From contig OW203762.1 of NCBI GenBank assembly GCA_934045905.1, positions 1,860,001-1,924,000 of the forward strand: a stretch of 64,000 bases of DNA, given 5' to 3'. A program made the translations under genes and the position numbers. Shown piece after piece: positions 1 through 64,000 of the stretch; position 1 is the stretch's first letter; every line of letters starts with the position of its first letter. Source of the DNA: Leuctra nigra (lineage: Eukaryota > Arthropoda > Insecta > Plecoptera > Leuctridae). The notes under the pieces were generated by a model. That model was not told where the DNA came from. It searched no databases and saw only the letters and a list, made by a program, of their open reading frames with translations.

Positions 1-582
1 CAAAACCTTGCATTCAATATATCCAAGAGAAGCAAAATACTTTCCCGTCACTCCCAAAATCACAGCCATTTTTCTACAGATATTGGCTAGAATACCACAA
101 AACCTTATGTTCACCAAATACTTCCAAGAATAGCAACTCCTGTCAATGTCAAAATAATTGTGAAACAAATGTCACTGCCTACTGATATACCTATACAGAA
201 ACAAAGTTATCATGGTCCAAAGGTATTTTATGAACATTTCGTGGAAGATTTAGTTGCTACGATACGAAAATCAAGTTTCCGATGAAACCAAAGGAGCAAA
301 CTTGCTGAAAATCATTTTGACCACAACCAGTATAGTAATATAAGTTTCGTGAAAAAATTAGCCTGATCCAAGGCTTCATTTGGCAGGAGACGCCAAAAGC
401 ACAGATAAACAAATAAAAAAAAACAGAGATTCGAGCCATAAGTTTCAAGTGGAGACGCTCGCTCCGCTCGCTTAATAATTGTGAATAATTTGTGCATAGA
501 TATTTTATTTCATATACCATGACATGTTTTCATGGGCGGTTTGTCCCGTTCATATTTTTACAATAAGAGCCCGCAGCTTCAC
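1..582. other. Non-coding stretch with a minus-strand fragment of the GCGAGCG repeat family
   Basis: No gene seen. Positions 1-130 hold two loosely similar direct segments (both contain CAAAACCTT and a CCAAGA block). At 451-473 the minus strand reads AAGCGAGCGGAGCGAGCG followed by TCTCC, matching the left end of the Helitron-like copies at 8123 and 28929. Sequence below 450 does not obviously continue that similarity, so this is a diverged or partial member. Confidence 0.4.
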
Positions 583-769
583 AGCCAATTTCCACGGATC
601 AACTTCTTGTTTAACTTCTGTCACACCACACTTCGGAAATTAGAACATGTTCTAAATGATGTAAAAGTTAAGCTCAAGTTCTGTGACAAGAAGTAACTGC
701 GTGTAAAATACAACATTGTATGAAAGTGACGCAGAAGTTGTTAAAGAAATTGTACCGTGTACAAGTGCT
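583..769. mobile_element. MITE, TAA-type family, diverged copy A
   Basis: This has the same organisation as the copies at 2200-2395 and 11378-11561: a left end AGCCAATTTCCACGG, a body with CAACTTCTTGTTTAACTTCTGT and TGTGACAAGAAGT, and a right end CCGTGTACAAGTGCT. The ends are more diverged and no target duplication is visible. The 58-bp array starts within two bases of its right end. Confidence 0.6.
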
Positions 770-770
770 T

Positions 771-1456
771 CTGCGAAGTGAGAATGCCATGTTATAATCC
801 CATCTCATGTGGCTTGGTAAGATTCTGTCTGCGAAGTGAGAATGCCATGTTATAATCCCATCTCATGTGACTTGGTAAGATTCTGTCTGCGAAGTGAGAA
901 TGCCATGTTATAATCCCATCTCATGTGGCTTGGTAAGATTCTGTCTGCGAAGTGAGAATGCCATGTTATAATCCCATCTCATGTGGCTTGGTAAGATTCT
1001 GTCTGCGAAGTGAGAATGCCATGTTATAATCCCATCTCATGTGACTTGGTAAGATTCTGTCTGCGAAGTGAGAATGCCATGTTATAATCCCATCTCATGT
1101 GACTTGGTAAGATTCTGTCTGCGAAGTGAGAATGCCATGTTATAATCCCATCTCATGTGACTTGGTAAGATTCTGTCTGCGAAGTGAGAATGCCATGTTA
1201 TAATCCCATCTCATGTGACTTGGTAAGATTCTGTCTGCGAAGTGAGAATGCCATGTTATAATCCCATCTCATGTGGCTTGGTAAGATTCTGTCTGCGAAG
1301 TGAGAATGCCATGTTATAATCCCATCTCATGTGGCTTGGTAAGATTCTGTCTGCGAAGTGAGAATGCCATGTTATAATCCCATCTCATGTGGCTTGGTAA
1401 GATTCTGTCTGCGAAGTGAGAATGCCATGTTATAATCCCATCTCATGTGACTTGGT
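771..1456. repeat. 58-bp tandem array, about 11.8 copies
   Basis: The unit starts GCGAAGTGAGAATGCCATG and recurs exactly every 58 bases from 773 to 1411, with a truncated last unit. Units differ mainly at one G/A site (TGTGGCTTGG or TGTGACTTGG). No coding potential seen. Confidence 0.95.
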
Positions 1457-1800
1457 CTGCGATGGTAACGCGATGAGAACTTCAGTTTGTTTCACTCAAC
1501 TCAATCTCCTCAGAAACACGATGTAAAACTCTTTCAATGTCGCCGGAGTTTATAGGCTTCGTTGTCTCGGAGCCCGCAAATATAGCTCCACGTAATGTTA
1601 TAATAAAAACTATAGAAATGTTTTATTTTTAAAGTGTTTTAGTATTAAATTTGTTGACACTTTGAGAGTGTAGACAGATAAATTTCCTTCTAATTTCACC
1701 CATGCTCTGTGGAAATGTATAAATGTAGCTGAAAGCCAACGCTCTCTCGGGTTTTAGTCATTCTGGTTGAGGAGGGTTTTAAAATGTCGGAAACATGATA
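1457..1800. other. Unannotated non-coding stretch
   Basis: AT-rich sequence between two repeats. No gene, RNA gene or clear element was seen. Confidence 0.5.
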
Positions 1801-1935
1801 AAAGCCGGGGTTAGCTCTGTCTCTCTTACTCTCACATGGGTGTAGCTCTGTCCCACTTACTCTCACATCATATGGGTGTAGCTCTGTCTCACTTACTCTC
1901 GCATCAGTATACTTAGTTCTGTCTCTCTCACTCTC
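1801..1935. repeat. Short imperfect tandem repeat, about 4 copies
   Basis: Blocks of the form TAGCTCTGTCTC(T/A)CTTACTCTC recur four times at about 32-42 base spacing with length changes. It looks like an old, degraded minisatellite. Confidence 0.6.
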
Positions 1936-2199
1936 ATGCATGAAGACATTCAAATGTACGATCAAATACTGCATTCAATTTTCATTCAATTCTTTCATTA
2001 CAAACCATTTCACATGTTTTTGTTTTTGTTTTGTGTTTGTTTGAACGGCATTTTGTTGATCACTGTGTTTTTTTTATAGGAATTAGGTTAGTTTATAAGA
2101 TAATCTTTGAGTGTATAAAATGATTTTTTTTTGTCTCGTGGAATAGAAACAATATTTTTAAGAATTAGTTACTCTTAGAATTTCATTGACCATTTCTAA

Positions 2200-2395
2200 A
2201 GCCTGATTTACACGGTACAATTTCTTGAACAAATTCTGTGTCACATTCCCATTTTCCATACAATTTTGTTTACACTATGCAACTTCTTGTCTCAGAACTT
2301 GAACTCAACTTTATGTAATTTAGAACATTTTCTAATTTCCATCAAGAAGTGTGGCCCAGAAGTTGAACAAGAAATTAATCCGTGTAAATTGGGCT
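2200..2395. mobile_element. MITE, TAA-type family (PIF/Harbinger-like), copy B
   Basis: A 196-base element with terminal inverted repeats AGCCTGATTTACACGG (left) and CCGTGTAAATTGGGCT (right). It is flanked by TAA on both sides (2197-2199 and 2396-2398). A three-base T/A duplication and short inverted ends suggest a non-autonomous PIF/Harbinger derivative. Superfamily is inferred from the duplication only. No transposase is present. Confidence 0.8.
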
Positions 2396-2839
2396 TAAAA
2401 CTAAAAATTATGCTCGTTTGAAATGTGTATAAATTAGCCATTCAGGTTTACATTAATGTCGCACTCTTTGTTATTTTACCCACCTTGATGAACTTATTGG
2501 TATTAAAACACGTATACATGATTGATTGGAGCTAGATGTGTTCCCTTGCTTGCTGCTGCTGTATCCTCGTGTCAAAGGAGCGCATCCCTCCTTGCGCAAT
2601 CATGCAGTGCAGCAGACGCATTCATTTCACTGCAGCTATTGATGCATTCGACACTTGTGTTGCATTCATGGGCTTAGCATGATGAACGACAGAAGCAACT
2701 GCAGAGCGACTGCAGGCCAATATGTTGGAGGGAAATGTTGCAATATTTCTAGTTCATCTTCCTGATTAATACTTATAAAATATGGAGATTATTATAGCTT
2801 GTTCACAGCTAAAAGTATTGAAATGGGAACCAAACTCTG
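2396..2839. other. Unannotated non-coding stretch
   Basis: No gene or clear repeat was found. A GC-richer patch around 2540-2720 has several GCTGC/GCAGC words but no coding signal. Confidence 0.4.
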
Positions 2840-2845
2840 TTAGGG

Positions 2846-3940
2846 CCAGGCGCGTAGAAAGGGGGGCCCCCCCACTTTTCATCTTGACACCCCCTGATAT
2901 CACTCACAGATATACAAAAAAATTGATAGAGAGATCCAAAAATGCACAGATTTGCTCCATTATGAGGTTGAATTAGCAAAATTTTCCCAAGTTTTGCAAA
3001 ACTAATTGAACAGAGGTATTTCCAACCAATGAGACAATAACTCATTTGACCAACGTGATCATCTTCATGAATACAATGTAATATTACACGTTAAAATATG
3101 ATAAAGTTCGTTCACGTTTAGAATATCAAGGCGTAATGGCGGCCGTGTACTACTGTAGTCTAGCGAACAATACCTACATATGTAAATATCAATATTCAAA
3201 AATATGTAAAAGACGACTGTAGATGAAGATAAATCAGTTTTATTGAAGTTTCCTAATATTTTCTACTATTAAAAAGTGTGTATTTGACATAATTTATACA
3301 ATTTCAATAATACAAAGAAGAAAGTCTTGCCATTGACAGGGCAGTGTCCAAGTGACTGACCAATGAACGACGTGATCGACTAAAACGTCAGTGATATTCT
3401 TACCGTGAACGAACTTTACACACAGATTTGTCTTATTGCTTATTGCAACCTTTTTCAAAGTAATTCCAAAATCGATCCATAGTCGGCTCTCTTTTACTAC
3501 AAATTCAAAAATTCCCTGCGGGGGCCATTGGGTATTTTATCAAATCAAAAGATGAACATACTATAATGCATTGTGTCTAAAGTTTTTCCAAGAATATTGC
3601 ATATCACACATTTTAAATTTCTTTGAAAATTATGCCAAAATTGCTTCAAATTCGATTCTTTTGTATCAAAAACTCAAAAAATTCAATGTGGGGCCAATGG
3701 GGATGAAGCAAGCAGTTACAGATTATTGCATATCACACATTGTACATTTCTTTCATAAGAATGCCAAAATAGCTTCAAATTCGATTCTTTTGTATCAAAA
3801 ATTCAAAAAAGGCCCTGCGGGCAAACTGGGGGGCGAACCCCCCAGACCCCCTTGTGACTGTGAACTTTTTTTTCCTCACTTTCATCGATCCCCGATAATT
3901 TTGAACCCCCACTCAAAGTAAAGTTCCTATACGCGCCTGG
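2846..3940. mobile_element. 1.1-kb non-autonomous DNA transposon with 6-base duplication
   Basis: The element starts CCAGGCGCGTA and ends TACGCGCCTGG, a short perfect inverted repeat. The six bases TTAGGG directly precede it (2840-2845) and directly follow it (3941-3946), as expected for a target-site duplication. GC-rich ends (runs of G and C at 2860-2880 and 3835-3850) surround an AT-rich core. The core contains a degenerate direct repeat (about 3585-3690 and 3722-3810, both with TTGCATATCACACATT and CAAATTCGATTCTTTTGTAT). No transposase frame is visible. The superfamily is uncertain: six-base duplications occur in Maverick/Polinton and Dada elements, but the ends are too short to decide. 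Confidence 0.7.
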
Positions 3941-3946
3941 TTAGGG

Positions 3947-4853
3947 CAAACGTCAAAATCAAACAGCTTTCGCGAAATATAAAGCATAATAAAGTGTATA
4001 TAATTCAATGTTTCATTCAATTCATTGAATTCAATAATCAATTATGATCTGTTCTAAGTGATACGTATTGAAGTCAGCCTACGCCGTTACATTCGTTGAA
4101 CAAAACTATGAAACATGAAGAGCGCTTTAGTAAGTCTGTCTAAAGAAATAATTATATTAAATAATGATTACCTACTGAACGGCACAACAGCTGAGATAGT
4201 ATTTTGTATTACCGTGTTATATTATAATTTATTTATACAGAAATCCCAACAGCAGCTCTTGTATTTTCCTGTAACTCGATGAACCAGAAAAAATGGAAAA
4301 AATGGAGCCACACGATCGGTTACACAGTAGGTGTCTGAGCACGTGACAGAGGCGAGTGAAGTGAGATCAATGATCAATGAAGAGGTGTAAATCTCACACC
4401 TCAGCAGCGAAACACTTAAGACATTCCTCGAGAACACCTGGTTTATTGCACTGATTCAGATCCTGATCGACTCAGTAGATTACACGCATAATTTCAAACC
4501 AAAACCTCTTCAGTTGTCAAGATCATTTTCAAATCGCGTTTTAGAGTGCTAAAGGATGATTATTTCCGTTGTTGGCTGAAACTGATACAAATGCTGAAAC
4601 GACATCATCTCTTCTTGAGCTCTTCACAGACCGCAACGCAATGTTTAGCATCTTATGAGTTTAGAAGTTATGGCCGATAACATGGCTTCATCTTCTTGTT
4701 TACTCTCTCAATATTATTTCCAAGATATCTTCAAAAGACACGCGGATTTTCCGCATCAAACAGATCAATAAATAAGATTTTATACCAGTTGGCTCAGGCA
4801 GAAAGTTATGGATTTACAATGCCCGGGTTCCATTTCCGGTTGATGTTTGTGAA
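3947..4853. other. Unannotated non-coding stretch
   Basis: No gene recognised. Short open frames at 4222-4437 (-) and 4696-4944 (+) lack recognisable motifs, and the second runs into the 32-bp array. Confidence 0.4.
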
Positions 4854-5562
4854 TTCCCTCAGTCGAGAGGCTTATATTGAGAAGGTTCCCTCAGTCAAGA
4901 ATCATATATTGAGAAGGTTCCCTCAGTCAAGAGGCTTATATTAAGAAGGTTCCCTCAGTCGCGAGGCTTATATTAAGAAGGTTCCCTCAGTCGCGAGGCT
5001 TATATTGACAAGGTTCCCTCAGTCAAGAGGCTTATATTGAGAAGGTTCCCTCAGTCGAGAGGCTTATATTAAGAAGATTCCCTCAGTCAAGAGGCTTATA
5101 TTGAGAAGGTTCCCTCAGTCGAGAGGCTTATATTAAGAAGATTCCCTCAGTCAAGAGGCTTATATTAAGAAGATTCCCTCAGTCGCGAGGCTTATATTGA
5201 GAAGGTTCCCTCAGTCAAGAGGCTTATATTAAGAAGGTTCCCTCAGTCGCGAGGCTTATATTGAGAAGGTTCCCTCAGTCGCGAGGCTTATATTGAGAAG
5301 GTTCCCTCAGTCGAGAGGCTTATATTGAGAAGGTTCCCTCAGTCGAGAGGCTTATATTAAGAAGCTTCCCTCAGTCAAGAATCATATATTGAGAAGGTTC
5401 CCTCAGTCGCGAGGCTTATATTGAGAAGGTTCCCTCAGTCGAGAGGCTTATATTAAGAAGTTTCCCTCAGTCAAGAGGCATATATTAAGAAAGTTCCCTC
5501 AGTCGAGAGGCTTATTTTGAGAAGGTTTCCTCAGTCGAGAGGCTTATATTGAGAAGGTTTCC
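4854..5562. repeat. 32-bp tandem array, about 22 copies
   Basis: The unit starts TTCCCTCAGTCGAGAGGCTT and continues ATATTGAGAAGG. Copies vary at CGAGAGG/CAAGAGG/CGCGAGG and at TTGAGAAG/TTAAGAAG, so it is more heterogeneous than the other arrays in the window. Confidence 0.95.
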
Positions 5563-5715
5563 AGTTGCGTATCTTCAGATTTTGGGATTACCTTTTAATT
5601 AGTTACCTGTACCATAAAAACCTTTAAAAAATAAAGTTAAGTTCATTTTTAAAAGATTTATGACCCGCTCAATTTTTGTAAATCCAGTTGAAGCTATGGA
5701 TGTTTGTAGTACAGG

Positions 5716-6367
5716 CAGTGTTCGAATTGGGGGGGGGGGGGGGGGGGGGATGACGAATTTATGGGCATGACCATCCCCCCATAATGAATTTAGGGACAAA
5801 ATCATCCCCTCATTAAACATACTTGACTTCTACGTGTGTTGGCGCCAGAATAAATAACTTGCACTGCTAAAGGCGTCAAAGATCATATGGCAGCTTACAA
5901 TTAACAAATATGACAATTTATAATTCATTGTTAAAACTACAATACAAAAATAATTATTAACTATATTGAACTTTGAACTTGTAACAAATTGGCATGGTAC
6001 CTATTGGTAATTATTTACTTTTACCATTTCCGCCTTGCAATTACATTATCTTGCAGCCTCCAAAATCCAAAAATCCAAAAGACGCCCAGCGGTGAAAACT
6101 TGAGGTCCAGCCCCCCCCCCCCCCCCCCCCCTTAACTGACTGTATCGTTTTATCGTTTTACTGACTGTATCGTTTTTTTATTTTTATTAATTTATATAAA
6201 TTACTTTAACCTATAAGATTGTTTTAGTTGTATTTTAATTTGACTTAGATTCTAGAAAATATTTAGTATTAAGACCTCTACCACCTGTTCAATGTAACAA
6301 ATTGTAGAAAAATAAACATACATACATACACCATCCCCCCAAAACACATTTCCCAATTCGAACACTG
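5716..6367. mobile_element. Non-autonomous hAT-like element
   Basis: A 652-base element with inverted ends CAGTGTTCGAATTGGG and CCCAATTCGAACACTG. The flanks AGTACAGG (5708-5715) and AGTACATG (6368-6375) match at 7 of 8 bases, as for an 8-base target duplication. CAGTG ends plus 8-base duplications are typical of hAT transposons. A run of 21 G follows the left end (5729-5749) and a run of 21 C lies inside (6111-6131). No transposase is present. Confidence 0.8.
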
Positions 6368-6375
6368 AGTACATG

Positions 6376-7427
6376 TAGACAATTGTAAAGGTAATATTAT
6401 AAACCCGGTCAGATTTGGGTCTGGGAGAGGGTCTGACTACAATACGCGAGTGATGTAAAGTTTTCAATTTAACTACAGAATTTAACTATTTAACTATAGA
6501 CCATTGTCGATTTGATCAACTAAATTATTTAAATCCCTTCTATCTAGTGGAGCGGTCGCTCCACCCAGCCAAGTCGTACCGTATACACTCACACTCACTC
6601 AACATACCGTAAATGCCTGTATAAACTGAGGAGCAGACCAAACACTTTTACTGTAAGCAACAACATGGAATTTTCGGCCTACTGGATCTTAAAATTGAAA
6701 AATCTCACATTGTTGTGAACAGTCAATAAGTTATGCCATTTGCGAGCTAGAGGGCCGTGAAATACGTAAAATTACACCACTTTCTGATTCTGATTCTGAT
6801 TCTGATATCAGGCAACCCCACTATCACCGCCACAGCCTAAACGCTGAACCGATCAACCTGAAATTTTTACCACATGTGCACTTTTGGCATCTGATGATAC
6901 CTTGCCCTTACGAATTTTTGGTGCCGTCATTTTGAAACCTGAAGTGACGTCATATCTCAAAAATGGATGGACCTATCGGGACGAAACTAGCGCCAAACGA
7001 TTCGGACGTACTTCTTTATAAAATTTCAATAGTCGAAATAGAAATGTTCTATTACCAAAACCGGAAATGACGTCATAAAAATGTCAAATCTGACTAAAAT
7101 CATCTCTAAGAACAATAACTACATATTCAGAAGGCTTATAATGTTACGTAAAATTCATAGAAACACACTATAGGTGGCAGTGATGTCAGACGCCATTTTG
7201 AAAACCGGAAGTGATGCTATAACTCGAGAAGGGCTGGACCAATTGGAACGAAACTTTCGCTATACTTCACAGCATATATTTATAGCATATACATAATAAC
7301 AAGCACAATTTTTCTTAGCAATCAAATCACAAAGGCGTTTTTTTTTAAGGAATAGTCTTTGGTGAAACAATATATGTTACAAGTTGTAAGAATAAACTGA
7401 ATAAAGGAGTGATATCCCAATAAAAAA
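6376..7427. other. Non-coding stretch, probably old repeat sequence
   Basis: No gene seen. A (CTGATT)n stretch of about four units sits near 6781-6806. Between 6900 and 7260 a motif of the type ACCGGAAGTGACGTCAT plus GACCAATTGGAACGAAAC recurs three times in degraded form, suggesting an old element that is not delimited here. Confidence 0.4.
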
Positions 7428-7820
7428 CACTCCGTGTAAAATACCAGCCAAGTCTCTTCAACTAAAAAAAAAAATGAAAAATCAAAAAATTAAATGGCCA
7501 AGTCGAAACTTTTCAAAAAAATACTCAGCACATCATTTTTAGGGGAATATAGTCACATTTTATTAATAAATGAGTAAATTAGATTTCCGGCCTACTTCTT
7601 TACTATTTATATGCACGATGCGCCAAGTATTTTTTGTAAAGTTTCGACTTGGCCATTTTTTGATATCACTACTTTTCAGGAGTAGACTGAATAACGCCAA
7701 CTGGAATAACGCCAACGGAATAACGCCAACATTTTGTTGGCGTTAGTCCAGTGGGAGAACGCCAATTCCAGTCGTTATTCCAGTCGCGTCGCCTCAGAAT
7801 GTGTTTGAACTAACTCCAAA
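7428..7820. repeat. Left arm of a large inverted-repeat structure
   Basis: CCGTGTAAAATACCAGCCAA and the following AGTCTCTTCAAC reappear inverted at about 11008-11054. Further in, GAATAACGCCAACTGGAATAACGCC (7688-7712) and CGTCGCCTCAGAATGTGTTTG (from about 7785) reappear inverted at 10930-10975 and 10670-10700. The arms bound a 3.6-kb composite holding a Helitron-like copy and a LINE fragment. Confidence 0.65.
7478..7668. mobile_element. MITE of about 190 bp nested in the left arm
   Basis: Inverted ends about 39 bases long: ATGGCCAAGTCGAAACTTTT near 7494 and AAAGTTTCGACTTGGCCAT near 7640-7658, both with AAAAAATACT further in. The matching right arm of the larger structure lacks it, so it inserted after the arms formed. 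Confidence 0.7.
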
Positions 7821-8122
7821 ATGGCCATTTTGAGCTAGAGCTAGTCGAAGTTTCAACAGGGTTAATTTGATATATAAAGTGTCTACAAGTGGATTATTTC
7901 AATACTAAATTAATATATGGTTATTACTTATATGTTTTCGTGAATATTACATCTATTTAATAAGTCAATCATCTAAAACCAGCTAATTTCCGGTTGGAGA
8001 TAGTTCACTTGTCACCAATAAAATGATTTTTTTTTGAATGATTGAACTAACTCCTAGCATTGTAGCATAGGCATGAGAATGAAATCAATGTATTGGTTGT
8101 TTTTTAAAGTAGTGATCGCTTA
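7821..8122. other. Unannotated interior of the composite structure
   Basis: AT-rich, with a repeated GAACTAACTCC motif (7805 and 8044) that also appears inverted on the right side (10500, 10675). No gene seen. Confidence 0.4.
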
Positions 8123-9447
8123 TTGAGCGAGCGAAGCGAGCGTCTCCATTTGGCTCTTTTGGCACGGACCTCTGTTTTTTTTTTTGTTTGTTTTTTTTTT
8201 TTTCTGTTACTGACGATATACAGGTCAGAGTTTTTCTTCGATCGAGCTGAAATTTTGCACACATGTACGTAACATTTCTGATTGTTGCAGACCCTAATTT
8301 TTTTGAAATCCATTGATTGGTTCAAATTTAAAAAAAATTAACTTTCGATTGGTTGTTTTGATCAAATTGAAATTTTGACAAGTCATTACCCCCAACATTG
8401 TACCCAATCAAACAAAGTTTCAGCCAAATCCTCCCATTGGTTAAAATTTAAAACCATCTTTCCTGTGTTTTTAGAAATTTAAACTATAACCGATTGAACG
8501 ATCAACTTATAACTTCGCATGATGGTTGGGTCCAACATTATCTGCATTTTTGACAATTTTCATACTAATCTGTGTTTAAATCCAAACGTTATTGACATTT
8601 TACGGACTATTAGCGTGTTGGCTGTCAAATTCACGGCGACTTCGACTCTTCAGTTCAAGGCAAGGTAGTTAGAGCAGAAACTTTCAAACGCAAATGAAAC
8701 TGATAATGACCGTTCAACAGTCGATCTGATATTGTGTAGACACACTTATATCATATGAGTGGTCTCAGGTATATTTTTTGAAGGAGATCCTGTGATTTTT
8801 GAAAATTAACACGGAACAGTTCAATCATAAAGGTTCAATTGATCAACTTAAAGCTTTGCATGGTTATTTGGACCAATATTTTAGGAATGTTTTGAGATTT
8901 CTATACAAATCTGTGGCGAAATTTTAGAATTATTGGCTTTTAATGACATTTTCGATAGACAGAATTTCGGTTCGAGGTGTTGCGCGTATCCGTGCTCGCT
9001 CATCAACGCGTTACTCAGATTCATTGGTTAAAATTTAAATAAATATCTCCTGATAGGCTGAAAAATGAAAACGGTCTTCGATAATTCTGATCAAACTCAT
9101 ATTTTGCATGATCATTAAGACCAATATTGTCTCTTATTTTACAAAATTTCATCCCAATCAGTTAAGAACGTATGAAGTTATTTACATTTTTAATATCTGT
9201 CAGTAATGAAGTATCGAAATGAATGTTTTCCAGTGCCAATTGAAAATTGATTCTGATTTGCTTTATGAACCAGGTGCTTAGATGCTATTTTAAAGTTTCG
9301 ATGAAAAGCATACACTTTTAAGTTGATATCATAATCAATTCCATATGGATGTATATGTTTTCTGTGCGTTGTGTACGCATTTCCGGTTCGAGAATTTGCA
9401 CGTACCCGTGCTCGCTTATCAACGCGTTACACTGAGCGTTTTCCTAG
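8123..9447 (+). mobile_element. Helitron-like non-autonomous element, copy A
   Basis: A 1325-base sequence, nearly identical to 28929-30251. It starts TTGAGCGAGCGAAGCGAGCG. Its end has CGCTTA/TGAGCG around an AACGCGTTAC loop, then TTTTC and CTAG before a T. In copy B the same place reads CGCTCA/TGAGCG, a 6-bp hairpin stem. A short 3' hairpin, a terminal CTAG (CTRR) and insertion between A and T with no duplication are Helitron traits. The usual 5' TC is not seen, so a Helentron or another rolling-circle relative is possible. An internal copy of the end (8960-9014) lies about 430 bases before the real end. No Rep/helicase is encoded. The minus-strand open frame at the left end is chance. Confidence 0.6.
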
Positions 9448-9727
9448 TTATTCATTTGGTAATACAATTAATTAATATCATTGACGAAGGAAAAATATTA
9501 TTACTTATTATTTCCCTTAATATGACGAAACGTAAAATTTGAATCACGTATAAATCATGTCTTGCAGGCTTCCCACCGTATTAAATAACATTCAACTTAG
9601 TGCAATAGTACCTACAAATCATTATTCACATCGCTTCCAGCCCAGTTTAATTATTATACTTATAATATTACATTAAATATTAATAATATTAATATTAATA
9701 ATATTATTAATTTTTAATATTAATATT
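9448..9727. other. AT-rich spacer
   Basis: Ends in a low-complexity TTAATATTAATA tract (9655-9727) that probably served as the insertion site of the LINE fragment. No gene seen. Confidence 0.5.
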
Positions 9728-10347
9728 AAAGAGCCCATTCGATGCAAAATAGTGGTTAATGGGGACATTATTGAGCAAGTTTTAGAATACAAGTACTTGG
9801 GAACGACTGTCACCAGTTATGGACACATAGAGAAGGAGGTGAATGGACAAATCATGAAGGCCAACAGAGTAGCGGGATGTTTGGGAGATGTTATATGGAG
9901 GAACAAGTTCTTGCGGCAGGATGCGAAGTCGCAGATATATAAGAGCGTAATAAGACCCATTATATCCTATGCTTCTGAAACAAGACCCGACACATCTAAG
10001 ACAAGACATCAGTCGCAGGTAACCGAAATGAAAGTCTTAAGAAGAATATTAGGTAAAACGAGACTGGATCGGATGCGGAATGAAAGTATAAGGGACACCT
10101 GCAGAGTTACAGATGTGGCTGATTGGATTAAGGAAAGAAGACTTCTTTGGGATGAACCCATTTCAAGGATGGATCAAGGGCGATTAGTTAGGGTTGCACG
10201 GGGAAAGAGAAGAATAGGACGTCCAAACAAGAGATGGAAGGACTCATTAGAATGAAGAGCTTAGTACAAAACGTTTTAAATTGGTTTTGAACAGGATTGT
10301 ATCCTAGTATATAAGTTAAAGAAGAAGAAGAAGAAGAAGAAGAAGAT
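9728..10347 (+). mobile_element. 5'-truncated LINE: C-terminal end of reverse transcriptase ORF plus 3' tail
   Basis: A single open frame from 9728 to the TGA at 10253-10255 encodes about 175 residues. It has KIVVNGDIIEQVLEYKYLGT at the start, then IYKSVIRPIISYASE (usual form LYKS.IRP.L.YG.E), an LRRILGKTRLDRMRN block, and RGKRRIGRPNKRWKDSLE at the end. This is the region after the RT palm in non-LTR retrotransposons. The N-terminal endonuclease and catalytic RT motifs (YADD) are absent, so the copy is dead. A 3' UTR of about 60 bases ends in a (GAA)n tail (about 10318-10346). TAATATTA-like sequence lies on both sides and may be the target duplication. The exact clade (RTE, Jockey or other) is not resolved. 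Confidence 0.8.
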
Positions 10348-10664
10348 AATATTACATATTTTTGCCCGTAAGAAGACATCTCGCACATCTCTCTGTCACA
10401 TTTCTCCACATGCGTCGAGGTAAGCTGTCAGCGATGGAAGCTGGCCTGTGATTGGCTTAGACACTGTTACTTCCGGTGAATTCTGTCTGGGAAATTTGAA
10501 TTATGGAGTTAGTACAATTGCATTCTGATAAAGAGTGAACATTTTGACTTTTACCAATTGTTTTTAGGGATTTAGACCGATTTGAATACAATTCTCGCTA
10601 TATATGGAGTGGATATAGAACAAGTGCATTCTGGAGAACAATATAAACCAAAAACATGAAAAAA
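10348..10664. other. Unannotated interior of the composite structure
   Basis: AT-rich, no gene recognised. It includes GAACTAACTCC-like words in inverted orientation relative to 7805-8045. Confidence 0.4.
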
Positions 10665-11055
10665 TGCAAAAATGGAGTTAGTTCAAATACATTTTGAGGC
10701 GACGAAGTGGTAAGATGTAATTCTGTCGTCCCCGGAATAACGCCTAAAAAACGTTGGTGTTGTTCCAGTGAAATACCGTCTGGAACGGTATGTCACGGTA
10801 GTGAAGTACCGTGAAATACCACTGGAAGAACGCCAACACGGTGTAGGAGTTATTCCAGTTGTAACATATAATTCTTTCGTCCCTGGAACAACGCCAACAG
10901 AAAAGTTAGTGTTCTTGCAGCCCTTTTAATTAACATTGTGTTGGCGTTATTCCTGTTGGCGCTATTCAGCTTCCCCCTTTTGAGTGCCAAATTTTTAGAC
11001 TTTTTTTTTTTTTTTTTTAGTTGAAGAGACTTGGCTGGTATTTTTACACGGATTT
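10665..11055. repeat. Right arm of the large inverted-repeat structure
   Basis: Reverse-complement matches to 7428-7820: ATGGAGTTAGTTCAAATACA (10673 on), several GGCGTTATTCC/GGAATAACGCC words (10730-10975), and GTTGAAGAGACTTGGCTGGT (11020 on) followed by ATTTTTACACGG. The arms are similar but not identical, so the structure is old or was assembled in steps. Confidence 0.65.
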
Positions 11056-11276
11056 TCATTACGTTAATCGATATGATTTATTATTATTTTTAAGGTATTC
11101 ATTCGATCCAAATGCCCCCCACCCCCACGCCCCCGCACAACTGCAACATCAGAGTAACGCCAGTGGGTTGCCTACTTAATAAGCCACAATTTCCTCCTTC
11201 CTTACCTATTATTCACTCGTCGTCTTTAGGCAGTTGAAAACAATCTCAATGATAAATCGTTATGAACGACACTATA
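11056..11276. other. Unannotated non-coding stretch
   Basis: No gene seen. It contains a C-rich patch (11114-11140). Confidence 0.4.
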
Positions 11277-11586
11277 GGGCCAGTTTTTCAATACCCTACC
11301 TTCATTCTAGAAATGGCATTGGTTGTTGATATGACGATATAGTCCAAATCGACATAATTTAGTTCTATCAACCATAAAGCCCAATTTGCACGGAGCTATT
11401 TCTTGTTTAACTTATGTGTCACACTTCTTGTAGAAATTAGAATGGTATGAGTTGTGCTCAAATTCTGTGACAAGAATTGCTTCTTGTAAACACAAATTTG
11501 TATGAAAAGTGAGAATGTGACACAAAAGTTGTTCAAGAAACTGTATCGTGTAAATCAGGCTTAACTCTAAAAATATTAAAACTGGT
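11277..11586. mobile_element. Outer MITE interrupted by a second MITE
   Basis: The left end GGGCCAGTTTTTCAATACCC resembles the left end of the MITE at 41695. The right end AATATTAAAACTGG is its degraded inverse. The 184-base TAA-type MITE at 11378-11561 sits inside, giving a nested pair. Confidence 0.5.
11378..11561. mobile_element. MITE, TAA-type family, copy C (nested)
   Basis: Inverted ends AGCCCAATTTGCACGG and CGTGTAAATCAGGCT, flanked by TAA at 11375-11377 and 11562-11564. The body matches copies at 583 and 2200 (TTCTTGTTTAACTTATGTG, CTGTGACAAGAA). Confidence 0.8.
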
Positions 11587-11678
11587 TGTGTCATGAAATT
11601 ATGTTTTCTCCCTGCAATGCTGTCTCACAATGTAAGACTGATGTAAGATTACATCTGAGACGCAGCCTCTTGCAGATC

Positions 11679-14600
11679 GATTCCCCGATAGCTCACCTGC
11701 TCCTCTGACTCCAGATGTGCGCGACAATTGTCTCGCGAGATTACAATATCAAGTCCTTGTCAACATTCCCCGATAGCTCACCTGCTCCTCTGACTCCAGA
11801 TGTGCGCGACAATTGTCTCGCGAGATTACAATATCAAGTCCTTGTCAACATTCCCCGATAGCTCACCTGCTACTCTGACTCCAGATGTCCGCGACAATTG
11901 TCTCGCGAGATTACAATATCAAGTCCTTGTCAACATTCCCCGATAGCTCACCTGCTCCTCTGACTCCAGATGTGCGCGACAATTGTCTCGCGAGATTACA
12001 ATATCAAGTCCTTGTCAACATTCCCCGATAGCTCACCTGCTCCTCTGACTCCAGATGTGCGCGACAATTGTCTCGCGAGATTACAATATCAAGTCCTTGT
12101 CAACATTCCCCGATAACTCACCTGCTACTCTGACTCCAGATGTGCGCGACAATTGTCTCGCGAGATTACAATATCAAGTCCTTGTCAACATTCCCCGATA
12201 GCTCACCTGCTCCTCTGACTCCAGATGTGCGCGACAATTGTCTCGCGAGATTACAATATCAAGTCCTTGTCAACATTCCCCGATAGCTCACCTGCTCCTC
12301 TGACTCCAGATGTCCGCGACAATTGTCTCGCGAGATTACAATATCAAGTCCTTGTCAACATTCCCCGATAGCTCACCTGCTCCTCTGACTCCAGATGTGC
12401 GCGACAATTGTCTCGCGAGATTACAATATCAAGTCCTTGTCAACATTCCCCGATAGCTCACCTGCTCCTCTGACTCCAGATGTCCGCGACAATTGTCTCG
12501 CGAGATTACAATATCAAGTCCTTGTCAACATTCCCCGATAGCTCACCTGCTCCTCTGACTCCAGATGTCCGCGACAATTGTCTCGCGAGATTACAATATC
12601 AAGTCCTTGTCAACATTCCCCGATAGCTCACCTGCTCCTCTGACTCCAGATGTGCGCGACAATTGTCTCGCGAGATTACAATATCAAGTCCTTGTCAACA
12701 TTCCCCGATAGCTCACCTGCTCCTCTGACTCCAGATGTCCGCGACAATTGTCTCGCGAGATTACAATATCAAGTCCTTGTCAACATTCCCCGATAGCTCA
12801 CCTGCTCCTCTGACTCCAGATGTGCGCGACAATTGTCTCGCGAGATTACAATATCAAGTCCTTGTCAACATTCCCCGATAGCTCACCTGCTACTCTGACT
12901 CCAGATGTGCGCGACAATTGTCTCGCGAGATTACAATATCAAGTCCTTGTCAACATTCCCCGATAGCTAACCTGCTCCTCTGACTCCAGATGTGCGCGAC
13001 AATTGTCTCGCGAGATTACAATATCAAGTCCTTGTCAACATTCCCCGATAGCTCACCTGCTCCTCTGACTCCAGATGTGCGCGACAATTGTCTCGCGAGA
13101 TTACAATATCAAGTCCTTGTCAACATTCCCCGATAGCTCACCTGCTCCTCTGACTCCAGATGTGCGCGACAATTGTCTCGCGAGATTACAATATCAAGTC
13201 CTTGTCAACATTCCCCGATAGCTCACCTGCTCCTCTGACTCCAGATGTGCGCGACAATTGTCTCGCGAGATTACAATATCAAGTCCTTGTCAACATTCCC
13301 CGATAGCTCACCTGCTCCTCTGACTCCAGATGTCCGCGACAATTGTCTCGCGAGATTACAATATCAAGTCCTTGTCAACATTCCCCGATAGCTCACCTGC
13401 TCCTCTGACTCCAGATGTGCGCGACAATTGTCTCGCGAGATTACAATATCAAGTCCTTGTCAACATTCCCCGATAGCTCACCTGCTCCTCTGACTCCAGA
13501 TGTGCGCGACAATTGTCTCGCGAGATTACAATATCAAGTCCTTGTCAACATTCCCCGATAGCTCACCTGCTCCTCTGACTCCAGATGTGCGCGACAATTG
13601 TCTCGCGAGATTACAATATCAAGTCCTTGTTAACATTCCCCGATAGCTCACCTGCTCCTCTGACTCCAGATGTGCGCGACAATTGTCTCGCGAGATTACA
13701 ATATCAAGTCCTTGTCAACATTCCCCGATAGCTCACCTGCTCCTCTGACTCCAGATGTGCGCGACAATTGTCTCGCGAGATTACAATATCAAGTCCTTGT
13801 CAACATTCCCCGATAGCTCACCTGCTCCTCTGACTCCAGATGTCCGCGACAATTGTCTCGCGAGATTACAATATCAAGTCCTTGTCAACATTCCCCGATA
13901 GCTCACCTGCTCCTCTGACTCCAGATGTGCGCGACAATTGTCTCGCGAGATTACAATATCAAGTCCTTGTCAACATTCCCCGATAGCTCACCTGCTCCTC
14001 TGACTCCAGATGTGCGCGACAATTGTCTCGCGAGATTACAATATCAAGTCCTTGTTAACATTCCCCGATAGCTCACCTGCTCCTCTGACTCCAGATGTGC
14101 GCGACAATTGTCTCGCGAGATTACAATATCAAGTCCTTGTCAACATTCCCCGATAGCTCACCTGCTCCTCTGACTCCAGATGTGCGCGACAATTGTCTCG
14201 CGAGATTACAATATCAAGTCCTTGTCAACATTCCCCGATAGCTCACCTGCTACTCTGACTCCAGATGTGCGCGACAATTGTCTCGCGAGATTACAATATC
14301 AAGTCCTTGTCAACATTCCCCGATAGCTCACCTGCTCCTCTGACTCCAGATGTGCGCGACAATTGTCTCGCGAGATTACAATATCAAGTCCTTGTCAACA
14401 TTCCCCGATAGCTCACCTGCTCCTCTGACTCCAGATGTGCGCGACAATTGTCTCGCGAGATTACAATATCAAGTCCTTGTCAACATTCCCCGATAGCTCA
14501 CCTGCTCCTCTGACTCCAGATGTGCGCGACAATTGTCTCGCGAGATTACAATATCAAGTCCTTGTTAACATTCCCCGATAGCTCACCTGCTCCTCTGACT

Positions 14601-17600
14601 CCAGATGTGCGCGACAATTGTCTCGCGAGATTACAATATCAAGTCCTTGTCAACATTCCCCGATAGCTCACCTGCTCCTCTGACTCCAGATGTGCGCGAC
14701 AATTGTCTCGCGAGATTACAATATCAAGTCCTTGTCAACATTCCCCGATAGCTCACCTGCTCCTCTGACTCCAGATGTCCGCGACAATTGTCTCGCGAGA
14801 TTACAATATCAAGTCCTTGTCAACATTCCCCGATAGCTCACCTGCTCCTCTGACTCCAGATGTGCGCGACAATTGTCTCGCGAGATTACAATATCAAGTC
14901 CTTGTCAACATTCCCCGATAGCTCACCTGCTCCTCTGACTCCAGATGTCCGCGACAATTGTCTCGCGAGATTACAATATCAAGTCCTTGTCAACATTCCC
15001 CGATAGCTCACCTGCTCCTCTGACTCCAGATGTGCGCGACAATTGTCTCGCGAGATTACAATATCAAGTCCTTGTCAACATTCCCCGATAGCTCACCTGC
15101 TCCTCTGACTCCAGATGTGCGCGACAATTGTCTCGCGAGATTACAATATCAAGTCCTTGTCAACATTCCCCGATAGCTCACCTGCTCCTCTGACTCCAGA
15201 TGTGCGCGACAATTGTCTCGCGAGATTACAATATCAAGTCCTTGTCAACATTCCCCGATAGCTCACCTGCTACTCTGACTCCAGATGTGCGCGACAATTG
15301 TCTCGCGAGATTACAATATCAAGTCCTTGTCAACATTCCCCGATAGCTCACCTGCTCCTCTGACTCCAGATGTGCGCGACAATTGTCTACCGAGATTACA
15401 ATATCAAGTCCTTGTCAACATTCCCCGATAGCTCACCTGCTCCTCTGACTCCAGATGTGCGCGACAATTGTCTCGCGAGATTACAATATCAAGTCCTTGT
15501 CAACATTCCCCGATAGCTCACCTGCTCCTCTGACTCCAGATGTCCGCGACAATTGTCTCGCGAGATTACAATATCAAGTCCTTGTCAACATTCCCCGATA
15601 GCTCACCTGCTCCTCTGACTCCAGATGTGCGCGACAATTGTCTCGCGAGATTACAATATCAAGTCCTTGTCAACATTCCCCGATAGCTCACCTGCTCCTC
15701 TGACTCCAGATGTGCGCGACAATTGTCTCGCGAGATTACAATATCAAGTCCTTGTCAACATTCCCCGATAGCTCACCTGCTCCTCTGACTCCAGATGTCC
15801 GCGACAATTGTCTCGCGAGATTACAATATCAAGTCCTTGTCAACATTCCCCGATAGCTCACCTGCTCCTCTGACTCCAGATGTGCGCGACAATTGTCTCG
15901 CGAGATTACAATATCAAGTCCTTGTCAACATTCCCCGATAGCTCACCTGCTCCTCTGACTCCAGATGTGCGCGACAATTGTCTCGCGAGATTACAATATC
16001 AAGTCCTTGTCAACATTCCCCGATAGCTCACCTGCTCCTCTGACTCCAGATGTCCGCGACAATTGTCTCGCGAGATTACAATATCAAGTCCTTGTCAACA
16101 TTCCCCGATAGCTCACCTGCTCCTCTGACTCCAGATGTGCGCGACAATTGTCTCGCGAGATTACAATATCAAGTCCTTGTCAACATTCCCCGATAGCTCA
16201 CCTGCTCCTCTGACTCCAGATGTCCGCGACAATTGTCTCGCGAGATTACAATATCAAGTCCTTGTTAACATTCCCCGATAGCTCACCTGCTCCTCTGACT
16301 CCAGATGTCCGCGACAATTGTCTCGCGAGATTACAATATCAAGTCCTTGTCAACATTCCCCGATAGCTCACCTGCTCCTCTGACTCCAGATGTCCGCGAC
16401 AATTGTCTCGCGAGATTACAATATCAAGTCCTTGTCAACATTCCCCGATAGCTCACCTGCTCCTCTGACTCCAGATGTGCGCGACAATTGTATCGCGAGA
16501 TTACAATATCAAGTCCTTGTCAACATTCCCCGATAGCTCACCTGCTCCTCTGACTCCAGATGTGCGCGACAATTGTCTCGCGAGATTACAATATCAAGTC
16601 CTTGTCAACATTCCCCGATAGCTCACCTGCTCCTCTGACTCCAGATGTCCGCGACAATTGTCTCGCGAGATTACAATATCAAGTCCTTGTCAACATTCCC
16701 CGATAGCTCACCTGCTCCTCTGACTCCAGATGTGCGCGACAATTGTCTCGCGAGATTACAATATCAAGTCCTTGTCAACATTCCCCGATAGCTCACCTGC
16801 TCCTCTGACTCCAGATGTGCGCGACAATTGTCTCGCGAGATTACAATATCAAGTCCTTGTCAACATTCCCCGATAGCTCACCTGCTCCTCTGACTCCAGA
16901 TGTCCGCGACAATTGTCTCGCGAGATTACAATATCAAGTCCTTGTCAACATTCCCCGATAGCTCACCTGCTCCTCTGACTCCAGATGTGCGCGACAATTG
17001 TCTCGCGAGATTACAATATCAAGTCCTTGTCAACATTCCCCGATAGCTCACCTGCTCCTCTGACTCCAGATGTGCGCGACAGTTGTCTCGCGAGATTACA
17101 ATATCAAGTCCTTGTCAACATTCCCCGATAGCTCACCTGCTCCTCTGACTCCAGATGTCCGCGACAATTGTCTCGCGAGATTACAATATCAAGTCCTTGT
17201 CAACATTCCCCGATAGCTCACCTGCTCCTCTGACTCCAGATGTGCGCGACAATTGTCTCGCGAGATTACAATATCAAGTCCTTGTCAACATTCCCCGATA
17301 GCTCACCTGCTCCTCTGACTCCAGATGTCCGCGACAATTGTCTCGCGAGATTACAATATCAAGTCCTTGTCAACATTCCCCGATAGCTCACCTGCTCCTC
17401 TGACTCCAGATGTGCGCGACAATTGTCTCGCGAGATTACAATATCAAGTCCTTGTCAACATTCCCCGATAGCTCACCTGCTCCTCTGACTCCAGATGTCC
17501 GCGACAATTGTCTCGCGAGATTACAATATCAAGTCCTTGTCAACATTCCCCGATAGCTCACCTGCTCCTCTGACTCCAGATGTCCGCGACAATTGTCTCG

Positions 17601-20170
17601 CGAGATTACAATATCAAGTCCTTGTCAACATTCCCCGATAGCTCACCTGCTCCTCTGACTCCAGATGTCCGCGACAATTGTCTCGCGAGATTACAATATC
17701 AAGTCCTTGTCAACATTCCCCGATAGCTCACCTGCTCCTCTGACTCCAGATGTGCGCGACAATTGTCTCGCGAGATTACAATATCAAGTCCTTGTCAACA
17801 TTCCCCGATAGCTCACCTGCTCCTCTGACTCCAGATGTGCGCGACAATTGTCTCGCGAGATTACAATATCAAGTCCTTGTCAACATTCCCCGATAGCTCA
17901 CCTGCTACTCTGACTCCAGATGTCCGCGACAATTGTCTCGCGAGATTACAATATCAAGTCCTTGTCAACATTCCCCGATAGCTCACCTGCTCCTCTGACT
18001 CCAGATGTCCGCGACAATTGTCTCGCGAGATTACAATATCAAGTCCTTGTCAACATTCCCCGATAGCTCACCTGCTCCTCTGACTCCAGATGTGCGCGAC
18101 AATTGTCTCGCGAGATTACAATATCAAGTCCTTGTCAACATTCCCCGATAGCTCACCTGCTCCTCTGACTCCAGATGTCCGCGACAATTGTCTCGCGAGA
18201 TTACAATATCAAGTCCTTGTCAACATTCCCCGATAGCTCACCTGCTCCTCTGACTCCAGATGTGCGCGACAATTGTCTCGCGAGATTACAATATCAAGTC
18301 CTTGTCAACATTCCCCGATAGCTCACCTGCTCCTCTGACTCCAGATGTGCGCGACAATTGTCTCGCGAGATTACAATATCAAGTCCTTGTCAACATTCCC
18401 CGATAGCTCACCTGCTCCTCTGACTCCAGATGTGCGCGACAATTGTCTCGCGAGATTACAATATCAAGTCCTTGTCAACATTCCCCGATAGCTCACCTGC
18501 TCCTCTGACTCCAGATGTGCGCGACAATTGTCTCGCGAGATTACAATATCAAGTCCTTGTCAACATTCCCCGATAGCTCACCTGCTCCTCTGACTCCAGA
18601 TGTGCGCGACAATTGTCTCGCGAGATTACAATATCAAGTCCTTGTCAACATTCCCCGATAGCTCACCTGCTCCTCTGACTCCAGATGTGCGCGACAATTG
18701 TCTCGCGAGATTACAATATCAAGTCCTTGTCAACATTCCCCGATAGCTCACCTGCTCCTCTGACTCCAGATGTCCGCGACAATTGTCTCGCGAGATTACA
18801 ATATCAAGTCCTTGTCAACATTCCCCGATAGCTCACCTGCTCCTCTGACTCCAGATGTGCGCGACAATTGTCTCGCGAGATTACAATATCAAGTCCTTGT
18901 CAACATTCCCCGATAGCTCACCTGCTCCTCTGACTCCAGATGTGCGCGACAATTGTCTCGCGAGATTACAATATCAAGTCCTTGTCAACATTCCCCGATA
19001 GCTCACCTGCTCCTCTGACTCCAGATGTGCGCGACAATTGTCTCACGAGATTACAATATCAAGTCCTTGTCAACATTCCCCGATAGCTCACCTGCTCCTC
19101 TGACTCCAGATGTCCGCGACAATTGTCTCGCGAGATTACAATATCAAGTCCTTGTCAACATTCCCCGATAGCTCACCTGCTCCTCTGACTCCAGATGTCC
19201 GCGACAATTGTCTCGCGAGATTACAATATCAAGTCCTTGTCAACATTCCCCGATAGCTCACCTGCTCCTCTGACTCCAGATGTGCGCGACAATTGTCTCG
19301 CGAGATTACAATATCAAGTCCTTGTCAACATTCCCCGATAGCTCACCTGCTCCTCTGACTCCAGATGTGCGCGACAATTGTCTCGCGAGATTACAATATC
19401 AAGTCCTTGTCAACATTCCCCGATAGCTCACCTGCTCCTCTGACTCCAGATGTCCGCGACAATTGTCTCGCGAGATTACAATATCAAGTCCTTGTCAACA
19501 TTCCCCGATAGCTCACCTGCTCCTCTGACTCCAGATGTGCGCGACAATTGTCTCGCGAGATTACAATATCAAGTCCTTGTCAACATTCCCCGATAGCTCA
19601 CCTGCTCCTCTGACTCCAGATGTGCGCGACAATTGTCTCGCGAGATTACAATATCAAGTCCTTGTCAACATTCCCCGATAGCTCACCTGCTCCTCTGACT
19701 CCAGATGTGCGCGACAATTGTCTCGCGAGATTACAATATCAAGTCCTTGTCAACATTCCCCGATAGCTCACCTGCTCCTCTGACTCCAGATGTCCGCGAC
19801 AATTGTCTCGCGAGATTACAATATCAAGTCCTTGTCAACATTCCCCGATAGCTCACCTGCTCCTCTGACTCCAGATGTGCGCGACAATTGTCTCGCGAGA
19901 TTACAATATCAAGTCCTTGTCAACATTCCCCGATAGCTCACCTGCTCCTCTGACTCCAGATGTGCGCGACAATTGTCTCGCGAGATTACAATATCAAGTC
20001 CTTGTCAACATTCCCTGATAGCTCACCTGCTCCTCTGACTCCAGATGTCCGCGACAATTGTCTCGCGAGATTACAATATCAAGTCCTTGTCAACATTCCC
20101 CGATAGCTCACCTGCTCCTCTGACTCCAGATGTCCGCGACAATTGTCTACCGAGATTACAATATCAAGTC
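11679..20170. repeat. 85-bp satellite array, about 100 copies in exact register
   Basis: The unit runs TTCCCCGATAGCTCACCTGC ... CAAGTCCTTGTCAACA. Anchor words fall at 11681 + 85n through the 100th, partial unit at 20096, so there is no net insertion or deletion over 8.4 kb. Variation is confined to a few sites, chiefly TGTGCGCG/TGTCCGCG and GCTCCTCTG/GCTACTCTG. Each unit contains the 10-base palindrome TCTCGCGAGA within a larger imperfect dyad (ATTG...CAAT), and about five CpG sites. No frame is open for 60 codons. Confidence 0.98.
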
Positions 20171-20739
20171 AACATTCCCGGATACGCGTCTTCGCTTCTT
20201 TAACAGATGTCTTCTGGAAGAATGACGCGCGTGAGTTATGATTGGTTTGTTTTGGTTTAGGCGCCATGTCTCTGCTCGTGTTGGCGCCACCCGTGGTTGC
20301 TATGGAGACCACCCACACCCCCACCCCTTCCGTGCGGGAATCATCGTAAATTGATAATTAATAGCAAATAAGAACCCTAAAGCTAGGTGGAATTTATTAC
20401 TTGACATAATACATAATAGTTTGTAATTTATGAGTCCCTGGGTGTGCTGTTTCGATAAGTTAACAAACCGTTAAACTGTAACAATGAGTTATCAAAGTGA
20501 TTAGAGTTTTGAAAGTTTTAAGCCGACATAAAATGGCGTCTGACAATGTACTACATGATGAATAGAGAGCGATGTATTGGGAAGACGTCACGGGTCAAAT
20601 CATTCCCACTGATTCAACAGACGCACAGCAGATATTCCACATTTCATTAACAAGTTTTAATAAATTATTCGAACAGTGATTCGACCCCACGTCCTGAATT
20701 GCTGGTCCAACAAAATCTCACTGAATTTAATAGACTGGT
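20171..20739. other. Unannotated non-coding stretch
   Basis: It follows the satellite, beginning with a broken satellite-like AACATTCCCGGATA. No gene recognised. Confidence 0.4.
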
Positions 20740-20895
20740 ATCAAAGGCATTTATTTTAAGAAAATAAATTGTCAAAGGCCTTTTATTTAAGTAATTGTGT
20801 CGAAGGTATTTTATTTAAGTAAGAAATGTGTCGAAAGGCATTATTTATATTTAAATAAGAAAGTTTCAAAGGCATTTTATTTAAGTAATAAATGT
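20740..20895. repeat. Short degenerate tandem repeat, about 5 copies
   Basis: The word CAAAGGCATTTTATTTAAGTAA and variants (GTCGAAGGTATTTTATTTAAG and similar) recur about every 30-40 bases. Confidence 0.65.
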
Positions 20896-21829
20896 GTTTG
20901 GTTGAATTTAAACGCATTCTTGTCAAAGGATAAGATGTTGGGTTGTAAACAATACACAATAGTTTGGCAACATATTACTTATATTACAAATAATTCATTA
21001 TTATAATATAATATGTGAGCGACTCTTACAATGTTACAATAATATAATAATAAGTTTATTAGTGATCATGTACACAACAATACACGCACAGGAATAGGTA
21101 TCTAGTTATATTGTACGGTTCCACAGCAAAATAATTCATCGTGTCCTTTATCAGAAGCAATGAAATCGAGTTCTTTGAAATATGCGAATCTAACTGAGTT
21201 GTGTTTAACTAATGACTAGTCGAGTCTGTTCTACACAGGAGATTGTTTAGTTTCTGATTGTGAAGTCGACATATTCGTGTAGCGAGAAGTTTAGGCCTCA
21301 ATCGGCGCTTAAAATACTGTACATAATCATTCAATACGTTATCTTTGGTAATTTGTAACAGGAATGTCACACACATCTATGTAATTCTATACACTGAAGT
21401 CTGTACACATCGCGGATTGTTCTCAGTTCACAACACGCACTTCGAGTCGAATGTTTCCGCAGCACAAGTCATGATCTTCAGACACGCCGTATTGTTCAAG
21501 ATGCTTCAACTATTTGTCATTGAACCTGAAGACAACGGATAGTCACATGGGACATTATTCGACTTTCAAATGATATTTAAATGATCCTCAAAGCTGAGCG
21601 AAATGTTAAGAAAAGCAAGGAGCTGGTTCAAAAGCTCGTGATTGCTTTATGTGAACAGAATGATTGGGATTGCTAGAGACAATATATTATAGGGAAACTG
21701 CAACAATACGTCACAGCTTAATAAAATGTAACTGAGGGACAAATGCTTTCAGTTAAAATAAAAAGTTATCATAATTTCCTTGTAATTTAATTGTAATTTA
21801 ATTTCATTTCATATTCTTATTTTATTTGA
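20896..21829. other. Unannotated non-coding stretch
   Basis: AT-rich. The open frame at 21345-21542 has no recognisable motif, so no gene is called. Confidence 0.4.
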
Positions 21830-22048
21830 TGTACACTCGGCCAAACAAAACTTGAACGTTGACCAAATTTGAATGACTGCTGGTCATGTCCCATAACCAA
21901 TCAAAGCTTGTTATTATCATTGAAATGTGAGGTCACCTACTAGAGTGAGACAATGAGATCGCTTAGACTGACTTCTGATGGTGCGATCTTACATTTATCA
22001 GCCTATCAGATTTATTGAGCGTTCAAGTTTTGTTTGGCCAAGTGTACC
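21830..22048. mobile_element. MITE, Tc1/mariner-like, about 219 bp
   Basis: Inverted ends GTACACTCGGCCAAACAAAA and TTTTGTTTGGCCAAGTGTAC match over about 28 bases. TA follows the right end; the left flank reads GA. The interior word CTTGTTATTATCATTGAAAT and CACCTACTAGAG are shared with the MITE at 34399, so the two are one family. It lies about 260 bases beyond the Nkx6 stop codon on the minus strand. Confidence 0.8.
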
Positions 22049-22187
22049 TATTTCTTATAAATATCTTTCTCTAAATGCAAATAAACTCTTTAAGTATTGC
22101 CTGTCCCCCAGTGGAATAAAGAAGATAGAGGTCTGTTATCTAGCAGCCAGGGTGTTGCAAGTACCCTGTTGAGTGGATGTAAATATC

Positions 22188-22240
22188 ATGTGATGTCGTG
22201 TGATGTCGTGTGATGTCGTGTGATGTCGTGTGATGTCATG
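22188..22240. repeat. 10-bp tandem repeat, about 5 copies
   Basis: TGTGATGTCG repeats directly. It would fall in the 3' flank or 3' UTR of Nkx6 on the minus strand. Confidence 0.85.
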
Positions 22241-22304
22241 CTCGTCACGTGTTGTCGTCTGAACCGCGCGAACTGTCGTGTCCAAGTCCAAGTGTCACTT
22301 CACT

Positions 22305-22511
22305 TCACTGTCTCGCCAGCTCCTCCTCAGCCAGTTCTCTCCGCAGCCGCTTGGCGGCGTTGCCTCTGCCCGCGGACGCGTCGTCGTCGTCGTCGCGGTC
22401 CGAGGCGTCGCCGTCGGCCAAACACTCGGCGTCCTCCTGCTTGCGCTTGGCCGTCGCCATCTCCGCGGCGTGCTTCTTCCGCCACTTGGTCCGTCGGTTC
22501 TGGAACCACAC
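22305..22511 (-). CDS. Nkx6: Nkx6/HGTX homeobox protein, terminal exon (homeodomain helix 3 and C-terminus)
   Basis: Minus-strand exon preceded by CTGCAG (acceptor AG at 22513-22512). It encodes [20 protein letters not shown] and then a basic/acidic tail ([22 protein letters not shown]...) to a TGA at 22307-22305, giving 68 residues. It supplies homeodomain positions 47-60: W48, F49, Q50, N51 and R53, the DNA-contacting recognition helix. The HAAEMATAK sequence after the homeodomain is characteristic of Nkx6. The phase-0 start fits the donor after QVK at 62147 on the plus strand, restoring ESQVK-VWFQN. It is the only copy in the window, yet it lies upstream of exon 1 and on the other strand across the 200-N gap. 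The best reading is a scaffold join error rather than a pseudogene: the reading frame, splice site and stop are intact. The acidic tail is short compared with vertebrate Nkx6. Confidence 0.93.
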
Positions 22512-22820
22512 CTGCAGACAGACACGAGCTTAGCAACACTTCTGTACACCTGCAGACAGACACGAGCTTAGCAACACTTCTGTACACCTGCAGACAGACA
22601 CGAGCTTAGCAACACTTCTGTACACCTGCAGACAGACACGAGCTTAGCAACACTTCTGTACACCTGCAGACAGACACGAGCTTAGCAACACTTCTGTACA
22701 CCTGCAGACAGACACGAGCTTAGCAACACTTCTGTACACCTGCAGACAGACACGAGCTTAGCAACACTTCTGTACACCTGCAGACAGACACGAGCTTAGC
22801 AACACTTCTGTACACCTGCA
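22509..22820. repeat. 38-bp tandem array (8 copies) overlapping the exon 3 splice acceptor
   Basis: The unit starts CACCTGCAGACAGACACGAG. Exact starts fall at 22509 + 38n for eight copies, plus an 8-base remnant. The first unit overlaps the first three bases and the acceptor of Nkx6 exon 3. On the minus strand every unit reads GTCTGTCTGCAG/GTG, the same acceptor context as the real exon. The array therefore adds about seven candidate decoy acceptors just upstream. Confidence 0.95.
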
Positions 22821-22976
22821 CATACAAAATGGTATTCGAAAGAATGATTTGCAACTCGTGATCCATTGCTCAATAACTCTAATAGGAACCTGACAAGACA
22901 ATCCGTTTCGTTCAAATACCGTTTGAAGCCAAGTGGATCCGAGGGGTGATAATATGGCACCAAATACACGAAGCAA
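22821..22976. mobile_element. Probable fragment of the Tc1/mariner-like MITE family
   Basis: GACAATCCGTTTCGTTCAAATACCGTTT (22891-22924) resembles GACAATCCATTTCTTTCAAATACCGTTTT in the MITE at 34399-34614. The rest is diverged, and the sequence ends at the assembly gap. Confidence 0.5.
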
Positions 22977-23176
22977 NNNNNNNNNNNNNNNNNNNNNNNN
23001 NNNNNNNNNNNNNNNNNNNNNNNNNNNNNNNNNNNNNNNNNNNNNNNNNNNNNNNNNNNNNNNNNNNNNNNNNNNNNNNNNNNNNNNNNNNNNNNNNNNN
23101 NNNNNNNNNNNNNNNNNNNNNNNNNNNNNNNNNNNNNNNNNNNNNNNNNNNNNNNNNNNNNNNNNNNNNNNNNNNN
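22977..23176. other. Assembly gap of 200 N
   Basis: Exactly 200 unknown bases, a round placeholder size typical of a scaffolding join rather than a measured gap. Apparent open frames across it are meaningless. Nkx6 exon order shows that the join is probably wrong in orientation. Confidence 0.99.
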
Positions 23177-23526
23177 ATCTTGCTTGTGAACAACTATAAA
23201 TAAAAATATATAGGTACTATAATAATATACCTACTATAAATATAATTTTTAGCGAAAAACTCACCTCTCTTGACCTGCGACTCGGGTTTATGCAAATGCT
23301 CTTGTATATGTCTATGTTTATGTTTATGTTTATGTCTTCTTATTCCTCAAGTCGATTCAAGAAGTCGAACGGAAAATATGTTCCACGTTTTGAATGTTTC
23401 AAAAGCATTGAAAATATTAATGACATATCACAAGTCGACTGAATTTCAAATCACATGTTATTTCAAGACTTAATGTCCTACACCACTTCTTTAGTCAAGA
23501 ATGGCACTTCGACTAACAAATTGTGT
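23177..23526. other. Unannotated non-coding stretch
   Basis: AT-rich contig start with a short (ATGTTT)n run near 23303-23335. No gene seen. Confidence 0.4.
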
Positions 23527-24813
23527 CTTCTACACGGCACCTCCACTACTTTTAGGATAAATATAACCCCTCAACTACTTAATTTCGTATTTTACACGGC
23601 ACCTCCACTACTTTTAGGATAAATATAACCCCTCAACTACTTAATTTCGTCTTTTACACGGCACCTCCACTACTTTTAGGATAAATATAACCCCTCAACT
23701 ACTTAATTTCGTCTTTTACACGGCACCTCCACTACTTTTAGGATAAATATAACCCCTCAACTACTTAACTTCGTCTTTTACACGGCACCTCCACTACTTT
23801 TAGTATAAATATAACCCCCCAACTACTTAATTTCGTCTTTTACACGGCACCTCCACTACTTTTAGTATAAATATAGCCCCTCAACTACTTAATTTCGTCT
23901 TTTATACGGCACCTCCACTACTTTTAGGATAAATATAGCCCCTCAACTACTTAACTTCGTCTTTTATACGGCACCTCCACTACTTTTAGGATAAATATAG
24001 CCCCTCAACTACTTAATTTCGTCTTTTACACGGCATCTCCACTACTTGTAGGATAAATATAACCCCTCAACTACTTAATTTGGTTTTTTACACGGCACCT
24101 CCACTACTTGTAGGATAAATATAACCCCTCAACTACTTAATTTGGTTTTTTACACGGCACCTCCACTACTTGTAGGATAAATATAGCCCCTCAACTACTT
24201 AATTTGGTTTTTTACACGGCACCTCCACTACTTGTAGGATAAATATAGCCCCTCAACTACTTAATTTGGTTTTTTTCACGGCACCTCCACTACTTGTAGG
24301 ATAAATATAACCCCTCAACTACTTAATTTGGTTTTTTACACGGCACCTCCACTACTTGTAGGATAAATATAGCCCCTCAACTACTTAATTTGGTTTTTTA
24401 CACGGCACCTCCACTACTTGTAGGATAAATATAGCCCCTCAACTACTTAATTTGGTTTTTTACACGGCACCTCCACTACTTGTAGGATAAATATAACCCC
24501 TCAACTACTTAATTTGGTTTTTTACACGGCATCTCCACTACTTGTAGGATAAATATAACCCCGCAACTACTTAATTTGGTTTTTTACACGGCACCTCCAC
24601 TACTTGTAGGATAAATATAACCCCTCAACTACTTAATTTGGTTTTTTACACGGCACCTCCACTACTTTTAGGATAAATATAACCCCTCAACTAGTTAATT
24701 TCGTTTTTTACACGGCACCTCCACTACTTTTAGGACAAATATAACCCCTCAACTACTTAATTTCGTCTTTTACACGGCACCTCCACTACTTTTAGGATGA
24801 ACATGGCCCCTCC
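23527..24813. repeat. 62-bp tandem array, about 21 copies
   Basis: The unit starts ACACGGCACCTCCACTACTT and ends AATTTCGTCTTTT. It falls into two blocks by sequence: TTCGTCTTTT/CTTTTAGGAT units at both ends and TTGGTTTTTT/CTTGTAGGAT units in the middle (about 24040-24650). This suggests block amplification. It lies 0.6-2 kb upstream of Nkx6 exon 1. Confidence 0.96.
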
Positions 24814-25431
24814 ACCAGGTCTTGAACACTAAATTATTTATTACTTCATGCAATTATAAGTTCTTTTACCGCATGAAACTTCTAATAACTATTTTAATAG
24901 ATCAGAGTATTGAATGTATTTGTAATCGTGAATTGGAATGAACATGGCAGTTGCTTAATGAGAGTGAGAATGATTGCGTGTTTTAAAGAGCAACTCTTTC
25001 ACGGGGAGTTGTTTAATAAAAAGAGGGCTTTAATGATGTTTCTTTGGAAAGTTGCTATCATCTCCTGTTTAGCTCATCGCGGATGAATTGCCTTGTTGAA
25101 CAACACTCTGGGGGCCGGGGAGGGGGGTTAAACTCCCAACCAATCACACACGCCCATTTCAGAAGGCGGGAAACTCGTCTCGACCAATCCGGTCTCTCCT
25201 CTGACGATAAGCCCGACCCTCAGTGGTATGAATCTACCATCAATCTCTTTCAAAAAGTTCACAAACCCATGAGGGGGCATGAAAAGGTCTTCCCTCCCCT
25301 TTGTGTCGGAGATGTCGGCACGTCCCTTCCCATTGTTAAATCTCGCCCCCCCCCCCCCACACCCCGGCCGTGTTCAGGTCGGCAATGATGGGACTTGGTT
25401 TAATCCCGTGCGAGGTGTCGTCGAGTGCAGT
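24814..25431. other. Upstream region of Nkx6
   Basis: Non-repetitive sequence that becomes GC-rich from about 25100, with C- and G-rich patches (25110-25125, 25346-25356). No TATA box was picked out. It probably contains the promoter, but no site is certain. Confidence 0.4.
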
Positions 25432-25437
25432 TCAGTT
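25432..25437 (+). promoter_or_regulatory. Candidate initiator (TCAGTT)
   Basis: TCAGTT matches the arthropod initiator TCAKTY and sits 211 bases before the first in-frame ATG of exon 1. No downstream promoter element was found at the expected spacing. Short motifs of this kind arise by chance, so this is tentative. Confidence 0.25.
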
Positions 25438-25642
25438 CGCTCTCGTGTCTGTGCGTGTTCCAGCGTGATGGTCCCCAGTCGGGCGTCGTAGTCACATCGC
25501 CTTCACCACGGCCGCCACGACGGCTTCCCCACGCGACTTCAACCACCATCGTCTAGCGGCCACGGACGACTCGCAAGGTTCATCGCTCTCCTCATCGCGG
25601 CCGTCGTCGACCTCGCCGGCGCCCGGCGCCTTCCATCCCGGC

Positions 25643-26264
25643 ATGCTGGACTTCAGCGGCGGAGGGTCGTACCAGCCTCCGAGTCATCCCGTCGTCGCCA
25701 ACCCGTCGGTCTTGTCATTCCTCAACATGAACATGGAGAACGCGGCTCGAGGAGGGTCGACTGGCGGGAACGCGTTCATGCTCGGGAACCAACCTCTCGC
25801 CGCGCTGCACAGCATGGCGGAGATGAAGTCGGCGGCGTTGTTCCAACAGCATCAGCAGCAGAGCCAGTACATGGCCGGGCACATGGGCAGTCCGGGCAGC
25901 GGCAAGGGCAGCCCCAACGGCTCCACCACGAGCTCCGGGGGCGGCCACACGACCACCACCACAGCCAACCCGCATGGCATCGACCACATCCTCAGTCGGC
26001 CGGCGCCCATCACGACATCCTCGAGCTCGTCGTCTGGAGGGTTGCCGCGCGGGTTCAACGTGTCAGCAGCGGGGATGGCTGCCGCTGGGATGGCGGCGGC
26101 GGCGGGCATGGCGGCGGCGTCGTACTTCCACCACCACCACAACACTGCCGCCGGCAAACATCACCACCCTCTCGCAGAGCTGACGTCGAGGTCGGCGATC
26201 TACTGGCCGGGGCTGCAGGGCCTCGTCAGCAACCCAATGGCGTGGCGAGACCGCCTGGCTACAA
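25643..26264 (+). CDS. Nkx6: Nkx6/HGTX homeobox protein, first coding exon
   Basis: Encodes 207 residues plus one base. Nkx6 marks: PLAALHSMAEMK (residues 51-62), the eh1-like repressor motif HGIDHILSRP (111-120) that recruits Groucho, and a SAIYWPGLQGLVSNPMAWRD block (184-203) before the homeodomain linker. Low-complexity Gln/His, Gly/Ser/Thr and Ala/Met tracts separate them. Nkx6 proteins are nuclear repressors acting in neural patterning, notably motor neuron fate. The exon ends GCTACAA at a GTGAGT donor (26265) in phase 1. Joined to TG at 61969, this makes ATG and continues in frame. The start is the first ATG in this frame after the stop at 25466. However, the frame is open back to 25469 and reads like protein (SPRDFNHHRLAATDDSQGSS), so the true N-terminus may lie upstream. 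Confidence 0.93.
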
Positions 26265-26310
26265 GTGAGTACTTACTTGTCTTGTATTAGAACCCGCTAG
26301 CATTAGAGGC

Positions 26311-27545
26311 CGGGGACATTAGACAACATCTTAGCGGGCAACTGACCGGGTTGTCAGCGGGACATTAGACAACATCTTAGCGGGCAACTGACCGGGTTGT
26401 CAGCGGGACATTAGACAACATCTTAGCGGGCAACTGACCGGGTTGTCAGCGGGACATTAGACAACATCTTAGCGGGCAACTGACCGGGTTTTCAGCGGGA
26501 CATTAGACAACATCTTAGCGGGCAACTGACCGGGTTGTCAGCGGGACATTAGACAACATCTTAGCGGGCAACTGACCGGGTTGTCAGCGGGACATTAGAC
26601 AACATCTTAGCGGGCAACTGACCGGGTTGTCAGCGGGACATTAGACAACATCTTAGCGGGCAGCTGACCGGGTTGTCAGCGGGACATTAGACAACATCTT
26701 AGCGGGCAGCTGACCGGGTTGTCAGCGGGACATTAGACAACATCTTAGCGGGCAGCTGACCGGGTTGTCAGCGGGACATTAGACAACATCTTAGCGGGCA
26801 ACTGACCGGGTTGTCAGCGGGACATTAGACAACATCTTAGCGGGCAACTGACCGGGTTGTCAGCGGGACATTAGACAACATCTTAGCGGGCAGCTGACCG
26901 GGTTGTCAGCGGGACATTAGACAACATCTTAGCGGGCAACTGACCGGGTTGTCAGCGGGACATTAGACAACATCTTAGCGGGCAGCTGACCGGGTTGTCA
27001 GCGGGACATTAGACAACATCTTAGCGGGCAACTGACCGGGTTGTCAGCGGGACATTAGACAACATCTTAGCGGGCAGCTGACCGGGTTGTCAGCGGGACA
27101 TTAGACAACATCTTAGCGGGCAACTGACCGGGTTGTCAGCGGGACATTAGACAACATCTTAGCGGGCAGCTGACCGGGTTGTCAGCGGGACATTAGACAA
27201 CATCTTAGCGGGCAACTGACCGGGTTGTCAGCGGGACATTAGACAACATCTTAGCGGGCAGCTGACCGGGTTGTCAGCGGGACATTAGACAACATCTTAG
27301 CGGGCAACTGACCGGGTTGTCAGCGGGACATTAGACAACATCTTAGCGGGCAGCTGACCGGGTTGTCAGCGGGACATTAGACAACATCTTAGCGGGCAAC
27401 TGACCGGGTTGTCAGCGGGACATTAGACAACATCTTAGCGGGCAGCTGACCGGGTTGTCAGCGGGACATTAGACAACATCTTAGCGGGCAACTGACCGGG
27501 TTGTCAGCGGGACATTAGACAACATCTTAGCGGGCAACTGACCGG
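26311..27545. repeat. 46-bp tandem array, 27 copies, with a 92-bp higher-order period
   Basis: The unit starts GACATTAGACAACATCTTAG, spacing exactly 46 from 26315 to 27511. From about 26840 to 27490 units alternate GGCAACTGACC and GGCAGCTGACC, so the amplified unit there was a dimer. It begins about 45 bases after the exon 1 splice donor. Confidence 0.96.
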
Positions 27546-28928
27546 ACTGTTGCCGCGGTATTCTCACAACAAACTCGCCCTTGCACCGCCCGTCGCTTAC
27601 CTTCTAGACGTGATCCTTCAAATGATCATCATAATAGGTTCTAGATCTAAGAGATCGGTTTTATCACAAGTATCGGGATGATCGCTTTGCCACAAGTGTG
27701 TATTCATACCGAGTTCCTTCTGTGAAGTGTTCGTGTTTGTTCGTTGACATCAAGAACAGTTCTGCGGTTTTGCCACGGGATTTTCTACGCAACGTCCCGG
27801 CCGTCTGTCAGACTTCTTCAGTTCGTTTCGAATCAGCTTACGATTAATGCTTAATTAAAAAACACCAAAAAATACAACACGTTGTTTAAAATACAATTTT
27901 ACATTTTTTTCTATTCGATTTCTCCTGAATGATTTGTTTAATTAGTTTAATTTAATTTAATTTTGTCTAATTTTGTTTAATTTTGTCGTACTATTACATT
28001 AAAAAACCTGGTATAGGGGTCTGCAAAATGATGTAGGTATCAGGAAATCCGTAAATCATTGAGGTAATTAGGAATTATCAGTGTTTTCAAGATTTTGTTA
28101 AAAGTAATTTTATTTTGATAAGAACAAAATGAAGCATGCAATTTTAGTCCTATCAAATACATTTTAACAGAATATACATTTCGAATTCGAAATGCTAGAG
28201 ATAATACAAAAGTGTAATAATTAATAAATAATTAAATGCTTCAAATTTATGCATGTTTTTCATACTTAGTCGACGTTAATTTCTGTGTAAATATCCCTCC
28301 CAAAGAAGTCTTTATTACAATTTGATAATAAAACAAATAAATATTACGAGCAATGACATGTCTATCGAATTCATTAATGGACCTATAAAATGGGGCTCGC
28401 AATTGCAAGAAGTTTGTCCAAGAATCGTGTCAGATGATTATTGAGTTGCGAAATTACACATTAGAGCGATCTTTGTGTTTACATTGACCGAGTAACAATA
28501 TACCTACCTAAATATTGAAGAACACGGTCAGAAATTAATTCCATAAGAAAATAATACTTACTTCATTAATCATTAGATACATAGGGATATTTTGTAGAAT
28601 GTTCGCACAAAATCACACCGGAATGTGGGAATTCCGACAAACTATAATACCTATAATAAATAATTATAGGTACTATAGCTTTTATGATTATTTAATTAAG
28701 ATTAAATTTTGATAATTGTACCAATCATTTGAATATGCATCATAAATGATATTTCAATTCAATTCGAAATAAGTTTATAATTGAATAATGTTTTGTTTAT
28801 TTATTTGTATTTGCAGTGGACAATAAAACTTTGTAATTGCAATTTCCATATAACCAAGCAAAGTAATACACATTATTTAACATAATTAAAATGAACATGG
28901 ACAATGAATATGATAGGTTTAAATATAA
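27546..28928. other. Unannotated intronic stretch
   Basis: AT-rich intron sequence with a TTAATTTAATTTTGTC low-complexity patch (27938-27985). No gene or element recognised. Confidence 0.45.
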
Positions 28929-30251
28929 TTGAGCGAGCGAAGCGAGCGTCTCCATTTGGCTCTTTTGGCACGGACCTCTGTTTTTTTTTTGTTTGTTTTT
29001 TTTTTTTCTGTTACTGACGATATACAGGTCAGAGTTTTTCTTCGATCGAGCTGAAATTTTGCACACATGTACGTAACATTTCTGATTGTTGCAGACCCTA
29101 ATTTTTTTGAAATCCATTGATTGGTTCAAATTTAAAAAAAATTAACTTTCGATTGGTTGTTTTGATCAAATTGAAATTTTGACAAGTCATTACCCCCAAC
29201 ATTGTACCCAATCAAACAAAGTTTCAGCCAAATCCTCCCATTGGTTAAAATTTAAAACCATCTTTCCTGTGTTTTTAGAAATTTAAACTATAACCGATTG
29301 AACGATCAACTTATAACTTCGCATGATGGTTGGGTCCAACATTATCTGCATTTTTGACAATTTTCATACTAATCTGTGTTTAAATCCAAACGTTATTGAC
29401 ATTTTACGGACTATTAGCGTGTTGGCTGTCAAATTCACGGCGACTTCGACTCTTCAGTTCAAGGCAAGGTAGTTAGAGCAGAAACTTTCAAACGCAAATG
29501 AAACTGATAATGACCGTTCAACAGTCGATCTGATATTGTGTAGACACACTTATATCATATGAGTGGTCTCAGGTATATTTTTTGAAGGAGATCCTGTGAT
29601 TTTTGAAAATTAACACGGAACAGTTCAATCATAAAGGTTCAATTGATCAACTTAAAGCTTTGCATGGTTATTTGGACCAATATTTTAGGAATGTTTTGAG
29701 ATTTCTATACAAATCTGTGGCGAAATTTTAGAATTATTGGCTTTTAATGACATTTTCGATAGACAGAATTTCGGTTCGAGGTGTTGCGCGTATCCGTGCT
29801 CGCTCATCAACGCGTTACTCAGATTCATTGGTTAAAATTTAAATAAATATCTCCTGATAGGCTGAAAAATGAAAACGGTCTTCGATAATTCTGATCAAAC
29901 TCATATTTTGCATGATCATTAAGACCAATATTGTCTCTTATTTTACAAAATTTCATCCCAATCAGTTAAGAACGTATGAAGTTATTTACATTTTTAATAT
30001 CTGTCAGTAATGAAGTATCGAAATGAATGTTTTCCAGTGCCAATTGAAAATTGATTCTGATTTGCTTTATGAACCAGGTGCTTAGATGCTATTTTAAAGT
30101 TTCGATGAAAAGCATACACTTTTAAGTTGATATCATAATCAATTCCATATGGATGTATATGTTTTCTGTGCGTTGTGTACGCATTTCCGGTTCGAGAATT
30201 TGCACGTACCCGTGCTCGCTCATCAACGCGTTACACTGAGCGTTTTCCTAG
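28929..30251 (+). mobile_element. Helitron-like non-autonomous element, copy B
   Basis: A near-identical partner of copy A (8123-9447), with differences in poly-T length and CTCGCTCATC versus CTCGCTTATC near the end. 1323 bases, from TTGAGCGAGCGAAGCGAGCG to a CGCTCA/TGAGCG hairpin and CTAG. It is preceded by A and followed by T, with no other duplication. The near identity implies recent mobility or recent gene conversion. Confidence 0.65.
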
Positions 30252-30712
30252 TAAATTAAAGTCGTCAAATTCAGGGTTGAGATAAAATCCGTCCGCAGTC
30301 GTCAACTTCATAATCGTAGTCATTCATTATGAGCATTGCCATTGTCATAGTCATTGTCATAATATTGATAGGCATAGTCATAATGGACGTAGTAATTAAC
30401 TTTCATTGTCTTAGTGCTTTATCGTCTTCACAAGTTCACGCTGAACGAGTCAAGAACTTTAGATAATTTACAAAATAGTAATTAGGTAAGAGAAAGTTGC
30501 TCTCTCCAATTTACTAAAAATAATTTTCAGTTGGACGGTGCTTAATAATTACACTGACAAAAATAACTGTAAATTTCCAACAATATTTTCGAATTTATGG
30601 CACTGAAAAGCTGTAAATTCACAAAGTGCCGTGAAAATCATGAAATCATTAGCATATTGGAAAATTCAAGAATTCCGTTTTTCCTCTTTCATATACCCAC
30701 ACAGCTGCTACA
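30252..30712. other. Unannotated intronic stretch
   Basis: Contains a small CATAGTCATTGTCATA-type degenerate repeat (30310-30390). No gene seen. Confidence 0.4.
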
Positions 30713-30760
30713 TTTTCTAACGGTCTGATTAGCTCATGAGCTAATCAGACCGTTAGAAAA
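30713..30760. repeat. 48-bp perfect palindrome with no spacer
   Basis: TTTTCTAACGGTCTGATTAG + CTCA is followed at once by its exact reverse complement. The centre TAGCTCATGAG also fits a Pol III A box, and the palindrome forms the 5' part of the tRNA-like unit that follows. Confidence 0.95.
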
Positions 30761-30835
30761 CTGCAGTTACTAAAGGCAAGAGTCTTCGACATCAGCATTA
30801 CCCGGTTCGAATCCCGAACCCGGCAAATCTTTTTT
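30722..30835 (+). ncRNA. tRNA-like Pol III unit (SINE head or tRNA pseudogene)
   Basis: An A-box-like TAGCTCATGAG (about 30729), a perfect B box GGTTCGAATCC (30804-30814), then ACCCGGCA and a T6 terminator (30830-30835). The acceptor arms do not pair and no proper anticodon arm is seen, so this is not a functional tRNA. A tRNA-derived SINE head or a rearranged tRNA pseudogene is more likely. Confidence 0.55.
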
Positions 30836-33800
30836 ATAATATTTTTATTTTTTAAATGTATTCATTCAACTATACATATCCCACCAGCATCCCAGAAATA
30901 CGGCAATATCATACCGTGATTTTTTTTTATTATTAATTATTTTTGAAACAACTACTATTACATAGTACACAGTGTTTCGCTGGTAGTGAGAATTATAGGG
31001 CATGCCCCGTAACACAAGTGCCCCATTACCAGCTCTACATAAAAAAAACTACACATATACAGTAAAATAATCAAACAATTAGTCAATTTAAACCATGTAA
31101 AATAATAATCGTGAAATTACGGCGCCTACTGTATTTTTACGGCATCGGTATCGTAGAAATACGGTACTGCATGCTGGGAAATCAAGGCACCGCAATAAAA
31201 GCGTTGGCAGTTTGCTGCCGAACTTATTAACGTATACGTTGAACCCCTATTTAATATCCGTAAATAGTTTACAGGTTCAAGAAGTCATAACGATATAAAT
31301 AAGTATGATTGTTTTGTCCCCCTATATTTTACTTCTATAGTTCGTCCTGGAATTGAGGACTTAACAACAATTTGATTATTTATTAAATGAGTTAAAAAGT
31401 GTGGGTCGAGTGGGACGTGTCAACAATTTAATAATGCCTGTAAGTTTCTTGGTTGGCAATGAAGAGCTGACATGGGAGAAAGATGCTGACATGAGGGGCG
31501 ATGTGGTCACAGCTGACACCCCCCACTTCACCCCCTTGGCCGGGTTTATGCGGTCCGAGGCCCACAGATGACCGCGCCCGATGATTTGTTACTCAGCAGA
31601 GGGAAAAGTATTCTGTCAGACAAGACCCTGCTTTATATTACAAAATCACATTTCACTCGCGTTTCGAAGCGAACTCATGATAACTGCACTGAGCATTCAG
31701 TCAGGTAGTTCTAAGATTAGTTAGGAATTATCAGATTGCGCACAAAGCAAAAGCAAAAGTGGTCGTTCCAATTGCAACGAGGATACTTCCAATTATATTC
31801 ATTAATTTTACGATAGTTTTATGACTTACAATTTTTAATGTTATTGATTTTCGAATTTCGTATTTTGAAATAGTTGTTTAATCGCCAGAACTTAATATGG
31901 TTATAACATTTGAAAATTGAATGGTTCTTTTATGTCCAATTCCGACACAAAGTTATCGAGTAGCATAGCATCGGGGTAATGCGGGTGAAATGCCATGTCA
32001 CGCAGTTTCAGTACGAACAGGTCAAGCAAACGTTAGCTTGACCATCCTTATTCAAAACTTGTAATAGATTTTGTATTTGCGCAGTTACAGACTACATGGT
32101 CTATTCAACTGTTTGATCTCTTATTGAGGAAGAAAATCTTAATCGTGAACAAGGAGACACTTTGATTACAAAAACATATTTCAATTTTGAGAATTAATGT
32201 TTTACGGCGTCAGCTCAAAAGATTGTCTGGATTCCATCCATGAGATTATTATTTTAGTCTTGTGGCGTTTGTCACAAAGAAGCCCGGGCTTGTTGTAATA
32301 CATAGGGGAGATATGGTTAATTAGTGATAGACATGGTGGGGGCTAATTTATAATTCACTTCGCAAAGAGGAAGAAATGTTATATTAATGATGCTTTTGAG
32401 CCACTCCTCATCAAGTTGCATATTATTGTATCCAAAGTGTGGTTGCTGCCATTGTCAAAGAAGTCAAGAATATTTGTCACAAAGCAGCTAAACGAATCAA
32501 CTTGCTTCAACTCTCTTACCCAAGACATAATCATCAGCCCGTTTTAAAAGCGAGAGAAAGTAAATAACATTTGTTTCTATTGTGTGATGGTTTTCATTAT
32601 AATCAAGCTGATGTAATGTAGTTGATTAAGTGTTTGCTCGGCGTCAACACTCAAGTGTTTGCTCGGCGCAATCACACCTCTAATCAAGTCACGTGTCAGT
32701 CTGATCGCATCCAATCAGGCCGATTCAATCGCTTACACGCACTCGGAGCGCATTACTTCATTCAGAAACAATAATACTAATCAAAACCAGAACCTCAAGA
32801 TTTCAACAATTATAATTACGTAACTATCAAATAAATTAATTGAATGTTATTGCAGGCAAAGTATTAACAAGAAAGTTGGATCCCAATGGTCAATAGACAT
32901 ATTGGACACCCCTTAAGAAATAAAATATTCGTCCAACTTAACGCACAGTCGAGAAAATTATTTACTTTGGACCTAGGCGGCTGTATTCTAAATTTAGATT
33001 CAACCTCTATGATTGAACCATTAAATTGTATCTTTGCCATACCTATATATTGCGATAAACAAATATATATAGAAATTATAGCTCAATTTCATTAAGATTT
33101 TCTATTAATTACCTACATCAAAGATATTTAAAGCATGAGTTATAATATTGATCGGGCAGAAACGATCATTTAGTTCCGTGACATTGAACAAGGTATTGAT
33201 GAATTTTCATTATTGGGTGGACAAATAATGAATGCTGCCTATTTTGTATATCTCGCAAAATAAAGATAATTTGAATTTGAATTTGACAATCGCCGAATGC
33301 CCATTTAAACCACTAGTTTAGCAGTGCATTTAAAATCTGTCCCTAGGAATCGTTCAACTTAACTACAGTTTTAACAGAACATTACAAATCCAGCCATAAG
33401 AACTCATTTACACAATGATATTTGTTACAATCAAGTTCCCGCGAACTTGTGTTCAATATTATCTGTTGTATTAAAATCAACCTGCTTCATGTAAATGTTT
33501 CCACCGCCAATCTGACTTGAGTGCGTGATGCAATGGCCGCTATCTGCTGACATATGGTCTGACACTACAATTACTAATCCTACAACCGAATGATTGCAAA
33601 AAGCCGCTTGAAGACGCGATCCGAGCGACAGATTGCCGCTGTTAATGAAGCTGATAGGACGCCTGTCAATAGCGTCACGGCGCCGTGTTATTAGACGTCG
33701 CTAGGAGGGGAGTCCAATCACAGGCACAAGGGCCCAAGTCCATCTTAGTTGCGACCTTTCCATGTCTATCTAGATATCAAGATACAAGATACCTTGTAAC

Positions 33801-34179
33801 ATTATTTTATACCTTTGTTGTCGTTGAAGATTTAAAGTACATTTTACGCACCTAGAATTTCAATGAGACCAGATCAAAAAGCTTAGACTGAATTTCAATA
33901 AACACAGAAAAAAGATGGTCAATTGATAAATTCTTATACAAATTTGTTCTGTGAATTATGTGTAGGTATTATTATGCTTTTTTGTTATTGTTATTCATTG
34001 ACGAAATTAATAGATCAAGAAAAAGTTAATAATATTTCCTGACAAATAGGTGGGTGGTCCAAATTAAAATAATGTAGACAAATTAGTCCCTATACAGTTT
34101 TTAATTTTACATATTTGAGAAATGGACAAAGTTAAAAAGTAGGTATCTTCAAGTGCATATGTTTTGAATTTGGTTATAA
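30836..34179. other. Unannotated intronic stretch
   Basis: Mostly AT-rich unique sequence. Short open frames (for example 32886-33095) show no recognisable motif. No repeats of note apart from short homopolymers. Conserved enhancers of Nkx6 could lie here but cannot be recognised without comparison. Confidence 0.4.
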
Positions 34180-34365
34180 GGGCCGGTCTTTGTACGTCTT
34201 GCTAAAGTTATTGATATCTATAGCGAACGGATAAAAATAGCAAGCACCTAATTTTACATTAATTTCATCCTCTAGTAACACTATCAAGAAGTTGAAAGAC
34301 GTTTGCTAACGCTATCAAGAACTTTATCTGGTAGCTAACTTTAGCAAGAGGTTCAAAAACTGGCC
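34180..34365. mobile_element. MITE of about 186 bp
   Basis: Inverted ends GGCCGGTCTTTGTACGTCTT + GCTAAAGTTA and TAACTTTAGCAAGAGGTTC + AAAAACTGGCC match imperfectly over 30 bases. Target duplication is unclear. Confidence 0.65.
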
Positions 34366-34398
34366 ATTAACTAAATCATTCTAGAACCTATTTTGATA

Positions 34399-34614
34399 TG
34401 TACACTCGACAATTCATAAAACGGTATTGAACGAAACGGATTGGCTGGTGGTCAGGTTCATTGACAATCAATCCTTGTTATTATCAATGAAATCAGAGCT
34501 CACCTACTAGAGGTAGATGACGAGTAAGTATAGACTTCATCAGATGATGTCATCACATTTTTTTCAGACAATCCATTTCTTTCAAATACCGTTTTATGAA
34601 TTGTCGAGTGTACC
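34399..34614. mobile_element. MITE, Tc1/mariner-like, 216 bp
   Basis: Inverted ends GTACACTCGACAATTCATAA + AACGGTATT and AATACCGTTTTATGAATTGT + CGAGTGTAC are near perfect over 29 bases. TA flanks both sides (34397-34398 and 34615-34616). The interior is shared with the MITE at 21830. Confidence 0.85.
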
Positions 34615-34990
34615 TAGCTAAAGAAGTTCTAATGATTTTGTGAAACATTTTTTGAAATCTGATAAAATATTGTTGGTATCCGTCTATGTCAATGTAAAAT
34701 TTGAACTTGATTTGGCAAACGGTTATTTTATTTTTAACTATCTACTAGGTAGGTAACTTGTATTTTATAAATTCATCTCTTAAATGCATATTCTATGTAG
34801 TGAGTATCTTGCATTCCAAATGCCTTGTACTGAACAATTACAAATAAAGAGGATGAATGACACGGCATTGAACACTCCTCAAGAATTGTCCATCTTTCAT
34901 AATGAATGATTAGTTATACTTTTATTTAGATATTTTATTCGACAATTAAAGTTGCGGTCACTCCACATAGCGTCAAACATTATCATCCGA
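34615..34990. other. Unannotated intronic stretch
   Basis: AT-rich, no gene or element seen. Confidence 0.4.
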
Positions 34991-37900
34991 GATAAGACAA
35001 AACACTCTAGTGCCATGCGCAATGCACTCCATGGAGGTATTACATCGCGAAATAACAGATGTGATTGTTGACACTGAGGTACGCATCAATCTGTTATTGC
35101 GCGATGTAATACCTCCATGGAGTGAATAAGACAAAACACTCTAGTGCCATGCGCAATGCACTCCATGGAGGTATTACATCGCGAAATAACAGATGTGATT
35201 GTTGACACTGAGGTACGCATCAATCTGTTATTGCGCGATGTAATACCTCCATGGAGTGAATAAGACAAAACACTCTAGTGCCATGCGCAATGCACTCCAT
35301 GGAGGTATTACATCGCGAAATAACAGATGTGATTGTTGACACTGAGGTACGCATCAATCTGTTATTGCGCGATGTAATACCTCCATGGAGTGAATAAGAC
35401 AAAACACTCTAGTGCCATGCGCAATGCACTCCATGGAGGTATTACATCGCGAAATAACAGATGTGATTGTTGACACTGAGGTACGCATCAATCTGTTATT
35501 GCGCGATGTAATACCTCCATGGAGTAAATAAGACAAAACACTCTAGTGCCATGCGCAATGCACTCCATGGAGGTATTACATCGCGAAATAACAGATGTGA
35601 TTGTTGACACTGAGGTACGCATCAATCTGTTATTGCGCGATGTAATACCTCCATGGAGTGAATAAGACAAAACACTCTAGTGCCATGCGCAATGCACTCC
35701 ATGGAGGTATTACATCGCGAAATAACAGATGTGATTGTTGACACTGAGGTACGCATCAATCTGTTATTGCGCGATGTAATACCTCCATGGAGTGAATAAG
35801 ACAAAACACTCTAGTGCCATGCGCAATGCACTCCATGGAGGTATTACATCGCGAAACAACAGATGTGATTGTTGACACTGAGGTACGCATCAATCTGTTA
35901 TTGCGCGATGTAATACCTCCATGGAGTGAATAAGACAAAACACTCTAGTGCCATGCGCAATGCACTCCATGGAGGTATTACATCGCGAAATAACAGATGT
36001 GATTGTTGACACTGAGGTACGCATCAATCTGTTATTGCGCAATGTAATACCTCCATGGAGTGAATAAGACAAAACACTCTAGTGCCATGCGCAATGCACT
36101 CCATGGAGGTATTACATCGCGAAATAACAGATGTGATTGTTGACACTGAGGTACGCATCAATCTGTTATTGCGCAATGTAATACCTCCATGGAGTGAATA
36201 AGACAAAACACTCTAGTGCCATGCGCAATGCACTCCATGGAGGTATTACATCGCGAAATAACAGATGTGATTGTTGACACTGAGGTACGCATCAATCTGT
36301 TATTGCGCGATGTAATACCTCCATGGAGTGAATAAGACAAAACACTCTAGTGCCATGCGCAATGCACTCCATGGAGGTATTACATCGCGAAATAACAGAT
36401 GTGATTGTTGACACTGAGGTACGCATCAATCTGTTATTGCGCGATGTAATACCTCCATGGAGTGAATAAGACAAAACACTCTAGTGCCATGCGCAATGCA
36501 CTCCATGGAGGTATTACATCGCGAAATAACAGATGTGATTGTTGACACTGAGGTACGCATCAATCTGTTATTGCGCGATGTAATACCTCCATGGAGTGAA
36601 TAAGACAAAACACTCTAGTGCCATGCGCAATGCACTCCATGGAGGTATTACATCGCGAAATAACAGATGTGATTGTTGACACTGAGGTACGCATCAATCT
36701 GTTATTGCGCGATGTAATACCTCCATGGAGTGATAAGACAAAACACTCTAGTGCCATGCGCAATGCACTCCATGGAGGTATTACATCGCGAAATAACAGA
36801 TGTGATTGTTGACACTGAGGTACGCATCAATCTGTTATTGCGCGATGTAATACCTCCATGGAGTGAATAAGACAAAACACTCTAGTGACATGCGCAATGC
36901 ACTCCATGGAGGTATTACATCGCGAAATAACAGATGTGATTGTTGACACTGAGGTACGCATCAATCTGTTATTGCGCGATGTAATACCTCCATGGAGTGA
37001 ATAAGACAAAACACTCTAGTGCCATGCGCAATGCACTCCATGGAGGTATTACATCGCGAAACAACAGATGTGATTGTTGACACTGAGGTACGCATCAATC
37101 TGTTATTGCGCAATGTAATACCTCCATGGAGTGAATAAGACAAAACACTCTAGTGCCATGCGCAATGCACTCCATGGAGGTATTACATCGCGAAATAACA
37201 GATGTGATTGTTGACACTGAGGTACGCATCAATCTGTTATTGCGCGATGTAATACCTCCATGGAGTGAATAAGACAAAACACTCTAGTGCCATGCGCAAT
37301 GCACTCCATGGAGGTATTACATCGCGAAATAACAGATGTGATTGTTGACACTGAGGTACGCATCAATCTGTTATTGCGCGATGTAATACCTCCATGGAGT
37401 GAATAAGACAAAACACTCTAGTGCCATGCGCAATGCACTCCATGGAGGTATTACATCGCGAAATAACAGATGTGATTGTTGACACTGAGGTACGCATCAA
37501 TCTGTTATTGCGCGATGTAATACCTCCATGGAGTGAATAAGACAAAACACTCTAGTGCCATGCGCAATGCACTCCATGGAGGTATTACATCGCGAAATAA
37601 CAGATGTGATTGTTGACACTGAGGTATGCATCAATCTGTTATTGCGCGATGTAATACCTCCATGGAGTGATAAGACAAAACACTCTAGTGCCATGCGCAA
37701 TGCACTCCATGGAGGTATTACATCACGAAATAACAGATGTGATTGTTGACACTGAGGTACGCATCAATCTGTTATTGCGCGATGTAATACCTCCATGGAG
37801 TGAATAAGACAAAACACTCTAGTGCCATGCGCAATGCACTCCATGGAGGTATTACATCACGAAATAACAGATGTGATTGTTGACACTGAGGTACGCATCA

Positions 37901-39677
37901 ATCTGTTATTGCGCGATGTAATACCTCCATGGAGTGAATAAGACAAAACACTCTAGTGCCATGCGCAATGCACTCCATGGAGGTATTACATCGCGAAATA
38001 ACAGATGTGATTGTTGACACTGAGGTACGCATCAATCTGTTATTGCGCGATGTAATACCTCCATGGAGTGATAAGACAAAACACTCTAGTGCCATGCGCA
38101 ATGCACTCCATGGAGGTATTACATCGCGAAATAACAGATGTGATTGTTGACACTGAGGTACGCATCAATCTGTTATTGCGCGATGTAATACCTCCATGGA
38201 GTGAATAAGACAAAACACTCTAGTGCCATGCGCAATGCACTCCATGGAGGTATTACATCGCGAAATAACAGATGTGATTGTTGACACTGAGGTACGCATC
38301 AATCTGTTATTGCGCGATGTAATACCTCCATGGAGTGAATAAGACAAAACACTCTAGTGCCATGCGCAATGCACTCCATGGAGGTATTACATCGCGAAAT
38401 AACAGATGTGATTGTTGACACTGAGGTACGCATCAATCTGTTATTGCGCGATGTAATACCTCCATGGAGTGATAAGACAAAACACTCTAGTGCCATGCGC
38501 AATGCACTCCATGGAGGTATTACATCGCGAAATAACAGATGTGATTGTTGACACTGAGGTACGCATCAATCTGTTATTGCGCGATGTAATACCTCCATGG
38601 AGTGAATAAGACAAAACACTCTAGTGCCATGCGCAATGCACTCCATGGAGGTATTACATCGCGAAATAACAGATGTGATTGTTGACACTGAGGTACGCAT
38701 CAATCTGTTATTGCGCGATGTAATACCTCCATGGAGTGAATAAGACAAAACACTCTAGTGCCATGCGCAATGCACTCCATGGAGGTATTACATCGCGAAA
38801 TAACAGATGTGATTGTTGACACTGAGGTACGCATCAATCTGTTATTGCGCGATGTAATACCTCCATGGAGTGAATAAGACAAAACACTCTAGTGCCATGC
38901 GCAATGCACTCCATGGAGGTATTACATCGCGAAATAACAGATGTGATTGTTGACACTGAGGTACGCATCAATCTGTTATTGCGCGATGTAATACCTCCAT
39001 GGAGTGATAAGACAAAACACTCTAGTGCCATGCGCAATGCACTCCATGGAGGTATTACATCGCGAAATAACAGATGTGATTGTTGACACTGAGGTACGCA
39101 TCAATCTGTTATTGCGCGATGTAATACCTCCATGGAGTGAATAAGACAAAACACTCTAGTGCCATGCGCAATGCACTCCATGGAGGTATTACATCGCGAA
39201 ATAACAGATGTGATTGTTGACACTGAGGTACGCATCAATCTGTTATTGCGCGATGTAATACCTCCATGGAGTGAATAAGACAAAACACTCTAGTGCCATG
39301 CGCAATGCACTCCATGGAGGTATTACATCGCGAAATAACAGATGTGATTGTTGACACTGAGGTACGCATCAATCTGTTATTGCGCGATGTAATACCTCCA
39401 TGGAGTGAATAAGACAAAACACTCTAGTGCCATGCGCAATGCACTCCATGGAGGTATTACATCGCGAAATAACAGATGTGATTGTTGACACTGAGGTACG
39501 CATCAATCTGTTATTGCGCGATGTAATACCTCCATGGAGTGAATAAGACAAAACACTCTAGTGCCATGCGCAATGCACTCCATGGAGGTATTACATCGCG
39601 AAATAACAGATGTGATTGTTGACACTGAGGTACGCATCAATCTGTTATTGCGCGATGTAATACCTCCATGGAGTGAA
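34991..39677. repeat. 134-bp satellite of self-complementary units, about 35 copies
   Basis: Each unit contains CACTCCATGGAGGTATTACA + TCGCG...AATAACAG and, after a spacer of about 32 bases, the inverse CTGTTATTGCGCGATGTAAT + ACCTCCATGGAGTG. Every unit can therefore fold into a stem of about 34 bp on either strand. Five units are 133 bases (GAGTGATAAG instead of GAGTGAATAAG). Their spacing (937, 401, 401, 535) shows three- to seven-unit higher-order blocks. Short open frames of 60-68 codons recur on both strands only because of the repeat. Confidence 0.97.
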
Positions 39678-41694
39678 TTGCCCATTTCAAGCTTTATTTT
39701 ATTTTGCATTTATAACAGACGTGTAGTATTGAAATTTGAAAAATAACTTTAAAGTAACTTATAAAAGTAACTTTAATTTTTTGGTCTTCTCAGTTACTTT
39801 TCAAATGAAGTAACTTACCAAGTTACTTAGCTCTTTTTGAGATCTGGTTTACAAGTAACTCTGCACCCAACTCTGTATCACATTCTGTTCAAATATGGAA
39901 TAATTTTGCGCCGATGAATACATTCTCGAAGTGACAAAATTGACTTATGTTCAAATAACTTACTTTTAGACCTCGTATAAATTGCCCAGTTCCAATTTAC
40001 TAGCTAATTTATTCCAATGGAGACAAATGACTGAAGAATCCTCTATGAAATGCTATTGATTTGAAGCTTTATGTGGCGATGGACTTTCATTTGAATCGGT
40101 TTTGTTTTGCCCTGTTGATGCGCAGAGCAGGTGCGCGTCACCGAGCCAATATCAACTTCCATGCGCAATAATTCCAAACTTCTCTCATGAAAATACGGCG
40201 CTACAGTGACGCTGACATTTCTCACCGCTTTTAGTGTACATAACCCCCCAAATGGCCGATCCAAGTATAGAAGGTGCGCGCGCACGAGATGAACTCTATC
40301 AACAGACGCTCGTATGAAAATACATGGAAATATTTTTAATGAACATTGTGAGTGTTTTTGTGAGCCAGCGTAGTAAATGAAAGCGTATGATTGGTGGATT
40401 ATAAGTTACCATGGCAACGACAACGGATGACATTATCTTCTTTTTACATCGACACATTGGATAAATATGCAAGTGTTTTCCCAGCAGGATTGCCAGCTAA
40501 TTGCGAGGCCAATGAAGGAGGGGTGGGGGGAGAGGGTAATAATAATATAGGAAAAGTTCGAGGGGATGTCAAACTGTGGCGGCAAACCCCTCAGGACTTG
40601 GCTCACTCATGTTGGGCAAAAATTGAAAATGTTCAATAAAACGAGGATAAATTATGTTGTTATCATGATGGACGTGTTGCTTCCCCCCCCCCCCCCCCCC
40701 CCCTCCCCCATGACACTACGGACCTCTTCTATAGACCTTGGAGACAGCCCAAGGAGACCAGCATTTCAAAGTGAAGAACTTTCTCGGTAAAACAATCGCA
40801 CAAATTATTCAATTGACCAAAACAGAAATTCCTGCGCATGCGTGAAGTTGACAATTTTACACCTTGACCCGTGTGACATCTCTAAATCACTGCCTTCTGC
40901 ATACGAAAATTATAATGCAATAAGAAAGCTGCTTTGTAATTTTTAATTGTTGCTTTTTTGTTTTTTAAAATTTGTCTTTGGCCGTTATAAAATTATTTTA
41001 ACAAAGAATATTTTATTTAATGTATTGATATCAAGAATACTACTATTTAATTATAGATATAGGTGAACTTTGAATTCCGTTTATTTAAAAGTGTGAATTG
41101 AAACTAAATTGATTTTTTTTGTCACCACCGGAACACACGGAATGGTACGTAGTTCCAAACCGGATATAAATGGCATTAGTCATTTCTGTTTTGGTCTATT
41201 GAGTATGAAATGATACTTCAATATCTACTGAAGTCTTGGATGATTTACAGATTTAGGAAAACGTTTTTAAAATCTGATAAAATGTTGTCTTAATGACCAT
41301 GTCAATTTTGAACTTAGCCTTCAGCAACGCTCGCTAAAGTGGAATCAAATTCAAATCAATTCAAATCTTCTCGACCGAAATTGTTCAAATTGAAATTGTG
41401 ATTTGTGCCACTTTGAAGAATGGAGGAAAACATAAATCATACGAGTATATCAATCATGATCTTAAGATGTGATTAAATATTATAGAGTTGTGTCGGTGTT
41501 TCGAAGGTTTACTTCAACTCTATTATATTCATCTCAAATTGTCCAATTTCCACTGGCAAAAATAGATCCGATCCTAACTAAAGAATAGCAAGATTTCAAT
41601 ATTTTCTACATTTACACTAAATAAATAGGGCAAATAAAATCGGAAGATTTGATTTTCCTAATTTGAACCGTATAGTGGAATATCTACTCACTTA
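39678..41694. other. Unannotated intronic stretch
   Basis: Includes a patch of AGTAACTT and AAGTTACT words (39750-39860), probably a degraded element, and a run of 21 C at 40683-40703. No gene recognised. Confidence 0.4.
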
Positions 41695-41828
41695 GGCCCA
41701 GTTTTTTCAATACTCTGCTACTTTTAATCAGTTGATTAGGACTATATAGTCATGGCATAACAACCCATGACATTCCTTCTAAACGATTATACTTAATTAC
41801 GGGTTTAGCCGAGTATTGAAAAACTAGT
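41695..41828. mobile_element. Short MITE of about 134 bp
   Basis: Inverted ends CAGTTTTTTCAATACTCTGCTA and GCCGAGTATTGAAAAACTAG, with TTA on both sides (41692-41694 and 41829-41831). Ends resemble those of the outer MITE at 11277. Confidence 0.65.
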
Positions 41829-42173
41829 TTATTTGACTTGCAATAACAGAGTGTAGAAAGCTGTGTAACAATGTTGATGTTCACATTATTTAGAATATTG
41901 ACTCACTGTTGCGCGGGGCAGTGGCGACATCTGGTGTCAGTCAGCACAGGTGATTAATCTAACGGCGTGCATAAACAAGGCTTAGTGCTGCCACCTACGT
42001 GAACACTCGACTCACAGCGCTTGATAATATCGGTGATAAAGAGAACTAATTGTCTGATTGATCATGTGATAGACATGTTCGCAATCCAGTGACATGGTGT
42101 CGACCAAATCAAATAGGCTATATAATCAGCCTGAAACGCATTTCAACGCATCCCCTCTGCTATTGGAAATGCC
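41829..42173. other. Unannotated intronic stretch
   Basis: No gene or repeat recognised. Confidence 0.4.
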
Positions 42174-42631
42174 GTAGCGAGCGCCACCACTGTTCTCATC
42201 CGGCTCTTTACATTGTGTTTCTGTCGGGTGTGTTCTGGCCTGCACTGCCCAGGTCAAACTGTCTGACCGATCGATCTGAAGTTTTGCACACACTATTGTC
42301 ATAAGCTGTCTCGTGTATAGTTTTTGAAACGTCATGTGAATTATGAAAATTAAAACTGAAACTGTACGACCGATCAACGTCAAATATACACGGTCATCGG
42401 GACTAACATTGTGTGTTTTGAAAAAATTATTGACATTTTACGGACGTTTTAAGCGTGTTTGAAAACATTTCTCAAATTTGTTGAAGGAAATGTGAGATAT
42501 TTACCACTGCTTCTTTGACGCAATTCGTTTCGGCTCTTTCCAAGGTCTGTAGAGAGACTTACAAACGCATAATAATTCGCGTGCTGAACGCATGCTCGCT
42601 TATCAACGCGTTACACAGAGCTATTGCCTGG
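42174..42631 (+). mobile_element. Helitron-like family, diverged short copy D
   Basis: Contains TAGCGAGCG near the left end, CCTGCACTGCCCAGGT as in the copy at 60751, and GATCTGAAGTTTTGCACACA. The end reads ATGCTCGCTTATCAACGCGT + TACACAGAGCTATTGCCTGG before a T. CTGG also fits CTRR. Much of the interior is missing. Confidence 0.55.
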
Positions 42632-42804
42632 TTATTGTACAGCAAACAAACACAGTGATTTGTGGACTGTTCTACTTGGAATCGACTGATTGGTCGGGGT
42701 TTCTCTCTGCTCGGTGAAATGTGACGTCAGCACATGCGCAGTAATCCTTGATCTATTAGTCTTACACAGCATGAGTCAATACTGAATCAAATCCACAACC
42801 AGAA
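42632..42804. other. Short spacer
   Basis: No gene seen. One TGACGTCA word near 42722. Confidence 0.4.
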
Positions 42805-43145
42805 CACTCTCCACTCTACACTCTACAGACACTCTACAGACACTCTCCACTCTCCACTCTACAAGACACTCTACAGACACTCTCCACTCTACACTCTACA
42901 GACACTCTACAGACACTCTACAGACACTCTACACTCTACAGACACTCTACAGACACTCTACAGACACTCTACATACACTCTACATACACTCTACAGACAC
43001 TCTACAGACACTCTACACTCTACAGACACTCTACACTCTACAGACACTCTACAGACACTCTTCAGACCAATGACCTATTAATAATAATAGGTCATTGCTT
43101 CAGACACTCTACAGACACTCTACAGACACTCTACAGACACTCTAC
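42805..43145. repeat. 12-bp tandem array (ACTCTACAGACA), with variants
   Basis: ACTCTACAGACA repeats with occasional six-base deletions, giving ACTCTACACTCTACAGAC. It is interrupted by a 30-base palindrome at 43068. Confidence 0.93.
43068..43097. mobile_element. 30-bp palindromic insertion with 8-base duplication
   Basis: CAATGACCTATTA, then ATAA, then TAATAGGTCATTG form a perfect inverted repeat. CTTCAGAC stands directly on both sides (43060-43067 and 43098-43105). This variant differs from the surrounding ACTCTACAGAC units, which supports a real target duplication. Possibly the extreme remnant of a hAT-type element. Confidence 0.6.
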
Positions 43146-43610
43146 AAAATATCAAGCAATGTTCCTTCAATTTATTTGCATCAGCATCTCAAATCATGTT
43201 TCGAAATAAATTACACTTGGAAGATATTTTCTGTATTACGACGATATTGTTAATACCACAAGACACCGCGAAGCACTCGCTCCATGCGCCTTTCACTTAT
43301 ATTTATGAAAATGTTAATTGGTACTTTTGTAATTTTTTTTTTAATGTTCATTGGGGTATTTCAATTTCACTGTTAGGTTAACATCAATATTTTAATGAGA
43401 TTCGTTTATTTTCATAATATTCGAACAATTGCATGTACAATCTTATGGTATAAATGTTGTGTTGCTTGGTGCAGCATGAGCCTATGTTTTTATATTATAT
43501 ATTGCTTGTAACGTAATACTTGGCTGGCGTGGGTCGACCGCCCAAATAAATGTACCCAACCACAGTATTGTGGTCAGCTGAAAATACTCATTTCCTTACC
43601 AAACAGAATT
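43146..43610. other. Unannotated intronic stretch
   Basis: AT-rich, no gene recognised. Confidence 0.4.
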
Positions 43611-44305
43611 CAACACATGGATGTACTTTGTGTCGGAATCCTTTAAGGTTCTGACGTCACATGGATGTACTTTGTGTCGGAATCCTTAAGGTTCTGACGT
43701 CACATGGATGTACTTTGTGTCGGAATCCTTTAAGGGTCTGACGTCACATGGATGTACTTTGTGTCGGAATCCTTTAAGGTTCTGACGTCACATGGATGTA
43801 CTTTGTGTCGGAATCCTTTAAGGGTCTGACGTCACATGGATGTACTTTGTGTCGGAATCCTTTAAGGGTCTGACGTCACATGGATGTACTTTGTGTCGGA
43901 ATCCTTTAAGGTTCTGACGTCACATGGATGTACTTTGTGTCGGAATCCTTTAAGGTTCTGACGTCACATGGATGTACTTTGTGTCGGAATCCTTTAAGGT
44001 TCTGACGTCACATGGATGTACTTTGTGTCGGAATCCTTTAAGGGTCTGACGTCACATGGATGTACTTTGTGTCGGAATCCTTTAAGGTTCTGACGTCACA
44101 TGGATGTACTTTGTGTCGGAATCCTTTAAGGGTCTGACGTCACATGGATGTACTTTGTGTCGGAATCCTTTAAGGTTCTGACGTCACATGGATGTACTTT
44201 GTGTGTCGGAATCCTTTAAGGTTCTGACGTCACATGGTGTTTCGGAATCCCTTAAGGGTCTGACGTCACATGGTGTTTCGGAATCCTTTAAGGGTCTGAC
44301 GTCAC
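43611..44305. repeat. 44-bp tandem array, about 16 copies, each with TGACGTCA
   Basis: The unit starts CACATGGATGTACTTTGTGT and includes TAAGGTTCTGACGT. GGTTCTG/GGGTCTG variants alternate irregularly, and the last two units are shortened. Every junction creates the full palindromic CRE word TGACGTCA. Confidence 0.96.
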
Positions 44306-45298
44306 GGGTTAATGAGCGCATATGTGCACATCATGACGTCACGTGTAATCCGCTGCTCTAATGCTCTCTTCAATTAGCCGGGGGGGGGGGGGGGGGGGGG
44401 AGCCACGTGACACGGGGTGGTAAACACGTCATTAGAACAGACCCTTGCTTTTATATTTATACAAACCAACACTTAAGCTCCTAAAACTCAAAACAAGCTG
44501 AAAGGCCGAAATATGAGGTCCTTTAATAGCGTAATATTATAATATGAGCCCGCGAATGTATTTTATATATGAATGAAAGACAATATAAGTCTACATAATA
44601 TTGTACCATAAATAAGGCCTAAGCACACATGGATTATGATTGGTTATTGCCCTAATCCTGGAGATGTGAGAAATTAAAACATTTAATAGGCTTAAGCATG
44701 GAATTGTGTATGGGTGTATTAAAACGTTAGCATATGGCTGCACGAGTATTTATAAACGCAACATTCAGTTCGAATCTAAGCTGGAATTATTGCTCAGTTC
44801 TGCTGCAATAATTCAAGCTAATTCTCGACCAAAGAGTCTGGGATTAAACTTCATTGAGAAACTCGTCGTTCCGGAGAGTTTATTCGAAAGCGATTCGATT
44901 ATGTTAATTGCGCGCGCAGGCCCAGGTGCGAAGATTATTCTCATAACTCAGCAGCTGATGATTTCAAAGAAAGAATTAGAATTAGTTGTGACACGATCAA
45001 CTAAATGCTTTCATGCCCGGTTAAAATCTAATAAATCGTATCCGGCTGTTTATTCAAGTCAAGAGGACGTTGGTTAGTTTATATTCAGATGTGAGCTCAT
45101 TTTAACAGTTTGTTATTTAGATTTTAAATAACCATTGACTAAACGGTGACGTCTCTGTAGAAAATGTTCCTATAAAACTAAGTACTTTGTGAGTAAAACC
45201 GTCTTCATTATGAGCTCTTCCGCAGTTCATCTACTTCGAGTAATCAGTTTGAAAGAGTAGGTTTTATGGACGCTTCCAGTAGAGTCAGAATGGGATAG
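44306..45298. other. Unannotated intronic stretch
   Basis: A run of 21 G at 44380-44400. An open frame of 123 codons (44706-45077, +, starting GTG) has no recognisable domain and is probably chance. Its unusually even composition could reflect a conserved non-coding element. Confidence 0.35.
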
Positions 45299-45365
45299 AG
45301 GACAGGGTATTGAACCTGGACCTCTCACTTGCCGGGCGAGAACTCTACCAACTGAGCAACCCGAC
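45299..45365 (-). ncRNA. tRNA-Ala-like sequence (SINE head or pseudogene)
   Basis: The minus strand reads GTCGGGTTGCTCAGTTGGTA (A box), an anticodon stem CTCGC/GTGAG with loop CCGGCAA (anticodon GGC, Ala; C rather than T at position 33), and a B box GGTTCAATACC. The acceptor arm does not close, so it is not a working tRNA. Confidence 0.6.
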
Positions 45366-45469
45366 ATAAGACAATGCGGTTTAGAGATCTCCCAGGAGAA
45401 TGGAATGATATTTTAATCCTCTTTCATTGTTCCTTACCTAAGTATCCGACCAGTTAACTCATGTGGGTA

Positions 45470-45597
45470 GGAGGCGGCCGTGGCCTGTATATTCCCAGCA
45501 TTTGCCTGTCGACTGAGGGAATACCCCTGGAATCGAACCCCGGACCTCCGGAATACAAGTTCAGAGCGCTGCCTCTGAGCCAAACCTGTTCAGTTAC
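45470..45597 (-). ncRNA. tRNA-derived SINE-like unit
   Basis: The minus strand has an A-box region GGCTCAGAGGCAGCG and a perfect B box GGTTCGATTCC (45539-45529), followed by a non-tRNA body ending near CAGGCCACGGCCGCCTCC. It has the same orientation as the tRNA-Ala-like unit about 100 bases away. Confidence 0.6.
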
Positions 45598-45832
45598 AAT
45601 GGAATGAAGAAAGCGAATGTCAGACCACCCTGTGTCATTGCCCGATGCATCTCATAGACTCCAGTGCAGTTGCAACATTCTTCTCATTGCTGTCAGCTTC
45701 TAGGATACAACTGCAAGTGTCAAAGTAGATTACAAAATAAATAAAATGCTGTTATTATTTAGAACGATTCAAAAAAGGTGTAAAAGGGCAAAGGCCAACT
45801 CTGCCTTGCTAGTGGCAGCCGTTGGGTCAGAG
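45598..45832. other. Spacer before the fold-back element
   Basis: No gene seen. Confidence 0.4.
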
Positions 45833-46118
45833 CACAGCCTTCTTGACAGTCACTTCGTTCTCTGGGTAGCTGCCTGTTGACCGCCGATTCAAGCTATGAC
45901 GTCATCGGTTTCTTGCACGGCCGGGAGCGCTACTCCCGGCGTGGTGGCAATAAATTGTACTAACCAAAGATACACCTTGTAGTACATTTTATTGCCACCC
46001 CGCCGGGAGTAGCGCTCCCGGCCGTGCAAGAAACCGATGACGTCATAGCTTGAATGGCTTGAATCGGCGGTCAACAGGCAGCTACCCAGAGAACGAAGTG
46101 ACTGTCAAGAAGGCTGTG
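45833..46118. mobile_element. 286-bp fold-back element with 8-base duplication
   Basis: The ends are CACAGCCTTCTTGACAGTCA and TGACTGTCAAGAAGGCTGTG. The two halves are near-perfect reverse complements over about 125 bases each, separated by about 20 bases (AACCAAAGATACACCTTG). The right arm has a small ATGGCTTGA-type duplication. GGTCAGAG flanks both sides (45825-45832 and 46119-46126). TGACGTCA is in both arms. Transcripts would form a long hairpin. Confidence 0.85.
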
Positions 46119-46210
46119 GGTCAGAGAGACTGGAGTGTTTCGGGGCAAACTGTGAATGTCACACGGCCCTTCGGATGGGACGCTAAGTCGATGGCCCCCT
46201 TGGTATCTTT
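46119..46210. other. Spacer
   Basis: Short unique sequence between the fold-back element and the 162-bp array. Confidence 0.4.
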
Positions 46211-47172
46211 CATAGGAGTAGCTGCTACATGGTACCGGGTCTCCTACACTAGTGGATCCTCGGCCCTGCTGACTTGATATCAATACTGTAGTGGAGAATG
46301 TGCAAGTGCAAGCCATGTGATCTCCTCGCTGCTGTGATAAGTCCACTTCAACATCAGCTGTGGTCTGATCTTTCATAGGAGTAGGCTACATGGTACCGGG
46401 TCTCCTACACTAGTGGATCCTCGGCCCTGCTGACTTGATATCAATACTGTACGTGGAGAATGTGCAAGTGCAAGCCATGTGATCTCCTCGCTGCTGTGAT
46501 AAGTCCACTTCAACATCAGCTGTGGTCTGATCTTTCATAGGAGTAGGCTACATGGTACAGGGTCTCCTACACTAGTGGATCCTCGGCCCTGCTGACTTGA
46601 TATCAATACTGTACGTGGAGAATGTGCAAGTGCAAGCCATGTGATCTCCTCGCTGCGGTGATAAGTCCACTTCAACATCAGCTGTGGTCTGATCTTTCAT
46701 AGGAGTAGGCTACATGGTACCGGGTCTCCTACACTAGTGGATCCTCGGCCCTGCTGACTTGATATCAATACTGTACGTGGAGAATGTGCAAGTGCAAGCC
46801 ATGTGATCTCCTCGCTGCTGTGATAAGTCCACTTCAACATCAGCTGTGGTCTGATCTTTCATAGGAGTAGGCTACATGGTACCGGGTCTCCTACACTAGT
46901 GGATCCTCGGCCCTGCTGACTTGATATCAATACTGTACGTGGAGAATGTGCAAGTGCAAGCCATGTGATCTCCTCGCTGCTGTGATAAGTCCACTTCAAC
47001 ATCAGCTGTGGTCTGATCTTTCATAGGAGTAGGCTACATGGTACCGGGTCTCCTACACTAGTGGATCCTCGGCCCTGCTGACTTGATATCAATACTGTAC
47101 GTGGAGAATGTGCAAGTGCAAGCCATGTGATCTCCTCGCTGCTGTGATAAGTCCACTTCAACATCAGCTGTG
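46211..47172. repeat. 162-bp tandem array, about 6 copies
   Basis: CATAGGAGTAGGCTACATGG recurs at 46211, 46374, 46536, 46698, 46860 and 47022 (162-163 bases). Units are almost identical, including an ACTAGTGGATCC word in each. Confidence 0.96.
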
Positions 47173-47647
47173 GTGCGGAAGACTCAGCTGACGGCAAGTT
47201 GTAGAGTTGTTTTTTCCACGATACAACATCGTGGAGTTCAGCACGTTGGAACATTCCATGTTTATTGATAGTTAGGGGAAGGAACGCAACGGTTATCAAC
47301 TTTGTGTCCCGCTCTTGGAAGATGCACAGTGTTCAAGCGACAGAATCTACTTCTTGTTGCAGTAAAACACTTTAACTGCATTGGAACTTCGGGGTATTAA
47401 AATATATACAGATTAAATATTCGAAAGGTCACAAAATGAGATTTCGTTCTGTTTACTAATTTAGGATTAGTTTTCAATACTTTACTAAATTTGAAACATT
47501 GATTAAAGGACTTATTGCCATGGCAACGACCAATGACCTGCTGGAAAGTATGTATTTATAGTCTAATGATCTCTGGCTCTGCAATCATAATAATAACATA
47601 ATAATGTAACACAAAGTGTATGACAATACCGACCATCTCGTATTGCA
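47173..47647. other. Unannotated intronic stretch
   Basis: No gene or repeat recognised. Confidence 0.4.
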
Positions 47648-48098
47648 AGACGTCATGACATGTTCTCCCCACAATGCACTGCTTCTGCATCGCGTCACGA
47701 CGGACATAACAATGACGTCATGACATGTTCTCCCCACAATGCACTGCTTCTGCATCGCGTCACGACGGACATAACAATGACGTCATGACATGTTTTTCCC
47801 TACAATGCACTGCTTCTGCACCGCGTCACGACGGACATAACAATGACGTCATGACATGTTCTCCCCACAATGCACTGCTTCTGCATCGCGTCACGACGGA
47901 CATAACAATGACGTCATGACATGTTCTCCCCACAATGCACTGCTTCTGCACCGCGTCACGACGGACATAACAATGACGTCATGACATGTTCTCCCCACAA
48001 TGCACTGCTTCTGCACCGCGTCACGACGGATATAACAATGACGTCATGACATGTTCTCCCCACAATGCACTGCTTCTGCACCGCGTCACGACGGATAT
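47648..48098. repeat. 65-bp tandem array, about 7 copies, most junctions with TGACGTCA
   Basis: The unit starts GACATGTTCTCCCCACAATG and ends ACATAACAATGACGTCAT. One unit is 66 bases (TGTTTTTCCCTAC). Six junctions contain TGACGTCA. CATCGCG/CACCGCG variants distinguish early and late copies. Confidence 0.95.
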
Positions 48099-48919
48099 AA
48101 AACCTGGACTCGTATTTATTGAATTGCGTGTCGACGTCCCCTCGCCGTCGCTTATTTACCGCAATCGCGTGCCGGGCGCCGCGACGCCTGGTGGGGCGAT
48201 ACGTCATGTGGCGGCGGTCACGTGATAGAGGCAAGATGCCGGGGAACGAAACATCAGACCTGTCCTTTTAAATATTTATTAAGATTTTTTTTTCTTATAA
48301 TTTCTCGTTCAACTCTATTACAACTTAAAAAGTATTGTTTTTTACCCCATGTCTTGGATTACATTTTAATAAAGTCAAATAATGATTATTTTTGAAAGCA
48401 ACTTTCCTTAAATATTTTCTTATTATTTTTTTAATGACAAATAATTCTCCCTTGAAATGTATGATTTTTGTTTCGATAAATCGCCAATAAGTGGTACAAT
48501 CTCTTCAATACTAAATGTGGACTTGTCATTATTGACGAGCACAATAGATAGAAAATGATCTACAGATTGCAACAAAACCAATATCTCCATAATTTCGTCT
48601 ATGTCACTTGGTGATTTATGATTATAAACGGCAGAAGAGTAATGAAGGAAATGTGTCTAAATCAATGCTTGGATGCGAAGTTCGAAGCTACATTGTGTTA
48701 AGATGGCATGGCGCTGACTCGGCTGGATAATAACATCAGCCGCTTTACATTCGAAGACTATAAAATCAAAATGAAAAGATAACCCTGGCAAGATGCCGTG
48801 TTCCATTGGCTGTAGCTTTCTGTTCGCGATAGAAAACTACGATATGACGAGGTTCATTGACCAATTTTCACGAGTCTCGTTGGTTTTACAGCCTCATGTT
48901 CTGTTTCATACGCTGGAAT
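48099..48919. other. Unannotated intronic stretch
   Basis: GC-richer just after the array (48110-48240), then AT-rich. No gene recognised. Confidence 0.4.
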
Positions 48920-49285
48920 AATAAGCTAGATATCCTGGTATAATAAGCAAGATATCCTGGAATAATAAGCTAGATATCCTGGTATAATAAGCAAGATATC
49001 CTGGAATAATAAGCAGGATATCCTGGTATAATAAGCAAGATATCCTGGAATAATGAGAATGATATCCTGGAATAATAAGAATGATATCCTGGAATAATTA
49101 GCAAATATCCTGTAATAATAAGCAAGATATCCTGGAATAATAAGAATGATATCCTGGAATAATAAGTTAGATATCCTGTAATAATAAGCAAGATATCCTG
49201 GAATAATAAGCAAGATATCCAGGAATTATAAGAATGATATCCTTGAAGGATTGGAATAATAAGCAAGAGGTTCTGGAATAATAAG
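48920..49285. repeat. 22-bp tandem array, about 16 copies
   Basis: AAGATATCCTGGAATAATAAGC and variants (GCTAG, GAATG, GTATAAT). More diverged than the longer arrays. Confidence 0.92.
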
Positions 49286-49472
49286 TAAGGAACAAGTTCG
49301 TTCTTCCCCTTGATTCATCATCATTCTCAGCAACGATTAGATACCTTATTAGACCATTATAATTAAGAATACAATATTTGAATGCACTAACTTCTTCAGG
49401 TTTCATTTTCAGATGAAGAGTAAATGATTTTTTTTTTTTTTTAATAATCCATGAAAGATAGTAATGCAAATA

Positions 49473-50266
49473 CCGGGTGGCGCAAAAAAAACGCACAATG
49501 GGCGAGACATCGTTGTGACGAAACTACTACTTACATCGGGCTGAAAATTTCACATAATATAAACAACATACTTGAAATGTGTGAAAGTTTCAAACACTTT
49601 AATTATGTAGAAATAAGTTACAATTCGAAATTGGTTGTGCTCAAATAGCCCGCGTATAGAAAACATCCATTGGTCGGCTGTTTCTTCCAAACTACTTACG
49701 ATATTAAGCTGAAACTTTTCAATTTTATACAAAATATATTTCTATCAATTATGTTAGAATAATTTCAATACATTTGGCTCAATGGAACGAAAGTTATGGT
49801 GTCTAGAAATTAAGCCTGAAAGCAGAGTAATTTCGAAGTGTTATTATTACACACGATAATTTCTAAAAGTGAAATTATCGCCCGTCAATTCTGATTTTAA
49901 GCTCAACTTCAAGGTATTATAACTTTCGTTCAATTTATTCAAATATATAGAAATTTTAACACCAATGATAGCAATTAATTTTGCATACAATTATAAATGT
50001 TCAGGTTGTTATAATGCTTTGTTTTGAATAAACAGCGTCCCAACCAATGCAGGTTTTCTGGACGCGCGCTATTTGAGCACCGTATAATCGATTTTTCGAC
50101 AACCAAATTCAAGCTGATGTAACTATTTTCCTACGAAAGTAATATTTTTGAAACTTTCACACATTAAACCTTATTATGTCGTTTATATTATGTGCAAGTT
50201 TCAGCCAGATGTATGTAATACTTTCGTCACAGCGATGGCCACAGTACGTTTTTTTGTGCCACCCGA
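49473..50266. mobile_element. Tc1/mariner-like non-autonomous element, 794 bp
   Basis: Ends CCGGGTGGCGCAAAAAAAAC and GTTTTTTTGTGCCACCCGA, with TA on each side (49471-49472 and 50267-50268). The inverted repeats extend imperfectly for about 140 bases (for example CACATAATATAAACAACATA versus its inverse near 50190, and GTGTGAAAGTTTCAAA near 49578 versus 50150). No transposase frame. Confidence 0.8.
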
Positions 50267-50381
50267 TATTTAACGATTGTCGTAAACATTGTATTTTTAT
50301 TTTAATGCATAATAAAAAGGTTGTGTAAAGTTCAAATTGACTTTATGAATCATATACGGGCCTTTGTTACTCCTAATAATA

Positions 50382-50629
<248 letters not shown>

Positions 50630-53040
50630 GCGTGGCAGAACAAACACCACTACTATCAATTGCGATGAGCAATATCTGTAATTGATTTCGCGTTGCTGTT
50701 CTCCATAAGATCAATAACTGGCAAGACGCTTGAGGGAAGATGTAGAGCATATTATACCCTCATCATGTGAGACATTATCCCTAACGCCGGTTTCATTGCT
50801 GTTGGTTGCCGCCCTGGAGGTACTCAGACGTCGCGCTAGGAATACGTAAGCAACCCCCACCCTCAGCCACGCGGGGACACAGAGGTAATTAAAAAGGTCT
50901 GTTCATAGATAGAAAAAATAATATGTAAAGCGCAATATAAGCTAGTTTTTATGCTCTTGTCCACGAATGATACTTAAATATGAATTAAGTAGCACTAAAA
51001 GCTTTGTGCGAAACGTGTTTCTACGTATTATATTACTGTATGAAGCTGGAATTATAATTATAGGGAAATCCTTTACCAAAGCTGGCTGCTCTCTACTAAA
51101 ATAATGTTATTATGTAACATGAAGAACACACGGGGGGAAAGAAGATGCCTACGACTATAGAGGTGTCTTCTGATTATTGAGCTTGTAAAGCATGCACTTT
51201 GTTTGTAGGAAATCTGATACACTTTATTGAAATAATGATTTAGATGGACTGTCAATGCAAAAGCAAGGGACTTTCAAAAGTATTTCACTCCAAACGATCT
51301 TGGAATATAAATGTGAGATGAGCTGTCCATTGTAATGCCAATGTTAGCGCTGTTAAAGCGTGTTTGACAATGTAGCCCGTGTCTTATGCTGCCATAATGA
51401 GTGGTTTGATGTTATTGGTATCACAGCCTTGTAGAGTCGAGTGTAATCGCTACAGACACGAGTGCATTAGTTCCACGCCCAGCCGCGCGCGCCTGCCTGT
51501 GCAGAGACATTATGGTCGAGTCGGCGCCGGTGTTTAAAACATGCAAATTACAGGAATATTGGGGGTTATGGTGTGTTTCAGCCCTTATGCCTCCCTCCTA
51601 GCGGGGAAAATACGCCCTTTAAAACCACTTCGGACGGGTTTACTTGAGTTTTATGCCTTAATAAGTATTTTCGGTCGTCGCCGATCTGAATCCCGGACTG
51701 AATTGCTGCGACTGTTGGGGATATTAAATGACAGGAGCAGTTGTAAACACTCTGTTGATTGAGCTCAAACATCGCACAGTTAGTCAACTCAGAGATAATG
51801 TTTGTAACGTCAAATCAAGAGTTTTTAAGAAGTGCACATCACAAGGTACAATTCAAATTGGGAGGTTTAAATCTGAGATTTCAGTTGCTCAACCTTTGGC
51901 TATTCTCGGTTATGAATCTGTTTTATTTTGCCTACCGAAATTTTAATTTTAATCACATTTTAAGATAAAGAAATATCAAATCTTGACCAAATCTAAAACC
52001 AAAACAAAGACAACAGATAATAAACAGCGGTACATAACTTGGTATCATTTACTCACATCTTAAAAAAAATCAAATATCAACAGAATAATTGAATAATTGA
52101 ATGCTAGTTATACTGTTAAGATTGAAATTTTTACAAATAAATTCTTGAAATTTGAGTTGTCCAATTTGAATTGCAAAGTGTGGTGGACTTGACAAAGATT
52201 AATCGAATCGACAATGACGTCAGTCTGTTAAATTGCAGTGGGAACAAAGTCTTAATCTTGGTAACACAATGTTGGACAACTTATAGAAAATGTATCATAT
52301 ATCTGAAATATAAGCAATTTTTACCGTTTCAATATCCTACGCCATTTGAATTTGAGTTCTATGAAAAGAATGTTTTAAATCTGTGTTGTGTTTGTCATAA
52401 ACTTCCCATCGCGTAATGAATTCTGTCTTAACACGAGTTCTTCGATCCAGTTTATTTGATTCGCTTTATCAAATCGTCTCCGTAAGAGTGAGTGAAATCG
52501 TTCTGACCAACAAATAACATCCATCTCTTAATAAAAAGTTTCACCATCAAGTTTCTTGGCCTGTTCCTCTCAACCAAACTCGATCTCAATTTTCTTTCGT
52601 TCTTTATCGACGCCATCTTTCCTCCATTCCTCCCCCTCCCCCTCCCCCTCCCCCTCCCCCGAGCACCCCATATAATAACCTTAATAGCACGGGTTTGGGA
52701 CGCATGCGCACGAGAAGCGCCAATCCCGGAGCGCCATTCTCAATGCCTTCATTATTGTGGTGATAAAAGAGAGTAGAAAAAGAGGTAAAGAAAGCTCAAC
52801 TCCATCCTTCTGATGTATTCTATATATAAGCACATGATGAGGAGAAAGCTTTATGATGAGACGAGGGGGGGGGGGGGGGGGGAGGGGGACTAAATTGAAT
52901 GTCGACACACAAAAAATCTATGAGAGGAAATGAAATGAAATGAAATGAAATGAAATCTTTATGATCAATGACCGCTTCTGAGATGGAAGAAAGATTGTCT
53001 TTTCTTCGGATATAAAACGAGTGAAGACAGACGACTTTCA
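50630..53040. other. Unannotated intronic stretch with low-complexity patches
   Basis: No gene recognised. Contains a (CCCCCT)n pyrimidine tract (52622-52662), an 18-base G run (52865-52882) and a (GAAAT)n run (52926-52956). Confidence 0.4.
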
Positions 53041-56000
53041 TGCGCCATGCAGCCTGACCGACTACTTAACATTGTAATAACATGCGCCATGCAGCCTGAC
53101 CGACTACTTAACATTGTAATAACATGCGCCATGCAGCCTTACCGACTACTTAACATTGTAATAACATGCGCCATGCAGCCTGACCGACTACTTAACATTG
53201 TAATAACATGCGCCATGCAGCCTGACCGACTACTTAACATTGTAATAACATGCGCCATGCAGCCTTACCGACTACTTAACATTGTAATAACATGCGCCAT
53301 GCAGCCTTACCGACTACTTAACATTGTAATAACATGCGCCATGCAGCCTTACCGACTACTTAACATTGTAATAACATGCGCCATGCAGCCTTACCGACTA
53401 CTTAACATTGTAATAACATGCGCCATGCAGCCTGACCGACTACTTAACATTGTAATAACATGCGCCATGCAGCCTGACCGACTACTTAACATTGTAATAA
53501 CATGCGCCATGCAGCCTGACCGACTACTTAACATTGTAATAACATGCGCCATGCAGCCTTACCGACTACTTAACATTGTAATAACATGCGCCATGCAGCC
53601 TTACCGACTACTTAACATTGTAATAACATGCGCCATGCAGCCTTACCGACTACTTAACATTGTAATAACATGCGCCATGCAGCCTGACCGACTACTTAAC
53701 ATTGTAATAACATGCGCCATGCAGCCTTACCGACTACTTAACATTGTAATAACATGCGCCATGCAGCCTTACCGACTACTTAACATTGTAATAACATGCG
53801 CCATGCAGCCTTACCGACTACTTAACATTGTAATAACATGCGCCATGCAGCCTTACCGACTACTTAACATTGTAATAACATGCGCCATGCAGCCTGACCG
53901 ACTACTTAACATTGTAATAACATGCGCCATGCAGCCTGACCGACTACTTAACATTGTAATAACATGCGCCATGCAGCCTGACCGACTACTTAACATTGTA
54001 ATAACATGCGCCATGCAGCCTTACCGACTACTTAACATTGTAATAACATGCGCCATGCAGCCTTACCGACTACTTAACATTGTAATAACATGCGCCATGC
54101 AGCCTGACCGACTACTTAACATTGTAATAACATGCGCCATGCAGCCTTACCGACTACTTAACATTGTAATAACATGCGCCATGCAGCCTTACCGACTACT
54201 TAACATTGTAATAACATGCGCCATGCAGCCTGACCGACTACTTAACATTGTAATAACATGCGCCATGCAGCCTTACCGACTACTTAACATTGTAATAACA
54301 TGCGCCATGCAGCCTTACCGACTACTTAACATTGTAATAACATGCGCCATGCAGCCTTACCGACTACTTAACATTGTAATAACATGCGCCATGCAGCCTT
54401 ACCGACTACTAAATATTGTAATAACATGCGCCATGCAGCCTGACCGACTACTTAACATTGTAATAACATGCGCCATGCAGCCTTACCGACTACTTAACAT
54501 TGTAATAACATGCGCCATGCAGCCTGACCGACTACTTAACATTGTAATAACATGCGCCATGCAGCCTGACCGACTACTTAACATTGTAATAACATGCGCC
54601 ATGCAGCCTGACCGACTACTTAACATTGTAATAACACGCGCCATGCAGCCTTACCGACTACTTAACATTGTAATAACATGCGCCATGCAGCCTTACCGAC
54701 TACTTAACATTGTAATAACATGCGCCATGCAGCCTGACCGACTACTTAACATTGTCATAACATGCGCCATGCAGCCTTACCGACTACTTAACATTGTAAT
54801 AACATGCGCCATGCAGCCTTACTGACTACTTAACTTTGTAATAACATGCGCCATGCAGCCTTACCGACTACTTAACATTGTAATAACATGCGCCATGCAG
54901 CCTTACCGACTACTTAACATTGTAATAACATGCGCCATGCAGCCTTACCGACTACTTAACATTGTAATAACATGCGCCATGCAGCCTTACCGACTACTTA
55001 ACATTGTAATAACATGCGCCATGCAGCCTGACCGACTACTTAACATTGTAATAACATGCGCCATGCAGCCTGACCGACTACTTAACATTGTAATAACATG
55101 CGCCATGCAGCCTTACCGACTACTTAACATTGTAATAACATGCGCCATGCAGCCTGACCGACTACTTAACATTGTAATAACATGCGCCATGCAGCCTTAC
55201 CGACTACTTAACATTGTAATAACATGCGCCATGCAGCCTGACCGACTACTTAACATTGTAATAACATGCGCCATGCAGCCTTACCGACTACTTAACATTG
55301 TAATAACATGCGCCATGCAGCCTTACCGACTACTTAACATTGTAATAACATGCGCCATGCAGCCTGACCGACTACTTAACATTGTAATAACATGCGCCAT
55401 GCAGCCTTACCGACTACTTAACATTGTAATAACATGCGCCATGCAGCCTGACCGACTACTTAACATTGTAATAACATGCGCCATGCAGCCTGACCGACTA
55501 CTTAACATTGTAATAACATGCGCCATGCAGCCTTACCGACTACTTAACATTGTAATAACATGCGCCATGCAGCCTTACCGACTACTTAACATTGTAATAA
55601 CATGCGCCATGCAGCCTGACCGACTACTTAACATTGTAATAACATGCGCCTTGCAGCCTTACCGACTACTTAACATTGTAATAACATGCGCCATGCAGCC
55701 TTACCGACTACTTAACATTGTAATAACATGCGCCATGCAGCCTGACCGACTACTTAACATTGTAATAACATGCGCCATGCAGCCTTACCGACTACTTAAC
55801 ATTGTAATAACATGCGCCATGCAGCCTGACCGACTACTTAACATTGTAATAACATGCGCCATGCAGCCTGACCGACTACTTAACATTGTAATAACATGCG
55901 CCATGCAGCCTTACCGACTACTTAACATTGTAATAACATGCGCCATGCAGCCTTACCGACTACTTAACATTGTAATAACATGCGCCATGCAGCCTGACCG

Positions 56001-59000
56001 ACTACTTAACATTGTAATAACATGCGCCATGCAGCCTTACCGACTACTTAACATTGTAATAACATGCGCCATGCAGCCTTACCGACTACTTAACATTGTA
56101 ATAACATGCGCCATGCAGCCTGACCGACTACTTAACATTGTAATAACATGCGCCATGCAGCCTTACCGACTACTTAACATTGTAATAACATGCGCCATGC
56201 AGCCTGACCGACTACTTAACATTGTAATAACATGCGCCATGCAGCCTTACCGACTACTTAACATTGTGATAACATGCGCCATGCAGCCTGACCGACTACT
56301 TAACATTGTAATAACATGCGCCCTGCAGCCTTACCGACTACTTAACATTGTAATAACATGCGCCATGCAGCCTTACCGACTACTTAACATTGTAATAACA
56401 TGTGCCATGCAGCCTTACCGACTACTTAACATTGTAATTACATGCGCCATGCAGCCTTACCGACTACTTAACATTGTAATAACATGCGCCATGCAGCCTT
56501 ACCGACTACTTAACATTGTAATAACATGCGCCATGCAGCCTAACCGACTACTTAACATTGTAATAACATGCGCCATGCAGCCTGACCGACTACTTAACAT
56601 TGTAATAACATGCGCCATGCAGCCTTACCGACTACTTAACATTGTAATAACATGCGCCATGCAGCCTTACCGACTACTTAACATTGTAATAACATGCGCC
56701 ATGCAGCCTGACCGACTACTTAACATTGTAATAACATGCGCCATGCAGCCTTACCGACTACTTAACATTGTAATAACATGCGCCATGCAGCCTGACCGAC
56801 TACTTAACATCGTAATAACATGCGCCATGCAGCCTTACCGACTACTTAACATTGTGATAACATGCGCCATGCAGCCTGACCGACTACTTAACATTGTAAT
56901 AACATGCGCCATGCAGCCTTACCGACTACTTAACATTGTAATAACATGCGCCATGCAGCCTTACCGACTACTTAACATTGTAATAACATGCGCCATGCAG
57001 CCTTACCGACTACTTAACATTGTAATTACATGCGCCATGCAGCCTAACCGACTTCTTAACATTGTAATAACATGCGCCATGCAGCCTTACCGACTACTTA
57101 ACATTGTAATTACATGCGCCATGCAGCCTGACCGACTACTTAACATTGTAATAACATGCGCCATGCAGCCTGACCGACTACTTAACATTGTAATAACATG
57201 CGCCATGCAGCCTGACCGACTACTTAACATTGTAATAACATGCGCCATGCAGCCTGACCGACTACTTAACATTGTAATAACATGCGCCATGCAGCCTGAC
57301 CGACTACTTAACATTGTAATAACATGCGCCATGCAGCCTGACCGACTACTTAACATTGTAATAACATGCGCCATGCAGCCTGACCGACTACTTAACATTG
57401 TAATAACATGCGCCATGCAGCCTAACCGACTACTTAACATTGTCATAACATGCGCCATGCAGCCTTACCGACTACTTAACATTGTGATAACATGCGCCAT
57501 GCAGCCTGACCGACTACTTAACATTGTAATAACATGCGCCATGCAGCCTTACCGACTACTTAACATTGTAATAACATGCGCCATGCAGCCTTACCGACTA
57601 CTTAACATTGTAATAACATGCGCCATGCAGCCTTACCGACTACTTAACATTGTAATAACATGCGCCATGCAGCCTGACCGACTACTTAACATTGTAATAA
57701 CATGCGCCATGCAGCCTTACCGACTACTTAACATTGTGATAACATGCGCCATGCAGCCTGACCGACTACTTAACATTGTAATAACATGCGCCATGCAGCC
57801 TTACCGACTACTTAACATTGTAATAACATGCGCCATGCAGCCTGACCGACTACTTAACATTGTAATAACATGCGCCATGCAGCCTTACCGACTACTTAAC
57901 ATTGTAATAACATGCGCCATGCAGCCTGACCGACTACTTAACATTGTAATAACATGCGCCATGCAGCCTTACCGACTACTTAACATTGTAATAACATGCG
58001 CCATGCAGCCTGACCGACTACTTAACATTGTAATAACATGCGCCATGCAGCCTTACCGACTACTTAACATTGTAATAACATGCGCCATGCAGCCTGACCG
58101 ACTACTTAACATTGTAATAACATGCGCCATGCAGCCTTACCGACTACTTAACATTGTAATAACATGCGCCATGCAGCCTGACCGACTACTTAACATTGTA
58201 ATAACATGCGCCATGCAGCCTTACCGACTACTTAACATTGTAATAACATGCGCCATGCAGCCTGACCGACTACTTAACATTGTAATAACATGCGCCATGC
58301 AGCCTTACCGACTACTTAACATTGTGATAACATGCGCCATGCAGCCTGACCGACTACTTAACATTGTAATAACATGCGCCATGCAGCCTTACCGACTACT
58401 TAACATTGTAATAACATGCGCCATGCAGCCTTACCGACTACTTAACATTGTAATAACATGCGCCATGCAGCCTTACCGACTACTTAACATTGTAATTACA
58501 TGCGCCATGCAGCCTTACCGACTACTTAACATTGTAATAACATGCGCCATGCAGCCTTACCGACTACTTAACATTGTAATAACATGCGCCATGCAGCCTT
58601 ACCGACTACTTAACATTGTAATAACATGCGCCATGCAGCCTGACCGACTACTTAACATTGTAATAACATGCGCCATGCAGCCTTACCGACTACTTAACAT
58701 TGTAATAACATGCGCCATGCAGCCTTACCGACTACTTAACATTGTAATAACATGCGCCATGCAGCCTGACCGACTACTTAACATTGTAATAACATGCGCC
58801 ATGCAGCCTTACCGACTACTTAACATTGTAATAACATGCGCCATGCAGCCTGACCGACTACTTAACATTGTAATAACATGCGCCATGCAGCCTTACCGAC
58901 TACTTAACATTGTGATAACATGCGCCATGCAGCCTGACCGACTACTTAACATTGTAATAACATGCGCCATGCAGCCTTACCGACTACTTAACATTGTAAT

Positions 59001-60590
59001 AACATGCGCCATGCAGCCTTACCGACTACTTAACATTGTAATAACATGCGCCATGCAGCCTTACCGACTACTTAACATTGTAATTACATGCGCCATGCAG
59101 CCTTACCGACTACTTAACATTGTAATAACATGCGCCATGCAGCCTTACCGACTACTTAACATTGTAATTACATGCGCCATGCAGCCTGACCGACTACTTA
59201 ACATTGTAATAACATGCGCCATGCAGCCTGACCGACTACTTAACATTGTAATAACATGCGCCATGCAGCCTGACCGACTACTTAACATTGTAATAACATG
59301 CGCCATGCAGCCTTACCGACTACTTAACATTGTAATTACATGCGCCATGCAGCCTGACCGACTACTTAACATTGTAATAACATGCGCCATGCAGCCTGAC
59401 CGACTACTTAACATTGTAATAACATGCGCCATGCAGCCTGACCGACTACCTAACATTGTAATAACATGCGCCATGCAGCCTGACCGACTACTTAACATTG
59501 TAATAACATGCGCCATGCAGCCTGACCGACTACTTAACATTGTAATAACATGCGCCATGCAGCCTTACCGACTACTTAACATTGTAGTAACATGCGCCAT
59601 GCAGCCTTACCGACTACTTAACATTGTGATAACATGCGCCATGCAGCCTGACCGACTACTTAACATTGTAATAACATGCGCCATGCAGCCTTACCGACTA
59701 CTTAACATTGTAATAACATGCGCCATGCAGCCTTACCGACTACTTAACATTGTAATAACATGCGCCATGCAGCCTTACCGACTACTTAACATTGTAATAA
59801 CATGCGCCATGCAGCCTGACCGACTACTTAACATTGTAATAACATGCGCCATGCAGCCTTACCGACTACTTAACATTGTGATAACATGCGCCATGCAGCC
59901 TGACCGACTACTTAACATTGTAATAACATGCGCCATGCAGCCTTACCGACTACTTAACATTGTAATAACATGCGCCATGCAGCCTGACCGACTACTTAAC
60001 ATTGTAATAACATGCGCCATGCAGCCTTACCGACTACTTAACATTGTAATAACATGCGCCATGCAGCCTGACCGACTACTTAACATTGTAATAACATGCG
60101 CCATGCAGCCTTACCGACTACTTAACATTGTAATAACATGCGCCATGCAGCCTGACCGACTACTTAACATTGTAATAACATGCGCCATGCAGCCTTACCG
60201 ACTACTTAACATTGTAATAACATGCGCCATGCAGCCTGACCGACTACTTAACATTGTAATAACATGCGCCATGCAGCCTTACCGACTACTTAACATTGTA
60301 ATAACATGCGCCATGCAGCCTGACCGACTACTTAACATTGTAATAACATGCGCCATGCAGCCTTACCGACTACTTAACATTGTAATAACATGCGCCATGC
60401 AGCCTGACCGACTACTTAACATTGTAATAACATGCGCCATGCAGCCTTACCGACTACTTAACATTGTAATAACATGCGCCATGCAGCCTGACCGACTACT
60501 TAACATTGTAATAACATGCGCCATGCAGCCTTACCGACTACTTCACATTGTAATAACATGCGCCATGCAGCCTTACAGACTACTTACTGC
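53041..60590. repeat. 42-bp satellite array, about 180 copies, with higher-order structure
   Basis: The unit starts GCGCCATGCAGCCTGACCGA and continues CTACTTAACATTGTAATAACAT. Two main variants, CCTGACCG and CCTTACCG, alternate strictly over long stretches, especially the last 20 units, giving an 84-bp dimer. The rarer ATTGTGATAAC variant recurs at 56266, 56854, 57484, 57736, 58324, 58912, 59626 and 59878. The repeated 588-base spacing (14 units) reveals a larger amplification unit. As 42 is divisible by 3, frames stay open for up to 1916 codons. A TGA near 54823 is the only break. No start context, splice signals or domain support a gene. Confidence 0.98.
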
Positions 60591-60750
60591 GCACTGCTTA
60601 TAGCATAGCAACTTGTCAGTTGTAGAAGATGCAAGTGAGGATAGAAGGAGATTTAGGGTGAAATTGTATGAATGATGTGTGTCAATGTACTTTCAATAAA
60701 GATTAAAAACATGTGTGTTGTAATTGCCTGTGTGTGTGTGTGTTTTTTTG
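60591..60750. other. Spacer with (TG)n run
   Basis: Short unique stretch with TGTGTGTGTGTG near 60728-60742. Confidence 0.5.
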
Positions 60751-61527
60751 CCTGCACTGCCCAGGTTAACCGCACAATAAAACGATATGAAATTTTGCAC
60801 ATATACTAACGTAATCTATGCGGTCCCTGGGATCGTTTTTGAAAGAGATCATGTAATTGGTTCAAATTTAAAAAACAAATATTTCGATTGGTTGGTTCGA
60901 TCAATTTGAAATTTTAATAAGTTATTACGACCAACATTGTCCCCAATCTTACAAAGTTTCAGCCAAATCCTCACATTAGTTAAAATTTAAAACCATATTT
61001 CTTGTGTTTTTGAAATTTAAACAAGAACCGTTTGACCGATCAACTTAAAACTTAGCATGGTCACTGGGACCAACATTATCTGTATTTTTGACAATTTTCA
61101 CACACATATAAATTTCTCGAAGATATGTGATCACGGCATACTTCGACTCTCAGTTCCAAGGTAGTTAGAGCAGAAACTTTCAAACGCATATGAAACTGAT
61201 AATGACCGTTCAACAGATCGATCAGATATTGTGTACACACACTAATATCATATGAGTGGTCCAAGGTCTATTTTTTGAAAGAGATCCTGTGATTTTAGAA
61301 AATTAACACGGAACCGTTCAATCATAAAGGTTCAATCGATCAACTTAAAACTTTGCATGGTTATTTGGACTAATATTATAGGAATGTTTTGAGATTTTTA
61401 TACAAGTCTGTGACGAAATTCTAGACTATTGGCTTTAAATGACATTTTCGATAGACAGAATTTCGGTTCGAGGTGTTGCGCGTATCCGTGCTCGCTCATC
61501 AACGCGTTACACAGAGCGTTTTCCTAG
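60751..61527 (+). mobile_element. Helitron-like family, copy C with the upstream 3' end
   Basis: Diverged from copies A and B but collinear from CCTGCACTGCCCAGGT through GACATTTTCGATAGACAGAA. It ends CGTGCTCGCTCATCAACGCG + TTACACAGAGCGTTTTCCTAG before T. This end corresponds to an internal position (about 9014) in copy A, which continues another 430 bases to a second end. Confidence 0.65.
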
Positions 61528-61968
61528 TTTGTAACTTGGCGTATCGACAGAAAAATCCCAAGTAAAGTACAGTTACAGATGGAAAGATGAAACATGTAAC
61601 AGTCGTTTTCAAGTAGCAATAGGGAATTATAGAACATATTAAAAATGATCTACTTAGCTCTCCCTTTTATAAAATTTTATATGCAGTTCGTAATTTGATA
61701 CAGAAATTCGAATATTCTATTGATTTGCTTTAAAAACTATCAATTTTAGAAATTTGAATTACCTATTTGAATCATAAAAATAAACAACTTTCGAAAAAAA
61801 TCACAGAAATTTCTGGAAAAATAGTGAAATTGAGAGTATACTCATTCATGACTTTAATTACGACAAAGTAATCATTAAAATGTACCAAAAGGAATGACCT
61901 TGAGGCAAATCCCAATGAAATCTCTCTCTCGCGCAGTGTCTAACAGTCTCTCTCTGTCTGACTTGCAG
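61528..61968. other. End of intron 1 with pyrimidine tract and acceptor
   Basis: AT-rich, then TCTCTCTCTC and CTCTCTCTGTCTGACTTGCAG, a strong 3' splice site for Nkx6 exon 2. Confidence 0.75.
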
Positions 61969-62147
61969 TGGGTCCGGGCGGAATGTCGATGGTAGACAAG
62001 GACGGCAAGAAGAAACACACGCGACCGACATTCAGCGGCCAGCAGATCTTCGCGCTGGAGAAGACTTTCGAGCAGACCAAATACCTCGCTGGGCCTGAGA
62101 GAGCGAAGCTGGCTTATGCGCTGGGCATGTCAGAGTCACAAGTCAAG
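61969..62147 (+). CDS. Nkx6: Nkx6/HGTX homeobox protein, exon 2 (homeodomain positions 1-46)
   Basis: 179 bases between ACTTGCAG and GTAAAC. It completes the split ATG codon from exon 1 and encodes [20 protein letters not shown], then [20 protein letters not shown] and [19 protein letters not shown]. This is homeodomain arm, helices 1 and 2 and the start of helix 3, nearly identical to the Nkx6 family consensus. The [20 protein letters not shown] stretch is specific to Nkx6. The homeodomain spans about residues 222-281 of the joined protein. It stops at position 46, so exon 3 must provide the recognition helix. The only such exon in the window is on the minus strand at 22511-22305. Reading through the donor reaches a stop after about 39 codons of non-homeodomain sequence, so splicing is required. 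Confidence 0.97.
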
Positions 62148-62760
62148 GTAAACATTCCTTCAAACATAACAACAATAGTTATAGATCTTCAATTTGGTAT
62201 TCATTGTTTACTTCAAAAGTATCATAATCGATGGTTAAACATCTCCCGAATCATTCCCGACTGATCGGATGACAACTTTTGACACTCGAGAGCATGAATA
62301 GAAGCCTTGGGCCTGGGGATGGTTGAAACTCTGCTTTATCATGGAATTAGACTGCGCCTCATTTACTGCTAAACCAAGTTACAGAACTATATGGAAATCT
62401 GAAGTAAAGAAAACATTCCCATTCATGAGGAGCGACATTTATGCATATCTATTTTGTTTTTCCCGTGCCCCAACGGACATGTTCGCTTTGCTTATTTCTT
62501 ATTGGACTAAAAGTTTTCGTACTGATGTCTGAACATCCGTCTCATTAAAACATCCGATTTGGTAAATTCGCACATCTTACTGATATTAATATTTTGATTT
62601 CGAGAATTATGGTAAAATGTTTAGTTTTTCCCTTGCCTCCTTTCTTGTAAAAAGATTAATATGAAAAAAGTCTTGCCGTTGTTTTTTGAAGATGTATATT
62701 TCATCTGGGAACAAACTGTTGTCAAAGCCGGTTATTTGTTATAATTTAGTTTAAGAGTCG
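62148..62760. other. Nkx6: Start of Nkx6 intron 2
   Basis: Donor GTAAAC after QVK. AT-rich, no other gene seen. Short open frames are intronic. Confidence 0.8.
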
Positions 62761-64000
62761 TCTGTCTTCCAGAGATGATCCATGTGAAATATCTCCTTAA
62801 CTCCTCTAGCAGTGAGCATGTGTGTCTTCCAGAGATGATCCATGTGAAATATCTCCTTAACTCCTCTAGCAGTGAGCATGTGTGTCTTCCAGAGATGATC
62901 CATGTGAAATATCTCCTTAACTCCTCTAGCAGTGAGCATGTGTGTTTTCCAGAGATGATCCATGTGAAATATCTCCTTAACTCCTCTAGCAGTGAGCATG
63001 TGTGTCTTCCAGAGATGATCCATGTGAAATATCTCCTTAACTCCTCTAGCAGTGAGCATGTGTGTCTTCCAGAGATGATCCATGTGAAATATCTCCTTAA
63101 CTCCTCTAGCAGTGAGCATGTGTGTCTTCCAGAGATGATCCATGTGAAATATCTCCTTAACTCCTCTAGCAGTGAGCATGTCTGTCTTCCAGAGATGATC
63201 CATGTGAAATATCTCCTTAACTCCTCTAGCAGTGAGCATGTGTGTCTTCCAGAGATGATCCATGTGAAATATCTCCTTAACTCCTCTAGCAGTGAGCATG
63301 TGTGTCTTCCAGAGATGATCCATGTGAAATATCTCCTTAACTCCTCTAGCAGTGAGCATGTGTGTCTTCCAGAGATGATCCATGTGAAATATCTCCTTAA
63401 CTCCTCTAGCAGTGAGCATGTGTGTCTTCCAGAGATGATCCATGTGAAATATCTCCTTAACTCCTCTAGCAGTGAGCATGTCTGTCTTCCAGAGATGATC
63501 CATGTGAAATATCTCCTTAACTCCTCTAGCAGTGAGCATGTGTGTCTTCCAGAGATGATCCATGTGAAATATCTCCTTAACTCCTCTAGCAGTGAGCATG
63601 TGTGTCTTCCAGAGATGATCCATGTGAAATATCTCCTTAACTCCTCTAGCAGTGAGCATGTGTGTCTTCCAGAGATGATCCATGTGAAATATCTCCTTAA
63701 CTCCTCTAGCAGTGAGCATGTGTGTCTTTCCAGAGATGATCCATGTGAAATATCTCCTTAACTCCTCTAGCAGTGAGCATGTGTGTCTTCCAGAGATGAT
63801 CCATGTGAAATATCTCCTTAACTCCTCTAGCAGTGAGCATGTGTGGTCTTCCAGAGATGATCCATGTGAAATATCTCCTTAACTCCTCTAGCAGTGAGCA
63901 TGTGTGTGTCTTCCAGAGATGATCCATGTGAAATATCTCCTTAACTCCTCTAGCAGTGAGCATGTGTGTCTTCCAGAGATGATCCATGTGAAATATCTCC
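62761..64000. repeat. 60-bp tandem array, at least 20 copies, running off the window
   Basis: The unit starts TGTGTCTTCCAGAGATGATC and ends CAGTGAGCATG, exactly 60 bases for the first 16 copies. Later copies carry small insertions (63727, 63845, 63904). Frames on both strands remain open for over 300 codons only because 60 is divisible by 3. Each unit also contains CTTCCAG/AG, an acceptor-like word. Confidence 0.97.

Follow-up and report, generated by a model that had tools for sequence, protein, structure and literature searches.

Probable misorientation of a single contig at Nkx6 on chromosome 2 of the stonefly Leuctra nigra, and tandem arrays across homeobox splice junctions

The 64,000-nucleotide window analyzed here is part of chromosome 2 (C2) of the stonefly Leuctra nigra (assembly ipLeuNigr2.1, scaffolded with YaHS). 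It contains a homeobox gene with exons 1 and 2 on the plus strand and exon 3 on the minus strand, on the other side of a run of 200 N. Does this arrangement belong to the animal or to the scaffold?

Exons and identity of Nkx6

The coding part of exon 1 runs, from the first in-frame Met, from 25643 to 26264 (plus strand, donor A|GTGAGT); similarity to Nkx-6.1 of the stick insect Bacillus rossius reaches further upstream, to 25514. Exon 2 (61969–62147, plus strand, acceptor CTTGCAG|, donor AAG|GTAAAC) covers homeodomain profile positions 1–46, with the PF00046 match at C2:1922013–1922150. Exon 3 (22305–22511, minus strand, acceptor CTGTCTGCAG|GTGTGG) continues through to the stop. These coordinates confirm the strand arrangement given in a preliminary description of this DNA, as well as its observation that phases, donor, and acceptor fit exactly: the splice sites and phases of all three exons agree, each exon is intact, and the joined exons form a single open frame of 335 residues plus stop, in which the homeodomain is uninterrupted and is divided between exons at QVK|VWFQN. 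The homeodomain of insect Nkx6/HGTX relatives is split at the same place.

A protein search returned 1276 matches, among the best 120 of which the two top named proteins are Nkx-6.1 proteins. The best named relative is B. rossius Nkx-6.1 (60% identical across 99% of the query; E = 1.2e-107), outscored by one unnamed protein (62% over 100%); many more of the matches listed are called Nkx-6.1 or 6.2, and some carry other homeobox names. The similarity to Nkx-6.1 relatives places the assignment far beyond chance, and, as judged from its sequence, the gene is an ordinary Nkx6 (HGTX) of L. nigra. Each exon is present once in the 264 kb of C2:1760001–2024000. The minus-strand exon 3 is the only matching third exon there, as had been claimed for the window, and the plus-strand second copy beyond 64000, named in the preliminary description as evidence that would speak against a mis-join, was not found in that interval.

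Two gaps and the orientation of the contig between them

The L. nigra assembly was built with Hifiasm and YaHS and comprises 536.3 Mb in 1,718 contigs and 174 scaffolds, with a contig N50 of 0.6 Mb and 458 manual join corrections; the alternate haplotype assembly is GCA_934046545.1 (PMC10280035). The sole N run in the window (22977–23176, C2:1882977–1883176) is a 200-N scaffolding gap separating contig A, on the left, from contig B. A second 200-N gap, between contigs B and C, lies outside the window at window coordinates 64629–64828 (C2:1924629–1924828). It starts 629 bases beyond the window end and 2,481 bases past exon 2, so contig B stops within intron 2. In another YaHS assembly, the 54 gaps are given as 200 N (PMC12134992).

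Contig B (23177–64628, of which the window holds 23177–64000) is thus a 41,452-bp piece flanked by assembly gaps on both sides, and its proposed true orientation is minus. Intron 2 is divided between two contigs: its 5′ end lies on the plus strand of contig B (62148–64000, continuing to 64628, ∼2.5 kb) and includes a 60-bp tandem array that begins at 62763 and runs past the window end, and its 3′ end lies on the minus strand of contig A (22512–22976, 465 bp), where it is cut by the gap. Reversal of contig B in place restores collinearity in exon order and phase. Read on the minus strand, the repaired order would be contig C as the 5′ flank, exon 1, the 35.7-kb intron 1, exon 2, ∼2.5 kb of intron 2, and the gap, followed by the remaining 465 bp of intron 2, exon 3, and the 3′ flank on contig A. 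A flip would demand a contig end within intron 2, and contig B has one there, which favors this repair. A scaffolding error at Nkx6, which the preliminary description had considered probable, is well supported by the exon anatomy and the gaps, and we infer that its cause is an orientation error rather than biology: very probably, contig B is in the right position but the wrong orientation, through an error of Hi-C contig ordering.

The preliminary description had instead proposed that the left contig, taken to be 1–22976, be reversed and moved after the right-hand contig. Such a move would create the same new join, from the end of B to the reversed end of A, and the same collinear gene. However, contig A is uninterrupted over at least 122,976 bp, all of which would have to be relocated and reversed with contigs B and C still to be re-placed, whereas the in-place flip of one 41-kb contig accomplishes everything by itself. 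In one benchmark, YaHS on 200-kb human contigs is recorded as producing 66 inversions, 16 relocations, and 5 translocations, inversion being the commonest error there (PMC11249255), which also counts against a relocation. The second gap could not have been known from the window, because it begins beyond its end; once it was taken into account, moving the left contig was rejected as less simple, and we consider it very unlikely. The related claim that the left sequence lies 3′ of Nkx6 is well supported for 1–22304.

The discordant strands might also be real, through an inversion with breakpoints near the contig ends, either fixed or carried by one of the two animals used; the gene would then be disrupted unless trans-splicing rescues it. 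In mod(mdg4) of Drosophila, trans-splicing joins exons from opposite strands, which lends this reading some support. In addition, the HiFi (ERR8705875) and Hi-C (ERR8702800) data come from different individuals (PMC10280035); an inversion that is polymorphic could have led the scaffolding astray. Against it, none of the three exons is damaged, and the inverted piece has a sequence gap at either end. With 1,544 gaps in the 536.3 Mb, the chance of a gap is ∼0.009 in a random 3.1-kb interval and ∼0.008 in the 2.7 kb after exon 2, and both intervals have one; these values are rough, since the 2.7-kb interval was chosen after the gap was known and gaps may cluster. A true inversion, with or without trans-splicing, had already been ranked below a mis-join, and the intact exons and gap-bounded ends agree with that ranking; we regard it as extremely improbable.

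Exon 3 on contig A could alternatively derive from a second Nkx6 copy or haplotype lacking exons 1 and 2, the exon 3 of the first copy lying elsewhere. Retained haplotypes do occur, seven having been removed during curation (PMC10280035), and the scoring of homeodomain candidates covered 150 of 196. Yet the 264-kb interval holds one exon 2 and one exon 3, and Nkx6 sequence is absent from all 38 other split homeobox exons examined. Moreover, with contig B cut off by a gap in intron 2, its exon 3 has to lie at the end of some other contig, which is just what contig A provides. A second copy is accordingly given hardly any credence.

Pairwise comparison of the four contig ends (3 kb each) gave no overlap, with matches of 14–21 bases only, so the sequence itself gives no proof of the new joins. 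No 5′ Nkx6 exon was found on contig C, the 14 best matches listed being all weak or of low complexity. No conserved gene suitable for a gene-order test was recognized on contigs A or C when the 40 longest open frames not lying in tandem arrays were inspected by eye; the longest of these belong either to reverse-transcriptase fragments or to Nkx6 exon 1 with its shadow frames, and the others were not recognized. RNA families had no matches in the window.

A mis-join here would cause annotation of chromosome 2 to cut Nkx6 into two and to misassign its regulatory flanks. With contig B flipped, the 5′ side of Nkx6 would lie beyond 64828 and its 3′ side in 1–22304, and strands within 23177–64628 would be reversed; the repair would be a single flip of a single contig.

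Tandem arrays across homeobox splice junctions

The mis-join is ordinary; the more interesting part is the set of arrays resembling “mirages”. The exon 3 acceptor is spanned by a minus-strand tandem array (22508–22820) of 8.2 copies of a 38-bp unit, 100% identical to one another. By eye, each unit contains a branch-point-like GCTAAG, a pyrimidine-rich stretch, and CAG|GT, and thus bears an apparently complete 3′ splice site. The last copy supplies the exon 3 acceptor and the first 4 exon bases. Of the nine candidate acceptors, only this exon-proximal one yields the full homeodomain and would be expected in productive mRNA. In its boundary-spanning units, the array appears to resemble the mirages of lancelets.

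Arrays that reach into the exon and span a splice site are also present at 6 of 39 split homeobox exons of the L. nigra genome, and tandem units including an exon-intron boundary occur at Nkx6 exon 3 and seven others (splice sites assigned by eye). Targeting of boundaries by the arrays is not supported: at 34 loci, they cover 5.7% of the homeobox part versus 12.7% of the 600-base flanks. The higher flank coverage suggests that arrays may originate at any position and persist chiefly where exons stay unbroken. We see an even chance that L. nigra has an active, genome-wide minisatellite turnover that swallows exon-intron boundaries and builds competing splice-site stacks in many genes, an insect counterpart of lancelet mirages that affects developmental regulators and keeps lengthening introns, possibly also giving rise to new ones. 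The near-identical tandem copies of splice junctions in homeobox genes amount to natural experiments on two questions: which acceptor or donor the spliceosome picks when many identical ones are on offer, and whether, as an old proposal holds, introns are made by tandem duplication of AG|GT sites.

Comparison with known systems

The proposed error resembles Hi-C scaffolding inversions, e.g. those of YaHS, in having a short contig flanked by N gaps of fixed length and gene parts on opposite strands that one flip restores; no difference was seen, the Nkx6 case being recognized from gene anatomy, not from reads. Unlike insect Nkx6/HGTX, the L. nigra gene has a minisatellite-rich intron 1 of 35.7 kb and an exon 3 acceptor inside a tandem array. 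Lancelet mirage genes are described as regularly spliced despite their extra splice sites (PMC3087553, PMC3902484), and a limited search of the open-access literature found no mirages in insects. As in lancelets, the L. nigra units are repeated in tandem across a splice site, so that AG/GT sites recur; the copy nearest the exon runs on into the functional exon, and the remaining copies are intronic. In contrast to the lancelet arrays, the Nkx6 unit measures a mere 38 bp and takes in only 4 exon bases, and the L. nigra arrays occur in an insect and in homeobox genes, with several cases in a single gene class of a single genome.

Nkx6 exons and flanking gaps

The genome assembly ipLeuNigr2.1 of the stonefly Leuctra nigra was published with 536,298,261 bases in 174 scaffolds, a longest scaffold of 68,080,570 bases and a scaffold N50 of 39,220,573 bases (PMC10280035). 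The sequence analysed here totals 536,196,549 bases in 144 contigs and so falls short of the published assembly by ~0.1 Mb and 30 scaffolds. The window corresponds to C2:1860001-1924000, and the scaffolds include chromosomes 1 (C1; length 68,080,570), 2 (C2; 57,020,912), 5 (C5; 39,220,573), 7 (C7; 37,118,342), 8 (C8; 33,458,974), 12 (C12; 26,817,448), and X (C13; 51,711,488).

Nkx6 exons 1 (25643-26264) and 2 (61969-62147) lie on the plus strand and exon 3 (22511-22305) lies on the minus strand; the strands, phases, and splice sites in the preliminary description were confirmed, and the joined exons form an open frame of 335 residues with an unbroken homeodomain. Among the matches listed, the best-scoring named relative is a stick-insect Nkx-6.1 (Bacillus rossius; 60% identity, 99% of the query). 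Similarity to Nkx-6.1 continues 5' of the methionine at 25643 (25514-25642), so the true start may sit in an upstream exon; no 5' Nkx6 exon on contig C, beyond the second gap, was found among the matches listed.

The sole N run within the window, at 22977-23176, is exactly 200 N long. The 264 kb inspected (the window plus 100 kb on each side) contains two N runs, each of 200, the second at C2:1924629-1924828 (window coordinate 64629-64828). Exons 1 and 2 sit on contig B, the stretch between these gaps; closed by the second gap, it measures only 41,452 bp and ends in intron 2, 2,481 bases past exon 2. Contig A, to the left, is gap-free for at least 122,976 bp. Exons 1, 2, and 3 each occur once in the 264 kb; the 99 kb past the second gap therefore hold no plus-strand exon 3, which the preliminary description had named as a possible refutation of its reading. 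Pairwise comparison of the 3-kb contig ends revealed no shared overlap, and no conserved neighbour gene was recognised by eye in the 40 longest open frames outside tandem arrays.

Proposed origin of the strand conflict

Reversal of contig B in place would render Nkx6 collinear on the minus strand: contig C would supply the 5' flank, followed by exons 1 and 2, the gap, and exon 3 on contig A. A single flip of one short contig at two pre-existing gaps would thus account for the whole anomaly, which most probably reflects an easily repaired error of the assembly. The repair proposed earlier, in which contig A is reversed and moved, yields the same B-to-A join, but involves moving as well as reversing at least 123 kb of sequence and finding new positions for the other contigs. 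ipLeuNigr2.1 was built with Hifiasm and YaHS (contig N50 0.6 Mb; 458 joins corrected manually), and its HiFi and Hi-C data came from separate animals (PMC10280035). In a benchmark of YaHS on 200-kb human contigs, inversions (66) outnumbered relocations (16) and translocations (5) (PMC11249255), and another YaHS assembly also has 200-N gaps (PMC12134992).

A genuine inversion, by contrast, would need both of its ends to fall in gaps. At ~1 gap per 347 kb (gap count from a table in PMC10280035), the chance of a gap is ~0.009 for the interval between exons 3 and 1 and ~0.008 for the 2.7-kb stretch that follows exon 2, values that are rough because evenly scattered gaps are assumed, because the second interval was drawn after its gap had been seen, and because gaps may cluster, the region being 46% tandem repeats.

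Tandem arrays in the window and at the exon 3 acceptor

Tandem arrays with a period of at least 8 make up 46.7% of the window itself and 46.0% of the 264 kb inspected. Very long minisatellites lie at 11680-20170, 34992-39678, 53039-60586, and elsewhere, and include arrays of 85 bp x 100, 134 bp x 35, and 42 bp x 180. A 1.3-kb repeat, possibly a young mobile element, occurs as two direct copies of 99.8% identity (8122-9448 and 28928-30252), and 60856-61529 holds a more diverged fragment of it.

A 38 bp x 8.2 array (22508-22820), the copies of which are all identical, has the exon 3 acceptor at its end. Read by eye on the minus strand, every unit has a GCTAAG resembling a branch point, a short tract rich in pyrimidines, and CAG/GTGT, giving eight candidate acceptors of this kind plus one CAG/GT at the upstream edge. 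Splicing at any of the eight upstream acceptors would bring in extra sequence and, through a frameshift or stop, replace WFQNRR, the DNA-recognition helix, such that the full homeodomain would be lost in 8 of 9 choices. As judged from sequence, splicing would therefore have to select the exon-proximal acceptor, or some Nkx6 transcripts would be wasted.

Arrays at homeobox exons and comparison with lancelet mirages

A homeodomain family search of the genome gave at least 126 matches (150 of 196 candidates scored). Split exons were defined as matches ending at profile position 44-46, with serial copies in an array counted once; inspection covered these matches plus C8. The 39 distinct split exons comprise 35 taken singly, three with their arrays, and Nkx6, whose sequence was seen by eye in none of the other 38.

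A tandem array overlaps the exon in six of the 39: C12 (161 bp x 11.8), C5 (109 bp x 6.0), C7 (133 bp x 3.5), C2:33.34 Mb (163 bp x at least 3.8, exceeding the stretch examined), C7:9.46 Mb (173 bp x 2.5), and C5:15.77 Mb (130 bp x 5.0; exd/Pbx-like by eye). The other 33, Nkx6 exon 2 included, show no such overlap. A seventh array, on C8 (111 bp x 4.7), lies outside the 39, its match extending to position 57; the C12, C5, C7, and C8 arrays were first spotted through serial homeodomain matches of their copies. All seven have near-identical copies and each crosses one exon-intron boundary (reverse-complement coordinates in stretches taken around homeobox exons: L021 674-2564, L022 506-1161, L023 765-1286, L024 546-1007, L026 1-625, L036 259-693, and L055 664-1312). 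By eye, a terminal copy in each array runs into the exon, the others all lying to the intron side of a single splice site, so the gene could still be spliced. Across 34 homeobox loci, arrays cover 5.7% of the homeobox part versus 12.7% of the 600-base flanks and touch 3 of 34 exons, giving no sign that arrays target boundaries; survival of arrays where exons stay unbroken would suffice to explain the boundary cases.

In another such stretch (L059), a 33-bp x 17.9 array (696-1290) starts a few bases past the homeobox exon donor and does not reach the exon. In two cases, a pair of homeobox exons encodes the same protein sequence: L038/L039 (C4:26034467, minus; C4:25950736, plus; 84 kb apart, inverted) and L041/L042 (C1:20574105; C1:20624325; 50 kb apart, direct). 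These pairs may be recent duplicates or retained haplotypes.

Among open-licence PubMed Central papers, stonefly minisatellites had no match, and the search for insect mirages returned only the lancelet globin case; as only such papers were covered, absence from print is weakly tested. The work found there on mirages, minisatellites, introns, and exons concerns lancelets and pine. Lancelet genes are reported to be spliced regularly even with these additional splice sites (PMC3087553, PMC3902484). In sequence anatomy, the stonefly homeobox arrays match the lancelet mirages, tandem arrays whose units span an exon-intron boundary and whose exon-proximal copy is continuous with the exon (PMC3902484).
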